Assembly: GCF_021390175.1 (NCBI RefSeq)
Contig: NZ_CP090004.1
Coordinates: 4,095,451-4,159,450, forward strand
Source: Flagellimonas sp. HMM57
Lineage (GTDB): Bacteria > Bacteroidota > Bacteroidia > Flavobacteriales > Flavobacteriaceae
DNA length: 64,000 nt
Direction of reading: 5' to 3'
The notes under the pieces were generated by a model, which was given only the letters and a program-made list of their open reading frames with translations, was not told where the DNA came from and made no database searches. Shown piece by piece: positions 1-64,000 of this stretch. Within the stretch, counting starts at the first letter, position 1, and each line of letters starts with the position of its first letter. A program made the position numbers and the translations under genes.

Positions 1-50
1 AGCTGAAAATACAGTAGTAAAAAAGCTAACAAAAAACTTGTAGTATTAGT

Positions 51-1229
51 TTGAATAAAATACTATTAAATACTGGTGTACAGAATTTTATAAAAAATAA
101 TTGGAATACTGACATCGTGTCAGTTTTATTGCAAAAGCCTATTTTTAAAGGAATCTCCCAAAAAGAACTTGCAGAACAGTTGGAATCCAAAAAAAAGTGC
201 AAGGGTAAACTGCCGACCTGGTTTGATACCAATACTATTTACTTCCCAAACAAACGCAACATTGAACAAACCAGTTCTGAGTTGACCGCTCATTACAAGT
301 CAAACCTCATCACTGGAAAAACGCTTCTAGATGTGACCGGTGGGTTTGGGGTGGACTCCTATTTTTTTTCAAAAAAAATTGATTCTGTTTTGCATTGCGA
401 AATTAACAAAGAACTAAGTGAAATAGCTGCTCATAATTTTCGAATGCTAGGTCAAAATAATGTCCAATGCATTGCTGTAAATGGAATTGATTATCTAGAA
501 AAAAATGAACAAAGATTTGATTGGCTTTACATTGATCCATCTCGTAGAGATGATACATTGGGAAAAGTATTTAAGTTGAAAGATTGCTTGCCCAACCTTC
601 CCCTTCATCTAAAGTTATTTTTTGATAGGACTCGACAAATATTGGTCAAGACCTCTCCCCTTTTGGATATTTCACAAAGCTTGAAAGAGCTGGAATTTGT
701 AAAGGAGATTCACGTTGTAGCTATAGACAATGATGTAAAAGAACTTCTTTACATTTTGGAATATGGTTTTGAGGAAGAAATTACAATCAAAACGATAAAC
801 CTGACCCAAGACAGAGAAGCCATCTTTAGCTTTAAACTCAATGAAGAGCAAAATATCATTTCAGAATATGGAGATCCACAACACTATCTGTACGAATCCA
901 ATTCCGCTATTTTAAAATCTGGGGGCTTTAAATCGGTCGGCAAAAGGTTTGGACTGAAAAAACTGCATCAACATTCTCATTTGTATACTTCTCAGAAACT
1001 AGTCGATTTTCCAGGGAGAAGATTCGAAATCGTAAAGGTGCTGCCCTATTCAAAAAAATCAATCAAGGAACTTAGCTTGAACAACGCCAATATTACCATT
1101 AGAAATTTCCCAATATCAGTAGCGGAAATACGAAAAAAGCACAAAATAAAAGATGGTGGGGATGCATACTTATTTTTTACCACTGCGATGGATGGAAAAC
1201 GCATCATCATAAACTGTAAAAGGGCCTAA
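51..1229 (+). CDS. Class I SAM-dependent methyltransferase with THUMP-like C-terminal domain
   Basis: The 392-residue protein has a SAM-binding motif I (LLDVTGGFG, residues 92-100) and a motif IV catalytic loop DPSRR (162-166), the shape expected of an RNA- or base-directed methyltransferase. The C-terminal ~100 residues (KSVGKRFGL... to FFTTAMDGK) resemble the THUMP-like tail typical of a Bacteroidota-wide family of unassigned methyltransferases. The start is TTG at 51, because an in-frame stop lies at 27-29 and no ATG occurs before conserved-looking sequence. Cytoplasmic. The gene converges with the M15 peptidase gene and overlaps its end by 4 bp. The family and fold are confident; the substrate (probably RNA) is inferred only. 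Confidence 0.8.
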   Translation: MNKILLNTGVQNFIKNNWNTDIVSVLLQKPIFKGISQKELAEQLESKKKCKGKLPTWFDTNTIYFPNKRNIEQTSSELTAHYKSNLITGKTLLDVTGGFGVDSYFFSKKIDSVLHCEINKELSEIAAHNFRMLGQNNVQCIAVNGIDYLEKNEQRFDWLYIDPSRRDDTLGKVFKLKDCLPNLPLHLKLFFDRTRQILVKTSPLLDISQSLKELEFVKEIHVVAIDNDVKELLYILEYGFEEEITIKTINLTQDREAIFSFKLNEEQNIISEYGDPQHYLYESNSAILKSGGFKSVGKRFGLKKLHQHSHLYTSQKLVDFPGRRFEIVKVLPYSKKSIKELSLNNANITIRNFPISVAEIRKKHKIKDGGDAYLFFTTAMDGKRIIINCKRA

Positions 1230-1954
1230 TCCTCGCATTCCCATCTAAAATTAGCTATTTTATCATTGGAACCCGCTGATAGATTGTAGTGCCACCATTC
1301 GGTTCTAATGGACCAAAAACCATGGGATTCCATAGTTTCCTTTAATAGTTTTCTATTGTTTAAAACTGTTTCGGGTAAATCTAGATTGTCGTGATACGCC
1401 CTTTTTCCAAAGAAATCAAAGTCTGTGCCCATATCCAACTCCTTACCTTCCAAATTCACCAAGGTAATATCCACGGCACCTCCTTTATTATGTATGGATC
1501 CTTTTACAGGGTTGGCCACATATTGCGGATTTGGGACAATCTTCCACATTTTGTACTGTACGGAATTTGGTCTATAACAATCAAAAAACTTGATTTTCAC
1601 TCCTTTTTCCATAAAGCTCTTACTCGCTTCGATTAGGGCTTTAGCCGTTTTTACCCTCGTGTAACATTCGGCACATTCATAAACTTTTGCCTTTAGAAAG
1701 TTGTTTTCTGTTGCATAACGCATATCATATGCAAAATCGTGACTAAAATCGGCCAGTCTTACAAAAGTTGTGTCGGCCAATCCCTCGAAAGATCTTAATG
1801 GTTGTTCTTGAACTTCCTCAACTATTGAATCCGTTACTACTTCTGATAAACTATCTGTACTTGGCAAGACTAAGCTCACGGGCTCATTGTTATTTTTCTG
1901 TTTACACGAAAAACAGTACACAATAAGAAATAAAAAAAAATACTTATACATCAT
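1226..1954 (-). CDS. M15-family D-alanyl-D-alanine dipeptidase lipoprotein (VanX/DdpX-like)
   Basis: Predicted zinc D,D-dipeptidase acting on D-Ala-D-Ala or related peptidoglycan fragments. The metal-binding pattern is visible: H-N-K-G-G-A-V-D (the SxHxxGxAxD-type motif) and the closing E-W-W-H. The N-terminus MMYKYFFLFLIVYCFSC is a lipoprotein signal with Cys at the lipobox, so the protein should be lipid-anchored in the cell envelope; a Glu/Val/Ser-rich linker follows. The start at 1954 is chosen over the longer 1978 frame because ATG overlaps the TGA stop of the upstream hydrolase as ATGA, a classic translational coupling, and because it puts the hydrophobic signal at the N-terminus. It is the last gene of a three-gene operon. 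Confidence 0.85.
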   Translation of the reverse strand: MMYKYFFLFLIVYCFSCKQKNNNEPVSLVLPSTDSLSEVVTDSIVEEVQEQPLRSFEGLADTTFVRLADFSHDFAYDMRYATENNFLKAKVYECAECYTRVKTAKALIEASKSFMEKGVKIKFFDCYRPNSVQYKMWKIVPNPQYVANPVKGSIHNKGGAVDITLVNLEGKELDMGTDFDFFGKRAYHDNLDLPETVLNNRKLLKETMESHGFWSIRTEWWHYNLSAGSNDKIANFRWECED

Positions 1955-2676
1955 TTTAGTTTTTGTTGCGCCATCCAATCGTATAAGGCTTGGGTGGTAT
2001 ATGCCCTACTCCAAGAGTTGTGGCCCACATCTTTGTATCGTGTATAACGAACATCATAGTTCATTTCCTTGAGCTTTGCGACCATTTTGTCCGACTCCTC
2101 AACGGGGATTACTTCGTCTTTATCCCCGTGAAACACCCAAATGGGCATTTTTTTATTGATCCAATGTGCATAGGGTAAAGGTGCCATACCGCACACAACG
2201 GCCATCGCAGCAAATTTTTTGGGATATTGCGTTGCCAACTCCCACGCTGCACCTCCACCTCTGCTCAAGCCTGTTAAATAAATTCGTTTTTTATCCACAT
2301 TATTGGTTTCGACTACAGAATCCAAGAGTTTAATAATAGCTTCGGTGTTCCACCATTTTCGCCTATATGGATTTTGGGGCGCCAATATTAAAAAAGGAAA
2401 CTGTTTTCCTTCAACCAATAATTTTGGGGGACCATTCTTTTTAATTTCTTCCAGTTCTCCTCCAGATTCTCCCCCTCCGTGCAAAAAAAGTAACAAGCCA
2501 AAACCTTCCTCATTATCAGTTTCATACCCTTCTGGATAATATAGGTAATATTTAAGGTTTTCCGTGGTAACGGTCTCTAATTCGTCATTTACAAGTTGTG
2601 ATTGTGCGGTGCAACCTTGCATCAAAAAAAGAGCGCATAAAAAGAACGCTTTACGTAGTAGATGGGGTATTTTCAT
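1951..2676 (-). CDS. Secreted lipoprotein alpha/beta hydrolase (phospholipase/carboxylesterase type)
   Basis: Serine hydrolase of the alpha/beta fold. The nucleophile elbow is G-L-S-R-G-G, an Asp lies in HGDKDEVIP and a His in DVGHNSW, giving a complete-looking triad; an oxyanion-type LFLHGGGESGG loop is also present. The N-terminus (MKIPHLLRKAFFLCALFLMQGC) is a Sec/lipobox signal. The start at 2676 is preferred over 2715 because it removes a hydrophilic extension that overlaps the upstream gene. Members of this family are often labelled phospholipase, dienelactone hydrolase or prolyl oligopeptidase-like; the substrate cannot be read from sequence. It is coupled by ATGA overlap to the downstream M15 peptidase. 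Confidence 0.8.
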   Translation of the reverse strand: MKIPHLLRKAFFLCALFLMQGCTAQSQLVNDELETVTTENLKYYLYYPEGYETDNEEGFGLLLFLHGGGESGGELEEIKKNGPPKLLVEGKQFPFLILAPQNPYRRKWWNTEAIIKLLDSVVETNNVDKKRIYLTGLSRGGGAAWELATQYPKKFAAMAVVCGMAPLPYAHWINKKMPIWVFHGDKDEVIPVEESDKMVAKLKEMNYDVRYTRYKDVGHNSWSRAYTTQALYDWMAQQKLK

Positions 2677-2684
2677 GGTCAAAG

Positions 2685-3206
2685 TTACAAAAGTTTGTCC
2701 GCGATGGCCTTCCATGTATCAGCACGGTCAAAACCTTGGGTATTTATATTGTGGGGCGATGTGAAAATAATAGATTTTCCCATAAAACTTTCCAGGTTAT
2801 AACTACGGTCATCGATAAGGACATCTCCTTTTAAAATATGCTTATCACCACAAAGAATACGTTTTTGCCAAGAAATAAAGGGAAAAAACTCATCTAACCA
2901 ATCTGATTTTTCTTTGAGGGAATTTGGAAATTGCATAGCTGCTGAAGCTATATAAACCTCATGTTCCTTACTCAGCGCCTCCATAACTTTTTGACTGTCT
3001 GGAATTACTTTTAAATTGGTAAAAAAACCATCTCGACGAGCATGATTCCTTACACTCTTTTGATGGGCTTCGGGCACGCATTGCCATACTTCCTTACCCA
3101 TACATTCCTCAACTTTCAAATTCCCGTTAAACTCTTTATTATATAATTCTATGTGTGCGCCGTAAGTGTCCGCCAACACTTCATCCATATCTACAAATAT
3201 TGTCAT
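2685..3206 (-). CDS. 5'(3')-deoxyribonucleotidase (HAD superfamily, NT5C type)
   Basis: The 173-residue protein begins with FVDMDEVLAD, the HAD motif I of the bacterial 5'(3')-deoxyribonucleotidase family, and contains a late D-D-R-S motif (VLIDDRSYNLESF) that supplies the magnesium-binding acidic residues. It should dephosphorylate deoxynucleoside monophosphates in the cytoplasm. Length matches the family. It is first in the operon with the lipoprotein hydrolase and M15 peptidase, although its cytoplasmic role is not obviously related to theirs. Confidence 0.85.
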   Translation of the reverse strand: MTIFVDMDEVLADTYGAHIELYNKEFNGNLKVEECMGKEVWQCVPEAHQKSVRNHARRDGFFTNLKVIPDSQKVMEALSKEHEVYIASAAMQFPNSLKEKSDWLDEFFPFISWQKRILCGDKHILKGDVLIDDRSYNLESFMGKSIIFTSPHNINTQGFDRADTWKAIADKLL

Positions 3207-3207
3207 G

Positions 3208-3229
3208 CTTCGAATTTAGAATTTCGAAG
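3208..3229. promoter_or_regulatory. Palindrome directly upstream of the deoxyribonucleotidase gene
   Basis: Two perfect 7-nt arms, CTTCGAA and TTCGAAG, separated by 8 nt, lie 2-23 nt upstream of the start codon. It could be a repressor operator or a leader hairpin that masks the start. No poly-T run follows, so it is not a terminator. Confidence 0.35.
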
Positions 3230-3306
3230 AAATAAAATACTCTCGTATCTGCAAACTAAACAGGAAAATATAACCGCAAATTAACTTTAATCGATGTTGA
3301 TTTTCT

Positions 3307-4929
3307 TCAGATAGCTTTGTGTTGCTTTTTTTCCTTGATTATTTTCAAATATTTGACCAGTTCTATTTTAACCTTTGGAAATAGAAAAAACAGACCAATA
3401 ATATTGGGGAAAACCAGAGCTAAAATCATGGCATCGGAAAACTTGATTACTGCATCCATGGTAACGGCAGCCCCAAGAATCGTAAAAATCAAAAATATAA
3501 TCTTGTAGCTCAAATCAATCCACAAGCCTCTACCAAATAGATATTTCCATGCCTGAAGTCCATAGTAGGACCATGATAAAATTGTGGAAAAGGCAAAAAG
3601 TACCACTGCCAAAACCAAAATATAGGAAGACCCCGGAATGGCACTTTCAAAAGCCATAGAAGTTAAGTTAACCCCTCCTATTCTTTCGCCATTTGCCATC
3701 AAGGCTTCTCCATTAACTACATCACCATATGCAAAAGCCCCATCCATATTGAACATAATAATCACGATTGCCGTTATGGTACAAATGATCACGGTATCTA
3801 TGAAGGGTTCTAAAAGTCCAACCAACCCTTCAGATGCGGCAAACTTTGTATTTACTGCTGAATGGGCGATTGCGGCTGAACCTGCACCAGCTTCATTAGA
3901 AAAAGCGGCTCTACGAAAACCTTGTATCATCACCCCTATAAATCCTCCAGAAATGGTAGCTCTTGGTGTAAAAGCTTCATCAAAAATTAATTGAAAAGCA
4001 GCACCGACATAATCAATATTGGAAAAAATAATAAATAATGCTGCAGCAACATATAGAAACGCCATTAGCGGCACAATCTTTTCGGTAACCTTGGAAATTC
4101 GCTTGATGCCTCCAATAATCACAATCCCGACCATTACCGCAAAAATAATACCTACAATACTCCCAGATGATGGACCTTGCAACCCAAATCTTGACACGAT
4201 CTGTGCAGCAGCCTGATTGGTCTGGAATGCGTTGCCTCCTCCAAACGAAGCACCAATGCACATTACGGCGAATATGGCTCCCAACAACCTCCCCAAATTT
4301 TTGAATCCTTTCTCTTTTAGTCCTCTAGACAGATAATACATAGGGCCTCCGTACACATTCCCCTGTTTATCAATATCCCTATATTTTACACCCAATGTAC
4401 ACTCAACAAATTTTGAGGACATGCCCAAAAGTCCAGCAATCACCATCCAGAATGTAGCTCCCGGCCCTCCAATGGAAATGGCTACCGCTACCATTGCAAT
4501 ATTTCCCAATCCTACAGTACCGGATACCGCGGTGGCCAATGCCTGAAAGTGATTTACCTCGCCATGATGTTCGTCGTCTTGAATTGCTTCAGATGTATTG
4601 CCAGCAGTTATAGTCGAATTCGAAACCATATGTTCAAACTCATCATACTTTCCCCTTACTACTTTGATTGCTGTTGGAAAGTGCCTTATGTTGATGAATC
4701 CGAAATAAATGGTAAAAAAAGTAGCTCCAGATAGCAACAATATAAGAACCAATGGAATACTCAATCCAAAAAGGTTCAATTCTGTAAAAACAAGATTTTC
4801 CCACCATATTGCAAATGGCATAAACGCATCATTTACACGCTGGTCCAAACCTTTGGATGCTGCTTTGGTAATTAAAGGAATTACAAAAAGTGTTACAAAG
4901 GTTAGCAATCGCTTGTGCTTCAAACTCAT
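3307..4929 (-). CDS. Alanine/glycine:cation symporter (AGCS family)
   Basis: The 540-residue protein is a polytopic inner-membrane transporter of the AGCS family, importing alanine or glycine with Na+ or H+. Visible family signatures are the N-terminal segment LSGATFFTIYFGFINI, the conserved block TAVSGTVGLGNIAMVA, GPGATFWM, and GFRRAAFSNEAGAGSAAIAHSA. About ten to eleven hydrophobic segments can be counted. An N-terminal hydrophobic stretch ending in TKA resembles a cleavable signal, as seen in many Bacteroidota members. Monocistronic by spacing. Substrate specificity is inferred from family only. Confidence 0.9.
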   Translation of the reverse strand: MSLKHKRLLTFVTLFVIPLITKAASKGLDQRVNDAFMPFAIWWENLVFTELNLFGLSIPLVLILLLSGATFFTIYFGFINIRHFPTAIKVVRGKYDEFEHMVSNSTITAGNTSEAIQDDEHHGEVNHFQALATAVSGTVGLGNIAMVAVAISIGGPGATFWMVIAGLLGMSSKFVECTLGVKYRDIDKQGNVYGGPMYYLSRGLKEKGFKNLGRLLGAIFAVMCIGASFGGGNAFQTNQAAAQIVSRFGLQGPSSGSIVGIIFAVMVGIVIIGGIKRISKVTEKIVPLMAFLYVAAALFIIFSNIDYVGAAFQLIFDEAFTPRATISGGFIGVMIQGFRRAAFSNEAGAGSAAIAHSAVNTKFAASEGLVGLLEPFIDTVIICTITAIVIIMFNMDGAFAYGDVVNGEALMANGERIGGVNLTSMAFESAIPGSSYILVLAVVLFAFSTILSWSYYGLQAWKYLFGRGLWIDLSYKIIFLIFTILGAAVTMDAVIKFSDAMILALVFPNIIGLFFLFPKVKIELVKYLKIIKEKKQHKAI

Positions 4930-5052
4930 AATCGGTTGGTTTTGATTTTGAAAGCAAAGTGCGGTTTATATTTTTTCCAGATTGAATTGGTCTGAAAAAA
5001 ATTAAAAATGTCAGTAACCAACTTACTGACATGTTTTTCATATCTCCTTTAT

Positions 5053-6168
5053 TTACAGGGATATATTATCAATAGGAATTGCCAAACGTATTTTACGCGC
5101 TCTCTTTTCGGACATTTCAAAAAGCGTATTTTTCAAGGGATTTAGGTGATGGTTTCTAGTCCAATTCTCTTTACCAAAGATGCCATCCAACAAACTATTG
5201 AGCAAACGTTTGATTTCATTGTAATCATTGATATCAAATTTTTTACCATTAAATGTGTCTCCTTTAGGCTTAATTTCCAGCCAATCATCGGTATCGCCCT
5301 TCTTCCGTTCCGCAAATTTTAGAAGCAATTCATAAGAAGCTGGTGTCAAAACCACTTTTCTAACAGCATCTCCCGGAAAACCTTTGAATGAGACAACATT
5401 CTTAATTTTTCCATTAGCATTCTTTTCTTTTCTAAATGTCATGTACAAAAATTCCGCACTGGGAATTACATTTTCTGCCAATTCTTTTACCCAACTTAAA
5501 GCCAAAGCGAAGAACAACATGATAAGGGACGTTTTAAAAATTGCCGAAAACAGTGTAAGATTTATGTAAGAACCTGTGAGCTTATAAAATTGTGCCAATA
5601 AGGTCAATAGAATACATACCAATGATAACCAAGCCAATGCTTTGAGTCTGCGTTTTGCAAAAGATTCCCATAAAACATAACCCAAAAAAAGTAAGGTCAA
5701 GACCGCATAGTATACATCAAGTTCATTAATAATGCCCATTACCTTCCCCGAAATCATTTTATTTATGGTGGGGAGTATTGAAAATAAGAAAGGAATGCCC
5801 ACAATGTATACCCAATAATTGGACTTTATAATATGTCCGATAGGCTTGGGCAAATATCGAAACCACGGGAGCGCCAGTAAAATAAAAAGACTATTGAACA
5901 AAGACAAAATACTGCGCCAACCGTCTATTGCAACCGTAGTATCTATTTCTGAACCAGCATAATACACTTCCACTAAGCCCGATATACTCCAGCACAAAAT
6001 AGAAAGTGCCAACCAAACCTGTCCAACATCATTTTGCTTTTTACCAATATGCCACCAAATGGCAATTAACGCCAAAAATGCAAAAAGGCATACAACGAAT
6101 TGCCACCATCCGTAGAATGAGAGTACTTCATTTTTTACCTGTAAAGGCAACACCAAAATCAAAAACAT
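5053..6168 (-). CDS. Unknown polytopic membrane protein with charged C-terminal domain
   Basis: Not recognised. The 371-residue product has about seven or eight hydrophobic segments in residues 1-240, followed by a soluble, Lys-rich C-terminal region of ~130 residues (from FRKEKNANGK to IDNISL) containing LTPASYELLLKFAERKK and a basic RNHHLNPLKNTLFEMSEKRARK helix. The layout suggests a membrane protein with a cytoplasmic regulatory or binding domain. I chose the start at 6168 (MFLILVLPLQ), where the first hydrophobic segment begins; the frame is open to 6294 and the longer form adds 42 unremarkable residues. Confidence 0.6.
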   Translation of the reverse strand: MFLILVLPLQVKNEVLSFYGWWQFVVCLFAFLALIAIWWHIGKKQNDVGQVWLALSILCWSISGLVEVYYAGSEIDTTVAIDGWRSILSLFNSLFILLALPWFRYLPKPIGHIIKSNYWVYIVGIPFLFSILPTINKMISGKVMGIINELDVYYAVLTLLFLGYVLWESFAKRRLKALAWLSLVCILLTLLAQFYKLTGSYINLTLFSAIFKTSLIMLFFALALSWVKELAENVIPSAEFLYMTFRKEKNANGKIKNVVSFKGFPGDAVRKVVLTPASYELLLKFAERKKGDTDDWLEIKPKGDTFNGKKFDINDYNEIKRLLNSLLDGIFGKENWTRNHHLNPLKNTLFEMSEKRARKIRLAIPIDNISL

Positions 6169-6556
6169 ACAACGGTCTAGTAGATACTTTTCCAAATATA
6201 GACAAAATGAGTAGTAGTATTTTTTGAAAAAAGAGGTTGAAATGTTATCATCTCTACAATTCAATTCAGTATTTTGAAGTCGAATGATTACCAATTGGTT
6301 TTGTACTTAACAACCATGTATCAAACATGATAGTTTTTTAAATAGCTATTTATATTACTTCTCACAGATACGGGTTTTTAATCATAAAAAAGTTGCTGAT
6401 TTCGCTTTAAAAGAGCATAAAATTTTCGTATCTTAATAACTACATATAATATATAGCAATACTCACTCAAACAACTGATTTTAAAGAACAAAACATAGTG
6501 TTATTGCTTATATACTTCAATTCATAAAACCATTTTATCCTCTTAAACTATTTTAA
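6169..6556. other. Divergent intergenic region
   Basis: AT-rich spacer between two divergent genes that must hold both promoters (part may instead be the N-terminal extension of the membrane protein, up to 6294). TTG at 6393-6395 followed 22 nt later by TAAAATTTTC is the nearest approach to a flavobacterial -33/-7 pair for the rightward gene, but it does not match TAnnTTTG well. No repeat or RNA is evident. Confidence 0.3.
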
Positions 6557-7252
6557 ATGAAAAAAATTAAAACAAGAACTATTGTAGTACTTTCCTTTGC
6601 CTCAACTTTTTGTCATTCTCAAGCAGCTTCTTATACTTATGAAGAAGATGCAACCTATCAATACGAGCAAAGTTCTTCTGGGATGGTCCTAAGAGTTTCG
6701 GCAAATTCAATAGAAGGAACAGAAGGATCTCCTTATTTACAGGAGGATTGGACCCCAACTGTGATTTATGACCACAACAAAAAGAAAAAAGTAAATCTTG
6801 TAGCACGATTTAATACATACACAAAAGAAATAGAAATAGCCAAAGAGGAAAAGATTATTGCCTTAAAACCAGTCACTAATATAGAAGTGAAAATTGGAGG
6901 TAAAATCTTTGTTCCGTTTAAAGCTCCCAATACCGTAAAAACAGTTTTTGCAGAACAATTGACAAAGGGAAAAATCAACCTTATCAAATATTACAGTGCC
7001 AAAATTATCAAAGCGGCCACAGATGCAGCGCTATTGGGGATAGAAAATAAAGATAAAATCAAGATTACTTCAAATCTATACTACAAGAAAGAGGGAGATG
7101 TTTTTAATCCATTACCAAAAAGCAAAAATGAAATAGCACAATTAATTGACAACGACACCAAAAGTTTTGCGAAGAAAAACAAACTTTCTTATAAAAAAGA
7201 AGGTGATTTGATCGAAATATTTAGGCAGTTCAATAGTAAAGATTTGCCTTAA
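6557..7252 (+). CDS. Unknown exported protein
   Basis: Not recognised. The 231-residue product starts with a short signal-like segment (MKKIKTRTIVVLSFASTFCHSQA) and continues as a Lys-rich protein of mixed beta character: IEVKIGGKIFVPFKAP, then VFAEQLTKGKINLIKYYSAKI and ITSNLYYKKEGDVFNPLPKSKNEI. The motif YKKEGD occurs twice (YYKKEGDVF near residue 178 and YKKEGDLIE near 216), hinting at an internal duplication. A periplasmic or surface location is inferred. It is followed by a strong terminator and stands alone. Confidence 0.6.
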   Translation: MKKIKTRTIVVLSFASTFCHSQAASYTYEEDATYQYEQSSSGMVLRVSANSIEGTEGSPYLQEDWTPTVIYDHNKKKKVNLVARFNTYTKEIEIAKEEKIIALKPVTNIEVKIGGKIFVPFKAPNTVKTVFAEQLTKGKINLIKYYSAKIIKAATDAALLGIENKDKIKITSNLYYKKEGDVFNPLPKSKNEIAQLIDNDTKSFAKKNKLSYKKEGDLIEIFRQFNSKDLP

Positions 7253-7290
7253 TAACTATAGGCATTTCACGTTTTTATTTTCAAAAATAA

Positions 7291-7321
7291 AAAAAGGCCC
7301 TGTAACTACAGGGCCCTTTTT
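7291..7321. terminator. Bidirectional Rho-independent terminator
   Basis: GC-rich stem (GGCCCTGTA / TACAGGGCC) flanked by A-run on the left and T-run on the right, located between two convergent genes. It reads as an intrinsic terminator in both directions, ending the rightward exported-protein gene and the leftward SusC/SusD operon. Confidence 0.85.
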
Positions 7322-7338
7322 ACTTATGTCACTCATTT

Positions 7339-8787
7339 TTAATGAAATGGCAGAACAAAATCAGAAGTTTTATTTTCAACTAAAATTTCCGTTACATCTA
7401 TTGCTGTGGTTGCAACACCTGCTTCGGCGTCGTACGTTACAGCATCCAAATCATCGGCAACGGAAGAAATGAAGGGAGGCAATAAAATAGCTGCCCCCAA
7501 ATCTGTCTCAGAAATATTATCGTTAAGCAGTACTTCATTTTCATCAATGATAAGTTTTAGACCCATATCAACAAAACGAAGTCCTTCGGCAATAAAAACT
7601 TCTTGCCGAGTCCTATACAACAACGCCAATCCTGCATCATCAGCGCTCAAACTTGCGATATCATCTGCTGTAAGCGAAGTTCCGGAAACTGAAGGTATGG
7701 AAACATTACCGTTCTGTCTATCCAAAACCAGATTTGGCCTTCCATTTACTACTACATTGGTATTATCTGGTCTACCACCTGGGTCCACCTCGCTTCTAGC
7801 TTCAATGGAATCATCAATACTACGAACTTCCCTAGTATCGATGAGAGCCAATAAATCTGTTAAGTTTTGCCGAGCTTCAGCAACATTATTGTCAGATAGA
7901 TTAGCTTCCGCCAAAATCAATAACGCCTCCTCTGCTTTTAAATAATGGACCGGAGGATCTTCACCTGGGGATAGAAATGAGTATTTGGGATCAAGAAAAT
8001 CCAATGTTGGTAGTGGTTGTAAGTCATCAAAAGTTGCTCTTTCGTACAATGCGGTTTCAAATACATTACTTGGATTCGTTCCATCGGGAACATTAATTGG
8101 CGCATCTTCATCAAAATTTACAACGTTGTCAAATGCGCCATCTATTGCCAATGCTGCATTTGCAGCAGCAACCGCTTCAGCTTTATTTCCCAAATAATAA
8201 TGTATTCTGGATTTGGCCATAAAGTATCTGGTCTGACCCGGATTCAATTCAATAGCGATATCAATAGCTGTGATGGCATCCAAGTAATTTTGGCGCGCAG
8301 GTATGGCAGGTCCAAGCGGTTCTTGGGGCAAAGCTGGGAAATACATTCCAGCATACATGTAGGAAAGACCCAAATAATAGTTGTAATCTGCCTCTGTTTC
8401 GGTAGCATACTCGGAATCCCCGGGCCCAACTTCCTCCAAACCAAACAGCGCCATTTCCCGTAACCTGGCAATTTCCCTTGTTGCATCCCTCAAATCGGGA
8501 TCGGCTGGCTGCAAGTCGAGGTTATCCATGAACTGGTTAAAGAATGTTTGTGTATTTACATAGTTGTCCGAGCCCAATTCGGATAACATCAATAACTCGT
8601 TATAAACAAAGGCCATATTTCGCTTTATACCATCGAGCCACACCAATGAAGAGTTGGGCTGTCCAACAACAGAATTCTCCGATAAAGTTGGATTCTCAAT
8701 CTTAGTGAAGTCAACTACACTACTAAATTCATCGGTACAGTTAGCAAAAATAAGAACCGTACCTACTATCAATGTTATTTTTTTCAT
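7339..8787 (-). CDS. SusD/RagB-like outer-membrane lipoprotein with TPR-like helices
   Basis: Surface lipoprotein partner of the SusC protein encoded 10 bp upstream; together they would form a TonB-dependent uptake complex. The 482-residue protein has a lipoprotein signal (MKKITLIVGTVLIFANC), then helical repeats such as DYNYYLGLSYMYAGMYFPALP and RYFMAKSRIHYYLGNKAEAVAAANAALAI that resemble the TPR core of SusD, and the typical late element LYRTRQEVFIAEGLRFVDMGL. The middle is divergent. The substrate is unknown, because no glycoside hydrolase, peptidase or sulfatase accompanies the pair. Confidence 0.8.
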   Translation of the reverse strand: MKKITLIVGTVLIFANCTDEFSSVVDFTKIENPTLSENSVVGQPNSSLVWLDGIKRNMAFVYNELLMLSELGSDNYVNTQTFFNQFMDNLDLQPADPDLRDATREIARLREMALFGLEEVGPGDSEYATETEADYNYYLGLSYMYAGMYFPALPQEPLGPAIPARQNYLDAITAIDIAIELNPGQTRYFMAKSRIHYYLGNKAEAVAAANAALAIDGAFDNVVNFDEDAPINVPDGTNPSNVFETALYERATFDDLQPLPTLDFLDPKYSFLSPGEDPPVHYLKAEEALLILAEANLSDNNVAEARQNLTDLLALIDTREVRSIDDSIEARSEVDPGGRPDNTNVVVNGRPNLVLDRQNGNVSIPSVSGTSLTADDIASLSADDAGLALLYRTRQEVFIAEGLRFVDMGLKLIIDENEVLLNDNISETDLGAAILLPPFISSVADDLDAVTYDAEAGVATTAIDVTEILVENKTSDFVLPFH

Positions 8788-8797
8788 ATCTAATTTT

Positions 8798-11617
8798 TTA
8801 AAACTGAAACTTTAAAGAGCTCATATAAATCCTTGGGGCGGACTCGGTTCCGTAAGCAAATCCTCCACTGGAAAAACCATTTTGAAGACCAATTCCCGAA
8901 CCTGTGGCCTCTGGATCAAAATTCCCAGCGGTAAAATTGAACGGATTGGTAACCGTTACTCCAAATCTTACATTAGAGAAAGGCTTGAGTACGTCACCAA
9001 AATCATAGGATGCCCCAATGTTCCTGATTTTTAGGTAATCGTTATCAAAAACAAAGAAGTTCACGTAATTGAATGGAGAGGTCCCACTATCTATCAATTC
9101 CTGTGGTATACCGGTATCATCAACACCTCTTATATGTCTTAACAAGAAACTAAGATCTGTAATCTTTCCACCAAATTGATAGTCGCCTGTAATGAATACA
9201 TTCAACTTGTTATTAAAGGAATAATCAAAGCTTATAGACCCAAAATTAGGAGCAAAAGTCTTTCCTAAAAATGAGTTGGTCTCAAAAGCATACGTTCCAT
9301 CATCCTGCAGTACAGCTGCAGTTCCCCTAAGAAACCCAAGACTTTCACCTTCGGCTACAACAGAGCCCAGCACATTGAATCCTCCAACAACAAAAGGTGC
9401 TCCACCGCCAGTATCAACAACATTGTTCTCATTGGTATTGTAGGATAGAGATAGATTCATTTGGTGTTTGGTCGATTGTAGAATTGCGGCCCTCATCTCA
9501 AACTCCCAACCTTTGTTCTCTACTTTACCTAGATTTTGGATTTGGTTCTGTGACCCTTGGGAAGGTGGGGCAACCGGTGTAAATAATGCATCCACGGTAT
9601 TGGCCACATACCTGGTTCCACTAAAATTCAACCTATTTCTAAAGAAACCAAGTTCTAGCCCAAACTCTGTCGTCTGTACCGTTTCTGATATTAAATCCGC
9701 ATTGCCTGGATTTGCAAAAGAAATTGCCGGGGTACCCAAAAACGAACTCAATTCAAAAGTCCTATCTTGCTCAAAAGGTTGGGCAAAGTTTGTGGATTCA
9801 CCATAATTGGCCCTTAGCTTAATATTGGAAATCCAATCGCTGATATTGCTTTCCCGATAGAAATCATGATCAGAGAAATTATAGGTAAACCCAACTTTTG
9901 GTAATAAAAGCGGTTTGGTGTTGCTACCGGAAGCGGTGCTCCTGTCCAAGCGTCCACCAAATTCCAAGTACGCTACATCGTATATCCCTACATTTTCCAA
10001 GAAATAAAGGCCATAGTTGGCATTCTCTAATACAAAATCCAAACTAGCTTGTGTTGGAAAGAAGTCTATTTTTCTGGTACCGTCAACACCACCTTCTCCG
10101 TCCAGACGGTTTTGCCTATCGGAAGTTCTGAAAAACTGTCCACCAAAGACGGTAACAAAAGAAAAATTCTCGGTATTAGCCCTGTGCGTAAAATTCATGT
10201 CCCCAGTAACCACAAAATTATCACGTAACGCACGAGTGAACTCAGCCTGATCAGTAGTCCCTGGGTTCACATCACCAAGTTCAACCAAAAACTCATTACT
10301 GTTCAAACCCTCTTGTACGGTAGTTCTAAAATCAATACCTACAGTTGCATTAGCCTGTAGTGAGTTTGTTATGTCATACGTAAACTTGTTCGATGCTGTA
10401 AAACGACTGGTTCTGGCAGTTATATCGACCAGTTCCCCTAATCTACGAGCATTGTCCCTTAGAGGTATCCATTCTTCTTCGGGGAGTTCATCCAAATCGA
10501 GCCCCCTACTTGCACCTTCAAAATTAGAAAACCGTGAAAAGCTTGTATTTGCATTGTAATCCAGATTAGAATCAAAACTTACGTAAGAAAAAGATCCCTG
10601 ATATTTTAATCTGTCCGTTACCTTGGCACTCAATCCAAAGGTAAAGCTCCTTCTGACTTGTTCGTTCAAGTCATTGAATCCGTCATCTTTATACAAACTC
10701 CCACCAAAGTTATAGGTAAAATTCTCGGAACCACCGCTAAAGCCCACTCTATACTCCTGAGAAAAGCCTGGTTGAAAAATGGCTTCTGCGGTCCGCTTAT
10801 ACTTTAAAAAATCTTCTGTGCCCTTGATAACACCAAGCCTACTTTCAAAAAAGGCGGTTCCTTTTCCAGATTTTCCCTTTTTTGTGATAATCTGAATGAT
10901 ACCATTTGCTGCATCAGCACCATATAATGTGGTAGCCGCACCACCTTTAATGTACTCGATCCGTTCAATGGACTCAACAGGTATATCTGCTAAGGCAGAA
11001 ACGTTCGCACCACCTGTGTCAAGGCCTAATTGTGCATTGGAGTTCAAATTATCGACCCTGACACCGTCCACGATGATCACCGGTGTAGAGGAAGACGCGG
11101 CCGAAATTGGTCCTCTTGTCCTAATAATAGATGCTGTTCCCGGCTGTCCAGAGCTCAATCTAATCTGTGCACTGGGCGCTGTAGCCTGAAGCAATTGGTC
11201 TATTTGGTTTGCAGGGAGTTGATCTATCTTATCTTCGGTAAGGACATCGACCGTAGTAGATAGCTTTCTTCTCTGGATTCCCGCACCTTGACCTGTAACG
11301 ATAACTTCTTCCAAAGCCTGCGCATCCTCTTCCATTTGCACATTGATAACGCTAGAACCAGTTACTGTTCTAACGACTGTTTTTTGACCGATGTAACTAA
11401 AACGTAATACTTGACCCGTCTCAACAGAAATCATATAGTTTCCATCAAAATCGGTTTGGGTACCATTGGTAGTACCATCTACAACCACTGAGACCCCAGG
11501 AAGCGGCAAACCACTTTGATCTGTCACCGTGCCGGAGCGTACATCTCCTTGCGCATTTATTGTCGTAAAGGAGAACAACAATAAGAAAATTGTAAATAAA
11601 AAAATTTTACTTCTCAT
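8798..11617 (-). CDS. SusC/RagA-type TonB-dependent transporter
   Basis: The 939-residue outer-membrane receptor has a signal peptide (to residue ~22), a carboxypeptidase-regulatory-like domain (GTVTDQSGLPLPGVSVVVDG to FSYIGQKTV), a SusC-type TonB region (LEEVIVTG), the plug with RGPISAASSSTPVIIVDGVRV and a C-terminal beta-barrel ending in aromatic ...MSSLKFQF. It has no N-terminal STN domain, so it is not expected to signal through a FecR anti-sigma factor. It is short for SusC (usually ~1000 or more). It forms a two-gene operon with the SusD-like gene. Confidence 0.92.
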   Translation of the reverse strand: MRSKIFLFTIFLLLFSFTTINAQGDVRSGTVTDQSGLPLPGVSVVVDGTTNGTQTDFDGNYMISVETGQVLRFSYIGQKTVVRTVTGSSVINVQMEEDAQALEEVIVTGQGAGIQRRKLSTTVDVLTEDKIDQLPANQIDQLLQATAPSAQIRLSSGQPGTASIIRTRGPISAASSSTPVIIVDGVRVDNLNSNAQLGLDTGGANVSALADIPVESIERIEYIKGGAATTLYGADAANGIIQIITKKGKSGKGTAFFESRLGVIKGTEDFLKYKRTAEAIFQPGFSQEYRVGFSGGSENFTYNFGGSLYKDDGFNDLNEQVRRSFTFGLSAKVTDRLKYQGSFSYVSFDSNLDYNANTSFSRFSNFEGASRGLDLDELPEEEWIPLRDNARRLGELVDITARTSRFTASNKFTYDITNSLQANATVGIDFRTTVQEGLNSNEFLVELGDVNPGTTDQAEFTRALRDNFVVTGDMNFTHRANTENFSFVTVFGGQFFRTSDRQNRLDGEGGVDGTRKIDFFPTQASLDFVLENANYGLYFLENVGIYDVAYLEFGGRLDRSTASGSNTKPLLLPKVGFTYNFSDHDFYRESNISDWISNIKLRANYGESTNFAQPFEQDRTFELSSFLGTPAISFANPGNADLISETVQTTEFGLELGFFRNRLNFSGTRYVANTVDALFTPVAPPSQGSQNQIQNLGKVENKGWEFEMRAAILQSTKHQMNLSLSYNTNENNVVDTGGGAPFVVGGFNVLGSVVAEGESLGFLRGTAAVLQDDGTYAFETNSFLGKTFAPNFGSISFDYSFNNKLNVFITGDYQFGGKITDLSFLLRHIRGVDDTGIPQELIDSGTSPFNYVNFFVFDNDYLKIRNIGASYDFGDVLKPFSNVRFGVTVTNPFNFTAGNFDPEATGSGIGLQNGFSSGGFAYGTESAPRIYMSSLKFQF

Positions 11618-12027
11618 ACATTAAAATTGAGTGTTAGTTATTAAATAAGTTAGTTGTTTGAATTTGTAGAGTGGCAGCTGTCAATTGGTGACTAATTCAA
11701 AAAATACCTTCTAAAAATGAGAACAAAATGTAATTCCCTAAATTTTTTCAGTACCGACATCGTACCACTCTACGTTTCAAATTTGCAGCAACAAAAAAAG
11801 GGAAAGAAATAGGTCTGGAAGTTTATAATTATAGGTGTTTTACACTATCCCGATAATTATTTACCTATTATTTCAATTAATCAAACAGTTTAAAACCGAA
11901 CATCTCAAATTTGGAAAAGGTATTTGAAACTAACCTTACAAAAAGAGATACACTCTAAATCTTAAGGATAAATGATAAGAGAAATAAATGATAATATATA
12001 TCAAAAAACTATCAGAAAATAGTTTAT
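11618..12027. other. Promoter region of the SusC/SusD operon with long-range inverted repeat
   Basis: A 410-bp spacer. GTAGAGTGG at 11666-11674 (continuing ...GTC to 11682) is repeated in inverse as CCACTCTAC at 11765-11773 (preceded by GACAT), so two ~17-nt arms flank ~75 bp. The arms are possible operator half-sites. I found no TAnnTTTG box on the minus strand in this spacer. Confidence 0.35.
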
Positions 12028-12594
12028 TCAATTACTGGGAAAGAGGTGTACTTTATTTTTGTTGTTGGACGCTTCAATAAATTCTGTAGGGGTCATATTG
12101 ACATAATTTTTGAAGGCCTTATTGAAAGTGGCTTTATTATTAAATCCGACCTCGAACAAAACTTCTCCAATACTGGGGTTTTCATTTATCCTGAAAAGTC
12201 TTATTGCTTCCGCCACTCTATACGTATTAACAAAAGTGTTAAAATCTTGACCAAACCTTTGATTTATTATTTGTGATGTTTGATGTACTGAAATTCCTAA
12301 TTTCAAGGCTACATCATTCAACCTCAAGTTTGGGTTTTGATACAGCTTGTTTTTCTTCATAAGCTCAACAAGCTTAACTTTAAAATCATTCGCCAAATCT
12401 GTGGTCAAACCACTATTCTTATATTTAGTCTTTGATAAGGGTTTGGTAACATTGGTATTCTTTGATAAAGGGTTCTTTTCTTTTTTCTTGATAAAAAAGT
12501 TACCTCTAATGAGAATTAGAATCAAAATAATTTGAGTTAAACATAACTGTACTATAGATATTACTATTAAAGTATCCGTATTCCACCATTCCAT
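12028..12594 (-). CDS. Membrane-tethered AraC-family transcriptional regulator
   Basis: The 188-residue protein has one N-terminal transmembrane segment (LIVISIVQLCLTQIILILILI, residues ~9-29), a short Lys-rich linker, and a C-terminal AraC double helix-turn-helix (LRLNDVALKLGISVHQTSQIIN... and IGEVLFEVGFNNKATFNKAFKNYVNMTPTEF). There is no ligand-binding domain in between. Similar short C-terminal AraC modules occur at the end of multi-TM regulators in Flavobacteriia; this may be a shortened relative. It lies upstream of and on the same strand as the SusC/SusD operon, so regulation of that operon is possible but not shown. Confidence 0.8.
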   Translation of the reverse strand: MEWWNTDTLIVISIVQLCLTQIILILILIRGNFFIKKKEKNPLSKNTNVTKPLSKTKYKNSGLTTDLANDFKVKLVELMKKNKLYQNPNLRLNDVALKLGISVHQTSQIINQRFGQDFNTFVNTYRVAEAIRLFRINENPSIGEVLFEVGFNNKATFNKAFKNYVNMTPTEFIEASNNKNKVHLFPSN

Positions 12595-13059
12595 TCTTGC
12601 CTTCTTTTTCCAAATAATGCTTGAGTTCCATGAACATATTGAAAAGTTGTATAGCTATTTTTGATACTTCTACTTAACGACATATTTATTTCCAAGTCAA
12701 TAAGAATTCAAAAAACATGCTTCTGTAAAAATGTAAGTTGGTTTGAGCATAACCCTACTTTTATGTTTCCAAAACCTCCTAATAGGTATTTAGGAATAGG
12801 ATATTGTACTTTTTATCTGATTGTTGTTTGAAACTGTTCGCATAAAATTGATGTAATGTCATTCAAATCTATTAGATAACTTCATCACTTATTTGTCAAA
12901 AAATCATTTTTAAAGTTCATTCAATCAATTTAACATAGTTTTCATAATCATTAATCAGTACTTCACATATCCTTGTCTAACTGCAAAAAATTATTTACTT
13001 CAGTGAGGAAAGCTTTTTATATTGATTTTTGAGAACTCTTTTTGTAAGACTTAAAACAA
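12595..13059. other. Intergenic region between AraC gene and tRNA-Arg
   Basis: A 465-bp AT-rich spacer. The one regulatory-looking element is CAAATCTA at 12864-12871, which on the minus strand reads TAGATTTG, a perfect TAnnTTTG -7 box. The nearest -33 TTG is 25 bp away, longer than usual. If used, it would give the AraC gene a leader of ~260 nt. Nothing else is visible. Confidence 0.3.
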
Positions 13060-13089
13060 AAAAGGCTCCCGTAAAGATGGGAGCCTTTT
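13060..13089. terminator. Terminator downstream of tRNA-Arg
   Basis: Perfect 11-bp stem AAAAGGCTCCC / GGGAGCCTTTT with an 8-nt loop. It lies 7 nt past the 3' end of the leftward tRNA and supplies a U-tract on the minus strand. Confidence 0.85.
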
Positions 13090-13095
13090 ATACCG

Positions 13096-13169
13096 TGATC
13101 GCGATAGGATTCGAACCTATGACCGTCTGCTTAGAAGGCAGATGCTCTATCCAGCTGAGCTACGCGACC
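13096..13169 (-). tRNA. tRNA-Arg (anticodon TCT)
   Basis: A 74-nt cloverleaf on the minus strand. The acceptor stem is GGTCGCG / CGCGATC (one G-T pair) with discriminator A, and CCA is not encoded. The D arm is GCTC...GAGC, the anticodon stem TCTGC / GCAGA with loop CTTCTAA (anticodon TCT, reading AGA), and the T arm ATAGG-TTCGAAT-CCTAT. All stems pair. Confidence 0.96.
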
Positions 13170-13182
13170 TATTTTGCGGGTG

Positions 13183-13214
13183 CAAATATACAATTAACAT
13201 TAAATAATGTCCAA
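13183..13214 (-). promoter_or_regulatory. Promoter of tRNA-Arg (Bacteroidota sigma-A type)
   Basis: On the minus strand TATATTTG (13190-13183) matches the Bacteroidota -7 consensus TAnnTTTG exactly, and TTG (13214-13212) lies 21 bp upstream as -33 element. Predicted transcription would start a few bases before the mature 5' end at 13169. Confidence 0.75.
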
Positions 13215-13363
13215 TTAAATAAACCCAAATACTAGTATTTATCAAAAAAATAGTATTTCCCAAGTCGGCCAGAACATTTATAAACGTTTTATTGGTAGTT
13301 TAATGATATGTTTTTTTGATCAACCGTTTATAAACAATGTACTGGGGTTTGGAGTAACTAATG

Positions 13364-14356
13364 TTAATTTTTCTCCAAATAGTAAGAAGGTGGATTACCA
13401 TATGCTTTTTTAAAAACTTTGCTAAATACACTAAGGTCGCTAAATCCAAAAAAGTCAGATATCTCGGTAACCGATAAATCTTTCTTGTGAAGTGCTTCTT
13501 TAGCTTTAGAAATTTTTAACCTATTGATGTATTGATGCGGTGTCTTTCCAAATGCTGTTTTGAAAGAGTCATAGAGATGGAATTTGGACAAGCTAGAGAT
13601 ATATGATAATTGATCTATTGATATATGTTTTTGAATATTGTCATGAATAAACTCATAAGCGATCAATAACCTTTTTAATGTTTCTTTCTTTGTTGATGCT
13701 TTTTTGACCTTAATGTTATTCACTATTTTATTTCCCAACAACTGCTCTTTATATATTGATTTCAACACCTCTATGGTAAGTTCTTCAGGGCATAAAAATT
13801 CAAATTCATAATCATTGCTCAAATCGTATATATGTTTGAGCAGCTTACCCGAGGAATAGTAATCCGAAAACAAAGGTTTTTCCAAAAAGAAGTTCATATC
13901 CTTTATTGAATCAAATGGGTTATCCAATATTGATTCATTCTTTGTCTTTAAATAATACGAGAAACTTGAACTAAAATCTTTAGTAATACCAAAACTCAAA
14001 ACGTCCATATAGCTGTTCTCTTCATTAAAAAACTCCCAACCTTCGTTTGGATTTAAAACAAAAAAACTATCCTTTTCAACATTTAAACGTTGCCCATTCC
14101 TTTGGAAAACCCCACTTCCCTCTTTAAAAAGCGCAACTATGGTGGCGTTCTCAACAAACTCATGATGTTCAAAACAAGCTTTAAAACGCATCAAGAAGTT
14201 TTCATGCTTAGAATAGTGAGGAGGAAGTTCAAACTCTTTTTGTTGATAGTGATTGTAAAATTTGTCGTCATAATTTATTGACATAATCGAGTTCGGCTTA
14301 GTTTTTTTTAAGGATTCAATAAAAGGCAAGTGGTTGCGTCCAATTTTTTGATTCAT
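13364..14356 (-). CDS. AraC-family transcriptional regulator
   Basis: The 330-residue protein has an N-terminal cupin-like sensing region (residues ~50-150, including VFQRNGQRLNVEKDSFFVLNP) and a C-terminal AraC DNA-binding domain with both helix-turn-helix elements (ISIDQLSYISSLSKFHLYDSFKTAFG and LSVTEISDFFGFSDLSVFSKVFKKAYGNPPSYY). The start at 14356 gives the longest form; an internal ATG at 14284 (MSINYDDKFYNHYQQKEF) is an equally plausible start and would make a 306-residue protein. It is divergent from galM with a 337-bp spacer, which makes sugar-linked regulation of galM a testable idea only. Confidence 0.82.
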   Translation of the reverse strand: MNQKIGRNHLPFIESLKKTKPNSIMSINYDDKFYNHYQQKEFELPPHYSKHENFLMRFKACFEHHEFVENATIVALFKEGSGVFQRNGQRLNVEKDSFFVLNPNEGWEFFNEENSYMDVLSFGITKDFSSSFSYYLKTKNESILDNPFDSIKDMNFFLEKPLFSDYYSSGKLLKHIYDLSNDYEFEFLCPEELTIEVLKSIYKEQLLGNKIVNNIKVKKASTKKETLKRLLIAYEFIHDNIQKHISIDQLSYISSLSKFHLYDSFKTAFGKTPHQYINRLKISKAKEALHKKDLSVTEISDFFGFSDLSVFSKVFKKAYGNPPSYYLEKN

Positions 14357-14693
14357 TGAACATACAAACTAAATTTTTTGTTCATTCGTATTCAAAATCA
14401 TAAAAAGTATAGGTAAATATCCATTATAACAATTATGATATTTTAGTTTTTAAACTTTACATGAACTTATCTTTGCATCAATCATATCATATTATGCCAC
14501 ACCTTTAACATCATTACATAAAACATAGGGGTATTTTTGTCATGTAAACCCAGAAACAGCACAAGGTTTACTATGTTTAAAAAAATCGATACTAGATTGT
14601 GTTTAAGCGATACTGCCAGTAAAGCATAAAACACTTCAGACTCAAGACTTATACGATAGGCTGCACAACAATAATGAGAAATAAAGAAATCAT
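14357..14693. promoter_or_regulatory. Divergent AraC/galM control region
   Basis: TATCTTTG at 14468-14475 is a perfect TAnnTTTG -7 box for rightward transcription, though without a good -33 TTG. Downstream, in what would be the galM leader, GTAAACC (14544-14550) and GGTTTAC (14565-14571) form a perfect 7-bp inverted repeat, flanked by further CAT/ATG symmetry, consistent with an operator or leader hairpin. Confidence 0.4.
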
Positions 14694-15668
14694 ATGGAAC
14701 TAGTGAAATTAACAAATTCCCAAGGCATGGAGTTGCAGGTGTGCGACTATGGAGCAACCTTGGTTTCGCTTAAAGTTCCAAATAAAGATAATGGATTGAC
14801 CAATGTTGTGGTCGGATTGGATAATCATGAACATTACGCCTCGCAAGAATACCAAAACCATCAGCTTTACTTAGGCACTACCATTGGTAGGTATGCCGGT
14901 AGAATTTCAAATGGGAGCTTTAATTTAGAGGGGGATGAATTTGCCTTGCACCATACCGATGGGGTCCACTTGCATGGAGGAAAATGTGGATTCGATAAAA
15001 AATATTGGACCGTAAAAAAAATAGGAACCCATAGAAATCCTTATGTTGTGCTTTCTTATGAGAGCAAGCACTTAGAAGAAAACTATCCTGGAAATCTAAA
15101 GGTCGAGGTTACATACCAACTATTGGAATCAAATGCCGTTAAAATTAGCTATACCGCAACAACAGATAAAACAACAGTGGTCAATTTGACTAACCACTCT
15201 TACTTTAACCTTAGTGGAAATGATACAATTCTAGGTCAATATTTAAAAGTCAACAGCGACCATTATATAGATGTAGACGAAAAAACAATTCCTACAGGCA
15301 AAATCAACCCATCAAAAGATACGAGATTCGATTATAACGATTTATCAGAAATGGAAAATTCTGGTTTTGCTGGTCTTGATGATACTTTTATTCTGAACAA
15401 ATCACTAAAGGCAGCATCCCTTTGGTCTAAAAAGAGCGGTCTTTACATGAAAGTCTTTACCAACCAGCCCGCCATTGTCATCTACACCCCAGAACAACTT
15501 CCTGAGTTAAGCTATTATGAACACGCAGAATTTGAAAGATTCCCTGCCATATGTTTTGAAGCCCAGAATTATCCAGATGCACCAAATAACGAGACATTTC
15601 CATCTAGTAAACTTTTGCCAGGTTCAACTTACCTAAACGAAACGGTATTTGATTTTACCTTGAAATAA
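14694..15668 (+). CDS. galM: Aldose 1-epimerase (mutarotase)
   Basis: Interconverts the alpha and beta anomers of galactose, glucose and related sugars at the entry of the Leloir pathway. The 324-residue length and the family landmarks are present: TTIGRYAGRISNGSF, the catalytic-histidine region NLTNHSYFNLSG, the GLDDTFIL motif and, near the C-terminus, the catalytic-glutamate region FPAICFEAQNYPDAPN. No signal peptide is present, so it should act in the cytoplasm. Monocistronic. Confidence 0.93.
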   Translation: MELVKLTNSQGMELQVCDYGATLVSLKVPNKDNGLTNVVVGLDNHEHYASQEYQNHQLYLGTTIGRYAGRISNGSFNLEGDEFALHHTDGVHLHGGKCGFDKKYWTVKKIGTHRNPYVVLSYESKHLEENYPGNLKVEVTYQLLESNAVKISYTATTDKTTVVNLTNHSYFNLSGNDTILGQYLKVNSDHYIDVDEKTIPTGKINPSKDTRFDYNDLSEMENSGFAGLDDTFILNKSLKAASLWSKKSGLYMKVFTNQPAIVIYTPEQLPELSYYEHAEFERFPAICFEAQNYPDAPNNETFPSSKLLPGSTYLNETVFDFTLK

Positions 15669-15775
15669 GTAGTTTAAAGTAACTTATGATTTATAAAAAA
15701 TCCTATGACAAATGATGCCTTCTGGCCAAAGCATTGGAGCAATTTGATTTTTTTGTATTGAAAAAGTTTAGTCTC

Positions 15776-16213
15776 TTAACAAGAGTTCAGTTCCTTCACC
15801 ATATAAATAGAAGTGGAAGGACATATCTCTGAGAATTCTTTGGAGTCGGCAACTGCTTTTGGTGCCTTTATTCGTTCCGAAATATGAAACCCATGCTTTA
15901 AAAAATATTCATGAGCAGTAGTTGTCAGTAAATGTAGTTTTTGGATTCCATCATTTTTACTTTTGTCAAGTAGTTTGGTGATAAGTTTAGCACCTACTCC
16001 CCTGTTCTTAAAAGTATCTACTACAGCGAATGAGCGCAAAATCCCATCCTCGCCATACTTTTCAATTCCAATGCATCCAACGAGTTCATTATCTGATTTT
16101 GAAGTAATAAACTCTACTTTAGAAGAGCGAATGTCTTCATAAGGGAGGTTGTTTTCTTTCAATAAATTTCTAACTTTTTCAAAGTCATAATTCTCTATTT
16201 CTTTAGCTTTCAT
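15776..16213 (-). CDS. GNAT acetyltransferase, ArsN2-like
   Basis: The 145-residue GNAT fold has the acetyl-CoA pyrophosphate loop FKNRGVGAKLI. The pattern ...GCIGIEKYGEDGILRSFAV, then LHLLTTTAHEYFLKHGF, then EFSEICPSTSIYMVKEL, is characteristic of the ArsN2 group of arsenic-resistance N-acetyltransferases. No arsenate reductase, efflux or ArsR gene accompanies it here, so the role in arsenic or arsinothricin detoxification is inferred from family only. No signal peptide is seen; cytoplasmic. Confidence 0.75.
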   Translation of the reverse strand: MKAKEIENYDFEKVRNLLKENNLPYEDIRSSKVEFITSKSDNELVGCIGIEKYGEDGILRSFAVVDTFKNRGVGAKLITKLLDKSKNDGIQKLHLLTTTAHEYFLKHGFHISERIKAPKAVADSKEFSEICPSTSIYMVKELNSC

Positions 16214-16358
16214 TTACTGTCATTTAATATCAATCTTATGTATTTAATTAAGATTTACAATATTAAATTTAAGATTAAACCACCACTAGGCCAATACTGG
16301 GAACAATCTGGTCTTTGTCACTTTCTATTTCCACCAAGAACAATAACGGTATAAAACA

Positions 16359-16395
16359 AAAATCACCTGTTCTTTTGAAAAAACCAGATGATTTT
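16359..16395 (-). terminator. Terminator of the peptidase-aspA operon
   Basis: Imperfect stem built from AAAATCA-C-CTG on the left and CCAG-A-TGATTTT on the right. On the minus strand it is followed by a T-rich tract. It sits 98 nt past the aspA stop codon. Confidence 0.6.
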
Positions 16396-16492
16396 CATTA
16401 CCCAATTTATCGAAATGAAAAAAGAGGGTTGAATTTATTTGGTGAATAACGACTAGCCGAGACTTTATCTCTCTTATCAAATGATAACTTCT

Positions 16493-17908
16493 TTATGGTA
16501 CGCTTTCCTTAAATCTGGGGCGCATTAAATTTTCGCTATCTAGAATCTTATCCAGCTCTTCTTCTGACAAAAGCTTCTTTTCCAAAATAAGTTCCCGTAT
16601 GGATTTCCCTGTCAGAATGGCTTCTTTGCCTATCAAATCACCCATATGATGTCCAAGATAGGGATTCAAAAATGTAATCAATCCAACAGAATTCATCACT
16701 TTTGCCTTGGTATATTCGTCGTTTGCCGTTATTCCTGTAATACATTTTGTTGTTAAACCAACGCAAGAGTTGGACAGTAGCTTAATGGACTCGAACAATG
16801 ATTGTGCTATGACCGGTTCCATCACATTTAATTGTAATTGACCTGCCTCTGCAGCAAAAGAAATCGTAACATCGTTCCCAATTACCTTAAAACAAACCTG
16901 GTTGACCACTTCTGGTATTACGGGATTAACCTTTGCGGGCATAATGGACGATCCTGCCTGTACTTTGGGAAGGTTTATCTCATTAAGGCCACATCTAGGT
17001 CCTGAGGACAGTAATCTTAAATCGTTACAAATCTTCGAAAGCTTTACAGCGGTTCTTTTCAAGGCTCCAGAAATCATGACATAGGCCCCACAGTCCGAAG
17101 TAGCCTCTATTAGATTTTCCGAAGGGACGAAAGGTATATTCGTATACTTTTCTAAATATGCAATCGCCATGCTACCGAAGCCTTTAGGAGCATTGACTCC
17201 CGTACCTATAGCAGTAGCGCCCAAATTGAGTTCCAAAATCAAGTTTTGAACCATTTTCAGGTTCTTTATTTCTTCCTTAAGATTTGTGGCCCAAGCATTA
17301 AATTCATCCCCCAGTGACATTGGGACGGCATCCTGCAACTGGGTACGTCCCATTTTCAGCACATTCGTGAATTCGTTTCCTTTCTTTTCTAAACTATGAA
17401 TCAATTTAGATATGTTATCCATTAAATGCTCCAAATAGTAATAAATCGCAATTCTAAAGCCTGTGGGATAGGAATCATTGGTGGATTGCGAACAGTTGAC
17501 ATCGTCATTGGGATGAAGTATATGGTATTCCCCTTTTTGATATCCGCCTTTTTCCAAAGCAACATTGGTAATTACTTCGTTAACGTTCATGTTAACAGAT
17601 GTGCCCGCTCCTCCTTGAAAAACATCGGTTGGAAAGAAAACACTATAGGTTTTAAGGTCTTCGAGAATTATATTACAGGCCTCCACTATCATGGATGCCT
17701 TTTCCTGTGACAAAATATCTATATCCCTATTTGCCTCGGCACAGGACTTTTTGGTGAGGACCATTCCCTTTATAAAAATGGGATAATCACCGATTACATT
17801 TTGGGAAATTTGAAAATTATCCATCGCCCTTTGTGTGTGTATGCCGTAATAGGCTTCTGCAGCTATTGGCAATTCCCCAAGTAGGTCAATTTCGTTTCTA
17901 GTTTTCAT
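16493..17908 (-). CDS. aspA: Aspartate ammonia-lyase
   Basis: Converts L-aspartate to fumarate and ammonia. The 471-residue length is typical, and the fumarase/aspartase signature [11 protein letters not shown] (SS-loop) is intact, as are N-terminal motifs [20 protein letters not shown] and the substrate-site [11 protein letters not shown] and [14 protein letters not shown]. The last ten residues taper to PRFKESVP, close to normal. It lies 14 bp downstream of a secreted M20 peptidase on the same strand, suggesting co-transcription and use of peptide-derived aspartate as carbon and nitrogen source (inference). Confidence 0.93.
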
Positions 17909-17922
17909 ATGGTAGGTTTATG

Positions 17923-19215
17923 CTATCGTAATCCTGCTTCTGCTAAAAGTAATAGTAATGCTAGTTTAATATTTTTATCGCCGTCACTATTGATCCACTT
18001 TTCGTCCAGAGAATGTGCTCCAGTAGTTTTTCCACCCCTACTTAGGGTAACTGCCGGTATTCCCAATGAAATTGGGATGTTACTATTGGTAGATGAGGTT
18101 TTAAGAACAGGGGCAAGACCCACTCCATTTGCAGCTGCAAGAGCCTTTTGTACCAAAGGAGTATCTTTTGATAGTTCACCTGAAGGACGATCACCAATTT
18201 TTTTCAATTCAAGCCAAACTTTATCCTTAACATTGGTATCATTATATATATCCACTGCTTTTTGCATACTATGCCTAAATACACTGTCTATTTGTATTAG
18301 ATTTTTTGGACTAAGGGAACGCATATCCACTTCGAGCCACGATTCAAATGGGATAGAATTAATTGATGTCCCTCCCCCTATCCTACCAACATTAAAGATA
18401 GTCTTTTCTTCCATCTGCAAGATAAGGTCACTCGCTTCTTTTGTAAAGATATCTATCGCCTTACCTAAGGCATGATGTGGGTTTGCCAATCCGAACGCGC
18501 CCCAAGAATGTCCTCCTTTACCTTTAAATATTGCTCTGTAGCGCTTTGATCCCAAGGCACCGTTTATGATTCGTCCTGGACTTCCGCCATCTACGGCAAT
18601 CCACGAATCTATTTTTAGGTCAGACTCTTCACTAAAAAGGTGTTTGACACCCCGTAAATCTCCAGGGCCTTCTTCACCAACAGTCCCTACAAAAACAATA
18701 TCTGCATTGGTCTTAATATTTGATTGCTTGATTGCTTTGGCCACTGCCAACACCAAGGCCATTGCCCTACTGTTGTCACCTATACCGGGTGCAGTGTAGG
18801 TATTTCCTTCAACTTTTACGGTTACATCTGTTTCTTCAGGAAAGACTGTATCAATATGTGCGTCAAGTGCAACAGTTTTACCATTAGAACTTCCTTTTTG
18901 CAGCGCTAATACATTACCCTCCGCATCTATCCACACACTGTCCAGACCAATTTCCAAAAACATTTGCTTGAATTTCTCGGCTCTGGCAGATTCCTTAAAA
19001 GGAGGAGCCGGAATCTCATTTAGAACTATCATTTGTTCTATGGTTTCTTGCTCGTAGGCATCGATAACCTGCATTGCAGATTGTACCTTCTTATTTTTTT
19101 TGAGCTTTGTTATTTCTTTGGTAAACGATTTATCCACCGAGGTTTCCGATTGTGCTTGAACGTAAATTCCACAACAAAAAGTGATTACAGTTACTATTCT
19201 TGTTAATGTTTTCAT
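17923..19215 (-). CDS. Exported M20-family metallopeptidase
   Basis: The 430-residue protein has a Sec signal peptide (MKTLTRIVTVITFCCGIYVQAQ) and the di-zinc M20 motifs: AHIDTV (HxD), GIGDNSRAM (bridging Asp) and GEEGPGD (catalytic Glu-Glu). The insertion with KGGHSWGAFG is the dimerisation-domain histidine region. It should release amino acids from short peptides in the periplasm. It precedes aspA by 14 bp, so the two genes may be one catabolic operon. It resembles the PepT/carboxypeptidase-like M20 group; exact specificity cannot be read. Confidence 0.85.
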   Translation of the reverse strand: MKTLTRIVTVITFCCGIYVQAQSETSVDKSFTKEITKLKKNKKVQSAMQVIDAYEQETIEQMIVLNEIPAPPFKESARAEKFKQMFLEIGLDSVWIDAEGNVLALQKGSSNGKTVALDAHIDTVFPEETDVTVKVEGNTYTAPGIGDNSRAMALVLAVAKAIKQSNIKTNADIVFVGTVGEEGPGDLRGVKHLFSEESDLKIDSWIAVDGGSPGRIINGALGSKRYRAIFKGKGGHSWGAFGLANPHHALGKAIDIFTKEASDLILQMEEKTIFNVGRIGGGTSINSIPFESWLEVDMRSLSPKNLIQIDSVFRHSMQKAVDIYNDTNVKDKVWLELKKIGDRPSGELSKDTPLVQKALAAANGVGLAPVLKTSSTNSNIPISLGIPAVTLSRGGKTTGAHSLDEKWINSDGDKNIKLALLLLLAEAGLR

Positions 19216-19296
19216 AGATTGTTCTTATTCTTTATTAGGTTCTTTATACAGTTGTCTTAATCTCGGAACAGCTTCGATTTTTCCTTAAACATGAAA

Positions 19297-20496
19297 TCAA
19301 AAAGTCATTTTTTCTTTAATTCCAACATCATTTACTTTATAATATTTTCCTTTCTCAATAAGCAATGCCTGTGATTTTCCCGTAAATTTTTCTTTGGGAT
19401 GTTTTATGTCCACTCGAATGACTTTTCCATCAAAATCTTCCGTTACCTCGTCCGAAACTATCGTGTGGCCTATGATGATATGTTCTACAGCATAAAAATC
19501 CAAAATTCTGTCTAACGCCGCCTCGTTGATTTTCTCATACTTGTTTTTTCTGTCTTTTATAAGTCCGCGATACCAAAATGGACCTTTATTGCCAAAAACC
19601 AGTTTTGACACCTCATCATCCGTTGGTTTTTTTATGGGACCGTGTTCTAGGTTTTTTCGAACAACAGTATTGATGTCGCTAATGGATAACTCAGCATTTA
19701 TTAATTCTTCGCTTATACCACCATGTAGAAAAAGGTTATTGCCTATTTTTTCAACAGCATTCTTAGTTTTTATCCATTTGACCAGTTCGTTTTTTTCGGA
19801 CATCAAATAGCGATATGCTTTTTTATCGTTGTCCTCTATTCCTGATATGATTCTCGCCAAACCAATGTATTTTTCATTGACATAGCGAATATCCAGATAC
19901 AAGTTCATCACATCATGATTACCCAAGATAAAATGTACCATCCCTCCAGACTTTTTGGCTTCTTTTTCCAACTTATAAAGTAACCAAAGACTCGGCAATA
20001 CTTCTGTACCCCTATCGAACATATCCCCGCAAATGACCAAGTGACCATTACCATATGTCCAATTATAGTTTTTGTCCATAACGCCGTTGCCTCTTAATAA
20101 ACTATAGAATGTGTTGAAATTTCCTTCTATATCCGAGGTAACCAATATTTTATTCCCAGAATCATAAATAGCGTCTGGTATTCCATATTCTTTGTTCAAA
20201 GCAAAGGCAAATTGATCATTGTCAGAGTTGTTGATCTTACTCGTAAATTTCTGATTCTTGGATTCTTTTACTTTGGCCGTGTTTATGAAAAAGGATTTGC
20301 TTTTTCTTTGTTCCACCGAAATAATCTTGAGACTGTCCTTATCAGAATAGATATAGGGGCCATCCAAACTATTAAGCACAGTAGTATCCATTTCTTCTCC
20401 TTTTATAAAAGTAGATGTACTACTGGCACAACCAAAAGCCAGGGATAGAACAATACTAAAAACCAGTGTTTTTACCTTCATTATCATCCTATTCAT
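19297..20496 (-). CDS. Metallophosphoesterase lipoprotein
   Basis: The 399-residue calcineurin-like phosphoesterase has all metal-binding blocks: TSDIEGNFNTF (D-x-G-N variant of DxH), GDMFDRG, GNHDVM, LHGGI and IIGHT. The N-terminus (MNRMIMKVKTLVFSIVLSLAFGC) is a lipoprotein signal, so the enzyme is predicted to face the periplasm or surface. GTG/ATG choice is settled by the ATGA overlap with the upstream hydrolase stop at 20493-20495. The motif layout is closer to the bis(5'-nucleosyl)/protein-phosphatase-like group than to purple acid phosphatases. Substrate unknown. Confidence 0.83.
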   Translation of the reverse strand: MNRMIMKVKTLVFSIVLSLAFGCASSTSTFIKGEEMDTTVLNSLDGPYIYSDKDSLKIISVEQRKSKSFFINTAKVKESKNQKFTSKINNSDNDQFAFALNKEYGIPDAIYDSGNKILVTSDIEGNFNTFYSLLRGNGVMDKNYNWTYGNGHLVICGDMFDRGTEVLPSLWLLYKLEKEAKKSGGMVHFILGNHDVMNLYLDIRYVNEKYIGLARIISGIEDNDKKAYRYLMSEKNELVKWIKTKNAVEKIGNNLFLHGGISEELINAELSISDINTVVRKNLEHGPIKKPTDDEVSKLVFGNKGPFWYRGLIKDRKNKYEKINEAALDRILDFYAVEHIIIGHTIVSDEVTEDFDGKVIRVDIKHPKEKFTGKSQALLIEKGKYYKVNDVGIKEKMTF

Positions 20497-21569
20497 TTTA
20501 GGAAAGTATAATATCGTCCCAATTCTGATTGAAACATTTCCTTATGGCTATGCCCCACATTTGAAATGATTCCAATGACATGCTTATTTTTGATATGGGG
20601 TCCATAGTATGACTGTAGGTATTTATAATACGTAATACCTCGCTCAAAACGGTGGCTCCCCTGGAGGTTACCCCCGCAAGATCTATCCAGTGATGAACTG
20701 TTCAGATCGTTATCATCTTCACCTAAAAGATATACCACTTCCCGTTCTTTAAACTGATTTCTAATCTGGTCAACACCAACTTTTATTAAATAATTGGGCA
20801 CATCATCCAACCCATATTTGTATTCGTTATACTCGGTACATTCCGTTATGGGAGTTTGAAAGTGATCCGTATCTGGAACTTTTCTGGTATCATCCAAATA
20901 CAAGTAAGAGCTGGGATTATTGACGACGAAACGAACAGTGATTTCCATTTTTTCTATGCTTGTGGGAACTGGGGATGCTGCAGCGTATCTATTTACAAAC
21001 TGTCCTCCAGCAGAATGCCCAGATACTACGATAGTTTTTAGGTTGGGATTATTTTTTACCAAACGAGACAATAACGAATCCAGCATTGTAAATGATGATA
21101 TTCTCCCGTAGCTCGAATCAGGCCCTTGGTCCTTAGATAAGTTGCCAATTTTCCAACCTCCACTGCTCCAATACAGGTGTTCACCATTTAACCGAAGCTT
21201 TTCAATTTCCGATTTTATGAGAAACTGCGGTGCTACAATAAGCAGTGTATCCATTTGGGTTGATTCCATTTCTGCTGCAGTCAACATATTAGTATAGTAG
21301 TCATCTGCATTTCTACTGGCGCCATGTACTGAAACCACAGCACGGGTTATGGACTCGTTTTTGGTATTCAGAGACTTCACATTGGAGTAGTAAGGGATTT
21401 TAAGCATTTTTCCATTTCTATTTATAGAAAAAGTTGTGTCTCCTGTGTGCTTATTATAGTTTCCATTAAAAGGTAAACCATTTTTATTCCCAGGGTCTTG
21501 ATAACTATACTTTATCGTAAAAAGTAGAGCTATGCCAAAAAAAAAGTATGTTACGTCTTTGATCATCAT
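20493..21569 (-). CDS. Exported alpha/beta hydrolase
   Basis: The 358-residue protein has an N-terminal hydrophobic segment (VTYFFFGIALLFTIKYSY) that may be a signal anchor, and a complete-looking hydrolase triad: GHSAGG nucleophile, YLLGEDDND (Asp), and SNVGHSHKEMFQSE (His). The stretch VVSVHGASRNADDYY carries the oxyanion-loop motif. It is clearly paralogous to the C-terminal domain of the hydrolase encoded at 21749-23206, which shares ALERMEST-like, CTEYNEY/CSDYNEF and FERGITYYKYL/FERATNYFDHL blocks. It is translationally coupled to the metallophosphoesterase. The family role is not known to me; an esterase on an extracellular substrate is the cautious reading. Confidence 0.72.
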   Translation of the reverse strand: MMIKDVTYFFFGIALLFTIKYSYQDPGNKNGLPFNGNYNKHTGDTTFSINRNGKMLKIPYYSNVKSLNTKNESITRAVVSVHGASRNADDYYTNMLTAAEMESTQMDTLLIVAPQFLIKSEIEKLRLNGEHLYWSSGGWKIGNLSKDQGPDSSYGRISSFTMLDSLLSRLVKNNPNLKTIVVSGHSAGGQFVNRYAAASPVPTSIEKMEITVRFVVNNPSSYLYLDDTRKVPDTDHFQTPITECTEYNEYKYGLDDVPNYLIKVGVDQIRNQFKEREVVYLLGEDDNDLNSSSLDRSCGGNLQGSHRFERGITYYKYLQSYYGPHIKNKHVIGIISNVGHSHKEMFQSELGRYYTFLK

Positions 21570-21641
21570 GATTTATGCGATTTGATATATCTTATCCTTT
21601 AAGACCTGAAGATGAGTTTGGTTTAAGTTATATCTTGAAAG

Positions 21642-21673
21642 AAAAGGTACAGGAATATATTCCTGTACCTTTT
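21642..21673. terminator. Terminator at the end of the FecIR/SusCD locus
   Basis: Perfect 14-bp inverted repeat AAAAGGTACAGGAA / TTCCTGTACCTTTT with a 4-nt loop. It lies ~75 nt past the stop of the Calx-beta hydrolase gene and can terminate in either direction. It separates that operon from the downstream paralogous hydrolase operon. Confidence 0.88.
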
Positions 21674-21748
21674 AACAAAGAAACTAATTAACTAACTCAA
21701 AAAATACTGTGGTAGATGCTACGGAATCCGTTGCAAAGTACCTGTTTA

Positions 21749-23206
21749 TCAATTTCTAAATATACTTCTACGTCCAATTTCTGATTGGTACATACCGCTA
21801 CTGCTATGGCCCACTCCGGGTACAACAAAAAATTCCTGTCTTTCCAGAATTGAAGAACCGTAAGTATCGATTAAGTGATCAAAGTAATTTGTAGCCCTTT
21901 CAAACCGATCTCTTCCTTGTAGAATTGCTTCACACTGTTCATTAATGCTAGTCTCTTCTGGGGTAGGGTCATTATCGTTTTGACCAATTAAATAGGTGAC
22001 TCTTCTTTGTTCTAATCTGTCACGAACATTCTCAGCTCCAACAACGTCCAAATATGGAAACAAATTCTCTAGGCCAAAAGGAAACTCGTTATAGTCCGAA
22101 CAATCTTCTATGGCAAAAACAGGAGGCACCTCGAATGTACTTTCAGTGCCCAACACCTTGCGCTTATCATCCATATAAGTATATGTACCTGGGTTGGTTA
22201 CCACAAATCTCATATCTATACCCTTTATTTCCAATTCATCAACAATAGGTGTACTGGCAGCATACCTGCTCGCAAATTGTCCGCCTGCTGAATGTCCTGT
22301 AAAAACTATTCTCTTAAGGTTAGGGTATTCAGATAATGTCACCATTAATGAATCCATAATGGTAAACGATGAAACATCACCTCCTTCTGAAGAATCATCG
22401 CCTACTCGCCAATCACCATCGTCCCAAAATACATGGTCTTCATCAAGTAAAAACTGTTCGACCTCATCATCTCCTACAAACTGAGGAGCTATAAGAAGCA
22501 AAGTATCTAAATTAACTCCCTCCAATTGGGCCGCGCCCGTTATAGACTCAAACTGGCCATTTGCATCTTGGGAAGAACCGTGCACTGCAATAACCGCAGT
22601 TGTTATGGCCTCATCATCTGTATTTGCAATATCCTTTCTATTTGAAAAATAAGGGATTTGAAATATTGATCCCGATGCGGAAAACCTATATTTTTTGTCT
22701 CCTATAAAATCTTCAAGATCATTTGGGTCTACAAACGGAGTCATGGTAACCGTAATTGAACTTCCGCCATCCGACGTGTTTCCAATTACAAGCCCTTCTT
22801 TTGCTTGAAGTTCAAAAATCACCGATCTGTTCTCTTCGGCATTTTCGTTATTGATAACTTCTTGCAATAGAACAACACTAGTAAGGGCCTTTCCTTTTTC
22901 AATAATAAAAGTACCAGATTTAGGCAATCTAAAATCCTCACCCTCTATTGCATTGTCCTCAGCTGGAAAACTAACTGTATATGGCACTTCTATGGTCTCT
23001 TCAGTTTTTGGACCATCATATCTAAGTTCCACACTAAAAGATTCAGCACTGGTTCGACCAACTTCTACATTTTCAGTGGTAAAGTATACTCTTTTTTCTC
23101 CCGTTTGAGCTATTGTCCCAGGACTATCATCATCTTTATCGCAGCCAACCAGAACCATCATTAGAAAAACGATTACGCTATATTTTAGTTTTATTTTTTG
23201 TTTCAT
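21749..23206 (-). CDS. Lipoprotein with Calx-beta-like domain and alpha/beta hydrolase domain
   Basis: The 485-residue lipoprotein begins MKQKIKLKYSVIVFLMMVLVGC (Cys lipobox; the start at 23206 is preferred to 23230 for this reason). Residues ~25-155 look like a Calx-beta sandwich (VYFTTENVEVGRTSAESFSVELRYDGP; NAIEGEDFRLPKSGTFIIEKGK). Residues ~165-485 form a hydrolase with GHSAGG, YLIGQNDNDP and VPGVGHSSSGMYQSE as Ser-Asp-His triad. It is the last gene of the FecI/FecR/SusCD operon and paralogous to the hydrolase at 20493-21569. It is likely exposed on the surface and probably acts on the substrate imported by the SusCD pair; the chemistry is unknown. Confidence 0.75.
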   Translation of the reverse strand: MKQKIKLKYSVIVFLMMVLVGCDKDDDSPGTIAQTGEKRVYFTTENVEVGRTSAESFSVELRYDGPKTEETIEVPYTVSFPAEDNAIEGEDFRLPKSGTFIIEKGKALTSVVLLQEVINNENAEENRSVIFELQAKEGLVIGNTSDGGSSITVTMTPFVDPNDLEDFIGDKKYRFSASGSIFQIPYFSNRKDIANTDDEAITTAVIAVHGSSQDANGQFESITGAAQLEGVNLDTLLLIAPQFVGDDEVEQFLLDEDHVFWDDGDWRVGDDSSEGGDVSSFTIMDSLMVTLSEYPNLKRIVFTGHSAGGQFASRYAASTPIVDELEIKGIDMRFVVTNPGTYTYMDDKRKVLGTESTFEVPPVFAIEDCSDYNEFPFGLENLFPYLDVVGAENVRDRLEQRRVTYLIGQNDNDPTPEETSINEQCEAILQGRDRFERATNYFDHLIDTYGSSILERQEFFVVPGVGHSSSGMYQSEIGRRSIFRN

Positions 23207-23242
23207 AATATGTTTACTAAAAATTAACATTTTGTTCTTTGA

Positions 23243-25006
23243 TTATAACACCCCTTTAATGGCTATATAATCAAGTGAGCCTGTTTCACTTCCAGCACTG
23301 CTGGTAAAGGTGACCACAAGTCTTCCTTCTTGCAACTTATCTGTAGGGAAGGGTACAGATATCAAAGTTGATGCACCTGCTATTGCTTCAACATCGTCTG
23401 AAAGTATTGATACAATTGGTTCTCCCAGACCATCTGCAGTTTCATAAAAGATTTCAATTCCTTCACCTGACTCCCAACTTTCATCCCTAAAAAATACACG
23501 TGCCTGCAATACAGCATTGGTTATACTAGGGTTAAGGTTCGTCATGGTATCAAATCTCAATATTACCGTACCATCTAAATCAGAAGTAACATATCCTTGT
23601 ATCCCGTCCTCAAAAGGAATACCAAAATTTTGAGGCTCAGCGTTTATTGAAGTATTGTTGTATACTCCCAAACGTTCATTTTCAATTTCACTGACATCAT
23701 CAGCTACAAAAGCAGCTGTAAAGCCAAGCTCTTCACCTCCGCCTATAAATGCAACATAAGGCACCTCTGATAATGGATCTGTATCCTGGATATTTGGCAT
23801 TGGATCTTGGGATGCCGCCGGACGTGGATATCTAAATGCATCACCTTCTGGGTCTAGTCCAAAAGTTGGAACCTCTTCAAAGCTTGTGAACCCTAAAACA
23901 ACTAGAGGTATGATGGCAAACTCAGCAGGCTCAGAGATCTGCCCGGCCAAAGTTACTGTAGCAGCTGTATCTCCAGGTTCCAATTCATTGGGAACAACAA
24001 CTGAAATAGCATCAAAACTATTTCCAACTATTTCTGCCGATATACCTCCAATCAACACTTCCAAATCAGAAGCTTCTGTACCAAAATTTGCTCCGTTAAT
24101 GGTTATTTCACTTCCTGAAGCTACTCCAGAAGGTGTAAATGATTCGATACTGGGTACTGTTATGAATTCCATTTCGCTAGTTGCCAACAGTTGTTCTATT
24201 TCAACAGCTATATTTCCTGAAATAGCTTCTGGCGGTACTGTCACCGTCAAACTTGTGGACGTTGAAGAAACTACAGTTGCCAGAACCCCGTCAAAGGTCA
24301 CATTGTTATTGACCAGAATACTGCTAAAATTAGTTCCCGATATGGTTATTTCCTCACCCGCAGCACCTTTTAAAGGTTCAAAAGAAAGAATTACCGGTGC
24401 TATCGTAAAGATTTCCAAAGTAGCCGTTTGTTCCTGTACTTCAATAGTTAGTGGTCCAGTTGTTGCTTCTGCAGGTATTTTCACTTCAAGTTCTGTTGCG
24501 GAAGCGTTGATAATTTCTGCTTCTATACTATTAAACCTCACTATATTCTCTTCAACTGTGGCCCCAAAATTTAGCCCTTTTATAATTATTGTTTCACCAA
24601 CTGCCCCACCAGTTGCACTTAATTCTGATATAGATGGAGCTGGAAATACCGTGAAAACTGGTCCTTCAATAGTAAACTTAGCTTTTGAAACAGAAATAGG
24701 GCCTGTGGTAGCTCCTTCAGGAACTGTTACCGTAAGTAGTGTGTCCGTTGCAGCAGTTACCGTAGCGGAAACTTCATTAAAACTAACTTTATTGTTCACG
24801 GGAACCGGGCTAAAATCTGTGCCTTTTATTAAAACAGTTGCTCCTATATCGGCCCTAGCAGGCATAATACTGGTAATGGTCTGTTCTATCTCTTCATCGG
24901 GAATCACCTTGAAGTCCTCATCCTCGCAAGATTCAATACTGAGGATAATTAGCAGAGCCGAAAAGGCAATTGCCAATCCCCTTATTAATTTATATTGTGT
25001 TTTCAT
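23243..25006 (-). CDS. Lipoprotein with tandem IPT/TIG repeats and shared C-terminal domain
   Basis: The 587-residue surface lipoprotein (signal MKTQYKLIRGLAIAFSALLIILSIESC) carries four to five IPT/TIG Ig-like repeats of ~80 residues. Each has the pattern (A/V)xxGxx(V/I)xIxGxxFxxxxxxxxVxFxxxxAxVxxxxxxxLxVxVPxxAxxGPxxV. Residues ~385-587 form a different domain (FEEVPTFGLD, EELGFTAAF, GTVILRFD, DESWESGEGIEIFYE, LDYIAIKGVL) that also ends the neighbouring protein at 25029-26204. SusE/SusF-like substrate binding on the cell surface is the likely role. Part of the FecIR-controlled operon. Confidence 0.75.
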   Translation of the reverse strand: MKTQYKLIRGLAIAFSALLIILSIESCEDEDFKVIPDEEIEQTITSIMPARADIGATVLIKGTDFSPVPVNNKVSFNEVSATVTAATDTLLTVTVPEGATTGPISVSKAKFTIEGPVFTVFPAPSISELSATGGAVGETIIIKGLNFGATVEENIVRFNSIEAEIINASATELEVKIPAEATTGPLTIEVQEQTATLEIFTIAPVILSFEPLKGAAGEEITISGTNFSSILVNNNVTFDGVLATVVSSTSTSLTVTVPPEAISGNIAVEIEQLLATSEMEFITVPSIESFTPSGVASGSEITINGANFGTEASDLEVLIGGISAEIVGNSFDAISVVVPNELEPGDTAATVTLAGQISEPAEFAIIPLVVLGFTSFEEVPTFGLDPEGDAFRYPRPAASQDPMPNIQDTDPLSEVPYVAFIGGGEELGFTAAFVADDVSEIENERLGVYNNTSINAEPQNFGIPFEDGIQGYVTSDLDGTVILRFDTMTNLNPSITNAVLQARVFFRDESWESGEGIEIFYETADGLGEPIVSILSDDVEAIAGASTLISVPFPTDKLQEGRLVVTFTSSAGSETGSLDYIAIKGVL

Positions 25007-25028
25007 TTTTATTTTTTAAAGAGTTTGT

Positions 25029-26204
25029 CTATTCCGGAAGATAAATTAGCATCTCATCAAAGTAAATGAACTCGGAATTAGCCCCTGTTTTCGCATCTAT
25101 TTTTAAGGTATATGCAGTGACCCCATCAAAAAGCTCTGTAGTGGCGATATTCCATTGTCCCATATATGCTGTTTCAATATCATCACCTTCAGGGTCATCA
25201 TCACCTATAATATCTATAAGTGTTATAGTCTCGATCACACCACCTTGTTCTACTTCCGCAGTGATAGTCAAAAAATCATCGTCTTCCCAACTGGTATCTC
25301 CGGGGAAAAACTGTATTCGTATACCTGTTCGGGGATGAACGTTTGGATCTATCACAACCCGATCAAAAAGAATGGTCAGTACCCCATCAGTATCCTCAAG
25401 CCTATATGCTTGCTGGCCTCCATCAAAAAAACCTCCTACCAGAGAACCGTCCGTAGTAACTCCAATATTCTCATCATCGAACCCTGGGCTACTCACACTA
25501 AAATCTGGATTTGAGAAAAAGGTCCTAAAACCAATTTCATTTTCACTTATGGGTCCAAGTGCCGTATGTTGAACAGAAGGTTGTCCCGGGTTATTGAAAA
25601 GTTCTCCTTCTGCAATGGGGTCGGCCCTTTCATAGTCGCCTGGTGAACCAAAAGGCTCTTCAAAGAAAGTTCCCCCAATATTTGGTGGCGGTGGAAAAAT
25701 AAATTTTAAGGAAAATGTTATCGCTTGGTTAAAAGCAGGGTTGTCCAATAGCTCTGGACCTGCCTCACCCCCATTGTTCATATTGGTGCCACTATCGAAG
25801 TCAGTAAGGTTTCCACTGAAAATTCCGTTCGTGGTGGTCACCGTAGCTACAAAATCCAAAGCTATGGTAATATCAAACTCTTCGGGGATTAGATTCAATG
25901 CCGCTAAAATATCACTGCCCTTAATGACCAAGTCATTCGGAAAAGTCGTTATAGTAACAAACTTATCTACAGTTACATCTGCATAACTCATAGACAACTC
26001 GTAGGAAATAATATTATTGTTGGGATCTTCGATGCGATGCGCAAACTCTGTAGTCTCAATCGCCAAAAAATCAAGTGTAAAGGAAGTTGGTACAGTTTCC
26101 CAAACTACCAAACCGCCCCTAGTAAAATTTTCACCCAAAATATCGCTGGTATCGTTACAGGATATTGCAAATACCAATAACAGTAATACATATATTTTTT
26201 TCAT
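25029..26204 (-). CDS. Unknown surface lipoprotein (SusE/F-position)
   Basis: The 391-residue protein has a lipoprotein signal (MKKIYVLLLLVFAISC). The N-terminal half is Ig-like and unrecognised (VVWETVPTSFTLDFLAIETT; IALDFVATVTTTNGIFSG). The C-terminal ~200 residues align by eye with the C-terminus of the IPT/TIG lipoprotein encoded just downstream: FEEPFGSPGDYER, ENEIGFRTFF, GVLTILFDRV, DTSWEDDDFLTITAE, FIYFDEMLIYL. It lies directly after susD, where SusE/SusF-type binding proteins are normally found. Start at 26204 (second Met) places the hydrophobic core correctly. Confidence 0.7.
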   Translation of the reverse strand: MKKIYVLLLLVFAISCNDTSDILGENFTRGGLVVWETVPTSFTLDFLAIETTEFAHRIEDPNNNIISYELSMSYADVTVDKFVTITTFPNDLVIKGSDILAALNLIPEEFDITIALDFVATVTTTNGIFSGNLTDFDSGTNMNNGGEAGPELLDNPAFNQAITFSLKFIFPPPPNIGGTFFEEPFGSPGDYERADPIAEGELFNNPGQPSVQHTALGPISENEIGFRTFFSNPDFSVSSPGFDDENIGVTTDGSLVGGFFDGGQQAYRLEDTDGVLTILFDRVVIDPNVHPRTGIRIQFFPGDTSWEDDDFLTITAEVEQGGVIETITLIDIIGDDDPEGDDIETAYMGQWNIATTELFDGVTAYTLKIDAKTGANSEFIYFDEMLIYLPE

Positions 26205-26220
26205 TGTGTACATTGTTTTG

Positions 26221-27810
26221 TTATTTGATAAAGCCAGCTGGATTCGTATCCCAAAAAACCTGGGTCGTAATGGAACGCTGACTTAGTTGATTGTTATTGT
26301 TTATAGCATCTTCGGGTACCGAAAACGACCTTGGAAAAGGAGTATTGCTATCGAAAATCGGTGAATTGAAAATATTTGGCAAACCTGTGCGCCTATAGCC
26401 ATTGTAGGATTCGGTCGAATTGCCGTATGATGCCAAGTAATACTCTTTTAAAACAATGTTAAGCTTTCCATTATCATCTGCGACTGCATATGCATCCATA
26501 ACCTCGGTTACATAAGCATCCACTTGTTCTTGGGTAGCAGCAAAATCGGAATCGGTTGCTACGCCACCTGCAAAGTTCAATACCTTGTCCATTGATTTTC
26601 GTATCCCGGACTCCAGTAGTAGTGCTGCATCATCATTGGTCCCCAGGGTCAGTGCTGCCTCAGCCCTTAAAAAATCTACAAATGAGGATAATAATATAGG
26701 TAAGATTCCTGCTCCAAGCTGGCTTTGTGTAGCTATAGCAAAATCTGGATCACTGGGATTGTCCTCGTCAAAAGTACCGCCAACGGGATATAGACCGTAC
26801 GTTGCCCTAAAAATAGCGTCGGTGGCCCTTGCTCTGGTATCTCCATGGTCTCTACCATAATACGAATTACCCAAATAACAAAAATCAAAATTGCTCGACC
26901 CCACACAACCCAACAGTGCATCTGATGGATCTGCATCGCTCTGACGGTAAACATAGTATCGAATCCGTGGATCTGATTCGCTTTTATCGTTCAGCAACAA
27001 GTTAAGAAAATCGTTGCCCAAAAACGATCCGAATCCACCTGGCTCGTAACCCACGTTAAAATCTGGATGACGGCTGTTGGGATCTACAGCACTTGTTCCA
27101 TATTGGAACTGAAAATCATCCTCTGGTTCAATTAAATCACCTTCCTCCAATAGCGCATTGATTTTGGCGGTATCGCCCATGTTGACCAACATCTTTAATT
27201 GTAGTGATTTTGCCAGCTTAATCCATTTCTCGGCGTCACCATCATAGAACAAATCATCTACCGGAGCTATTGTGGCATTATTTAAATCATCAATAGCTAT
27301 ATCTAACTGCTCTAGTACAGCATTGTAGATAGCCTCATCATCTTCTGGTTTGGGATTAAGGATACCTTCATCTGGCCTATTGGCTTCGGAGAAAGGGATA
27401 TCCCCTAAATAATCCACCATCATTATTGTGGAGAAAGCGATCAAAACCTTTGACATTGCCCTGTGAAACAATAAATCATCATTTCCTTCCGCTAAATCCT
27501 CTATAATGATCGCATCCTGTGAATAGGCAAAATATTCTGTGTATTCACCATTCAAGACCGTTGGTCCAGCTACATCTGTGTAACTTTCGTTCAGATAAGT
27601 ATAGCGCATCACTTCATCTGTGGTCCGGTTTAAACTTTGAATTAAATCCGCCGTTTCTTTCTGTACATTGTTCAACAGAAAGTTTGGGTCTGCTTGATCA
27701 GGTGTGAGTAAGTTTGGGTTTTCTTGAAAGCTTTCATCAAAGGCGCCCAACTCGCACGAAGCAAAAAGCACTACAACAAAAATGCTTGCCAGTATTGTTA
27801 TTTTTTTCAT
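26221..27810 (-). CDS. SusD/RagB-family nutrient-binding lipoprotein (SusD-like_2 type)
   Basis: The 529-residue partner of the upstream SusC has a lipoprotein signal (MKKITILASIFVVVLFASC). Family landmarks are NFLLNNVQKETADLIQSLNRTT, the helix LIAFSTIMMVDYLGDIPFSEA, AIYNAVLEQLDIAIDDLNNA, EKWIKLAKSLQLKMLVNMGD and SFVDFLRAEAALTLG, which match the SusD-like_2 branch rather than classical SusD. It sits 16 bp from susC. It is expected to form the lid of the TonB transporter. Substrate unknown. Confidence 0.9.
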   Translation of the reverse strand: MKKITILASIFVVVLFASCELGAFDESFQENPNLLTPDQADPNFLLNNVQKETADLIQSLNRTTDEVMRYTYLNESYTDVAGPTVLNGEYTEYFAYSQDAIIIEDLAEGNDDLLFHRAMSKVLIAFSTIMMVDYLGDIPFSEANRPDEGILNPKPEDDEAIYNAVLEQLDIAIDDLNNATIAPVDDLFYDGDAEKWIKLAKSLQLKMLVNMGDTAKINALLEEGDLIEPEDDFQFQYGTSAVDPNSRHPDFNVGYEPGGFGSFLGNDFLNLLLNDKSESDPRIRYYVYRQSDADPSDALLGCVGSSNFDFCYLGNSYYGRDHGDTRARATDAIFRATYGLYPVGGTFDEDNPSDPDFAIATQSQLGAGILPILLSSFVDFLRAEAALTLGTNDDAALLLESGIRKSMDKVLNFAGGVATDSDFAATQEQVDAYVTEVMDAYAVADDNGKLNIVLKEYYLASYGNSTESYNGYRRTGLPNIFNSPIFDSNTPFPRSFSVPEDAINNNNQLSQRSITTQVFWDTNPAGFIK

Positions 27811-27825
27811 CTCGTTTGATTTTTA

Positions 27826-30800
27826 TTAGAAGTTAACGGACACCGTTAACGCATATCTTTTAGTCGTAGGTGTTGACAAACCGCTAGTTTCCGGATCGTA
27901 ATTGACCCCTGCCGGAAAATTGGGTGCACGAAAAAACACGTTCCTACCGCTCAAGGTAAAGTCTACACTGGAAAATGGCAGATTTTTAAAGGTCTTTCGA
28001 TTGAGATTATAAGAAAGGGCAACCTCACGAATTCGAAATACAGAAGCATCGAACGTATTGTTTTCATCCGCCTCATAAAAGTTGGAGAACACCGCATTGT
28101 TGCCCGAGACCTGAATATTGTTCGGTATGGTATTACCATTGACATCCAACAACGCTTGTCCCGTTGATATATCACCAAAGACACCAGGTATTACAAAACT
28201 ACCTTCCCTGTTTTCCGTATCGGTAGTAACGCCCCTCTCAAGTAAAATTTCGAATAAAGAAGATTCTTCATCACCACCATGGGCATATTCCATTTGTGTC
28301 GATAATGTGAAATTTTTGTATCGGAGTGTATGGATAGTAGTAGCTCTAAAATCTGGCTGTACATTTCCTATAATTTCATCTTGCAAACCCACATCATCGC
28401 TGGTAATAAGAACGCCTGTAGCTGGATTTACCAAAGCGTTTCCTTCAGAATCACGAACCACATAACTGCCCGTAAATATCCCCAGCTCTTCGCCTTCGAT
28501 CAAAAAAATGTTATCGTCTGGATCTATTCTTCTTGTAATATCCCCGGGTAAATCGACCACTGTGGACTTAAAAGTCGTGAACGTATTCCTGATATCCCAA
28601 TTAAAATCTGAGCCCCTGAACAATTTTATGCCCAAATCCAATTCAAGACCTTCAGTGTCAACCCTTCCGGCATTGATAACCGTACTTGTAAAACCTGTGG
28701 CAGGAGCAATCCCGGTCTCAAATATTTGATTTTCAGAAATACGGGAAAAAACCGAAGCCTGAAACGTTACGGCATTATTAAAAAAGTTACCTTCAAGACC
28801 CAATTCAAATTCCTTGTGGAGCTCTGGTTCCAAATCTGGATTGGCAAAACGACCGAACAAAGAGTTGGTTACAATTAGATTACCATTTATATCACTAAAC
28901 TCCCTTGGGTCTGATGACAGGCTCTGTCTTGTATTAAATATACTGGGAAAGCCAGAAGAAGTTGCATAAGCGCCCCTTATTTTTAAATAATTGATGAAGC
29001 TATCGCCAAAATCGAAAGCAGAGGTAGGTATAAAGGATAAGGAAACTCCTGGATAGAATAAATTTTGATTTTCTTTTTCAACTGTAGATCCTTTATCCAA
29101 TCTACCTGATAAATTCAAATAAAGATACCTGTTGTAATCAAAATCGAACTGTCCAAAAACACCTAAGAGATTGTTCTTCGTCTCATCGTAATCCCCTTCT
29201 CCTGGGGTTCTAAAATTATTGGGACGTAAAAAACCGTACACTATTTGATTGGTGTATTCAGAATCTAAAGACCTAAAGGTCTCATATCTTGAATTTATAC
29301 CTAATTGTGATTCAAAACTCAGTTTGTCCGAAATTTGATAATTGGATCCAAAGATCAAGGTGTTGTCCACGTCGAATTCTGCATTGGCCCTAAGGTTTAA
29401 CGAACCCAAAGATGCCTCATCTCCCAATCCTCCACGATTCCTAAAATCCAAACGATTGTTCGTTTCAACCTGAAGTCCTCCTCTGTAGGTCAAGCTATGG
29501 TGCTTTCCCAATTGATAGTTTAAATTTACAGTTCCATTTACTCTACGGATAATATCTTCTCGGCCCGTATTGTTTATTGTCCACCTTGGATTCTCGCGAT
29601 CGGTACGATAATATACATTGCTTCCATCAGCTGGGTCTTGAAAAGGTAAATTCTGAATATCCAAACTTCTGGGGATAATGTAAAGGTTGGAAAGAATATC
29701 CGAGCCATCATCATCATCAGTATCGATTGCTGTGTACGAGTTTCTTTTTCTGGAACTAAATGACAACGAAGAAGATAATTTTAACTTATCGGTTAGCTGA
29801 GAAGTTCCACCTACACTAATATTAAACCTATTAAAATCATTATTACCCAGTATACCTCCTTCATCTGTATATCCCAAAGAGAAATTCAATGAAGTTTTTT
29901 CTCCCGTTGCGGTCAAATTCAACGAAGTTACACTCCCTATGCCCGTATTGAAAAAGTCGCGCACATTGTTGGGAGCCGCTTCAAAAGGAACTTCGATACC
30001 CGAAAATTCTGGAAAACGGGAATCATTTGCCAAAGGGTGCGGCACAAAATCCAAATCTGTAAAGCGCGCTCCGTTACTCCCAAGATTTCCTATGGTACTT
30101 GCATCGGTAACTCCATTATTCCCAGCCCCAAACGTATTTTGAAAATCAGGTAGATTAGCTACCGTATTGGTATATGAGGTTTGTGTTATGTTTGCCGTAA
30201 AACTTTTCTCGCCAACTTTTGCACTACCGGCCTTTGTTTCAATAAGAATAACACCGTTTCGACCTTGACTACCATATAAAACCGATGCGTTCAAACCTTT
30301 TAAGATGGTAATATCTGCAATGGAATTTGGATCAATATCAATAAGATTTCCGGAAAACACCACATTGTCCACAACGATTAAAACGGCATTGCTTTCACTT
30401 AACGACAAATTACCCCTAACCCTTATGTTGGCGGTCGCTCCACTACTACCATCGGTAGGAAAAATTCGAACCCCTGATATTTTACCTTGTAACGTTCTGG
30501 CCACATCGGCTTCAGGACGTGCATCTGTTTCATCGGTATCTACTTTAGATAGCGCATATCCCAACGCTTTTCTTGATTTTGCAATACCCTGTGCCACTAC
30601 CACAACCTCATCCAATTCGCTAGTACTTTCTTTAAGGGTGACACTCATAGAGGCTTGCGCCGGTAATTCTTTTCCAAGAAATCCTATGGATGTAAAAACT
30701 AAGATTGCGCCTTCTTCTACATTGAGCTGAAAATTTCCGTCAAAATCTGAAGCCACTCCATTGGTCGTTCCTTTTTCTATAATGGAAACTCCCGGTAATG

Positions 30801-31260
30801 GAACTCCCAAATTATCCAAAATCTTCCCTTCTACCCTAAGCGTTCTCTGAGGTATTTCTTCTTCTTCAGCAGCTTTGTTTTCTTGAGCTGGAATAGGCTC
30901 AACTTTGGTCAAAATCACTTGTCTTCCCCTTATTTTATATGATGTCCTGGTCTGATCAAAAAGTGAACGAAGTATATTATGGATTCTTAACTGTTCTACT
31001 TTGATGGACACTTTACGCTCCAAGTCAACGTTTTTGATGCTATAAATGAACTTGAATTCTGTAGAATTTTCAATTTCATCCAAAACTTGAGCGATGGTAA
31101 TATTGTTTACATCTAAGGTTATTCTGGTCCTCTGTGCATAACTATCATTGGCGTTCATACAAAACACCATAGCAATAAGAAGTAGAGAGGTCAGTTTCAT
31201 TTTTAAGTCAAATTTGAAAGTAGGCGGGTGGTGCCCTCCTCCCAATTGAAGTTTTTTCAT
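27826..31260 (-). CDS. SusC/RagA TonB-dependent transducer with N-terminal STN domain
   Basis: The 1144-residue outer-membrane transducer starts with the extended leader MKKLQLGG...KFDLKMKLTSLLL that many Bacteroidota FecIR-linked receptors share. An STN/secretin-TonB short domain follows (ITLDVNNITIAQVLDEIENS to VILTK, residues ~45-117), then a carboxypeptidase-regulatory-like domain (VEGKILDNLGVPLPGVSIIE), a SusC-type plug (LDEVVVVAQGI, GATANIRVRGNLSLS) and a barrel ending RYALTVSVNF. The STN domain is the part that signals to FecR, encoded directly upstream, so this receptor should both import a ligand and trigger transcription of its own operon. Confidence 0.95.
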   Translation of the reverse strand: MKKLQLGGGHHPPTFKFDLKMKLTSLLLIAMVFCMNANDSYAQRTRITLDVNNITIAQVLDEIENSTEFKFIYSIKNVDLERKVSIKVEQLRIHNILRSLFDQTRTSYKIRGRQVILTKVEPIPAQENKAAEEEEIPQRTLRVEGKILDNLGVPLPGVSIIEKGTTNGVASDFDGNFQLNVEEGAILVFTSIGFLGKELPAQASMSVTLKESTSELDEVVVVAQGIAKSRKALGYALSKVDTDETDARPEADVARTLQGKISGVRIFPTDGSSGATANIRVRGNLSLSESNAVLIVVDNVVFSGNLIDIDPNSIADITILKGLNASVLYGSQGRNGVILIETKAGSAKVGEKSFTANITQTSYTNTVANLPDFQNTFGAGNNGVTDASTIGNLGSNGARFTDLDFVPHPLANDSRFPEFSGIEVPFEAAPNNVRDFFNTGIGSVTSLNLTATGEKTSLNFSLGYTDEGGILGNNDFNRFNISVGGTSQLTDKLKLSSSLSFSSRKRNSYTAIDTDDDDGSDILSNLYIIPRSLDIQNLPFQDPADGSNVYYRTDRENPRWTINNTGREDIIRRVNGTVNLNYQLGKHHSLTYRGGLQVETNNRLDFRNRGGLGDEASLGSLNLRANAEFDVDNTLIFGSNYQISDKLSFESQLGINSRYETFRSLDSEYTNQIVYGFLRPNNFRTPGEGDYDETKNNLLGVFGQFDFDYNRYLYLNLSGRLDKGSTVEKENQNLFYPGVSLSFIPTSAFDFGDSFINYLKIRGAYATSSGFPSIFNTRQSLSSDPREFSDINGNLIVTNSLFGRFANPDLEPELHKEFELGLEGNFFNNAVTFQASVFSRISENQIFETGIAPATGFTSTVINAGRVDTEGLELDLGIKLFRGSDFNWDIRNTFTTFKSTVVDLPGDITRRIDPDDNIFLIEGEELGIFTGSYVVRDSEGNALVNPATGVLITSDDVGLQDEIIGNVQPDFRATTIHTLRYKNFTLSTQMEYAHGGDEESSLFEILLERGVTTDTENREGSFVIPGVFGDISTGQALLDVNGNTIPNNIQVSGNNAVFSNFYEADENNTFDASVFRIREVALSYNLNRKTFKNLPFSSVDFTLSGRNVFFRAPNFPAGVNYDPETSGLSTPTTKRYALTVSVNF

Positions 31261-31289
31261 ATTTTTGAGTGTTAATTTTGGTTATTTCA

Positions 31290-31355
31290 GATAGAAATAA
31301 TCACTTGATTCAAGCCGGGAAATGCTGCAACATTTTCCGGTTTTTTATTTCTATC
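31290..31355. promoter_or_regulatory. Nested double dyad between fecR and susC
   Basis: An inner stem CCGGGAAATG (31315-31324) / CATTTTCCGG (31331-31340), 10 bp with one G-T pair, is followed by six T on the plus strand. It is nested inside a perfect outer 11-bp inverted repeat GATAGAAATAA (31290-31300) / TTATTTCTATC (31345-31355). Its place in the leader of the susC transcript suggests a control element or partial attenuator; no plus-strand gene needs a terminator here. Confidence 0.5.
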
Positions 31356-31413
31356 GTACCAGTTAAAAATTACCTTGAGTTTGTTTTAGCGTTTTAGTTT
31401 TTTTTCATTGGCG

Positions 31414-32559
31414 TTATTTTATATAGATTGTGTTGTTTTCGATGATATAATTCATATCGTAGCTATCCTTAAAATAGCTGAGGATATCTTCTATGGTTTC
31501 ATTATCAAAACTGGCATTAAAAACTTCTTTGTCAAAATCTGGATTCTCGCTTATTATGGATACATTATAGACCCGTTCCAGTTTTTTCGAGATGTTCTCA
31601 AACGTCTCATTTCTGAATACTAAAACTCCTTGCATCCAAGCAGTATAAAAACTGATATTCACATTAGTTTTACTAACCAGTCCTGTTCTTTCATCTAGAA
31701 CACCTCTTGTTCCTGGAGTCAATCTTGTTGTATCTGTATCCGTACCTTTGGATAAATCGACAGAACCTTCTACCAAGACTACTGCGGTTGTCTTATCTTC
31801 TTCATACAAGGAAACAACAAACTGTGTTCCCAGTACAGTTACATCCAATTCATTGGCATTGACCACAAACGGGTGTTCCTTGTCCTCTTCAACATCGAAA
31901 AAAGCTTCTCCGCTAAGAAAGACTTCCCTTTTGTGGTTTGGTAAAAATTTTATGGGATATTTTAAGGATGTGCCTGAGTTTAGAGTAACCTTGGTACCAT
32001 CGGAAAGCACTAAATCAAATCGTTTTCCATAAGGAATGGTCAGGGTATTATACACCAATTTTTCCACAACAACTTCATTGGAATAGACCAATTGATTACC
32101 AGATTGTTGTCCTACTATATTACCTTTTGGGTCAACTACTTGAACACTACCATCATTTTTGATAACTTCTACATTTCCATTATCCAATTGTAATGTTATA
32201 GCTTCATCAGCGGGAATAAGATTGAATTCATCATCTGATATAAAATCTCCCCTTAGATAAAGAAAGCCTGTGGCAAACAATCCAATAAAAATAGCAGCTA
32301 CTCCAGCTACTTTTTTAAAGCTAAATGTATTCTTTTTTTTATGGGCGGATTGAAGTATTTCCAGATACATTTGGTCGGCTTCTACATCATCCATATCGGG
32401 AAATTTTTCCAGCAATTCAGAAACAGCATCAATTGTTGGAACATCCGATAAATCTTCTGAAGTTCTAAAATAGGCTACGATTTGTTGAATTTCTTCTTTA
32501 CTACATTCCCTTTTAAGGTATTTTTCGAAAAGTTCTTTCAATTTAACTGATTCCATCAA
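31414..32559 (-). CDS. FecR-family anti-sigma factor
   Basis: The 381-residue protein has a cytoplasmic N-terminal sigma-binding region (LFEKYLKRECSKEEIQQIVAYF), one transmembrane helix (~residues 83-101, VAGVAAIFIGLFATGFLYL), the periplasmic FecR domain (TLTIPYGKRFDLVLSDGTKVTLNSGTSLKYP, then LSGEAFFDV...PFVVNANELDVTVLGTQF) and the C-terminal DUF4974-type segment (ETFENISKKLERVYNVSI). It should hold the adjacent ECF sigma factor inactive until the STN domain of the SusC transducer signals. Genes run sigma, fecR, susC in the order standard for this control circuit. Confidence 0.93.
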   Translation of the reverse strand: MMESVKLKELFEKYLKRECSKEEIQQIVAYFRTSEDLSDVPTIDAVSELLEKFPDMDDVEADQMYLEILQSAHKKKNTFSFKKVAGVAAIFIGLFATGFLYLRGDFISDDEFNLIPADEAITLQLDNGNVEVIKNDGSVQVVDPKGNIVGQQSGNQLVYSNEVVVEKLVYNTLTIPYGKRFDLVLSDGTKVTLNSGTSLKYPIKFLPNHKREVFLSGEAFFDVEEDKEHPFVVNANELDVTVLGTQFVVSLYEEDKTTAVVLVEGSVDLSKGTDTDTTRLTPGTRGVLDERTGLVSKTNVNISFYTAWMQGVLVFRNETFENISKKLERVYNVSIISENPDFDKEVFNASFDNETIEDILSYFKDSYDMNYIIENNTIYIK

Positions 32560-32708
32560 TTTTGCTATGGGTGTATAGTTATAATACCCTTGAGTGGAAA
32601 AAGAGTACTACTCATTGCCTCTTTTTTTTTGAAAAAAATTCAATAAAAATCATAATACATTGCATATCAAATACTTAAATATCAATATTTATTAAAAAAG
32701 AAAAGATT

Positions 32709-33305
32709 CTAGAAGTAACTAAGGCTCATAATCACCAAAGCAGTATTTATATCCTTGTTTTCAAGGATAAAATTGCGAAGTGTTTCCAATGCTTTGCTCA
32801 TTTGACTTTTAACGGTACTTGTAGAAATACCAAGCTCTTGGCCAATGGTTTCATAACTCTTGCCTTCGTTTCGCGACATTTCAAAAATTATACGTCTTTT
32901 AGGGGGAAGCTGATCTAAAGCTTTTTGTCTAAGAACTTCTAAATCTGCTTCACGCATATATTTTTCTGTTGTATTCGCAGATTTTTGGCTCCTGTAAAAG
33001 ATTTCCTCCCGCAACTTGAGATTATTTGCTGCTTTCTTGAGAAATTTGATATTCTTATTTCTGGTAATCGTAAAAAGATAAGACCTGAAGGAAAGTTCTG
33101 GGTTTAAACTTTCCCGTTTTGTCCATACCTTTAGAAACACCTCTTGGACCATCTCTTTTGCATAGGCTTCGGAAGAAAGCATACCTAGACTAAATCTATA
33201 CAATTGATTCCTGTAGCCATCAAAAAGTTCTCTAAAAGCTTTTTCGTCACCTTGTGAGAGTTTCTTTACCAACAACTGCTCTTTATGTAATTCCCTTTCT
33301 GTCAT
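32709..33305 (-). CDS. ECF sigma factor (FecI-like, Bacteroidota expansion family)
   Basis: The 198-residue sigma-70-family protein has region 2 (FRELFDGYRNQLYRFSLGML to SYLFTITRNKNIKFLKKA, with the YAKEMVQEVFLKVW helix) and region 4 HTH (LPPKRRIIFEMSRNEGKSYETIGQELGISTSTVKSQMSKAL). It should direct polymerase to the susC promoter and perhaps its own when released by FecR. A 148-bp gap separates it from fecR. It is the most upstream gene of the SusCD/hydrolase locus. Confidence 0.94.
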   Translation of the reverse strand: MTERELHKEQLLVKKLSQGDEKAFRELFDGYRNQLYRFSLGMLSSEAYAKEMVQEVFLKVWTKRESLNPELSFRSYLFTITRNKNIKFLKKAANNLKLREEIFYRSQKSANTTEKYMREADLEVLRQKALDQLPPKRRIIFEMSRNEGKSYETIGQELGISTSTVKSQMSKALETLRNFILENKDINTALVIMSLSYF

Positions 33306-33859
33306 TTTAACAACAGTTGAACCTATTTATATTCGGTTACCGTTACGATAAGTTCTTTAAACGTAAGGGACTTGGGGCACTACAACTCATAAATTACAGA
33401 AAACCATGACTGTAACCCATTAAATCGTATTACCAAAGTAATTGAAATCAAAATAAACAGCAAGAATTATTTAGAAGGGTTTGTCATTTAGGAAATAACA
33501 AACCATAAAAATAGAAATTGCCATGTTCTTGGATAATTCTAAGAGTATTTTTTTTTGAAAATCATTTATTCTTTTAAGATAATACATTCTTTATACTCTT
33601 AATGGTCTAGTTGGACATTATATCTCTAATCAGAAAACCATGTAAAATACCTTTCTACAAGAATCGAATGGATTACCGCTTTTAAAAAGGGAGACCTTTC
33701 TATTAACTGGAATATTGGTATTATTTATCAGGATATGTCCTGTTAACCAAAGAGATAAGTTTGGCAATAATGCATTTTAAAGAGTTTTCCGGTATTATGT
33801 CGAGAAGTGACATTACTAGTTTCCCCTAGTTCGTTTTTCCCTGTACCTCGATAATCGCT
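33306..33859. other. Intergenic region, sigma factor / receiver protein
   Basis: A 554-bp AT-rich divergent spacer. The only structure I see is an imperfect hairpin GGTTTGT-C-ATTT / AAAT-A-ACAAACC at 33478-33504, with no T-tract. No convincing -33/-7 pair or RNA gene is visible on either strand. Confidence 0.3.
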
Positions 33860-34276
33860 ATGAAAACAAAACTAGACCTTGTCATTGTAGATGACTCTCC
33901 TTTATGGTGCAGTATTGCCATGAGAATAGCAAATGACCACCCAGAGCTTTCACGACCAATAAGTTTTACCGATCCAGTTAGTGCATTAGAACATATAAGG
34001 CTTTTTGGTACCGACCTTGTAATAACCGATATGGAAATGCCCATACTTTCAGGAATTCAATTAATTAATGAACTGAAAAGCGGTACTATGTCGGTTGCAA
34101 GCTCTACAATACATGACTTTTCACAAAAAGTAAGCGATTTGGGATGCCTCGGATTTCTTCCAAAACCATATACCGTAGAAATGTTCGAAAGGATTATTCA
34201 AATTGCTCTAATGGAAAAGCATTTACTATCCAATTTCCACGAAAGTTTACAGCATAATAATTTTCTTTGTGCCTAA
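33860..34276 (+). CDS. Stand-alone response-regulator receiver protein
   Basis: The 138-residue CheY-like domain has the acidic pocket VDD (residues 10-12), a phosphoacceptor Asp in VITDMEMP (~residue 57) and the conserved Lys in FLPKPY. The usual Thr/Ser switch position appears in SVASSTIHD as Ser. There is no output domain, so it must act by protein contact or as a phosphorelay intermediate. No histidine kinase is encoded next to it. Confidence 0.82.
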   Translation: MKTKLDLVIVDDSPLWCSIAMRIANDHPELSRPISFTDPVSALEHIRLFGTDLVITDMEMPILSGIQLINELKSGTMSVASSTIHDFSQKVSDLGCLGFLPKPYTVEMFERIIQIALMEKHLLSNFHESLQHNNFLCA

Positions 34277-34385
34277 ATTTAAGCTTACGACACTAATGCG
34301 AAACGCTAATCGTAATGATAAAGAGAGATTAGTTTTTCCCGAGTATCCATAGTTCAATCTTTTTTAAAGCCTGCAGTTTAAAAAT

Positions 34386-34775
34386 TTACACCCTCTGTCT
34401 TCCATCATCACGCCGGAATTCCGTACCATGTCTTCTTTCTATATAACCAAACACTATTAAACCAAGAAAATAAGCGACCAAATCCAATGGATCAGCTGTA
34501 TATCTGTCGTCAACTTTAGGGAGTAAAATCTCGAAGTATATACAATACAAAACGGTTACGCAAAATTGAAGAGCTAAAGGAATTTGTAAATCACTATTGG
34601 ATTTAATATGGCGAACAGCATATAGTGCTATTTTGAGCACTAAGGGAATGCATAAAAAATCATTCAAATGATTGTTCACAAGTTCGGGGAGGTAAATTCC
34701 AAGTCGCTGCGAAGTGTAAACCAGAGATGCAAGTAGCAAGAAGAAAGGGAAATAAAATTTTTTCATCAACTTCAT
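34386..34775 (-). CDS. Small four-TM membrane protein
   Basis: The 129-residue protein has about four hydrophobic helices (FYFPFFLLLASLVY; HLNDFLCIPLVLKIALYA; PLALQFCVTVLYCIYFEILLP; PLDLVAYFLGLIVFGYI) and a hydrophilic Arg-rich tail RRHGTEFRRDDGRQR. The spacing of the loop residues LNDFL-CIPLVL and DPLDLVAYFLG resembles small Bacteroidota proteins sometimes labelled magnesium citrate secondary transporter, a name I consider unsupported. Function unknown. Confidence 0.6.
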   Translation of the reverse strand: MKLMKKFYFPFFLLLASLVYTSQRLGIYLPELVNNHLNDFLCIPLVLKIALYAVRHIKSNSDLQIPLALQFCVTVLYCIYFEILLPKVDDRYTADPLDLVAYFLGLIVFGYIERRHGTEFRRDDGRQRV

Positions 34776-34815
34776 TTAACGTCTAAAAAAATCGTTCACT
34801 AAATGTGTTTAAGAC

Positions 34816-35127
34816 CTAAGCAGCGATATAACCAAACAAAAAAGCCAAAAAAGAGCCGATAGCGAGAACAATGATCCAAATAGAGTACAAGAATAGCGCA
34901 ATAAATCTAATAAGCAAGTTATCATGATCTTTTGCCCGTTCAAAGAAAATAGTTATGCCATTCTTCTTTTTTGTTTTTTCTAAGTCTATTTTTTGTTTAT
35001 CCTTTACCTCTCGATCTAATTTTCTTTTAAGAACTATATTAATCAGTTCACCACATTCTTCACAGTAGTCTTTGTTTAAATTTACCGTTCCGCACTTCAA
35101 ACAAGTTCTGTAGGTTTTGTTTGCCAT
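34816..35127 (-). CDS. Small zinc-ribbon membrane protein
   Basis: The 103-residue protein starts with a C-x2-C...C-x2-C zinc ribbon (CLKCGTVNLNKDYCEECG, residues 9-26), followed by a Lys-rich amphipathic stretch and a long hydrophobic C-terminus (LIRFIALFLYSIWIIVLAIGSFLAFLFGYI) that can form one or two transmembrane helices. Function unknown. Spacing to the next minus-strand gene is 40 bp, so the two small membrane proteins may be co-transcribed. Confidence 0.7.
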   Translation of the reverse strand: MANKTYRTCLKCGTVNLNKDYCEECGELINIVLKRKLDREVKDKQKIDLEKTKKKNGITIFFERAKDHDNLLIRFIALFLYSIWIIVLAIGSFLAFLFGYIAA

Positions 35128-35451
35128 AAATAATTTTATTACTGGTCAAAGATTTTTGATATGGGTGGGGTAATAAAGACTATCCTTTATCGCTATGGTA
35201 TAGTCGCAGTATTATAACTGTATAAATAAAGTTATCCAATTTGATAAGAAATACCAAAACATATGCCTTTTAAAAGGATACTTTAGAGGTGTTATTCTTG
35301 TACCGCATTTTAAAATAAAACTGATGATCATCTATATATGTTACAACTTGTGTAGCCTTTGAGAAAAGATTATTACTGCTGAAATAGACCTGTGATACAA
35401 ATCAAGTATGGCTTTTACTTATAAATCCATAGAAACTCTTGGGGGGACATA
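35128..35451. other. Intergenic region without recognised features
   Basis: A 324-bp AT-rich spacer between two leftward small genes. I see no repeat, promoter consensus or RNA structure in it. Confidence 0.3.
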
Positions 35452-35604
35452 CTATATTTCAGAATCTTTGGATTTCCTTAAGACGATAGAATCATATGGG
35501 TCCATAGTAGTTTCGTCTTGTCCTTCTCCAAAGAAATAGATAAATACACATCCAATAACAAAACACAGCAAAAAGAAGCACATCAGGCTTAAATAGTTGA
35601 TCAT
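35452..35604 (-). CDS. Small single-TM protein
   Basis: Predicted 50-residue protein (MINYLSLMCFFLLCFVIGCV...) with one transmembrane helix followed by an acidic tail (GEGQDETTMDPYDSIVLRKS). The topology resembles small respiratory or assembly subunits, but no homologue is recognised. The frame is open to 35682 (76 residues); the shorter start is chosen because it puts the helix at the N-terminus. Confidence 0.4.
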   Translation of the reverse strand: MINYLSLMCFFLLCFVIGCVFIYFFGEGQDETTMDPYDSIVLRKSKDSEI

Positions 35605-36018
35605 AAGTAGGTTATTTTGATGTAATTTACGATAGTCTTTATAAAATAGATGTTCAAAAAAAACCTTTTCGATGAAATACAATGAATGTTATGTTTAAAA
35701 AAGGATAAAGCGTTCTGTAAATGGGTACTATTTTCCAAGAGCGATGTCCAATAAACTTTGGAACATGTGTCTTATGATACATTATCTGATTTCAGAAAGT
35801 AACACATGACAACCATACTATCTCTCTAACTAAAAACGGACATTGTTTTTGGCAATGTGTGTAGCAGGATATTTAATACGTACTGAAACCCTACCGTCAT
35901 TTATAGTTCCGGGACCAGCTTGTATAAAATCTGGTTTTGAAGTTCATTTCCAATCCAGTCATGCATTTGGATTTTCCGTATTTTAGACATTTAAAATCCC
36001 TCAAAAGTCCAATCTGCC
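35605..36018. other. Intergenic region upstream of the 7TM regulator
   Basis: No promoter consensus is clear. A 43-codon plus-strand frame (ATG near 35856, stop just before 35990) occurs here, but it has no recognisable sequence and is most likely chance. Confidence 0.25.
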
Positions 36019-37653
36019 TTGAAGATTCCCATTCTTGCTTTTTTTGTACTATCGATTCAACTAAGCATTTCCCAAAGCTATGTTATAAATGAGGAAAACA
36101 CTTCTCAAAAACAATTTGTTCCCAATGATAAAACCTACATTTTTGAAGATATTGATGGAAACTTAACCTTTAAAGAGGTTGCAGGCCCTGCTTTTCGGAA
36201 CCAATTCAGTCCTCGTAGGCCAGATAGTGAATATCAAGAAACAAGTAATATATGGATTCGGCTCACAATACATAATGCCACAAATTCAAGAAAAGATTTG
36301 GTCATTTACTCTAACGATTGGGATGTTCAATTCTTTTCCTTGGATGATATTGATGGGAATTTGTTCCCAGACCCACAGGGAGTCTTGGTAAAAACCTATA
36401 ATAACCGGTTGTACAGCGGTGAGGATGCTGATGGAAAAATAAGAGATTATATAGATCCAGATGTAACCAAGACCTATTATATAAAAACTAAGGGATTCTT
36501 AGATGGTTTGGCTTTTAAGGACTTCGATTTTGTTGCTATCAGTGATAGAAAAATTGCTGATACCAATGCCTTGTTCGATTTATGGAGTATTGGTATTTAT
36601 ACAGGGATATTACTCCTTATCCTATTTGGAAACTTTTATCTAATGGTTACTGCATTTAAAACAAGTTATCTGTTTTATGCACTTTATAGCTTTTGTCATT
36701 TATTCTTCTTTACCGGATACTATCAGATACCTACTTTATTTTCGTTCCAATGGCCCTTTTCCCACAGCTTATTTTTACCTATGACAGCTATCTTGTACTT
36801 GACTTTTATTCATAGCTACCTTAGTTTGGCCGCTTCTAAAAAATGGGTTAGTTTTCTTTTTATTGGCTATATGATCTTGGGTGGTTTGGCCATTAGTGTC
36901 CTGCTGTACTTGAACTTAACGAATATGGTATCTTATTATAAGCTATTACCATTGGTAAACAAAATCAACTTTTTTTCAATTTTCCTAGGAACTTTACTGC
37001 TCATTAAAGTTCCTGGCAAGCTCAAATACTTTGTCTTCGCGGGCACACTCTTTATTTTAATAGGGGCTTCAGCAACTTGGATAACACAATATGAAAATGC
37101 CTATGCCCAAACTTTCTTTTATTCAATTGCAGGAAACGCTCTAGAAAAAATAACTTTTTTGTTCGCGATTTTTTATCTACACAATCAGGAACAGACAGCT
37201 TCCCAAACTAAGTTAATGGACACCCAGAAGCAACTGGAGCTACGTCAACAGCAGCTAAAAAATTTCTACAACTCCATAAAAGAAAAAAATCGATTAATAG
37301 AAACTTTTGAAAAGCAGATAGCACAATCTAAGGCCAACCAGTCCCAAAAACAGGAGTACATTAAAAAATTGACCAACTCAATTATTCTTACCGAAGAGGA
37401 CTGGGATAATTTTAAAACAGTTTTTGAAGAAGTCTATCCCAACTTTTTCTTTACCCTAAAGGAAGGTTATTCACAAATTACCCAAGCAGAAATTAGACTT
37501 ATCGCCATGCTAAAATTGAAATTGAACAATAAGGAAATTGGTGCTATGCTAGGAATTAGTCCCGAGAGCGTTGTTAAGACAAAATATCGTTTGAAAAAAA
37601 AACTGGCCGAGACCAGACAAGGAAACCTAAATTCATTCTTAGAAGAATTCTAG
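36019..37653 (+). CDS. 7TM-DISM-type membrane regulator with coiled coil and LuxR-like HTH
   Basis: The 544-residue one-component regulator has a signal peptide (MKIPILAFFVLSIQLSISQ), an extracytoplasmic 7TMR-DISMED2-like beta domain (residues ~20-180, with IWIRLTIHNATNSRKDLVIYSND), seven hydrophobic helices (~185-390), a coiled coil (TKLMDTQKQLELRQQQLKN onward, ~395-440) and a C-terminal LuxR/GerE-like HTH (ITQAEIRLIAMLKLKLNNKEIGAMLGISPESVVKTKYRL). It can bind an outside ligand and DNA in one chain. It starts at TTG (36019). It lies 155 bp upstream of and co-directional with the aerolysin-like lipoprotein gene, a plausible target. Confidence 0.85.
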   Translation: MKIPILAFFVLSIQLSISQSYVINEENTSQKQFVPNDKTYIFEDIDGNLTFKEVAGPAFRNQFSPRRPDSEYQETSNIWIRLTIHNATNSRKDLVIYSNDWDVQFFSLDDIDGNLFPDPQGVLVKTYNNRLYSGEDADGKIRDYIDPDVTKTYYIKTKGFLDGLAFKDFDFVAISDRKIADTNALFDLWSIGIYTGILLLILFGNFYLMVTAFKTSYLFYALYSFCHLFFFTGYYQIPTLFSFQWPFSHSLFLPMTAILYLTFIHSYLSLAASKKWVSFLFIGYMILGGLAISVLLYLNLTNMVSYYKLLPLVNKINFFSIFLGTLLLIKVPGKLKYFVFAGTLFILIGASATWITQYENAYAQTFFYSIAGNALEKITFLFAIFYLHNQEQTASQTKLMDTQKQLELRQQQLKNFYNSIKEKNRLIETFEKQIAQSKANQSQKQEYIKKLTNSIILTEEDWDNFKTVFEEVYPNFFFTLKEGYSQITQAEIRLIAMLKLKLNNKEIGAMLGISPESVVKTKYRLKKKLAETRQGNLNSFLEEF

Positions 37654-37770
37654 TGCGGATAAATTTCTCTTATTTTATCAATACTTTCTAGATACCTGTT
37701 TTTACTGTGCTTTTCAGATTGTCCATGGTTTTGTCCATTATCGTTTCTAGGTAAAAAAACTTGGTAGAGA

Positions 37771-37778
37771 TAGTTTTG
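37771..37778 (+). promoter_or_regulatory. Candidate -7 box of the aerolysin-like gene
   Basis: TAGTTTTG matches the Bacteroidota -7 consensus TAnnTTTG and lies 31 nt upstream of the ATG at 37809. No good -33 TTG exists at the proper distance, so use by an activator-dependent promoter is possible. Confidence 0.4.
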
Positions 37779-37808
37779 TTTTCAGTTAACCAAGTAAATA
37801 AATTCATA

Positions 37809-39518
37809 ATGAAAACAGTAGATTCGAGAAAGTACTTAAGCTTTTTTTTACAACTTCTTTTAATAATGGGGCTTATAGTATCAACGTCATGCAGTAAAGA
37901 GGAAGACTCTTTGACCCCTACTACAGAAAATGTAGAGGACCCTACACAACCGTCGACAGATAAAGATGGTGAATTATCAGAATCAGATGGAATTTCAGAA
38001 GATAGCGTAGCAGTGAATCTTGGGAACATTGGATTATTTATAGATGTACGTGATATTGCAAAGAAGGGTTATAATCCATCAACTGCGGAGGTTACTTTAA
38101 AGGCGTCAGAAATAGCATATTCCAAAATACTTGACATCAATCCCCTTACCAATTATGCCCAAGTTTTGTTTGACATAGAGGATTTAACCAGCGCCGCAGT
38201 GCAAGAATTAAAAGAAGGTGTTGCCATGGATATTAGTATTAAAGACGAAAATGGTACAGAGTTAAAATCCCAATCATTTTCGGCTGAATCTTTTAGGGAG
38301 AATGGTACACAACTTAAAATTGATGCCTCAGGACTTGCATTCATAAACAATACACTAAAGTTCAATCCTGAAATTTCATACTACGTGCAACCCATGCGAA
38401 ATGGCAAATCCATGGATTTATCACTAGGGGCCTCAGATCAAGATTTATTTGGAGGAACTTATCGATTTGTAAATTTGATAGCACATTCTTTTAAGTCTAA
38501 CTTTGAATTGATCAATCAATTCCATTTATTGCCAGTTCAGGGTAAAGAGAATACATTTTATTTTAAAAATGCTTGGACAGGCGAATATTTTTATCTTGAT
38601 GCCGATTTACCTTTCTTTCTACAGGGGCCTATTAATAATGAAGGAGAACTCACACGTGCACACGAGTTTCTGTTAGAGGTAACAGAATCTGGGAATGTTA
38701 CCATAAAAGCTTTTGAAACTAAAAGCAATGACCTAGTAGACATCCATATTCTTAAGGATGAATCTGACAAAGAATTCCCTTTTTTATTTCCCAATGCCTA
38801 TGAAGATAAGCGGGAAGTTGCCGAGTTTAGAATTATAGCAGGCTTTGCGGAATGGAATATGGAAAGTATAGGTCAAGCAGAATTTGCTCAACCCGTACTG
38901 CCGCCTGCACAAACAAGCTTTCAGTTCAATCAGACTTTAAGGAATTGTACAACAGGAGCTTTATCAAGTACAATCCAAATCGAGGAAAGTATTGAATCTA
39001 CCTCTCGTTTTGGTTGGGAAGAAAGTATTGAATTGGCTTCCGAACGTTCCACTACATACTCTGCATCCGTAACATTATCAACCTCGGCTAAATTCTTCGG
39101 AGTAGGAGTAGATGTGTCGGCTACAGCATCAAGCGAATATAGTTCTACCACAAGCTTTACCAATGCAAAATCCAAATGGAACGAGGGAGAAGTTACAAGA
39201 GGCCAAAACTTATCTGTTGACCGTACCATAGAAGTAGAACCAGGAAAAGCAGTACTAGCATATGATGCATATCAACTGTATGAAAACATTGAAGTTCCCT
39301 TTATGAAAAAAGTTAGAATACGTGGTGTAGATTTTAAGACAGGTATCTCTTTTACCGGTGAAGAAATCAAAGCACAATTTGTTTTCAACAATACCGAAGG
39401 TGTTATTACCGAAATTGGAAGTGATTTTATTGAAGCATCTATACGAGGAAAAGTATTTATAGATAGATTGGCCAGAGGAACAAGTGAAGCCAGGGAAGTG
39501 GAAAGCAATTGTAACTAA
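37809..39518 (+). CDS. Lipoprotein with apparent aerolysin-like (ETX/MTX2) beta-pore-forming domain
   Basis: The 569-residue protein begins with a lipoprotein signal and Cys28 (LIVSTSC), followed by an acidic, disordered stretch (~30-65). Residues ~66-200 are a beta-rich domain. Residues ~230-350 (FHLLPVQGKENTFYFKNAWT, then FRIIAGFAEWN) look like a beta-trefoil or lectin-like module. Residues ~375-565 show the aerolysin pattern: FQFNQTLRNCTTG, long alternating Ser/Thr strands (STTYSASVTLSTSAKFFGVG, ~415-434; ATASSEYSSTTSFTNAKS, ~438-455) and closing strands (KKVRIRGVDFKTG; EASIRGKVFIDRL). The amphipathic Ser/Thr hairpin is what forms the barrel in this toxin class. The start at 37809 fits the signal. 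Assignment is by pattern, not by alignment. Confidence 0.6.
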   Translation: MKTVDSRKYLSFFLQLLLIMGLIVSTSCSKEEDSLTPTTENVEDPTQPSTDKDGELSESDGISEDSVAVNLGNIGLFIDVRDIAKKGYNPSTAEVTLKASEIAYSKILDINPLTNYAQVLFDIEDLTSAAVQELKEGVAMDISIKDENGTELKSQSFSAESFRENGTQLKIDASGLAFINNTLKFNPEISYYVQPMRNGKSMDLSLGASDQDLFGGTYRFVNLIAHSFKSNFELINQFHLLPVQGKENTFYFKNAWTGEYFYLDADLPFFLQGPINNEGELTRAHEFLLEVTESGNVTIKAFETKSNDLVDIHILKDESDKEFPFLFPNAYEDKREVAEFRIIAGFAEWNMESIGQAEFAQPVLPPAQTSFQFNQTLRNCTTGALSSTIQIEESIESTSRFGWEESIELASERSTTYSASVTLSTSAKFFGVGVDVSATASSEYSSTTSFTNAKSKWNEGEVTRGQNLSVDRTIEVEPGKAVLAYDAYQLYENIEVPFMKKVRIRGVDFKTGISFTGEEIKAQFVFNNTEGVITEIGSDFIEASIRGKVFIDRLARGTSEAREVESNCN

Positions 39519-39581
39519 TCTCACTCACTCAATGCTACAACACTTAAGATGTTTGTTCATCTTTAAATAAACTTGGTTGCT

Positions 39582-39618
39582 GGAGCGATTGTTTTCTTAG
39601 GAAAGCAATCGCTCCTTC
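39582..39618 (+). terminator. Terminator of the aerolysin-like gene
   Basis: Fifteen-bp stem with one G-T pair, GGAGCGATTGTTTTC / GAAAGCAATCGCTCC, 4-nt loop, followed by TTCT. It lies 64 nt past the stop and separates the gene from the convergent secretion operon. Confidence 0.75.
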
Positions 39619-39779
39619 TATTGTACCGATGTAAAAGCAAAAGACTATCGTTAACAATCATAGTCTTATGATTCAAAAAAGCCTACTGGAAAGAACTGGT
39701 CTCCCTGAACTCACGTCTAAATTGAAATGAAAAAAGATTTTTCAAGTAGCGAAATAAATCCGTAATTAACATGGATTAA

Positions 39780-40922
39780 CTACCCAAGTACACTACCCAA
39801 TTTGAACATTGGCAGGTACATCGCAACCAATATCACTCCCACACAGACACCAACGACCAAAATGATCATGGGTTCCAGTAACGTGCTCAATAGTTTTGAC
39901 TTTTGCTGTACTTCCACACTGTATTGCTGATTCAATCGCTCGAACATAAACTCGGTCTGATTGGTCTCTTCCGCAACTTTGACCATTGATATCATCTTAT
40001 TGCTAAACACCTTATTGCCTTTAAGGCTATTGCTCAAACTCTCCCCTTGTAGGATTTTGATGCTCACAATCTCCAGGGCATCCTGCAATGGATAAAAACT
40101 TATCATTTTCCCAGCAAGTTCTATACTGTTGAGAACAGGAACCTTGGAAGCTGTCAACAAGCTGATAGCCCTTGTAAATTGAGCCAAGTATACCGCTTTA
40201 AGAAAACTTCCCAAATACGGAACCTTTATCAACAGATAATCCAGTTTTCGCTTAAACCAATCATTGCCAAAAATAACCTTCCGCAACAACAACATTCCTA
40301 AAATTAAAGATACCATCCACCAGCCATAATCTTTGATAAAATCAGAAACTGCAACAATAAACTCGGTAATCCATGGAAGGTCAACATTGTTCTGTTTAAA
40401 AATGTCCTGAAACATGGGTACAACCATTCGCAACATAAAAACTACTACCAAAATTGCAGTAATCAAGATTATGATAGGATACGTAAGTGCATTGACCAGA
40501 TTTCTTTGTTGTTCGTTCTTCTTGGCAAAAAACAATCCTAATTCGTTTGTAATGGTGGTAAGGGTTCCAGACTCCTCTCCAATCTTAATCGAATAATACT
40601 CATATTCCGAGAATTCTTTTCTGTCCTTTATGGCTTCGGAAAAACTGTTTCCAGCAAGCAAACGTTCTCCCAAATCTTTGAACAAAACTTTTTGCTGTTC
40701 TTTTTTCTGCCCTTCCTCAATGAGTTTCAGGGCTTCTTTAAGGGTAATCCCAGCCTTTAGGAGCACACTTAGCTCTGTGTAGAAATCTTCCTTTTTCTTA
40801 TTGGAGAACGATTTTCCAAAAAAAGTCAACTCACGTTCTAAAATCGACGTTTTCTGCTCGCTCTTGGTATTATTGAGATTGGCTACAGTACCGTTATTTG
40901 TGTTGTCCAGTTTAAATCCCAT
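39780..40922 (-). CDS. Type II secretion / type IV pilus inner-membrane platform protein (GspF/PilC-like)
   Basis: The 380-residue polytopic protein has two tandem GspF domains (residues ~45-165, FYTELSVLLKAGITLKEALKLI; and ~250-370, FTRAISLLTASKVPVLNSIELAG) with hydrophobic helices ITAILVVVFMLRMVVPMFQDIF and ILVVGVCVGVILVAMYLPMF. It is the platform on which the GspE ATPase and pseudopilus work. It is the last gene of the minus-strand secretion operon, 1 nt after the preceding pseudopilin gene. N-terminal ~40 residues are a hydrophilic extension. Confidence 0.92.
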   Translation of the reverse strand: MGFKLDNTNNGTVANLNNTKSEQKTSILERELTFFGKSFSNKKKEDFYTELSVLLKAGITLKEALKLIEEGQKKEQQKVLFKDLGERLLAGNSFSEAIKDRKEFSEYEYYSIKIGEESGTLTTITNELGLFFAKKNEQQRNLVNALTYPIIILITAILVVVFMLRMVVPMFQDIFKQNNVDLPWITEFIVAVSDFIKDYGWWMVSLILGMLLLRKVIFGNDWFKRKLDYLLIKVPYLGSFLKAVYLAQFTRAISLLTASKVPVLNSIELAGKMISFYPLQDALEIVSIKILQGESLSNSLKGNKVFSNKMISMVKVAEETNQTEFMFERLNQQYSVEVQQKSKLLSTLLEPMIILVVGVCVGVILVAMYLPMFKLGSVLG

Positions 40923-40923
40923 A

Positions 40924-41388
40924 TCAATTCATAAAATCTGTAGCTGTATTTCTTTTGTAAACGAAGAGTGTCTTGAGCTGCTCACCTTCATTTATAAATT
41001 CTAGAGCATCTACCTTACCACTGTTCACTTCTTTGCCCAAAAAAAATGCCCTGTTTATTTTGAAATCGGTGAAAATCGTATCTTTTTCATTAAGCACATA
41101 CGTTTTGAAGAAACGATATTCTTTCTTTTCAATTTCATCGGTCAATGATAGCGTACCATCTTGCGGTGAAAAATAGATATCGGAATAGGAATTAAAATCT
41201 ATCCACAACGCCTGTTGCAAAAGATTGTCCTGTGCCCGCTCTTCATAACCTATTTGTATATCGTTCATCTGCCCCTGTACCAAACCTAAAACAGAAAACG
41301 CCAGTCCCACCACAATAAGGGTCAATAACAACACAACCAACATTTCACTCAATGTGAAGGCCTTTATTTTTTTAAAGGTTTTCGACAT
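40924..41388 (-). CDS. Minor pseudopilin (GspI/J-like)
   Basis: The 154-residue protein has a type III (prepilin) signal KKIKA-FTLSE followed by a single hydrophobic helix (MLVVLLLTLIVVGLAFSVLGLV). Glu at +5 is present. The residue before the predicted cleavage point is Ala instead of the usual Gly. The rest is a small beta-rich globular domain. It overlaps the upstream pseudopilin gene by 17 bp and is followed by gspF after 1 nt, so all are translationally coupled. Predicted component of the pseudopilus tip. Confidence 0.8.
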   Translation of the reverse strand: MSKTFKKIKAFTLSEMLVVLLLTLIVVGLAFSVLGLVQGQMNDIQIGYEERAQDNLLQQALWIDFNSYSDIYFSPQDGTLSLTDEIEKKEYRFFKTYVLNEKDTIFTDFKINRAFFLGKEVNSGKVDALEFINEGEQLKTLFVYKRNTATDFMN

Positions 41389-41713
41389 AATGGATTTTTC
41401 TTTTTATCGTCCTTGATCCAATAGCTTCTTTTTCGGTCACTTCAATACTGATCGTTCCATCTTCCTGAACCTCTCCAATAGCAATATTCCATGTTTCCCA
41501 TTCTTCAAAAAATGGTAGGGTTACTTTTCCATTGATAAGTTGGTATTCCAATTGGTCTAAATATGTATGTATAGGCTGAAGATTTCCTTTTACCTGAGAG
41601 GAAAACAGCGAGTTCATTACTAAACTGGAAAGCATAAAGATGACTACGATGAGTACGGTTCCTACCATCGTTTCCATTAGTGTGGATGCTTTGATTTTTC
41701 TCAGTACAACCAT
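41372..41713 (-). CDS. Minor pseudopilin (GspH/I-like)
   Basis: The 113-residue protein carries the prepilin signal RKIKA-STLME (Ala at -1, Glu at +5) and a hydrophobic helix TMVGTVLIVVIFMLSSLVM, then a short beta domain (WETWNIAIGEVQEDGTISIEV). It is small for a minor pseudopilin. It overlaps both neighbours (13 bp and 17 bp), consistent with co-translation within the secretion operon. Confidence 0.78.
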   Translation of the reverse strand: MVVLRKIKASTLMETMVGTVLIVVIFMLSSLVMNSLFSSQVKGNLQPIHTYLDQLEYQLINGKVTLPFFEEWETWNIAIGEVQEDGTISIEVTEKEAIGSRTIKRKIHYVENL

Positions 41714-42963
41714 TTGGCCAGCGTTTTTTCCTTTTGCAACAGTAAGCCTGCATAAGCCGTAGGCAAAAGCGTTGCGTTAATAGTGCCGTTGAACAGGTGG
41801 TTCTGGTAGACGCTGCCATTTTCCAGTGCAATAAAGGCATCTGTTGTTACATTGCCGATAACCTCACCTTTGAGTTCCAGGTTTTTCTCGCAATATAGCT
41901 CACCAAAGACCGTAGTATTTACTTCTATCTGTACTTGTGGAAAAAAGTTTCCTTCATCTGTTTCGTCCAAATAAGCAACGATACCCTTGACCGAAACATT
42001 TTTTCCTATCTGGATATTCGGCTCTGACTGGCTTTTTGGGTTGGATGTATTGCCTCGATGTACTACCAAGGCTGATGGATACTCCAAAATCACCCTATTT
42101 TCAACCTCGATACTTTCTGTGGCCATGCACTGTAATGTACCTTTAAATCCGGTTTCTATGATGATTTTCGGTGCTACGAGCACAACGTCTTTTAAATGGG
42201 AATCCCTGCTTACGGCTATCTGTTGTGATGCCATTATACTAATATTGCCCCGTAGTTCAACATTTGACAGCCTAATTACATCACCTTGAATATATTGTGT
42301 TGGAAATTCAAAAGAATTTGTCAGTTTTAGTCCCTGCGAAAAATGTACGTCACTGCCCCTAAAGTCACCATTTCCACTGTTTGAAAGTTGTTTTACATGA
42401 TTTTTTAAAGAACCATTGATGGTGGGAAATGTCCTGGAACTCCGTTTTACTATGCCATAAATAGGCGAATTGAATCGATAAAACTGTCCCCCTATCGTAC
42501 CGGGTCTAATGCCTTGTTCGGGTAGATATGCGTTTCCTGTGATTTTGGCGCTTCCCGCTATGATCATGGGGCGATCATTGTCCTTAAGGTAAAGTGCAGG
42601 GAACTGCTCATCAACAGCGCCACCAACCAAGGCCGTTTTTACAAATACCGTTTTTTTAAACCTGGATTTTATACCATATTTCTCAAAAACACCCCAATAG
42701 GACTTGAAGACCGACACCGCAATACCATCATCCGATGGCATTTTTAAGATTATCGAGTCATTGATTGGAATATCCTGTCTCATTGCATAGTTGAGCCCTA
42801 AATCCACTTTTTTGATTACCGCAATGGTCTTGGATGTTTTTTGATCAAAGAGCACATGGGTTTGGTGCAATAAGGTAAATGTGAGCAACAGGACAGCTAT
42901 CACAGCACCAACAAGAAGCACAAACTGTAATGCCCCTGCCCGTATTTTCGTATTAATTCGCAC
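41701..42963 (-). CDS. GspK/PilX-like pilin-related protein with beta-helical C-terminus
   Basis: The 420-residue protein starts at GTG (42963) and opens with TKIRA-GALQFVLLVGAVIAV. The K-I-R-A before a hydrophobic helix and the lack of Glu at +5 both fit a GspK/PilX-type tip protein. Residues ~200-400 are made of repeating short strands (IRLSNVELRGNISIMASQQI; VVLVAPKIIIETGFKGTLQCMA; EVIGNVTTDAFIALENGSVYQN), resembling a bactofilin-like or right-handed beta-helix. It overlaps the GspC-like gene by 11 bp. The domain pairing is unusual for GspK, so the assignment is moderate. Confidence 0.6.
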   Translation of the reverse strand: MRINTKIRAGALQFVLLVGAVIAVLLLTFTLLHQTHVLFDQKTSKTIAVIKKVDLGLNYAMRQDIPINDSIILKMPSDDGIAVSVFKSYWGVFEKYGIKSRFKKTVFVKTALVGGAVDEQFPALYLKDNDRPMIIAGSAKITGNAYLPEQGIRPGTIGGQFYRFNSPIYGIVKRSSRTFPTINGSLKNHVKQLSNSGNGDFRGSDVHFSQGLKLTNSFEFPTQYIQGDVIRLSNVELRGNISIMASQQIAVSRDSHLKDVVLVAPKIIIETGFKGTLQCMATESIEVENRVILEYPSALVVHRGNTSNPKSQSEPNIQIGKNVSVKGIVAYLDETDEGNFFPQVQIEVNTTVFGELYCEKNLELKGEVIGNVTTDAFIALENGSVYQNHLFNGTINATLLPTAYAGLLLQKEKTLAKWLY

Positions 42964-43420
42964 TTTGTAATGGTATGGTTTTTAATTTTCCCTTGTACCG
43001 TACTTTTATGTGTTGGTTATTTCCACCAACCAGGGTCACCTCGCTTTCCTTACCCCTTTTTTGCATAAGGTATTGTTTGCCACCTATGGTGACAAAAAAA
43101 ATGTGGGCATTGGTCTGTTGGTCCGTTATAAGCCCTGTATATGTTATAGTAGGAAACTCAACTGTTGGGGGTTTGGCTTTTGCGGTATTTTTGGTCTTTT
43201 TTTTTGAAGCGCTCAATGTCCCCAGAAAAGGATCTCTATAATCCGCTAGAATACTGAACGTATCCCTTTCTACTACATCCTTAGGTTTAAAATCCAGTTT
43301 TCTAGTGGTTACCGGGGCCTCGCCTTCTGGCGAAAACACACCGAGTATCCTAAACCCAATGATGCCCCATATGGCCAGAACCAGACCCAACAATAGATAT
43401 GTCTTTACATTTTTGCTCAC
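42953..43420 (-). CDS. GspC/PilP-like inner-membrane protein
   Basis: The 155-residue protein has one N-terminal transmembrane helix (YLLLGLVLAIWGIIGFRILGVF), the RDPFLG motif typical of GspC/PilP homology regions (residues ~62-67), a Lys/Pro linker and a small beta domain (ITYTGLITDQQTNAHIFFVTIGGKQYLMQKR...) like the HR/PilP fold that contacts the secretin. It starts at GTG (43420), overlapping the upstream stop as GTGA. It would link the inner-membrane platform to the GspD secretin encoded at 57536. Confidence 0.75.
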   Translation of the reverse strand: MSKNVKTYLLLGLVLAIWGIIGFRILGVFSPEGEAPVTTRKLDFKPKDVVERDTFSILADYRDPFLGTLSASKKKTKNTAKAKPPTVEFPTITYTGLITDQQTNAHIFFVTIGGKQYLMQKRGKESEVTLVGGNNQHIKVRYKGKLKTIPLQSAN

Positions 43421-44112
43421 TCCTCAACCGTAAAATTAAATGTAGTGCTGTTATCACTTTCATTACCAGCGGCATCATAGGCCCTCACGCGCCAATAAAA
43501 AGTACCCGTAGCTACGTTTGTTGAGAATGTCTTGTTGGCGCCCAAAGCTTTTGTAACCAAGTTTTGTAGGCTTTCATCCGAAAAGATAAAAATACTGTCC
43601 CGTTCCGCGGTTCCGGGAACATCTTCCCGTGTCCAAGAAAAGTTTACTGTGGCGTCACTCTGCGATGCTCCATTGGCAGGGGTTGCCAATTGTGGGGTAT
43701 TGGGAGGGATTATATCGAGGTCCTCATCGCCGTTTACCTGAAAACTGTTCAAGGTATAGGCAGTTTCATAATCGCTGTTCAATGCTTTTATGCGCCATGC
43801 GTACATCCCGTTAAAAAGATCCTGCACAATTCTAGTCTCAATGTTTCCCAAGGTATCTTCCACAATAATACTGTCCAATACGATTTGGGTGGCATTCTCA
43901 AAATTGGGCGTTGCAATTTGAATGTTGAACCGAGTGGCATCATCAATGCGTTGCCAATTGAACCCCACTTCATTAGACGTCAAAATACTTCCCTCCAAAG
44001 GGGCCAAAACAGGAACGGTCTGGTCAGAAATATCCGGAACTTCCAGAATATCCTCACAGCCCAAAAACGCCAATAAAACCACGACCAGCATATACATGTT
44101 CTTTTTTTCCAT
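43417..44112 (-). CDS. Lipoprotein with two fibronectin type III-like domains
   Basis: The 231-residue protein has a lipoprotein signal (MEKKNMYMLVVVLLAFLGC) and two Fn3-like modules: ~33-125 (VPVLAPLEGSILTSNEVGFNWQRIDDATRFNIQIA; GMYAWRIKALNSDYETAYTLNSF) and ~140-230 (PQLATPANGASQSDATVNFSWTR; GTFYWRVRAYDAAGNESDNSTTFNFTV). Its place inside the secretion operon suggests an envelope accessory role, for example pilotin or substrate docking, but this is inference. Confidence 0.7.
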   Translation of the reverse strand: MEKKNMYMLVVVLLAFLGCEDILEVPDISDQTVPVLAPLEGSILTSNEVGFNWQRIDDATRFNIQIATPNFENATQIVLDSIIVEDTLGNIETRIVQDLFNGMYAWRIKALNSDYETAYTLNSFQVNGDEDLDIIPPNTPQLATPANGASQSDATVNFSWTREDVPGTAERDSIFIFSDESLQNLVTKALGANKTFSTNVATGTFYWRVRAYDAAGNESDNSTTFNFTVEE

Positions 44113-44115
44113 TCG

Positions 44116-44844
44116 CTAAAATTTTAGATATGATCTATCGCCGTTCACTTTGATGGACTTCAAATACGTGCCCTTTGGACATTTTTCCTTCTCGGACAAC
44201 AGGTTTTCGATAATCAGATTGTGATATCTGTCCTCTCCCCAGCAAAAGTTGGCATACTGATAACCAAATATTTGAAGCTCCGAGAAAAAATACCTGTTTT
44301 CCGTTGTTCCGTTTATGGTTACAAGCTGTATGTTCCCATAAGTATCTTTTTGAAGCTGAACGGCCTCGGCTTGCAAGAAACTTGGCATTTCCGTTTCTGG
44401 GACGGTAATGTCCAATCCCGTTACCAATTTATAACCCTCATCTTGGGCGATGTAAGACCGTAGTTCTTTGTGCGTATCCGTATTCAGCAATTGGGTCATC
44501 CCCAATTTGTCCAAAAGCTGTAACCGTAGGTACTTTGGCTTGTAGGGCAACGAGTCTACATAGGCTATGCTATTTATCTTGCCCGCTTGCTCCATATACC
44601 TGGCATAGGAGCCATAACTGGTCCTATTGAACGGGAGTTGTTGTACATCGACTTTAAGGGCGGACCAATCTGGAACGCCTACTTGTTCCACCGCACTGTA
44701 CCAAAGGTCTCCCTTTGTTTTTATTAGGGTCCCCAACGCTGGAAAGTTTAATTGGGCTTCTTGTTTTTGGGCTTTGTATGCGTTACACCCCAATAAGAAA
44801 AGTATAACACAGATTACCAACGCTTTTACAAAAAAAGACTTCAT
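44116..44844 (-). CDS. Unknown lipoprotein of the secretion operon
   Basis: The 242-residue protein has a lipoprotein signal (MKSFFVKALVICVILFLLGC). The mature part is unrecognised: YLRLQLLDKLGMTQLLN, KLVTGLDITVPETEMPSFLQAEAVQL, FFSELQIFGYQYANFCWGE. It is the first gene of the leftward arm and is separated by 3 nt from the Fn3 lipoprotein gene. The IS1 insertion lies directly upstream, so its native promoter may have been displaced or may lie beyond the element. Confidence 0.6.
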   Translation of the reverse strand: MKSFFVKALVICVILFLLGCNAYKAQKQEAQLNFPALGTLIKTKGDLWYSAVEQVGVPDWSALKVDVQQLPFNRTSYGSYARYMEQAGKINSIAYVDSLPYKPKYLRLQLLDKLGMTQLLNTDTHKELRSYIAQDEGYKLVTGLDITVPETEMPSFLQAEAVQLQKDTYGNIQLVTINGTTENRYFFSELQIFGYQYANFCWGEDRYHNLIIENLLSEKEKCPKGTYLKSIKVNGDRSYLKF

Positions 44845-45017
44845 ATACTATTTTCATTTCTTAGTTGAAGGTACTGAAAATATAGTTTTTACTGAAAGTA
44901 AATTCTTTATTTAATATGTGGGCGCAATGCTTTGAGGATTCGTTCAGTTTCTCTAAAAAATTATGTTAAAGAAACAATACGTTGTCATTGCAGAAGAAAA
45001 AAGAGCATGTCAAATAT

Positions 45018-45443
45018 TCATCCCCAAAAATATATTCTTAGATGGGCTTCCAGATATTGCTGTTTTTTTGAGAAACAGATCGTTCTCCTAGCAAGTCGCT
45101 TGATATGTGTTCTTAGGGTCAGGTTCTTTCGCTCAATTGTATTGGTACAATACCGAAAGACCTTATGAATCGCTTTGGGAATCAAACTGGGATAAATATT
45201 CAATCGATCTGTATAAATACACTTTGCACCTGATAGCAAAAGTTTGTTGATCAGGGGCTGAATAGTAATCTTGGTCTTTCTACCTACCAAGAAGTCGATG
45301 GTTCTCCCGGTATTTTGTTCAATGGCATAAGTGATCCAAGCTACATTTTCCTTGTTGCCTACAAAGCTCCAAAGTTCGTCGACCTCAAACTTAACGCCCA
45401 ATTTATGAAAAGGTGGAGGTTGTATCTGTTTCCCCAGCTTCAA
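45018..45443 (-). CDS. IS1-family transposase, InsB-like catalytic part
   Basis: The 141-residue frame holds the DDE catalytic residues of IS1 transposase: VDELWSFVG (first Asp), IYTDRLNIYP (second Asp) and NTIERKNLTLR (Glu), with the usual ARRTICFSKK C-terminal motif. It lacks the N-terminal DNA-binding part, which is in the overlapping InsA frame. Homology to InsB begins further upstream in this frame than its first ATG (RSISRILDISKNTVLSRILK), showing that the protein is made only by frameshifting from insA or that the element is broken. Confidence 0.82.
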   Translation of the reverse strand: MKLGKQIQPPPFHKLGVKFEVDELWSFVGNKENVAWITYAIEQNTGRTIDFLVGRKTKITIQPLINKLLLSGAKCIYTDRLNIYPSLIPKAIHKVFRYCTNTIERKNLTLRTHIKRLARRTICFSKKQQYLEAHLRIYFWG

Positions 45444-45679
45444 TATCCTTGACAGAACGGTATTCTTGGAGATATCCAGTATTCTTGAAATACTCCTGAC
45501 CCACAGCCTTCTTTTAACAGCATTATGATAGATTGGTCGGTTTTATGATAACAAGCTTTATAACTATATTCCAATTGAAACCGTTTGTTGCACAATCTGC
45601 ATTTATACCGTTGTTTGTTGTTTTGCAGGCCACTTTTTACCGAAGGGCCATCACATTTGGGACAGCTTATTGCATCCAT
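45440..45679 (-). CDS. IS1-family InsA-like zinc-finger protein
   Basis: The 79-residue frame has the zinc-finger CPKC...YKCRLCNKRF and continues to LLKEGCGS, after which the homologous reading frame shifts by -1 and the remaining 18 residues are out of frame. A TTAAAAG stretch upstream of the switch could permit programmed -1 slippage as in IS1, but slipping there would lose the conserved EGCG, so a single-base deletion is at least as likely. Confidence 0.78.
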   Translation of the reverse strand: MDAISCPKCDGPSVKSGLQNNKQRYKCRLCNKRFQLEYSYKACYHKTDQSIIMLLKEGCGSGVFQEYWISPRIPFCQGY

Positions 45680-45696
45680 ATCCTAATTTGATACAC
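45676..45696 (-). repeat. IS-end-like repeat, copy 1
   Basis: A 21-nt segment overlapping the insA start codon, 18/21 identical to 45832-45852. It ends in ...AGGATATGG on the minus strand, directly at the insA ATG. Confidence 0.5.
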
Positions 45697-45831
45697 AATA
45701 CTATTAAAAAGCTTAATTTTAGGACGTTGAAGTTAGGATAACTTATGTTAAAGAACCAATATATGGTAAATAACGACTAATAAGATTTGGGTAATACATT
45801 ATGGTTCAATTACTTAGATAATAATTTTTAG

Positions 45832-45852
45832 CCATGTCCTATTTTGATACAT
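45832..45852 (-). repeat. IS-end-like repeat, copy 2
   Basis: A second copy of the sequence found at the insA start (minus strand ATGTATCAAAATAGGACATGG against GTGTATCAAATTAGGATATGG). It is not followed by insA coding sequence. It reads like a solo end of a related IS1 element and abuts the stop codon of the coding remnant to its right. Confidence 0.45.
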
Positions 45853-46070
45853 TACCCTATAGAGCCAGCTTGTGTTGTTACAAAAGTAGTATCTGAATCT
45901 TTCTGATTAGCTGCGGTAATAGTCCCTGCCGCTTGACTTCCCTTCTGGATACCTTTTCTTGCCTTATTACCGCTCTCAACTACACTTCTTGTTGTTGATT
46001 TTTGACTTGGACCCCCCGCTACCGCCAGTTTGCAACTGGTGGCTACAACAGTATATAATTTGGAATTGAC
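45852..46070 (-). pseudogene. Coding remnant, possibly an RHS-type C-terminal tip
   Basis: A 72-codon minus-strand frame without a start codon, ending in TAA at 45852. It encodes a Ser/Thr/Lys-rich tail (SVVESGNKARKGIQKGSQAA, then NQKDSDTTFVTTQAGSIG). Its first third runs through the REP-like hairpin at 46012-46043, so only the distal ~50 codons may be ancestral coding sequence. Position behind the RHS genes suggests a displaced tip fragment; it is too short to identify. Confidence 0.3.
46012..46043 (+). repeat. REP-like hairpin element, copy 1
   Basis: CCCCCCGCTA, then a 9-bp stem CCGCCAGTT / AACTGGTGG (one G-T pair) with loop TGC, then C. It has the same layout as the copy at 46168-46199 in opposite orientation. 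Confidence 0.65.
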
Positions 46071-46167
46071 CTAAAAAAACTGATAGTATCAATCTCGACT
46101 AACATCTTAAAAATACAAAAGCCACAACAAGGCAGTGTACTCGAATATATGTTTTCTTACTCGGTAC

Positions 46168-46199
46168 GCCACTAGTCACAGACTAGCGGGAGCGGGGGG
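46168..46199 (-). repeat. REP-like hairpin element, copy 2 (inverted)
   Basis: On the minus strand it reads CCCCCCGCTC, then an 8-bp stem CCGCTAGT / ACTAGTGG (one G-T pair) with loop CTGTG, then C. It shares the CCCCCCGCT(A/C)CCGC head, the compensated stem and the GTGGC end with copy 1, so the stem sequence differs while pairing is kept. Confidence 0.65.
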
Positions 46200-46230
46200 C
46201 TTCCTTTTCTTTTAAATCAACCAAGAAAGG

Positions 46231-46824
46231 TTAAATATTAATTGATTGGCATGATTTATCATCAAGTGCCGTTATAATACTCCCTCTATTAAATAATGTT
46301 ATTAGGCTAAATGAGTAAGATTTTTGTTCACAATCATTACTCCTAACAAAATTCTTAATCTTATTGACTAACTCTTCATAGTTTGGGATGTCTTCATTCT
46401 CTGACTCCTGCCACTTCCCATAAGCCCATTTCAAAGTTATCTTTTTGTCTTTTAGCACAATAACATATGAAGTTCTTTCGCCCTGATGATTCTCTATTAT
46501 CATAAAATCTTCAGATTGCATCTTATGCTTAGAGTATAAAAAATCTAGAATAACCTCTCTTCTGGAATCTTGATTGTTAAAGCCTGTCGATGCTCTATCT
46601 ATATAAACCATCATATTCTTCAAATGCAAATCTTCTTTATCGTTTTCTTCAGATAGAGCTCTCAAACCTTTTATGTAATCTAGGTTTTGAGACTTCCATC
46701 TCATTACTAAATCATCTGGATAATCATTTTTGATTGTATTCTTATTCGATTCATTCGTTGTCTCATAAGATTTACAACCAACTAAACAGAGACAAAAAAA
46801 CATTATTATAAAAAAATCTTTCAT
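46231..46824 (-). CDS. Unknown lipoprotein, candidate immunity protein
   Basis: The 197-residue protein starts at 46824 (MKDFFIIMFFCLCLVGC, lipobox) within a frame open to 46860 that overlaps the RHS gene. The mature part is unrecognised: WKSQNLDYIKGLRALSEEND, MIENHQGERTSYVIVLKDKK, ITLKWAYGKWQESEN. It lies 20 bp downstream of the RHS gene with the metallopeptidase tip, the position where immunity genes of polymorphic toxins are normally found. As a lipoprotein it could neutralise a toxin in the envelope. This role is inferred from position only. The distal end abuts the REP/IS debris. Confidence 0.6.
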   Translation of the reverse strand: MKDFFIIMFFCLCLVGCKSYETTNESNKNTIKNDYPDDLVMRWKSQNLDYIKGLRALSEENDKEDLHLKNMMVYIDRASTGFNNQDSRREVILDFLYSKHKMQSEDFMIIENHQGERTSYVIVLKDKKITLKWAYGKWQESENEDIPNYEELVNKIKNFVRSNDCEQKSYSFSLITLFNRGSIITALDDKSCQSINI

Positions 46825-46844
46825 ATTCTCTTCATTTAAATTTG

Positions 46845-49800
46845 TTATTTTTTCTTCCAATCATCTGGGTGCATAAACACTGGATCTGCCCTTCTGATAA
46901 TTTTATGTTCGCTCCTTATGAGGTTTTCTATATCCCTAACCTCAATTTCTTCATCACTAAAGGTAAATGGATTTCCACCGGGCCCTAAATCTGGAGCATC
47001 AGGATCTATGAAATACCGTGAAAGTTCATCACCTTCAACGACTTGACCTCCTATAATTCTTGAGGCATGAATTAACTCATGGCCTAGACCTATAAAATTA
47101 GGTCTATTTCCAAAAGTACCATCCTCATTCTTGACATCAGCACCACTATCGCTAGAATCAAATATCACCAACGCATCTTTACTACCTATGTTAAACTTAG
47201 GGTCATTATTACCATCCATAGTATTATTACCCTTTACGTTCATTACTCGTTGATCAATATTTGTGCCAAGCATAGTCTCAGTTTTGCCAAAACTCTCTTT
47301 GAACCTTCCCGATGTCATAGCAGTTACAGTATTTTTTGAACCAATTATATTGGAAACCAAGGCTGTACCTTCTTTTAAGTCTTTACCCTTGTTTCTTCCT
47401 CCACTCTTTCTTACGGTTACCTGACCTGTTTTCCTATTTAATTTTAACCTGTCATTGGAAAGTTTTTTAACCTCTCTGAACAATTGCCTTCTTTCCTTAC
47501 GATTTCCAGCTAGAATAAGTTCTTTCCCATCGGGGTCAACAAAAATCAATGGGTTATTTACTGCATAATTATATGGTGAGTAGGAAAAGTACTTGTGTGC
47601 TTTAGGGTCTATGTTTGCCCAACGACCAAGCCAGGGGTCATAGTTCCTCGCCCCAAAGTCGTACGTCTCAAGACCTAAACTCTCATCATATTCTTTATTA
47701 CCAAATTTCCACATTTGTGCTGTGCTATTTCCGTTAGGCGAAGTGACATTGTTATACCCCTTATGTTTTCCACCAAAAGGATAAAAATTTGACTCTTCTA
47801 TAATCTCATTTGAAGGGTCTATCGAACCATTTCCATCTGAATCAGAATAGGACAAACGAACATTGTTCAGATGATCCTTGTATTGGTATACATAATCGTA
47901 ATTATTCCCGTTTGGCATGACATAGCCCTCTGGATGGCTAAAAAACTGTAGGTTCCCATTCTCATAGATAAACTTATCCGCATATTGGGTCGTGGCGGTG
48001 ATACTGCCATTATTGGTCAAAATCTTTTGTACTTTTCGGCCTCTGGCATCGTAGACATAATCGATTGTGCCGTTATGTTCACTATTGCTTACGGTTACCT
48101 GTGTTGGCAGGTTCAAATGGTTGTAGGCAATGTTGGTTATGCCCTTATTGGCATCGGATGTCAGGTTCCCGTTGGCATCATATTCAAAGTCATTGTTCGT
48201 ATTGGTACCGTCCTTGAAGCCTTGGTCATCGTTCCAGAAATCCGTCACCTTGCGTATCTGGTTCGAGTCCGTATGGTAGTAATAGATCAGACGGTCCATG
48301 TTGCCAAAGGTCGTTGCCCCGGCATTGGTATGGCCCTTTCGCTCCAGTTTGGTGATGTTCCCGTTCTTGTCGTACTCCACCAGGTCGAGGTTGTAGTTGG
48401 CACTGGAGTTTGTGGCATTGGTGATACGGTTGAGCGCATCGTAGCCGTAGCGGTACCATTTTAGGCCATTGTCCACATTGGCCGTCCGCCACTCCGTCTC
48501 CGATATGTTGCCATTATAGAGTGGTGTACCGCCATGGTCGACCGTGTTGTAGTTGATGCCAAAGGCAAACAAGTCGTTGCCCATGGTGGTAGGGTCGTTT
48601 ATCTGTTTGAGCCATCCCCGCACGTTGTACTTGTAGTCCACCGTCTGCAGGTTGCCACCCACCTTCTTCTGTACCAGTTGCCCCAGTTCGTCGTAGGTGT
48701 TCTCCGTTAGGGTCTCGGTATGGGATCCTATGGTCTGCGTCTGCCGTGTGAGCCTGCCCATATGGTCGTACTCAAAGTCGTCCACGGTCACAATGGGGGC
48801 ATTGGCACCCTTGGTATGGGTGGTAACGGTCTGCAAAGGTCTGCCCACAAAGTCCAGCTTCGTCTCCATTTGGTCAAAGGTATCCAAATAATCGTTAAGG
48901 GTGCCCTCGGCTATCATCCTTCCCTTTTCGTCATACGCCCTTGCCCAACCTATCCATTTATCGTTGTTGCCGTCCAGTACCAAGATACTGCCCCCCGTGG
49001 GAAGCCCTTTTACGTTTTGTGAGACTGTCTGGCCCAGAACATCGGTAGGGATGGTATAGCCCAAGAGCGGAAAGTTGTAGTTATCGTAAAAATTGATCGT
49101 GTGTACCTGTGGTGCCGGGGAACCTGTGGAAATCTTGGGGTAGGCATTGTCCGTATAGCCCTGTCCAACCTTTTCCTCATATTGCGCGGTGGCATTCTCT
49201 ACATTGGCCTGTGCCTGGGAGCGGGTCATGTTACTGTTAAGGATCCCGGTGAGGACGACACGCCCAAGGGCATCGTATTTGGTAAAGAGCCATTTTCCGT
49301 CGGCCTGCAGGTTGGCATCGCGCGTGAGCACGGGCTGGTCCAATGTGTTGTACACAATTTCCTCTGGATCCTTGCCCGGTACCTTTTTCTCCACCAAACG
49401 GTTGCGGTGGTCATATTTGTACTGGTAGCAGAGCTCGTTGAGCTCGGTACCGCTCACCCCATTGGAAGTGTCCACCTTTGGTGGTATCACATAGGTAGGG
49501 TTGCCGTAGTCGTCGTACACGTAGTAAGTGTCGTGCGCCTCGACTGCGCTCGGCGACCCGACTTCTGCGTAGGTGCGCTTTAGCACTGTCCTGCCCAGCT
49601 TGTCCGTGAACTCCTCGGTGGTGTGCAGTTTGGAAGCGGTGCCGTCGTGGTTCTCGTCCTTGGTGACCGTTTTGTGGAGTTCGCCCTGGGCGTAATGGCC
49701 TGATAATTTGCTCAACTCGGGGGAGCTTGGATCTCCATTTACAAAGGTCACCACAAACCTTGCAACGGCATCCGTTACTGTGTTTACGGAGTAATCAAAC

Positions 49801-51311
49801 TCTATCTCATGCCCCCCTCCCATTCGCCAGTCGTTGCCAGGGGCCGCCTGTTTTAACACACGGCTAAGGGGTGAGGGTTCAAAGCTTTTCTCAGAATAGG
49901 GGTTATCGGTATATTCGTACGCATCGCTATCATAAAACACAGATGTATCATCTTTTGCCTTGAGTCGAAAGTCCCCTGTGCCTCCCCAAACACTTGGGTG
50001 CGGCAGGTATTCTTTTTCCGATCTACCAAGGGCATCGTACGCTATATGGGTAACGATATCCTTGCCAGAGGTAGACCGGTCCATTGCCGTTAGCTGCATT
50101 GGTCTACCAAGCCCATCAAAAAATGTCAATTGCTGGATCAGGGAATCGTTTGTTGTGAACCAGGCCTGGTCAAGCGTTGTCAAACTTTTCTTTTGGTAGG
50201 ACCGGGTGTATATATAGTTATAGGTTTCGGCATTTGCGGAACACTGTAGAACCTTTGCCTCTACACTGTTTCTAGAACTTGAACTGCACTGTGTGGCGGT
50301 ATTGTAGCTTTCCACATAATAGAGGGTGGTCTGCGAAATACTTGGCGTTGTAAAATTTGTACCAGTATGCAAAGGGGTTCCGCCCGTTGGTGTTGCGTAC
50401 CATCTAACCTGATTTGCATTGCTGCCCAAAGAAGCCGTGAGGGAAACCGTACCGGTGTCGCACCTTTCACCACCTGTTCCCAAAGCTTGCCCCGGAACTT
50501 TATCAACGGTGTAATTGATGGTTCGGGCACCCCCCCAGCAACCTGAGGAATTGTTTCTGGACCTTAAATAGTACGTGCCGTTAGTATAAAATGTAACGGA
50601 CTTGTTCATACTTGCACTAGATCTAATGGTGTCCGAGGCCGTAGTCTGCCAATACCAGGTTATACCACCTGGCGGATTGCCGCGCGTAAGGACAGTGTTG
50701 CCACAATTATTGGACACAGAGGGCATTGACGGTGTGGGCGGAGGCAAGTTGACGCTATAGTTTATTGTTCTGGCGGGACCCCATTCCCCTCCTGAATTTC
50801 TTGCCCTTAGGTAATGTGTTCCACTCGAATAAAACGTGATGCTGGACGCAGAATTTGCGGCAAACCTTTTCGTATCTCCAGAGGAACTCTGCCAATACCA
50901 TGAAATATTGGAGGGCGCGCTGCCCTTGGTAAGTACCGTGCTCCCACAGTTTTGTGAAATACTTGGCATTGGGGGAAGGGCCGGATAGGCATTTTGGTTC
51001 ACCCATAGAAATTGTGTCCCAGAATTGGTCTGATAGGTGATCGTCGCATTTCTACTGCCCCCTGTGTTCGCCTGGCATACTATTTTGATGTTTCCACTTG
51101 GTCTTGTCACGGTCAACCAACCCGGAACATTGCTGAAAGCGGAAAGCGCCTTACAGGAATTGTTAGAGATGACGACCGTTTTGGTACCGCCGTTAAATCC
51201 AAAATTTTGTGGGACATTTGGGCAAAACTGTCCCATTGAAGAAAAACAAAAGACCAAGAGGAAGAGGCCCGTAAGGAAATATGTGCTATAATTTTTAGTC
51301 GCCATGGCCAT
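46845..51311 (-). CDS. RHS/YD-repeat protein with M91-like zinc metallopeptidase tip
   Basis: The 1488-residue protein has, in order: a Sec signal peptide (TYFLTGLFLLVFCFSSMGQ); a BACON-like domain (~28-110); three Ig-like repeats (~112-350), the first two near-copies (CGSTVLTKGSAPSNISWYWQ and CGNTVLTRGNPPGGITWYWQ); a DUF6443-like domain (~360-490); YD repeats; the RHS core ending YDFGARNYDPWLGRWANIDP (1217-1236) and FVDPDG; and a 226-residue C-terminal tip (1263-1488). The tip contains GHELIH (HExxH at 1411-1415) and a downstream Glu-rich helix (FSDEEIEVRDIENLIRSEH), as in M91 metallopeptidase effectors. The gene overlaps the upstream RHS gene by 1 nt. Start at 51311; 51305 is possible. Confidence 0.9.
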   Translation of the reverse strand: MAMATKNYSTYFLTGLFLLVFCFSSMGQFCPNVPQNFGFNGGTKTVVISNNSCKALSAFSNVPGWLTVTRPSGNIKIVCQANTGGSRNATITYQTNSGTQFLWVNQNAYPALPPMPSISQNCGSTVLTKGSAPSNISWYWQSSSGDTKRFAANSASSITFYSSGTHYLRARNSGGEWGPARTINYSVNLPPPTPSMPSVSNNCGNTVLTRGNPPGGITWYWQTTASDTIRSSASMNKSVTFYTNGTYYLRSRNNSSGCWGGARTINYTVDKVPGQALGTGGERCDTGTVSLTASLGSNANQVRWYATPTGGTPLHTGTNFTTPSISQTTLYYVESYNTATQCSSSSRNSVEAKVLQCSANAETYNYIYTRSYQKKSLTTLDQAWFTTNDSLIQQLTFFDGLGRPMQLTAMDRSTSGKDIVTHIAYDALGRSEKEYLPHPSVWGGTGDFRLKAKDDTSVFYDSDAYEYTDNPYSEKSFEPSPLSRVLKQAAPGNDWRMGGGHEIEFDYSVNTVTDAVARFVVTFVNGDPSSPELSKLSGHYAQGELHKTVTKDENHDGTASKLHTTEEFTDKLGRTVLKRTYAEVGSPSAVEAHDTYYVYDDYGNPTYVIPPKVDTSNGVSGTELNELCYQYKYDHRNRLVEKKVPGKDPEEIVYNTLDQPVLTRDANLQADGKWLFTKYDALGRVVLTGILNSNMTRSQAQANVENATAQYEEKVGQGYTDNAYPKISTGSPAPQVHTINFYDNYNFPLLGYTIPTDVLGQTVSQNVKGLPTGGSILVLDGNNDKWIGWARAYDEKGRMIAEGTLNDYLDTFDQMETKLDFVGRPLQTVTTHTKGANAPIVTVDDFEYDHMGRLTRQTQTIGSHTETLTENTYDELGQLVQKKVGGNLQTVDYKYNVRGWLKQINDPTTMGNDLFAFGINYNTVDHGGTPLYNGNISETEWRTANVDNGLKWYRYGYDALNRITNATNSSANYNLDLVEYDKNGNITKLERKGHTNAGATTFGNMDRLIYYYHTDSNQIRKVTDFWNDDQGFKDGTNTNNDFEYDANGNLTSDANKGITNIAYNHLNLPTQVTVSNSEHNGTIDYVYDARGRKVQKILTNNGSITATTQYADKFIYENGNLQFFSHPEGYVMPNGNNYDYVYQYKDHLNNVRLSYSDSDGNGSIDPSNEIIEESNFYPFGGKHKGYNNVTSPNGNSTAQMWKFGNKEYDESLGLETYDFGARNYDPWLGRWANIDPKAHKYFSYSPYNYAVNNPLIFVDPDGKELILAGNRKERRQLFREVKKLSNDRLKLNRKTGQVTVRKSGGRNKGKDLKEGTALVSNIIGSKNTVTAMTSGRFKESFGKTETMLGTNIDQRVMNVKGNNTMDGNNDPKFNIGSKDALVIFDSSDSGADVKNEDGTFGNRPNFIGLGHELIHASRIIGGQVVEGDELSRYFIDPDAPDLGPGGNPFTFSDEEIEVRDIENLIRSEHKIIRRADPVFMHPDDWKKK

Positions 51312-54300
51312 CAGTTTTTATGGTTATATCTATATTCCTCAAGAATATGGTTCTCATTGTCCTTGATAAGTTCCAACCTATTGAACTTATCGTAAGAATA
51401 TGTTGTGGTCCGACCCCGCCAATCTGTCATTTTGATCAGGCCGACCATTGGCTCATATTCGTATGTTGTGATCATGGCGCCAGAAAGTCCGTTGCGGAGC
51501 GTACTCTCTTGCAATGCCGTGAGCCCACCGTTGCCCGTATGAAAATTGGCCCCTAAATGTGTCTCTATGTCGGTTCTGGTCGCATTTTCGATTTTAGCTA
51601 CGGGTACGGTCTTGTTATAGCCCCATATGTAAGAAACGGACACACCATCCGCTTTGGAAACTTCAAGCGGATTTCCGAGGTCATCGTATTCCCGGTATAG
51701 GATTCGATTTTCCAGGGCACCTCCATTTTTTGCCGTCTGTACGATATCGGGCAATACCATGTCGTTCTGCAAATCCTTGAAATTTGTTCGGGTGGTCGTT
51801 TTGGACAATTGGGTGCCTACATCGTTTTTGGTAACCACTTCAACTTGTACCGGTTCGCCGGGCCGTATAGTTTCCAATAGTCCCAGTGCCGAATATGCTG
51901 TTGGCGATAGGCCCGAAAGTATATCCTTGTTGGAAGGATAGTAGGTTTTGGTCGATACCGACTTATCGTTGTTCGTTACGCTTTCTGTTTCACTCACCTG
52001 GTAATGCTTGTCATAATCATAGCTATACGTGGTTTTTTGTGAAAGGAGCATCCCGTTATCGTATGTTTTTTCTTCGGTGGAATGCATATCCAGAGTTCCA
52101 GCGGTGAGGTAAAATGTTTTGAATTCATTGTATTCGTCCGGATCTCCCGGTGTTCCATCTTGATCGGCGAAAATTATGAACGAAGCGGTGTGCTTGGTCC
52201 TAGTGGCTCCATAGACTTCTCCATTGGTGGCGATAGGTGACACAGGAGGCACCATTAAATGAAAAGGGCTGCCTACCAAATCTCCATATCTATAGTTATG
52301 GTTTATTTCCTTTATAAGTGTATAATCCTGTGGGTCTTTTCTATAATATTTGGTCGTTAAGGGCTTCCCCCTCATCCATTCATTGTCCGTTGCAAGGTGG
52401 TACGGAAATTTATAGAAATCCCCAGAATCCTCGAATACCGTGAAACGATGCTCGGTTTTCCCCTCTCTGCCATTTTCTCCAATGAGATGTTCCGTAACAT
52501 ATTCGTACCCTTCATGGTTGCCTTGTTCGTAAGTGAGGGGACTACCGGGGCGGGCCCCGTATTTTCTTCTTATGATAACGGCTCCCCCCATGGCATCCTC
52601 CTGGTAATAATAACTGGGCAATGAGAAAACCTTCCCGCTGCTCGTTCCCTGTGCATCTTTATATTCGTATTCTTTTTGAATGGTTCCCCCATAAGCGTCC
52701 TCTAGGGTCGTTCTCTTTATTCGATTGCCCGAAGTAAAAAGTAATTCCGTACCGCTGTTTGGATCTGGGTCACCAATTTCCTCTTTCCAAGTGACCGAGA
52801 CCCCAAAAGGTAAAAGGAAAATGTCCATGGGGTTATTCTGGACTCCTCCATTTATGGTCACTTTTATATAGTACGTTCCAGATGGCAACTGAATGTCATA
52901 CGTATCGTTAAGCAATGGTATACTACCTTGCGAACCTATGAGTTCCGCAGCATAAGGGCAGGTCTCCATGAACTGATCTGTACCGCATTCTTCTGGCGAT
53001 CCCAGCATGGAAATAATCTTTGCGCCACCTACAATGTTCCCTATAGTGAACGATTCCGATGTGTAGGCATTGCCACTATACCTGCTAGGATCTTTGGTCA
53101 TACCAAAGCTCTTGGATACAAGCGGATTCGTATCTGGAAACAGCAAATCCTTGAAATAGTGTGGAGGTACCGCCCTGTTGTGTTCATATTCATAGTTCAT
53201 TGACCCTCCAGTGGGCAATTGTATCTTTGTAAGCATGCCCGCTTGGGATTTTATGGTGTCCACCTCCCTACTTATCGTTGTGGTACCGTAGTCGAAAAAA
53301 GTAAGATAGTCGCCGTTGTTCTTTCCGTTGTAATACCCCCAAGTATCCTGGGAATTGGAAAACCTATGGGGCAATACGGTACTATTGTAGAAAAATTGGT
53401 AGGGCGGCAATGCCGCAGACTCCAATTTATCATAAGTGTCTATCGAGTTAAGAAAAAGCCTTTTGCCCGCCTTTTGATCACAAATGCTCAATGCATTCAA
53501 TACGTTGGTTGCGGGACCTGTAGTATATACATAATTGAACTGATAGCTCTTAACGAGTATATCGTCGAAATCGGTAATATGGATTTTATCCAAAGCGTAT
53601 GCGTTATCAAGATCATCCCTTTCTATATTGGACTTTATGAACTTTACCTTCCCTTGATCAAATACAATTTCGGATATCTGATTTTGAACCGGCTTGACTT
53701 TCGCGAAATACGAACTGACTATGCCCGACCCAAAATCCATTTTATCAAAACTCCTTCTGCAGTAAATGGGCTCCTCTTCAATATATTTGAATTTTATTGT
53801 TTTGCCACTGGGCCCCGTGATGTCCATAAGGTACCATGACGTGTATGCATTAAAGGAACCGCTACCGGGAGAGCTCGACAACGTACCATTCGAAAAAACT
53901 CCATTTTCAATGACATGTTCCTTGTCCCTGGCCGTTAGGACCCCATCTTTGGAAAGCCCGAAATGGAGCTTGAACCCATCCGGGGTTATTACTGTCCATC
54001 CAGCTATTTCACCAACTGTTCCATTTGCCCAAACCGGTGTTATCCTCAGGTCGGTAAAATGTTGGATCACTGGCATTTTCGTACGCTGATCAAAAATGAA
54101 CTTACCTGAATACCCTAAAAAATTGAACATGAAACTATCTGGATAAAGATCCTGTGCTTCCAACAAAACACTATTATAGATTCTTGATCTGGTAGTATCG
54201 GCAGTAAAAAAAGTCTCCAAAAAATTATCCCTTAAATACCCTTTGACCCCATTTGGAATATATTCATCGGCAGAACCCCTTATCTGTCTTGTTATGGCTC

Positions 54301-54592
54301 CACCAAAATTAAGGGTCCAGCCCAGGCCAACTCGCGATGCTACTTCTTCCACCTGTATCCCTTTTGCGTGGTAACTAAGGTTTATCGGAATGGACAATCC
54401 ATCCAAGTCCACAGTGTATATGGGCACACTTATGTTTGGTGTCCCATTGTAAAAAGAGACCGGCACATCAACGTATTTTGCCAAAGCTGTAGCTTCGGGA
54501 GATGGCGGTGTAATTTTAGGCAGGTCCTGTGCACTTACAACTTGTGTAGTTAATACTATAATAAGACCAAATGCTAGTTTTTTAATTTCCAT
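51311..54592 (-). CDS. RHS/YD-repeat protein, N-terminal partner
   Basis: The 1093-residue protein has a Sec signal peptide (MEIKKLAFGLIIVLTTQVVSAQ; this sets the start at 54592 rather than the longer frame to 54730). An SpvB/RHS-shell-like N-terminus follows (VPIYTVDLDGLSIPINLSYHAKGI, VASRVGLGWTLNFGGAITRQI), then scattered YD-type repeats, ending with MTDWRGRTTTYSYDKFNRLELIKD. It has no toxin tip. In Bacteroidota such two-gene RHS pairs are common and the second protein carries the tip; the two presumably build one shell. Transcribed first in the RHS operon, divergently from the gspG-like gene. Confidence 0.86.
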   Translation of the reverse strand: MEIKKLAFGLIIVLTTQVVSAQDLPKITPPSPEATALAKYVDVPVSFYNGTPNISVPIYTVDLDGLSIPINLSYHAKGIQVEEVASRVGLGWTLNFGGAITRQIRGSADEYIPNGVKGYLRDNFLETFFTADTTRSRIYNSVLLEAQDLYPDSFMFNFLGYSGKFIFDQRTKMPVIQHFTDLRITPVWANGTVGEIAGWTVITPDGFKLHFGLSKDGVLTARDKEHVIENGVFSNGTLSSSPGSGSFNAYTSWYLMDITGPSGKTIKFKYIEEEPIYCRRSFDKMDFGSGIVSSYFAKVKPVQNQISEIVFDQGKVKFIKSNIERDDLDNAYALDKIHITDFDDILVKSYQFNYVYTTGPATNVLNALSICDQKAGKRLFLNSIDTYDKLESAALPPYQFFYNSTVLPHRFSNSQDTWGYYNGKNNGDYLTFFDYGTTTISREVDTIKSQAGMLTKIQLPTGGSMNYEYEHNRAVPPHYFKDLLFPDTNPLVSKSFGMTKDPSRYSGNAYTSESFTIGNIVGGAKIISMLGSPEECGTDQFMETCPYAAELIGSQGSIPLLNDTYDIQLPSGTYYIKVTINGGVQNNPMDIFLLPFGVSVTWKEEIGDPDPNSGTELLFTSGNRIKRTTLEDAYGGTIQKEYEYKDAQGTSSGKVFSLPSYYYQEDAMGGAVIIRRKYGARPGSPLTYEQGNHEGYEYVTEHLIGENGREGKTEHRFTVFEDSGDFYKFPYHLATDNEWMRGKPLTTKYYRKDPQDYTLIKEINHNYRYGDLVGSPFHLMVPPVSPIATNGEVYGATRTKHTASFIIFADQDGTPGDPDEYNEFKTFYLTAGTLDMHSTEEKTYDNGMLLSQKTTYSYDYDKHYQVSETESVTNNDKSVSTKTYYPSNKDILSGLSPTAYSALGLLETIRPGEPVQVEVVTKNDVGTQLSKTTTRTNFKDLQNDMVLPDIVQTAKNGGALENRILYREYDDLGNPLEVSKADGVSVSYIWGYNKTVPVAKIENATRTDIETHLGANFHTGNGGLTALQESTLRNGLSGAMITTYEYEPMVGLIKMTDWRGRTTTYSYDKFNRLELIKDNENHILEEYRYNHKN

Positions 54593-55197
54593 TAGGGTTT
54601 GGATTTTGTGATAAAGTATCGGAACATTCAAAATGTCATTTGTATGTAGAAAGCTCTGTTTTATATGCGTTTCCTGTTTATTCCTAAAGTCGTAGTTACA
54701 TTGCGCTATTGAGAAAAGTGTATAGACCAACCGTCGATGCGCTCAAATTAAAGTATGCCATCAAAAACTATATGTACCATCCCCTTTTTGATTGGGCGCA
54801 ACATGGTTTTACCTAAAAAAGCGACTACAAGAAGTGATGGAACTTTAAAAAAAGATTTATTTTCATGTTAGGTTTTTTAGATTAAAAACGATTGTTCGGT
54901 TACCAGAAAAGTAAACAATTTATCGTATCTATTTTATTACATAAATCATTTTAAATTCCACTTTTTTTATGTTCAAGCAATAGATATAAACAGGTAAGAC
55001 CATGAAAAACAAACCATTGACCACAAGTTTGTCCACACTAAATATTCCTACAAAAAATTAAAATTTAACAATTATTTAATGTTTCACCATTAATTAAATT
55101 CTTACAAATTAGAATATGAAAAAAGTTATATTTCAAGTAAGATATTATTCGTACATTTTCATGATAATTTGTTTTCCATACTAAAACCAATACTAGC
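54593..55197. other. Divergent promoter region, RHS operon / secretion arm
   Basis: A 605-bp AT-rich spacer that must drive both the RHS genes (left) and the gspG-to-gspM arm (right). No perfect TAnnTTTG box was found; TAATTTG at 55165-55171 is one base short of it for the rightward arm. Up to 54730 the RHS frame remains open. Confidence 0.35.
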
Positions 55198-55635
55198 ATG
55201 CGCAACTCGATTAAAAAGGTGGTATCAATATCTTTTTTTAATAAAAAGTTGGATGCCATTAACCTACAAGAGACTTTAATTGTACTAGCCATAATAGGGA
55301 TTCTTCTACTGTTGGCGCTCCCCAATCTTATGCCCTTGATCTCAAAAGCCAAAAGTGTTGAGGCCCAAGTACAGTTAAAGGCTATTTACAACGCCCAGAC
55401 CACGTACAGGTATATGCACAGCAAATATTCTCCCGTAATGGAGGAACTGGATTTTGAAGCACCACGAACGGTCGAGGAAAACGGAACGGCCAACTATGTT
55501 TACGAAATACTCAGTGCAGACAATGCCACTTTTAAGGCCAGGGCAGAAGCCATAACGGATTTTGATGGGGATGGTGTCTTTAACGTCTGGGAAATTGATG
55601 AAAGCGGAAATCCCAAGCAAATCGTGAAAGATTGA
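55198..55635 (+). CDS. Major pseudopilin-like protein (GspG-like)
   Basis: The 145-residue protein has the prepilin-type signal KKLDA-INLQE (Ala at -1, Glu at +5) followed by the hydrophobic helix TLIVLAIIGILLLLALPNLMPLI, then AQVQLKAIYNAQTTYRYMHSKYSP, very like GspG/PulG and PilE. The C-terminal DFDGDGVFNVWEIDESG is a calcium-loop-like acidic motif, as in calcium-binding GspG. The leader before the cleavage point is long (~20 residues). It is the first gene of the rightward arm and overlaps the peptidase gene. Confidence 0.85.
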   Translation: MRNSIKKVVSISFFNKKLDAINLQETLIVLAIIGILLLLALPNLMPLISKAKSVEAQVQLKAIYNAQTTYRYMHSKYSPVMEELDFEAPRTVEENGTANYVYEILSADNATFKARAEAITDFDGDGVFNVWEIDESGNPKQIVKD

Positions 55636-56120
55636 TTGTCCCTCTTAACCTATTGCTTATTATGTGCCTTACCGTTATTACATATCAAGATTTTAAGGAA
55701 CGAAAGGTCTTTTGGTTTCTTTTTCCATTGGCAATGCTCCTACTTGGACTGCTCTACTACTTACAAGTTACCAATGCATCCGTGTTTTTATATCAAATAC
55801 TGATAAACACTATCTTGGTCACGAGCATCTTGTCCATCTTATTTATTTACACCCGTTTTATCACTAAAAAACGTTTCTTGAATCACAGCTTGGGCCTTGG
55901 GGATATATTATTTTTTTATGCACTAAGCTTAGGGTTCCCAACACTTACATTTATTGTACTCTTTGTTGCTGCCACGATGTTTTCCCTTTTGGTCTTTTTG
56001 ATAAGTAAGCGAAATCTAAAGCACAAAACCGTTCCGTTAGCAGGATTGATGGCGCTATTTATGGTCTTTGTCATGCTATATGATCTCATATTTAAATATC
56101 CGTCGTTGTATGGCTATTGA
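55632..56120 (+). CDS. Prepilin peptidase-like A24 protease (GspO/PilD-like, short form)
   Basis: The 162-residue polytopic membrane protein has both aspartates of the A24 family: TYQDFKERKV (first Asp) and GLGDILFF (GxGD). About five or six hydrophobic helices are visible. The N-terminal cytoplasmic methyltransferase domain with paired cysteines found in PilD is absent, so it is a peptidase-only form. It starts at TTG 55632, overlapping the stop of gspG as TTGA; a later ATG at 55662 would still keep both motifs. It presumably cleaves the four pilin-like proteins of this locus. Confidence 0.85.
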   Translation: MIVPLNLLLIMCLTVITYQDFKERKVFWFLFPLAMLLLGLLYYLQVTNASVFLYQILINTILVTSILSILFIYTRFITKKRFLNHSLGLGDILFFYALSLGFPTLTFIVLFVAATMFSLLVFLISKRNLKHKTVPLAGLMALFMVFVMLYDLIFKYPSLYGY

Positions 56121-57531
56121 AACCAAACATAATTTTAAGATTGCTCCAGACCTGGTGCAACGTATTACAGCAGAACAGGCGTTTCATTACAGAATAGTTC
56201 CAAAAGAAGTAGTCGATGCCGTTTTGGTCCTTTGGACCGATGTTCCGAATCCTGAGGACCTATCCTCGGAATTGATGATCGTTATGGATTCCCCTGTACG
56301 ATTGGAACGATTATCATCTCAAGAATTACAAGATTACTTGACCGCCAATTACAGACAGGCGCAAAAAAGCCAGAACAGCGAATTGCACTATACCCCTGAT
56401 TTTCTGGAAAAAATACTGGTCAATGCAAAGACAATCGGCAGTAGTGATATCCATTTTGAACCTTATGAAACTGCATGTCGAGTCCGTTTCAGATTGGATG
56501 GAAAACTCGTAGAACAGTTTAAGGTTCCTATCAAAGAGTATCCCACAATCATCAACAAAATCAAAATAAAGGCAGATTTGGATATTGCCGAAAAGCGATT
56601 GCCACAAGACGGACGGATTACGATGAAAATGAACAATGACGAATTCGATGTTCGTGTGTCCTCCCTCCCTACTCTTTTTGGTGAAAAAATTGTACTTCGG
56701 ATCTTGAACAAGGATACCGAATCGGTCACCTTGGAAGATTTGGGGTTCAATCCCTTGGAATTGGCACGGTACAAAGAAGGCATAAAAATGCCCAATGGCA
56801 TCATTTTGATATCGGGTCCCACAGGTTCTGGAAAGACGACTACGCTCTATGCCACATTAAAAATTCTCAATGATGCCAAAACCAACATTCTCACCATAGA
56901 GGATCCTATAGAATATACCCTGGAAGGCATAAATCAAGTACAGCTAAAGGAAAATATAGGGTTGGATTTTGCAAGTGCACTACGAACCTTTTTAAGACAA
57001 GACCCAGATATTATCATGGTCGGCGAGATACGCGATGTAAAAACTGCCAACATGGCCATTAGAGCTTCATTGACCGGGCACTTGGTCTTATCTACCATTC
57101 ACACCAATTCCGCTTGGGCCACCATTTCCAGATTGATCGATATGGGAATACCTCCATTTCTTATTGCCAGTACCTTAAATACCAGTGTTGCCCAACGTTT
57201 GGTGAGAAAGTTATGTCCAAATTGTAAAAGAAAAGATGCCATAGAAAAAAGCCTTTTTCCAGAAGGGTTTCAACCTCCTAAAAGTTTGATCCATCATTAT
57301 TTACCTACCGGATGCCAAAAATGTCATCACACTGGCTATCAAGGCAGAAGGGCAGTTTATGAGATTATACCCATTACAAAGAAACTGACGCCCCATATTA
57401 AAAACAACGAATTGGATATTCAGAATTATCTGAACGAACATAACATACCAAATCTACGTGACAATGCACTAATGCTTGTTGCGGAAGGAACTACTTCTAT
57501 AGAAGAAGTATATCCCATGTTAACCAACTGA
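56110..57531 (+). CDS. Type II secretion ATPase (GspE/PilB-like)
   Basis: The 473-residue cytoplasmic ATPase has Walker A GPTGSGKT (236-243), Walker B IIMVGEIRD (~301-309), His box STIHTN (328-333) and a tetra-cysteine zinc site (C369, C372, C402, C405: CPNC...CQKC). It should power pseudopilus assembly on GspF. The start at 56110 is chosen because it begins a normal N-terminal domain and overlaps the peptidase gene by only 11 bp; a frame upstream adds 14 residues. Confidence 0.93.
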   Translation: MAIETKHNFKIAPDLVQRITAEQAFHYRIVPKEVVDAVLVLWTDVPNPEDLSSELMIVMDSPVRLERLSSQELQDYLTANYRQAQKSQNSELHYTPDFLEKILVNAKTIGSSDIHFEPYETACRVRFRLDGKLVEQFKVPIKEYPTIINKIKIKADLDIAEKRLPQDGRITMKMNNDEFDVRVSSLPTLFGEKIVLRILNKDTESVTLEDLGFNPLELARYKEGIKMPNGIILISGPTGSGKTTTLYATLKILNDAKTNILTIEDPIEYTLEGINQVQLKENIGLDFASALRTFLRQDPDIIMVGEIRDVKTANMAIRASLTGHLVLSTIHTNSAWATISRLIDMGIPPFLIASTLNTSVAQRLVRKLCPNCKRKDAIEKSLFPEGFQPPKSLIHHYLPTGCQKCHHTGYQGRRAVYEIIPITKKLTPHIKNNELDIQNYLNEHNIPNLRDNALMLVAEGTTSIEEVYPMLTN

Positions 57532-57535
57532 ACCT

Positions 57536-59755
57536 ATGAAGAAAAGCCTAATATTTTTTCTACTCCTTCTTTCTTTACCGCTATCTGGTCAAGAAGAGAG
57601 CAGAATACAGAACATAAAGAACAATCTAGAACTCCTTGCCGTCGAAAACCCAGGACTTTCAGAAAATTTAAAGCTGGACATCAATGTAAACAGTGTATCA
57701 ATTTCCAATTTTCTATTGGCAGTATCACAGGTTCACAAAGTAAATATCAATATAGACCCCAGCCTTCAGGGCATCAATATTGTGAACAACTTTTCTAACG
57801 TTTCCGTTTCCGATCTTTTGGTGTTTTTATGCAAGCAGTATCAGTTGGATATTAATTTTACCGGCAATATTCTTTCCATCCAAAAATATCAACCACCACC
57901 AGAAATCGTTCCCGAAAAAGAAGTTTTGGTTTCTTTTGATGCCTTAAACAGTCTAATTTCCTTGGACCTAAAAGGAGATCCCCTTGAAAAAGCATTTCGT
58001 AAGATTATGGACGTATCGGGGCAAAACCTGTTGTTCAATGGTGGAATGGAAACAATCCCCTTGACACTTTACATAAAAGATGTTCCTATGGATATGGCCA
58101 TGGAAAAATTGGCAGAGACCAATAATCTAAAATATGCAAAATCGAGGGATGGTTTTTATCTTTTTGATAGGTTCATTGAGAATAATTCGCCAAATTCAAG
58201 AGTTTCCGGTAGTTCATATCTGGGGAACAACAATTTTCAATATCAGGTACTTGATACGGTGAACAGAATTTTGAATGTAGATTTTACCAATGTGCCCATT
58301 GCTGACATAGTACATGAAATAAGTGTAGATCTGGATTTGGATGTCTATATGGCAACACCTTTGACCGAAGCGGGAAACATCAGTTTCAAGGCCAAGCAAA
58401 TCTACTATGATGAACTATTGACCAAGATGTTCGAGAGCAAAGCCAAATTCTCGAATCCGGTCGCTGATCCTTCTAATGGTCAACTTTCAAATCAGCCCCA
58501 AAACAGAAATCAGAACAGATCAGCTCCAAACATTGGGTTAAGTTCCAATACTGCAACGTTCACCTTTAAAAAGGAAAACGATCTCTATTTCTTTGGAACG
58601 GCAGACCAGCTCAGTGTTAGAAAGTTTGAAATTGTACAGATGATGCACCGATCCGTGGAACTTTTGGGTGACCCCATGCAATCTGGAGGATTTGGAAGAT
58701 CGGCTGGGAGAACGGTCCAAGCAGGAGTCAATTTTTTAGGTAACAACGGTTTTCAAGGTGGTGCAAATGGATTTGGAAATAATCAAGGAGGTTTTGGACA
58801 AAATCCCAATACCACGCGCAGAATCAACACCCAACCCACACAGTTTAACAATTATTCATCAAATGCAGAGGCGATTGTCAGCATCTTGCCAGATGATGTG
58901 GTCGCTGATTTGGATATCAAGATAGATTTTGAACTCAATAGTTTTCTGATTAGTGGACCTGCAGCCAACATAAATCGTTTCAAAAAATTCGTCAAAGAGA
59001 TTGACAAACCAGTTCCTGTTGTACTCATCGAGGTTATGCTAATAGAAGTAAGAAAAACGGCCACGGTAGAAACGGGAATAAGTTGGGGCATTGGTGAAGA
59101 ACCTGTGGAGACAAGTGGTGGGATTTTTCCTGAAGCAGATTTGACCCTTGGTGCTAAAACGGTCAACAAGATAATAGGTGGGTTTGATGGATTCGGCTCT
59201 TTTAACATTGGACGGGTTGTTCCCGAATTCTTTGCAACGATAAAGGCCATGGAGGCCAATGGGAATTTAAAGATCAGGTCTACTCCCAAACTCTCCACCT
59301 TGAACGGTCATCGCGCCAACCTATCCATAGGGGAAACTACATACTACGTAGTAACGAGCCAAAACTTTTTTGGCTCACAGATACCCACTACTTCCGAAGT
59401 ACGAAATTTTCAGCCCATTGATGCCCAATTGGCCGTGAGTATAAAACCCTTGGTTTCTGGTAACGGACAGGTAACCTTGGACATCAACGTCATACAATCC
59501 GATTTTAGCTCAGAGCGAATAGATGAGGATGCTCCTCCCGGCCTAACTTCTAGGGAGTTTAGTTCTATCATACGAATGCAAAATCAAGATTTGGCTATTT
59601 TGGGCGGACTGGAGGAAAAGGTAAAGAACGATTCAGGTAGTGGAGTGCCATTTTTGGCAAGGATACCGGTAATCAAATGGCTATTCAGCAAAAGAAGAAG
59701 AGAGGATACCAAACAAAAACTTACCATTCTTATTAAACCTACAGTAATCTACTAA
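57536..59755 (+). CDS. Secretin (GspD/PilQ-like outer-membrane channel)
   Basis: The 739-residue protein has a signal peptide (MKKSLIFFLLLLSLPLSGQ), an N-terminal STN-like domain (LKLDINVNSVSISNFLLAVS), a second short-STN/N-domain region (FDALNSLISLDLKGDPLEKAF), further N-domains, a Gly/Asn/Gln-rich insert (~390-425) and a C-terminal secretin domain (VPVVLIEVMLIEVRKTATVETGISWG; RSTPKLSTLNGHRANLSIGE; IRMQNQDLAILGGLEEKVKN). It forms the outer-membrane pore. The final strand KQKLTILIKPTVIY is intact. Coupled to the next gene by a TAATG overlap. Confidence 0.92.
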   Translation: MKKSLIFFLLLLSLPLSGQEESRIQNIKNNLELLAVENPGLSENLKLDINVNSVSISNFLLAVSQVHKVNINIDPSLQGINIVNNFSNVSVSDLLVFLCKQYQLDINFTGNILSIQKYQPPPEIVPEKEVLVSFDALNSLISLDLKGDPLEKAFRKIMDVSGQNLLFNGGMETIPLTLYIKDVPMDMAMEKLAETNNLKYAKSRDGFYLFDRFIENNSPNSRVSGSSYLGNNNFQYQVLDTVNRILNVDFTNVPIADIVHEISVDLDLDVYMATPLTEAGNISFKAKQIYYDELLTKMFESKAKFSNPVADPSNGQLSNQPQNRNQNRSAPNIGLSSNTATFTFKKENDLYFFGTADQLSVRKFEIVQMMHRSVELLGDPMQSGGFGRSAGRTVQAGVNFLGNNGFQGGANGFGNNQGGFGQNPNTTRRINTQPTQFNNYSSNAEAIVSILPDDVVADLDIKIDFELNSFLISGPAANINRFKKFVKEIDKPVPVVLIEVMLIEVRKTATVETGISWGIGEEPVETSGGIFPEADLTLGAKTVNKIIGGFDGFGSFNIGRVVPEFFATIKAMEANGNLKIRSTPKLSTLNGHRANLSIGETTYYVVTSQNFFGSQIPTTSEVRNFQPIDAQLAVSIKPLVSGNGQVTLDINVIQSDFSSERIDEDAPPGLTSREFSSIIRMQNQDLAILGGLEEKVKNDSGSGVPFLARIPVIKWLFSKRRREDTKQKLTILIKPTVIY

Positions 59756-60969
59756 TGCTCGATTTTTTAAAGACATATTTTACCAAAGGAAATACTTTTT
59801 ATGGATTGAAAATCTATCAAGTGGAAAATACGATCAAGTTCCATCTTGTGGAAGCTATTAAAAAGAAAGGGGAACTCACCATTGCCAATAGCCAGGACTT
59901 TGATGAACTGCAAATGCTCTCTAAACTTTGTAAAACTTCGGTCCCACTCTATCTTATTTGCAACACTACAGATGTTATCACCAAGCAACTTGAAGCAACA
60001 TCCAGCCTTAGTAGCGAAGCAGCTGTTGAACGTATGTTCCCGGGGCTAGACCTCGATGTTTTCTATTATCAGATTTCAAAGCTCAAGAACCATTTATTGA
60101 TCAGCATTGCTAAAAAAAATGGTGTTGATAGCTATTTAGAGAAATTAAAGGAAATGAATTTTAGGGTTACAGGGTTCTCGTTGGGGCTATCCACATTGGG
60201 TTCTCTGATAAATTTCATCAATAACGAAACTATTTATACGAACACAAATAAAATAGCTTTTGATACTGGACCAAACTCAAAACTTTCAATTTCCAAAGTT
60301 GACAATGCTACCCAAGTTAGCTATACTATTAATGGATTACAAATGAAAAATTCCGCTTTAGTGGCTTTTTCAGGGATATTGGACTTCTTATCGGATAGCG
60401 CAGCGCATAATTCCAATTTTAAACCTACAGTACAAAGCCTTCAAAATGACTTTAAACAAAGTAGAGTCTTCAAGATTGTTTCCAGGTCTTCCTTAGTTGT
60501 ACTATTGATTATCTTACTTTCCAATTTTTTAATTTTCAGTTACTATTTTGATGAAGTAGCTTCATTAAAAGAAAATTTAGCGTTTGATAATGAGAATAAA
60601 AAAAATCTCATGGCACTAACAGACGCGGTAGCGGAAAAAGAAAAAAAAGTGGACGCCGTCCTATCGGTTTCAAATTCAAGGTCTTCTTACTACTTGGATG
60701 AATTGGGGACCTCCATTCCCAAAAGCATACTATTGGATGGAATACAGTACCAACCACTTATAAAACCGGTACAAATATCGAAACCTATCGAAGTGAACAT
60801 TGACGAACTTATCGTGACAGGAAATTGCATTAATAGTGAAGATTTTTCATCGTGGTTGATATATCTGGAAAGATTGGAATGGGTCAGGTCCGTAGAGACT
60901 TTAGAGTACGACTACAAAAATCAAAACAGCTCAAATTTTAAGATAAAGATCAGTGCAACAGCTCCTTAA
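59755..60969 (+). CDS. GspL / PilM-PilN-like assembly protein
   Basis: The 404-residue protein has an N-terminal cytoplasmic part (~1-240) with actin-like/PilM features (GNTFYGLKIYQVENTIKFHL; FRVTGFSLGLSTLGSLINF; NKIAFDTGPNSKLSISK), a single transmembrane helix (SSLVVLLIILLSNFLIFSYYF), a coiled coil and a periplasmic PilN-like domain (ILLDGIQYQPLIK to FSSWLIYLERLEWVRSVETLEY). This is the layout of GspL, where PilM and PilN are fused. It should connect GspE to the periplasmic part. Confidence 0.75.
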   Translation: MLDFLKTYFTKGNTFYGLKIYQVENTIKFHLVEAIKKKGELTIANSQDFDELQMLSKLCKTSVPLYLICNTTDVITKQLEATSSLSSEAAVERMFPGLDLDVFYYQISKLKNHLLISIAKKNGVDSYLEKLKEMNFRVTGFSLGLSTLGSLINFINNETIYTNTNKIAFDTGPNSKLSISKVDNATQVSYTINGLQMKNSALVAFSGILDFLSDSAAHNSNFKPTVQSLQNDFKQSRVFKIVSRSSLVVLLIILLSNFLIFSYYFDEVASLKENLAFDNENKKNLMALTDAVAEKEKKVDAVLSVSNSRSSYYLDELGTSIPKSILLDGIQYQPLIKPVQISKPIEVNIDELIVTGNCINSEDFSSWLIYLERLEWVRSVETLEYDYKNQNSSNFKIKISATAP

Positions 60970-61471
60970 AAATAAAGTAGTTCTCTTATTGCTATTGCTA
61001 TTGCTGGCATTGCTCATATGTTATAAATTGGCAATATCCAACACATTGGCCCTTAAAAAAGAATACCGTTCCCTAAAAGCGGAAGAGCAATTGTTCAATG
61101 ATATTCCACAACAATTAATGTTTCTCTCCAAAAAAGAAAAGCACTTAGACTCATTACTACAAACACTGAATTTGAACAATACTTCATTGGAAAATAATCT
61201 ACTGCGTGTTGTGAACAGCGAGTCAGCCAAAAACAATCTGAAGGTCATGGATTTCAATCCACCGCATAGAGTGATTACGGATAATAATTCCGTTACTACC
61301 TATGAATTTGTTTTAAGGGGTGGTTTTACCAGTATTTTGAAGACCATTTACACCATTGAGAATCAGTCTACCTTTGGAAAGGTCATACATTTAAATTTTA
61401 CCAAGGAGAAAAATTACAGGACAAACAAAAAGTATTTAGAGGTTAAAGTATTAATGCAACATATTGAGTAG
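60953..61471 (+). CDS. GspM/PilO-like protein
   Basis: The 172-residue bitopic membrane protein starts at GTG (60953), overlapping the preceding gene by 17 bp. It has an N-terminal transmembrane helix (VVLLLLLLLLALLICYKLAI), a coiled coil (KKEYRSLKAEEQLFNDIPQQL) and a small ferredoxin-like periplasmic domain (YEFVLRGGFTSILKTIYTIENQSTFGKVIHLNFTKEK). It is the last gene of the rightward secretion arm. No GspN-like gene follows. Confidence 0.72.
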   Translation: MQQLLKNKVVLLLLLLLLALLICYKLAISNTLALKKEYRSLKAEEQLFNDIPQQLMFLSKKEKHLDSLLQTLNLNNTSLENNLLRVVNSESAKNNLKVMDFNPPHRVITDNNSVTTYEFVLRGGFTSILKTIYTIENQSTFGKVIHLNFTKEKNYRTNKKYLEVKVLMQHIE

Positions 61472-61502
61472 AGAAAATAATTACCTACATATAAGATAAA
61501 CT

Positions 61503-61755
61503 TGGAACAGCTCTTTGTACTTTTCGCTTTCGGCATGGACACCAATAACAATTTCTTTTCTTTTGCAAATACATATCGGATAGAAGAGGCGAAAAATTGT
61601 TCAAGGATTCAAATTACGATGCCTACTGTATAGTTTCAATCAGTTTGGAATCAGGTTCTAATTCGAAGACTACATTAAATAGGGTGTTTAAAATGAAACA
61701 GACACCATCTACCTATAGTAAGCTCATTCAAAAACCCAAGGAGATTAGATCTTGA
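61503..61755 (+). pseudogene. AraC-family regulator remnant (frameshifted, 5'-truncated)
   Basis: Two adjacent frames together encode the end of an AraC DNA-binding domain. The first reads FFSFANTYRIEEAK (61547-61594) and the second FKDSNYDAYC...SLESGSNSKTTLNRVFK...TPSTYSKL up to TGA at 61753-61755. They join if one A is restored in the A5 run at 61592-61596 (EEAKKLFKD). Nothing upstream of ~61500 is recognisable and no start codon exists, so the gene is dead. Confidence 0.65.
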
Positions 61756-62017
61756 CACCTATAAAATATGGATAGTACTCCCGAGGTTTAACATTCACCC
61801 CATCTAAAGAAGATCGACATTTCGACAAGACCAGATTGTCAAGAACCGATAGAGCCCTTTTTTCACAAAAAAAAGAAACCATACACTCACATCAAAAAAA
61901 TCATTTTTTGACGACTTCTCTATGCGACAGATATATACCTTTCTCGGTTTACTATTTTAATCAACAAAAATCTGTTTTCTGTAGGTTGAGTTTGACCCAG
62001 AAAGATTCAAATCCATT
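61756..62017. other. Intergenic region upstream of the beta-barrel gene
   Basis: A 262-bp spacer. The only structure is an 8-bp A/T stem TCAAAAAA (61892-61899) / TTTTTTGA (61904-61911) with a 4-nt loop. It could act as a weak terminator. No promoter consensus was recognised. Confidence 0.25.
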
Positions 62018-62575
62018 ATGAAATATAAACTATCACTATTCCTCGTACTGTTGTCCTTTTTTCAAACCCAGGCACAAAGTACCGGTCAGGATATCAATAA
62101 TCCATTGGAAAAAAGGAATGATCTAAAACTCAACATTCTTAGGGCCGTTTCCGGTGCTGTTGAAGTAAGTTATGACAGAAACCTCAACCGTAAATCGTCA
62201 CTGGGAGCTTCTGTTTTTATCCCTTTCAATCAACAAAACCCTTCCAAAGATATTGATGTGAACTATTTTGTTACTTCCTATTACCGAAGATATTTTGGAA
62301 AAAAATATGCTTCGGGTTTCTTCATTGAAGGGTTTGGAACCTTAAGTTCTATCGATGGAAAACAACTAATGGATATGGATGGTAACCTAACCCAAAAAGA
62401 AGGCCCGGATAGTATTGATTTTTCGCTAGGTCTTGGCTTTGGGAGTAAATGGATAACCAAAAATGGTTTCGTATTTGAAGCCAATGTAGGGTTAGGACGT
62501 CTTTTGTTCAATGCAAAAGAAACAGATCACGATAGTGTATACAGGCTCGGTATTAGCATTGGGCGTAGATTTTAA
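62018..62575 (+). CDS. Small outer-membrane beta-barrel protein (DUF3575-like)
   Basis: The 185-residue protein has a signal peptide (MKYKLSLFLVLLSFFQTQAQ) and alternating strands typical of an eight-stranded barrel (LKLNILRAVSGAVEVSYDRNL; SSLGASVFIPF; YRRYFGKKYASGFFIEGFGTLS; FSLGLGFGSKWITKNGFVFEANVGLGRLL), ending in aromatic-terminated ...RLGISIGRRF, the outer-membrane insertion signal. The pattern resembles DUF3575-type proteins. Function unknown. It overlaps no neighbour; the next gene follows 31 bp later. Confidence 0.7.
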   Translation: MKYKLSLFLVLLSFFQTQAQSTGQDINNPLEKRNDLKLNILRAVSGAVEVSYDRNLNRKSSLGASVFIPFNQQNPSKDIDVNYFVTSYYRRYFGKKYASGFFIEGFGTLSSIDGKQLMDMDGNLTQKEGPDSIDFSLGLGFGSKWITKNGFVFEANVGLGRLLFNAKETDHDSVYRLGISIGRRF

Positions 62576-62606
62576 TTACTTTAAGAAATCAATATTCACC
62601 TATCAA

Positions 62607-63791
62607 ATGAGAAGAAAAATAGTGCTGACCATTGTGTTTTCCCTCTTTATTTTGATGCTATTTTTATGGATAGTCAATCCACAGATTTTCAGAATCATCA
62701 GATTTCAAAAACCTGGGGTAAAAACCTACGAATACTTTCCAGTGAGGGAAATGGAAAAAAGCTCACACCCATTTATTTTTCCAGAAAAAAAAGTCCCACA
62801 AAACCAGCTCGATACATTGCTTGTAGAAAACGGCGCAGGGAAAAGGGTATCATTCTCAGAATACTTCAAATCTGGTGAATTACTGGCCTTTCTTGTCATT
62901 AGAAATGACACACTTATCTATGAAAAATACGGTAGTGACTACGATCGTGGCACTATATCAAACACATTTTCAATTGGAAAATCAATGATTTCCCTTTTGA
63001 CCGGAAAAGCAATAGAGCTGGGTTATATAGATGGTACTAAACAACACATCAATGATTTTATAACTCCTTTTAAAAACAATCCAGACCTCCAAAAATTACG
63101 TATAGAAGATCTGTTGAACATGAAATCGGGATTGAAATTCGAGCGTGCTGGTAATGGGCTTATTTCAGACCTATTCTGCGATGAGGCGCGGTTTTTTTAT
63201 ACGAGTACTCTTAAAAAGGATTTGTTGCATGTAAGGTCGAATACCTTACCCGGAAAGAGATGGAAATACAGCAATCTGGACCCCTTAATTTTAACATGGG
63301 CCATTGAGAATGCTACCGGTAAGTATGTTTCCGATTTCTTTCAACAGGAAATATGGAATCCTATTGGAGCAGAATACAAAGCAAGTTGGGGTATAGACCA
63401 AATAGGAGGACTTGAAAACTCACCAAGTAGTTTTCAATGTACAGCCATAGATTTGGCCAAGGTAGGGCGTCTTTTATTAAAAAAAGGAGTTCGAGACTCA
63501 ACCCAGATTATCTCTTCAGATTGGATTGCCCAAAGTATTGCCATTGATCAGGGAAATAGGGCCAACACCTCCAAAGGAAAACAAAGGGCAACACATCAAT
63601 ATTATTGGTGGTTGCCGCAGGAAAATTTTGAAGGGGATTTTTCCGCTGAAGGCTTACGAGGACAGCGCCTCTATATAAACCCCATTCAGAACATCATCAT
63701 TGTTCAATTCGCCAATCGCGGATTTGGGGGATATCCTTATAGAGCAATATCAAACCACTTGACCAGCAAAACCACGATATTGGCACATTAA
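62607..63791 (+). CDS. Membrane-anchored serine hydrolase (class C beta-lactamase / 6-aminohexanoate-dimer hydrolase-like)
   Basis: The 394-residue protein has one N-terminal transmembrane helix (IVLTIVFSLFILMLFLWIV), then the catalytic domain with FSIGKSM (SxxK), KYSNLDP (YxN) and a C-terminal GLRGQRLYINP block in the place of the KTG/HTG triad. This combination is that of the serine beta-lactamase-like family, including nylon-oligomer hydrolases and other esterases or amidases. It should act in the periplasm. The start at 62607 is chosen because the upstream part of the frame overlaps the barrel gene and would place hydrophilic residues ahead of the anchor. Confidence 0.83.
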   Translation: MRRKIVLTIVFSLFILMLFLWIVNPQIFRIIRFQKPGVKTYEYFPVREMEKSSHPFIFPEKKVPQNQLDTLLVENGAGKRVSFSEYFKSGELLAFLVIRNDTLIYEKYGSDYDRGTISNTFSIGKSMISLLTGKAIELGYIDGTKQHINDFITPFKNNPDLQKLRIEDLLNMKSGLKFERAGNGLISDLFCDEARFFYTSTLKKDLLHVRSNTLPGKRWKYSNLDPLILTWAIENATGKYVSDFFQQEIWNPIGAEYKASWGIDQIGGLENSPSSFQCTAIDLAKVGRLLLKKGVRDSTQIISSDWIAQSIAIDQGNRANTSKGKQRATHQYYWWLPQENFEGDFSAEGLRGQRLYINPIQNIIIVQFANRGFGGYPYRAISNHLTSKTTILAH

Positions 63792-64000
63792 GAAATAATT
63801 GGCCGTTAGAAGTAATTTTAATCAACATCACAAATGAAATTGAAACCAATCCCTTTTCTAACAATTTCAATCAGTATCAATGTCTATAAAGAAGTAGAAA
63901 AGTGTCCCAAAAAAATCAAGAAATCAAAATAAGTCTTGAGGAAACCCTTGTTTTAAAACATGCTATAAAATCAATCACAATGTAAGGACGGACGCTGGAC
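63792..64000. other. Downstream flank at the window end
   Basis: A 209-bp AT-rich tail without an open frame of note. TGAAATTG (63834-63841) and CAATTTCA (63863-63870) form an 8-bp inverted repeat without a T-tract. No partial gene is recognised at the edge. Confidence 0.25.

Follow-up and report, generated by a model that had tools for sequence, protein, structure and literature searches.

A type IV filament machine genetically linked to RHS proteins, its predicted cargo, in Flagellimonas and other Bacteroidota

An RHS shell is predicted to be the cargo of the secretin machine encoded around it in Flagellimonas sp. HMM57, a relation that is well supported because the two co-occur and co-localise far above chance in related genomes and because the RHS proteins carry no T9SS tail. 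The locus lies in a 64,000-nt stretch of DNA, here called the window (GCF_021390175.1, NZ_CP090004.1, positions 4,095,451-4,159,450 of the forward strand), whose own coordinates are used below. It probably represents a Bacteroidota type IV filament machine, of the kind called T2SS, together with its cargo, a toxin shell that would leave through the secretin. If RHS shells are indeed the cargo, the phylum gains a toxin-export route besides the T6SS and the T9SS.

The machine genes form two arms. The reverse-strand arm encodes a GspF/PilC-type inner-membrane platform protein (39780..40922; PF00482, T2SSF, 2.7e-44), the minor pseudopilin mp1 (40924..41388; N_methyl, 21.6 bits against a cut-off of 21.2), the minor pseudopilin-like mp2 (41372..41713; weak GspG model score of 0.0089, position kept in relatives), a candidate K-like protein (41701..42963; Bactofilin 4e-4, below cut-off; conserved family A5) and a C/PilP-like protein named from its position (42953..43420; no family match, best PDB match 0.4; conserved family A4). 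Next to the latter, on the same strand, lie the genes of an Ig-like lipoprotein (43417..44112; Big_13 6e-4, below cut-off; conserved family A8) and of a lipoprotein-like protein of 242 aa (44116..44844; no credible family match; conserved family A9), which are assigned to the machine because they adjoin C in each of the 11 named loci where the F arm can be seen. A preliminary description had placed only the RHS pair, a lipoprotein and an IS1/REP scar between the arms; all of these are present. The scar consists of an IS1-family relic on the reverse strand (44958..45761, approximate outer limits set at a 22-base direct repeat), with a transposase fragment (45018-45542; PF03400, 3.5e-24) and a zinc-finger-like frame (45440-45682) delimited from frames and repeats, and of an unstranded REP-like palindromic element (46012..46199; 32-base inverted repeat) that has four more matches at three genome sites.

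Still on the reverse strand, a 209-aa lipoprotein (46231..46860), recognised from its position and signal and with no family match over cut-off, overlaps the stop of RHS2 (46845..51311) and is a candidate immunity protein. RHS1 (51311..54592) follows, with the Met of the Sec signal taken as its start in a frame that is open up to 54730. The forward-strand arm encodes a G-type major pseudopilin (55198..55635; PilA-type model 4.4e-14 and GspG 4.4e-07, both below cut-off), a prepilin peptidase-like protein, O (55632..56120; PF01478, Peptidase_A24, 0.0025, below cut-off), the PilB/GspE ATPase, E (56068..57531; PF00437, T2SSE, 2.7e-132), a D/PilQ-like secretin (57536..59755; PF00263, 1.9e-36) and two proteins named from position, one L/PilM-PilN-like (59755..60969; PilN 0.033, below cut-off; conserved family A6) and the other M/PilO-like (60953..61471; GspM model 0.03, below cut-off; conserved family A7).

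Secretin, ATPase, platform protein, pseudopilins and prepilin peptidase are thus all found in one locus, O, G and mp2 being weakly scored. The T2SS-like parts list first proposed for it holds for F, E and D, which give clear T2SS/type IV filament matches, whereas G, O and the minor pseudopilins have weak scores only. The C-, K-, L- and M-like calls obtained no family score over cut-off when the window proteins were scanned for GspC, K, L and M, and the C, L and M profiles gave no useful match in the PDB, but the same gene order is conserved in relatives. No part of the locus passes the curated Gsp cut-offs (140.5 bits of 351.35 for GspD, 491.1 of 630.25 for GspE, 258.2 of 424 for GspF and 30 of 88.85 for GspG), and the curated type IVa pilus cut-offs are likewise unmet (519.4 of 675.65 bits for PilB, 133.5 of 284.35 for PilQ). 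The only T2SSE match over cut-off in the genome is the locus's own E gene.

Both RHS proteins announced in the preliminary description are indeed encoded, one with DUF6443 and an RHS core and the other with RHS repeats, and direct reading of the sequence confirmed a Sec-type N-terminus on each. In RHS2 the signal is followed by an Ig-like domain, DUF6443, YD repeats, an RHS core (residues 1177-1262, with DPDG at 1259) and a metallopeptidase-like tip with HELIH at residue 1411 (PF20041, DUF6443, 1.1e-41; PF19081, 8.2e-19; TIGR03696, 1.9e-15; PF14891, 0.0019, below cut-off). Its core resembles YenC2 (5.7e-6). RHS1 (RHS_repeat, 4.3e-07) has a predicted fold closest to YenB/TcB (2.8e-18) in a low-confidence model (pLDDT 62.8, TM 0.34 to YenB), while its profile scored only 0.16 against the YenB sequence. 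RHS1 and RHS2 therefore appear to resemble the TcB and TcC halves of a toxin shell, on the RHS1 side by way of that model. TcA_TcB_BD, the domain by which TcA binds TcB, was found in none of 23 secretin-positive genomes and in none of 14 controls, a result that counts neither for nor against the readings given below. An RHS2 tree was built from the 55 of 75 sequences with a matched stretch over 250 aa.

Export by the T9SS through a sorting tail was rejected, as no such family was detected on the window's RHS proteins or on 87 C-terminal pieces of 250 aa each, searched with the complete Pfam list and with 25 of the 27 NCBIfam families shown; the absence of this tail had been correctly anticipated. 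The SprB repeat, matched by one of the 87 pieces (0.0022), does not represent a sorting tail.

The neighbourhood of machine and RHS recurs in relative after relative, pointing to what the machine may export. RHS genes adjoin it in 20 of 22 relatives of the same family, the misses being G084, which has none, and G079, represented by a 5.8-kb contig; outside the family they do so in 19 of 23 loci (21 genomes). With flanks of up to 10 kb, RHS was present in 65 of 80 named loci and either RHS or a fibre gene in 73, four of the remaining seven starting at a contig edge. The stretch around the machine lacks RHS in G084, G130, G135, G335 and G280, the last at a contig edge. Eleven genomes have a chromosome-size contig, and in each of them the distance between the secretin and the closest DUF6443 falls within 7.7-27.3 kb (combined p 1.7e-10); together with the co-occurrence statistics, this rules out chance co-location. 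Three loci have the RHS pair lying between the arms (the window, G049 and G102, whose stretch shows only part of the F arm); this is one of several arrangements, and one that 10-kb flanks are unable to reveal. Where the F arm is visible, in 11 named loci, the arms are adjacent and RHS lies outside them in six, and the flank contains no RHS in the other five. G049 has its RHS pair and its F arm on one strand, a gap of 480 bases preceding the arm; judging from gene arrangement, it is plausible that the RHS genes and the F-to-C arm were once a single transcript.

Co-occurrence also lies far above chance. The secretin and DUF6443 RHS were found together in 21 of 120 same-family genomes, the secretin only in two, RHS only in one and neither in 96 (p 3.9e-20). 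The corresponding counts for 395 genomes of a phylum sample were 27, 5, 38 and 325 (p 3.6e-19), from a search that scored at most two secretin candidates per genome and may have missed members. Here 32 of 44 secretin genomes were counted, 12 being dropped for short or C-terminal matches, nine of them from one family (G475, G163, G194, G226, G333, G337, G357, G379, G431, G458, G466 and G485); all 12 lack DUF6443, and their inclusion gives 27, 17, 38 and 313 (p 3.4e-13). The secretin label is scattered over a pyrG tree built from 60 genomes, with 17 changes against a shuffled mean of about 18, and RHS tracks it in 5.5 of six independent pairs and opposes it in 0.0 (median p 0.031, range 0.031-0.219). 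This pair test rules out shared ancestry alone, although on few well-supported branches (29 of 57 inner branches have support under 80, and 10 are starred).

The exporter had also been called dedicated to RHS, a term that is unsupported because RHS pairs occur without the machine, some machines have no nearby RHS and fibre-like proteins share the same slot. RHS pairs without the machine belong chiefly to other families: all 18 RHS-positive genomes of families f2, f4 and f8 in the phylum sample lack both the secretin and a T2SSE match over cut-off, and the window's own family adds G176, G203, G361 and G440, plus G115 from the 120-genome sample. A missed T2SS is insufficient as an explanation, given that 33 of 39 RHS-only genomes have no strong T2SSE match; strong PilB-like matches occur in G250, G292, G307, G317 and G390 and a weaker one in G444. 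In RHS-positive genomes that lack the secretin, either another exit exists or RHS stays inside.

Such genomes lend some weight to the view, which we consider unlikely, that the machine exports other cargo, chiefly fibre-like proteins or enzymes, while the RHS pair takes another way out of the cell. One tail-fibre-like family accounts for 120 slot proteins in 42 of the 80 named loci, eight loci have a fibre and no RHS in the flank, and a cellulose phenotype is described for Cytophaga hutchinsonii in the available text of PMC5553014. Fibre genes also adjoin RHS in the T2SS-less X201 and X203. Conversely, 31 of the 80 loci resemble the window itself in having RHS but no fibre gene to the left of G. 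Across the 120 genomes, DUF6443 follows the secretin more closely (present in 21 of 23 secretin-positive and 1 of 97 secretin-negative genomes) than the fibre module does (15 of 23 and 9 of 97 at E < 1e-35). The C-terminal module of the fibres was accordingly discarded as a T2SS-only signal, its presence in secretin-negative genomes rising to 32 of 97 at E <= 0.001; its profile found nothing useful in the PDB and its predicted model is poor (pLDDT 57.4).

It is still less probable that the filament is not a secretion pump but a short pilus, with the RHS shell mounted on its end for contact-dependent killing. The secretin profile (A1) is nearer to PilQ than to GspD in the PDB (6.7e-31), the ATPase scores higher with the PilB than with the GspE model, and Denise 2019, in the text available, groups these machines with T4aP; set against this, the secretin gets a slightly higher score from the curated GspD model than from the PilQ model, no second, PilT-type ATPase passes the T2SSE cut-off genome-wide and no pilin domain appeared in scans of RHS1 and RHS2. 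Most improbable of all is that machine and RHS merely ride on one mobile island with no functional link. Their patchy presence on the tree, the IS1 and REP elements of the window and the repeats that, according to the accessible part of PMC5808330, flank a Flavobacterium psychrophilum cluster would fit such an island, but the linkage holds although the order varies (RHS beside G, beyond C or after F), and it extends to eight families besides the window's own.

Under the preferred reading, that of the RHS shell as cargo, RHS1 and RHS2 would reach the periplasm by Sec, as their signals suggest, and by homology would fold as a TcB/TcC-like shell around a variable toxin tip released by a cut at the RHS core. 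The folded shell would then exit through the secretin, with the pseudopilus as the drive. In relatives, a Skp-like chaperone (a gene family of 17 of the 80 named loci) and the fibre-like proteins in the RHS slot, some of which have lectin-type domains, may aid folding and target binding, and these genes yield specific further predictions. A bolder and rather doubtful proposal, somewhat ahead of the rival readings, is that a Bacteroidota-wide secretin machine, derived from type IV pili apart from the true T2SS, is the dedicated exporter of a periplasm-built Tc-like toxin, in which the two RHS halves would form the shell, the Skp-like chaperone would provide solubility and lectin-tipped fibres with a common C-terminal module would replace TcA in target finding.

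Related machines have been described before. A putative T2SS was reported in C. hutchinsonii and other Bacteroidetes (Wang 2017, PMC5553014), with clusters named in four others, two of them Flavobacterium. Both there and here F, G, O, E, D, L/M/C candidates and minor pseudopilins are found; mutants of C. hutchinsonii, however, implicate cellulose-related surface proteins, tying that system to cellulose use, and the available text mentions no RHS genes. Denise 2019, as far as its available text goes, places the Bacteroidota group apart from the true T2SS, possibly as a protein secretion system in its own right. A similar T2S cluster is known from F. psychrophilum CC-ST10 (Duchaud 2018, PMC5808330), and its accessible description includes T2S genes in two oppositely directed loci, two ABC-toxin-domain proteins, an OmpH/Skp-type chaperone and a protein regarded as a putative adhesin; that description is a passing mention in a single species, with no survey or co-occurrence test in the part available. 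New here are the generality of the machine-RHS link, the gain and loss of both together, and a module of shell, fibre and chaperone. The pair shares with the TcB-TcC shell of Tc/ABC toxins (YenB/YenC2) an RHS1 model nearest TcB, an RHS2 core nearest YenC2 and a variable tip past the core, but it consists of two proteins with their own Sec signals, RHS2 has additional Ig-like and DUF6443 parts, and a secretin machine lies adjacent. T6SS Rhs effectors likewise combine an RHS shell fold with a toxin tip, from which the RHS proteins of the window differ by their Sec signals.

About 22 kb of the window holds the two arms of a machine of the type IV filament type. The genes for G, O, E, D and the L-like and M-like proteins lie on the plus strand (55198-61471), and those for F, two minor pseudopilins, the K-like and C-like proteins, one Ig-like lipoprotein and one lipoprotein-like protein (242 aa) on the minus strand (39780-44844). 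Of the parts that the preliminary description lists, F, E and D are certain, the identification being weaker for G, O and both minor pseudopilins; the C-, K-, L- and M-like proteins, all below the family-model cut-offs when the window proteins were scanned, take their identity from gene order and protein families that are conserved in relatives. The whole genome has one T2SSE match over cut-off, and the closest named secretin, among the best 80 of 477 secretin matches, is that of Flagellimonas sp. 389 (97%). The machine parts score below the curated GspD, GspE, GspF and GspG cut-offs and likewise fall short of those for PilB and PilQ. PilQ comes nearest and GspD next when PDB entries are ranked by the secretin profile, while among curated models GspD scores slightly higher than PilQ. 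According to earlier papers, the so-called T2SS of Bacteroidetes always groups with T4aP and is possibly a separate secretion system (Denise 2019, PMC6668835), and such a machine, with a cellulose phenotype, was described in Cytophaga hutchinsonii along with four further Bacteroidetes (Wang 2017, PMC5553014). Because of the sub-cut-off scores, the mixed PilQ/GspD affinity and these placements, the machine is best named T2SS-like. A 585-aa protein adjoining the F arm (37761-39518) shows a faint match (0.026; 13.9 of 380 bits) to the model of the pore-forming toxin BSAP5b.

The co-occurrence of RHS and machine in related genomes, proposed as a check in the preliminary description, was borne out. 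When 120 same-family genomes were searched for the secretin and for DUF6443, the RHS marker, 23 were positive for the former and 22 for the latter (21 over the family cut-off), with both present in 21, secretin only in 2, DUF6443 only in 1 and neither in 96 (Fisher p 3.9e-20). In the stretches around the secretins, RHS adjoins the machine in 20 of 22 relatives, the exceptions being G084, which has no RHS beside the machine, and G079, whose secretin lies on a 5.8-kb contig; another genome, G057, is tallied as secretin-only by DUF6443, yet RHS1 adjoins its machine. A pyrG tree was built from 60 of the 120 genomes. It takes in every secretin-positive genome but G083, which lacked a pyrG match (22 of 23), together with G115 and a non-random set of 37 further secretin-negative genomes chosen by hand on index and quality. 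The secretin label needs 17 changes on this tree against a shuffled mean of about 18, and therefore secretin presence is not clustered. Six independent pairs are possible over starred branches, with RHS differing in the same direction in 5.5, in the opposite direction in 0.0 and not at all in 0.5 (median p 0.031, range 0.031-0.219), a test limited by tree support: of the 57 inner branches, 10 carry a star and 29 fall under 80.

The link extends across the phylum. In a sample of 395 genomes (secretin threshold E <= 0.001, at most two candidates scored per genome), 44 reached the secretin threshold, of which 32 were counted and 12 dropped; DUF6443 was found in 65 genomes (62 over cut-off) and both together in 27 (p 3.6e-19, with the 32 secretin genomes counted). 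Outside the window's family, RHS lies within about 20 kb at 19 of 23 secretin loci from 21 genomes, labels being best matches to in-house profiles at E <= 1e-4 (in G120, a DUF6443 match); the loci without it are in G130, G135, G280 (contig edge) and G335, and G138 and G234 are without DUF6443. Among the named loci, which are the best 80 of 477 secretin matches and share some genomes with the samples (e.g., locus L131 comes from the genome labelled G049), 65 of 80 have RHS within about 10 kb. On chromosome-size contigs bearing both markers, some with rounded lengths, the distance from the secretin to the closest DUF6443 is 7.7-27.3 kb in 11 of 11 genomes.

What is conserved is the linkage and not the split of the arms. 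The earlier claim of an RHS pair between split arms stands as to linkage, the split being seen in the window, G049 and G102 (arm in part). In G049, RHS1, RHS2, a small gene and the F arm follow each other in this order on one strand, separated by 3, 18 and 480 bases; elsewhere the arms are adjacent, with RHS found past C, following F or upstream of G. Earlier papers bear on this: Flavobacterium psychrophilum CC-ST10 has T2S genes in two opposite loci, the cluster also encoding a putative adhesin, a protein of the OmpH/Skp type and two that are ABC-toxin-like (Duchaud 2018, PMC5808330), and in Flavobacterium columnare the strain with a partial T2SS also has a unique RHS-core protein (PMC5524665). 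A general machine-RHS link was not found in the titles and abstract openings from full-text searches of a library that covers few subscription papers and does not extend to bioRxiv preprints.

Several observations speak against a strict bond. In three other families (f2, f4 and f8), all 18 DUF6443 genomes of the phylum sample are without secretin, and none has T2SSE over cut-off; in the window's own family, RHS occurs without secretin in G176, G203, G361 and G440 of the phylum sample and in G115. Since at such loci 18 of 20 RHS2 proteins have Sec-type N-termini by a simple in-house rule, and these RHS2 mostly group apart from machine-linked ones (8 changes against a shuffled mean of 17.4), RHS can exit without this machine, has switched exporter or remains inside the cell.

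In the named loci (best 80 of 477 secretin matches), the interval from G to the closest RHS, or to the locus end, holds 226 ORFs of at least 120 aa, 120 of which, from 42 loci, belong to one tail-fibre-like family with varying N-termini and a common C-terminal module. Seven members were scanned, with over-cut-off matches to Laminin_G_3 in two, DUF2341 in two and malectin in one; of three members compared with a family of phage tail fibres, two match it (8.1e-17 and 1.9e-07). These genes are arranged head to tail, among themselves and with RHS (gaps of at most 50 bases in 84 of 92). Tandem fibre-like proteins whose N-terminal domains vary and are partly of lectin type lie left of G at L079, L089, L097 and L126, and in the window's genome at G000:C1:1397456-1400452. 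Within the same 80 loci, 17 carry a gene family represented in the scans by an OmpH/Skp-like member (2.3e-23), and 15 a response regulator. OmpH/Skp-like genes (e.g., L146:2323-2856 and L126:1869-2402) are mostly next to long-type RHS1; a motif rule finds them in 11 loci, 9 with long-type RHS1. The window's own slot holds no fibre-family protein and no OmpH/Skp-like or response regulator gene; its genome has the fibre module at ten places, all outside the window, and machine-less genomes have it too.

Between the window's arms lie RHS1 (51311-54592) and RHS2 (46845-51311), along with a lipoprotein of 209 aa, a REP-like palindrome and the relic of an IS1 element. Part of the relic stretch has a 78% copy at G000:C1:940733-941069, near another RHS2 gene. 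The genome has three DUF6443 places; in another RHS pair (G000:C1:47451-51109, L073), RHS1 appears as two ORFs, 101 and 1111 aa long. The preliminary description had seen no T9SS sorting tail on the RHS proteins, and by family search none was found on 87 C-terminal pieces of RHS1 and RHS2 (56 from machine-bearing and 31 from machine-less genomes), which agrees with it; 11 tails over cut-off occur elsewhere in the window's genome. Single pieces match Ntox10, Tox-ART-HYD1, M23, Cytotoxic, CdiA_C, Tox-MPTase2 or HNH. Additional RHS2 C-terminal pieces with interspersed small genes, at L054 (G017:C9) and L039, resemble displaced toxin-tip cassettes.

RHS2 has an Ig-like domain, DUF6443 and an RHS core, and its metallopeptidase-like tip, which contains HELIH, matches PF14891 below cut-off (0.0019). 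RHS1 and RHS2 are read as a TcB/TcC-like shell with variable tips, that is, a polymorphic toxin. The likeness to Tc toxins lies, for RHS1, in a low-confidence predicted model (pLDDT 62.8, pTM 0.58) whose closest fold is YenB/TcB (2.8e-18, TM 0.34), the sequence profile reaching YenB only at 0.16, and, for RHS2, in a core that matches YenC2 by sequence (5.7e-6).
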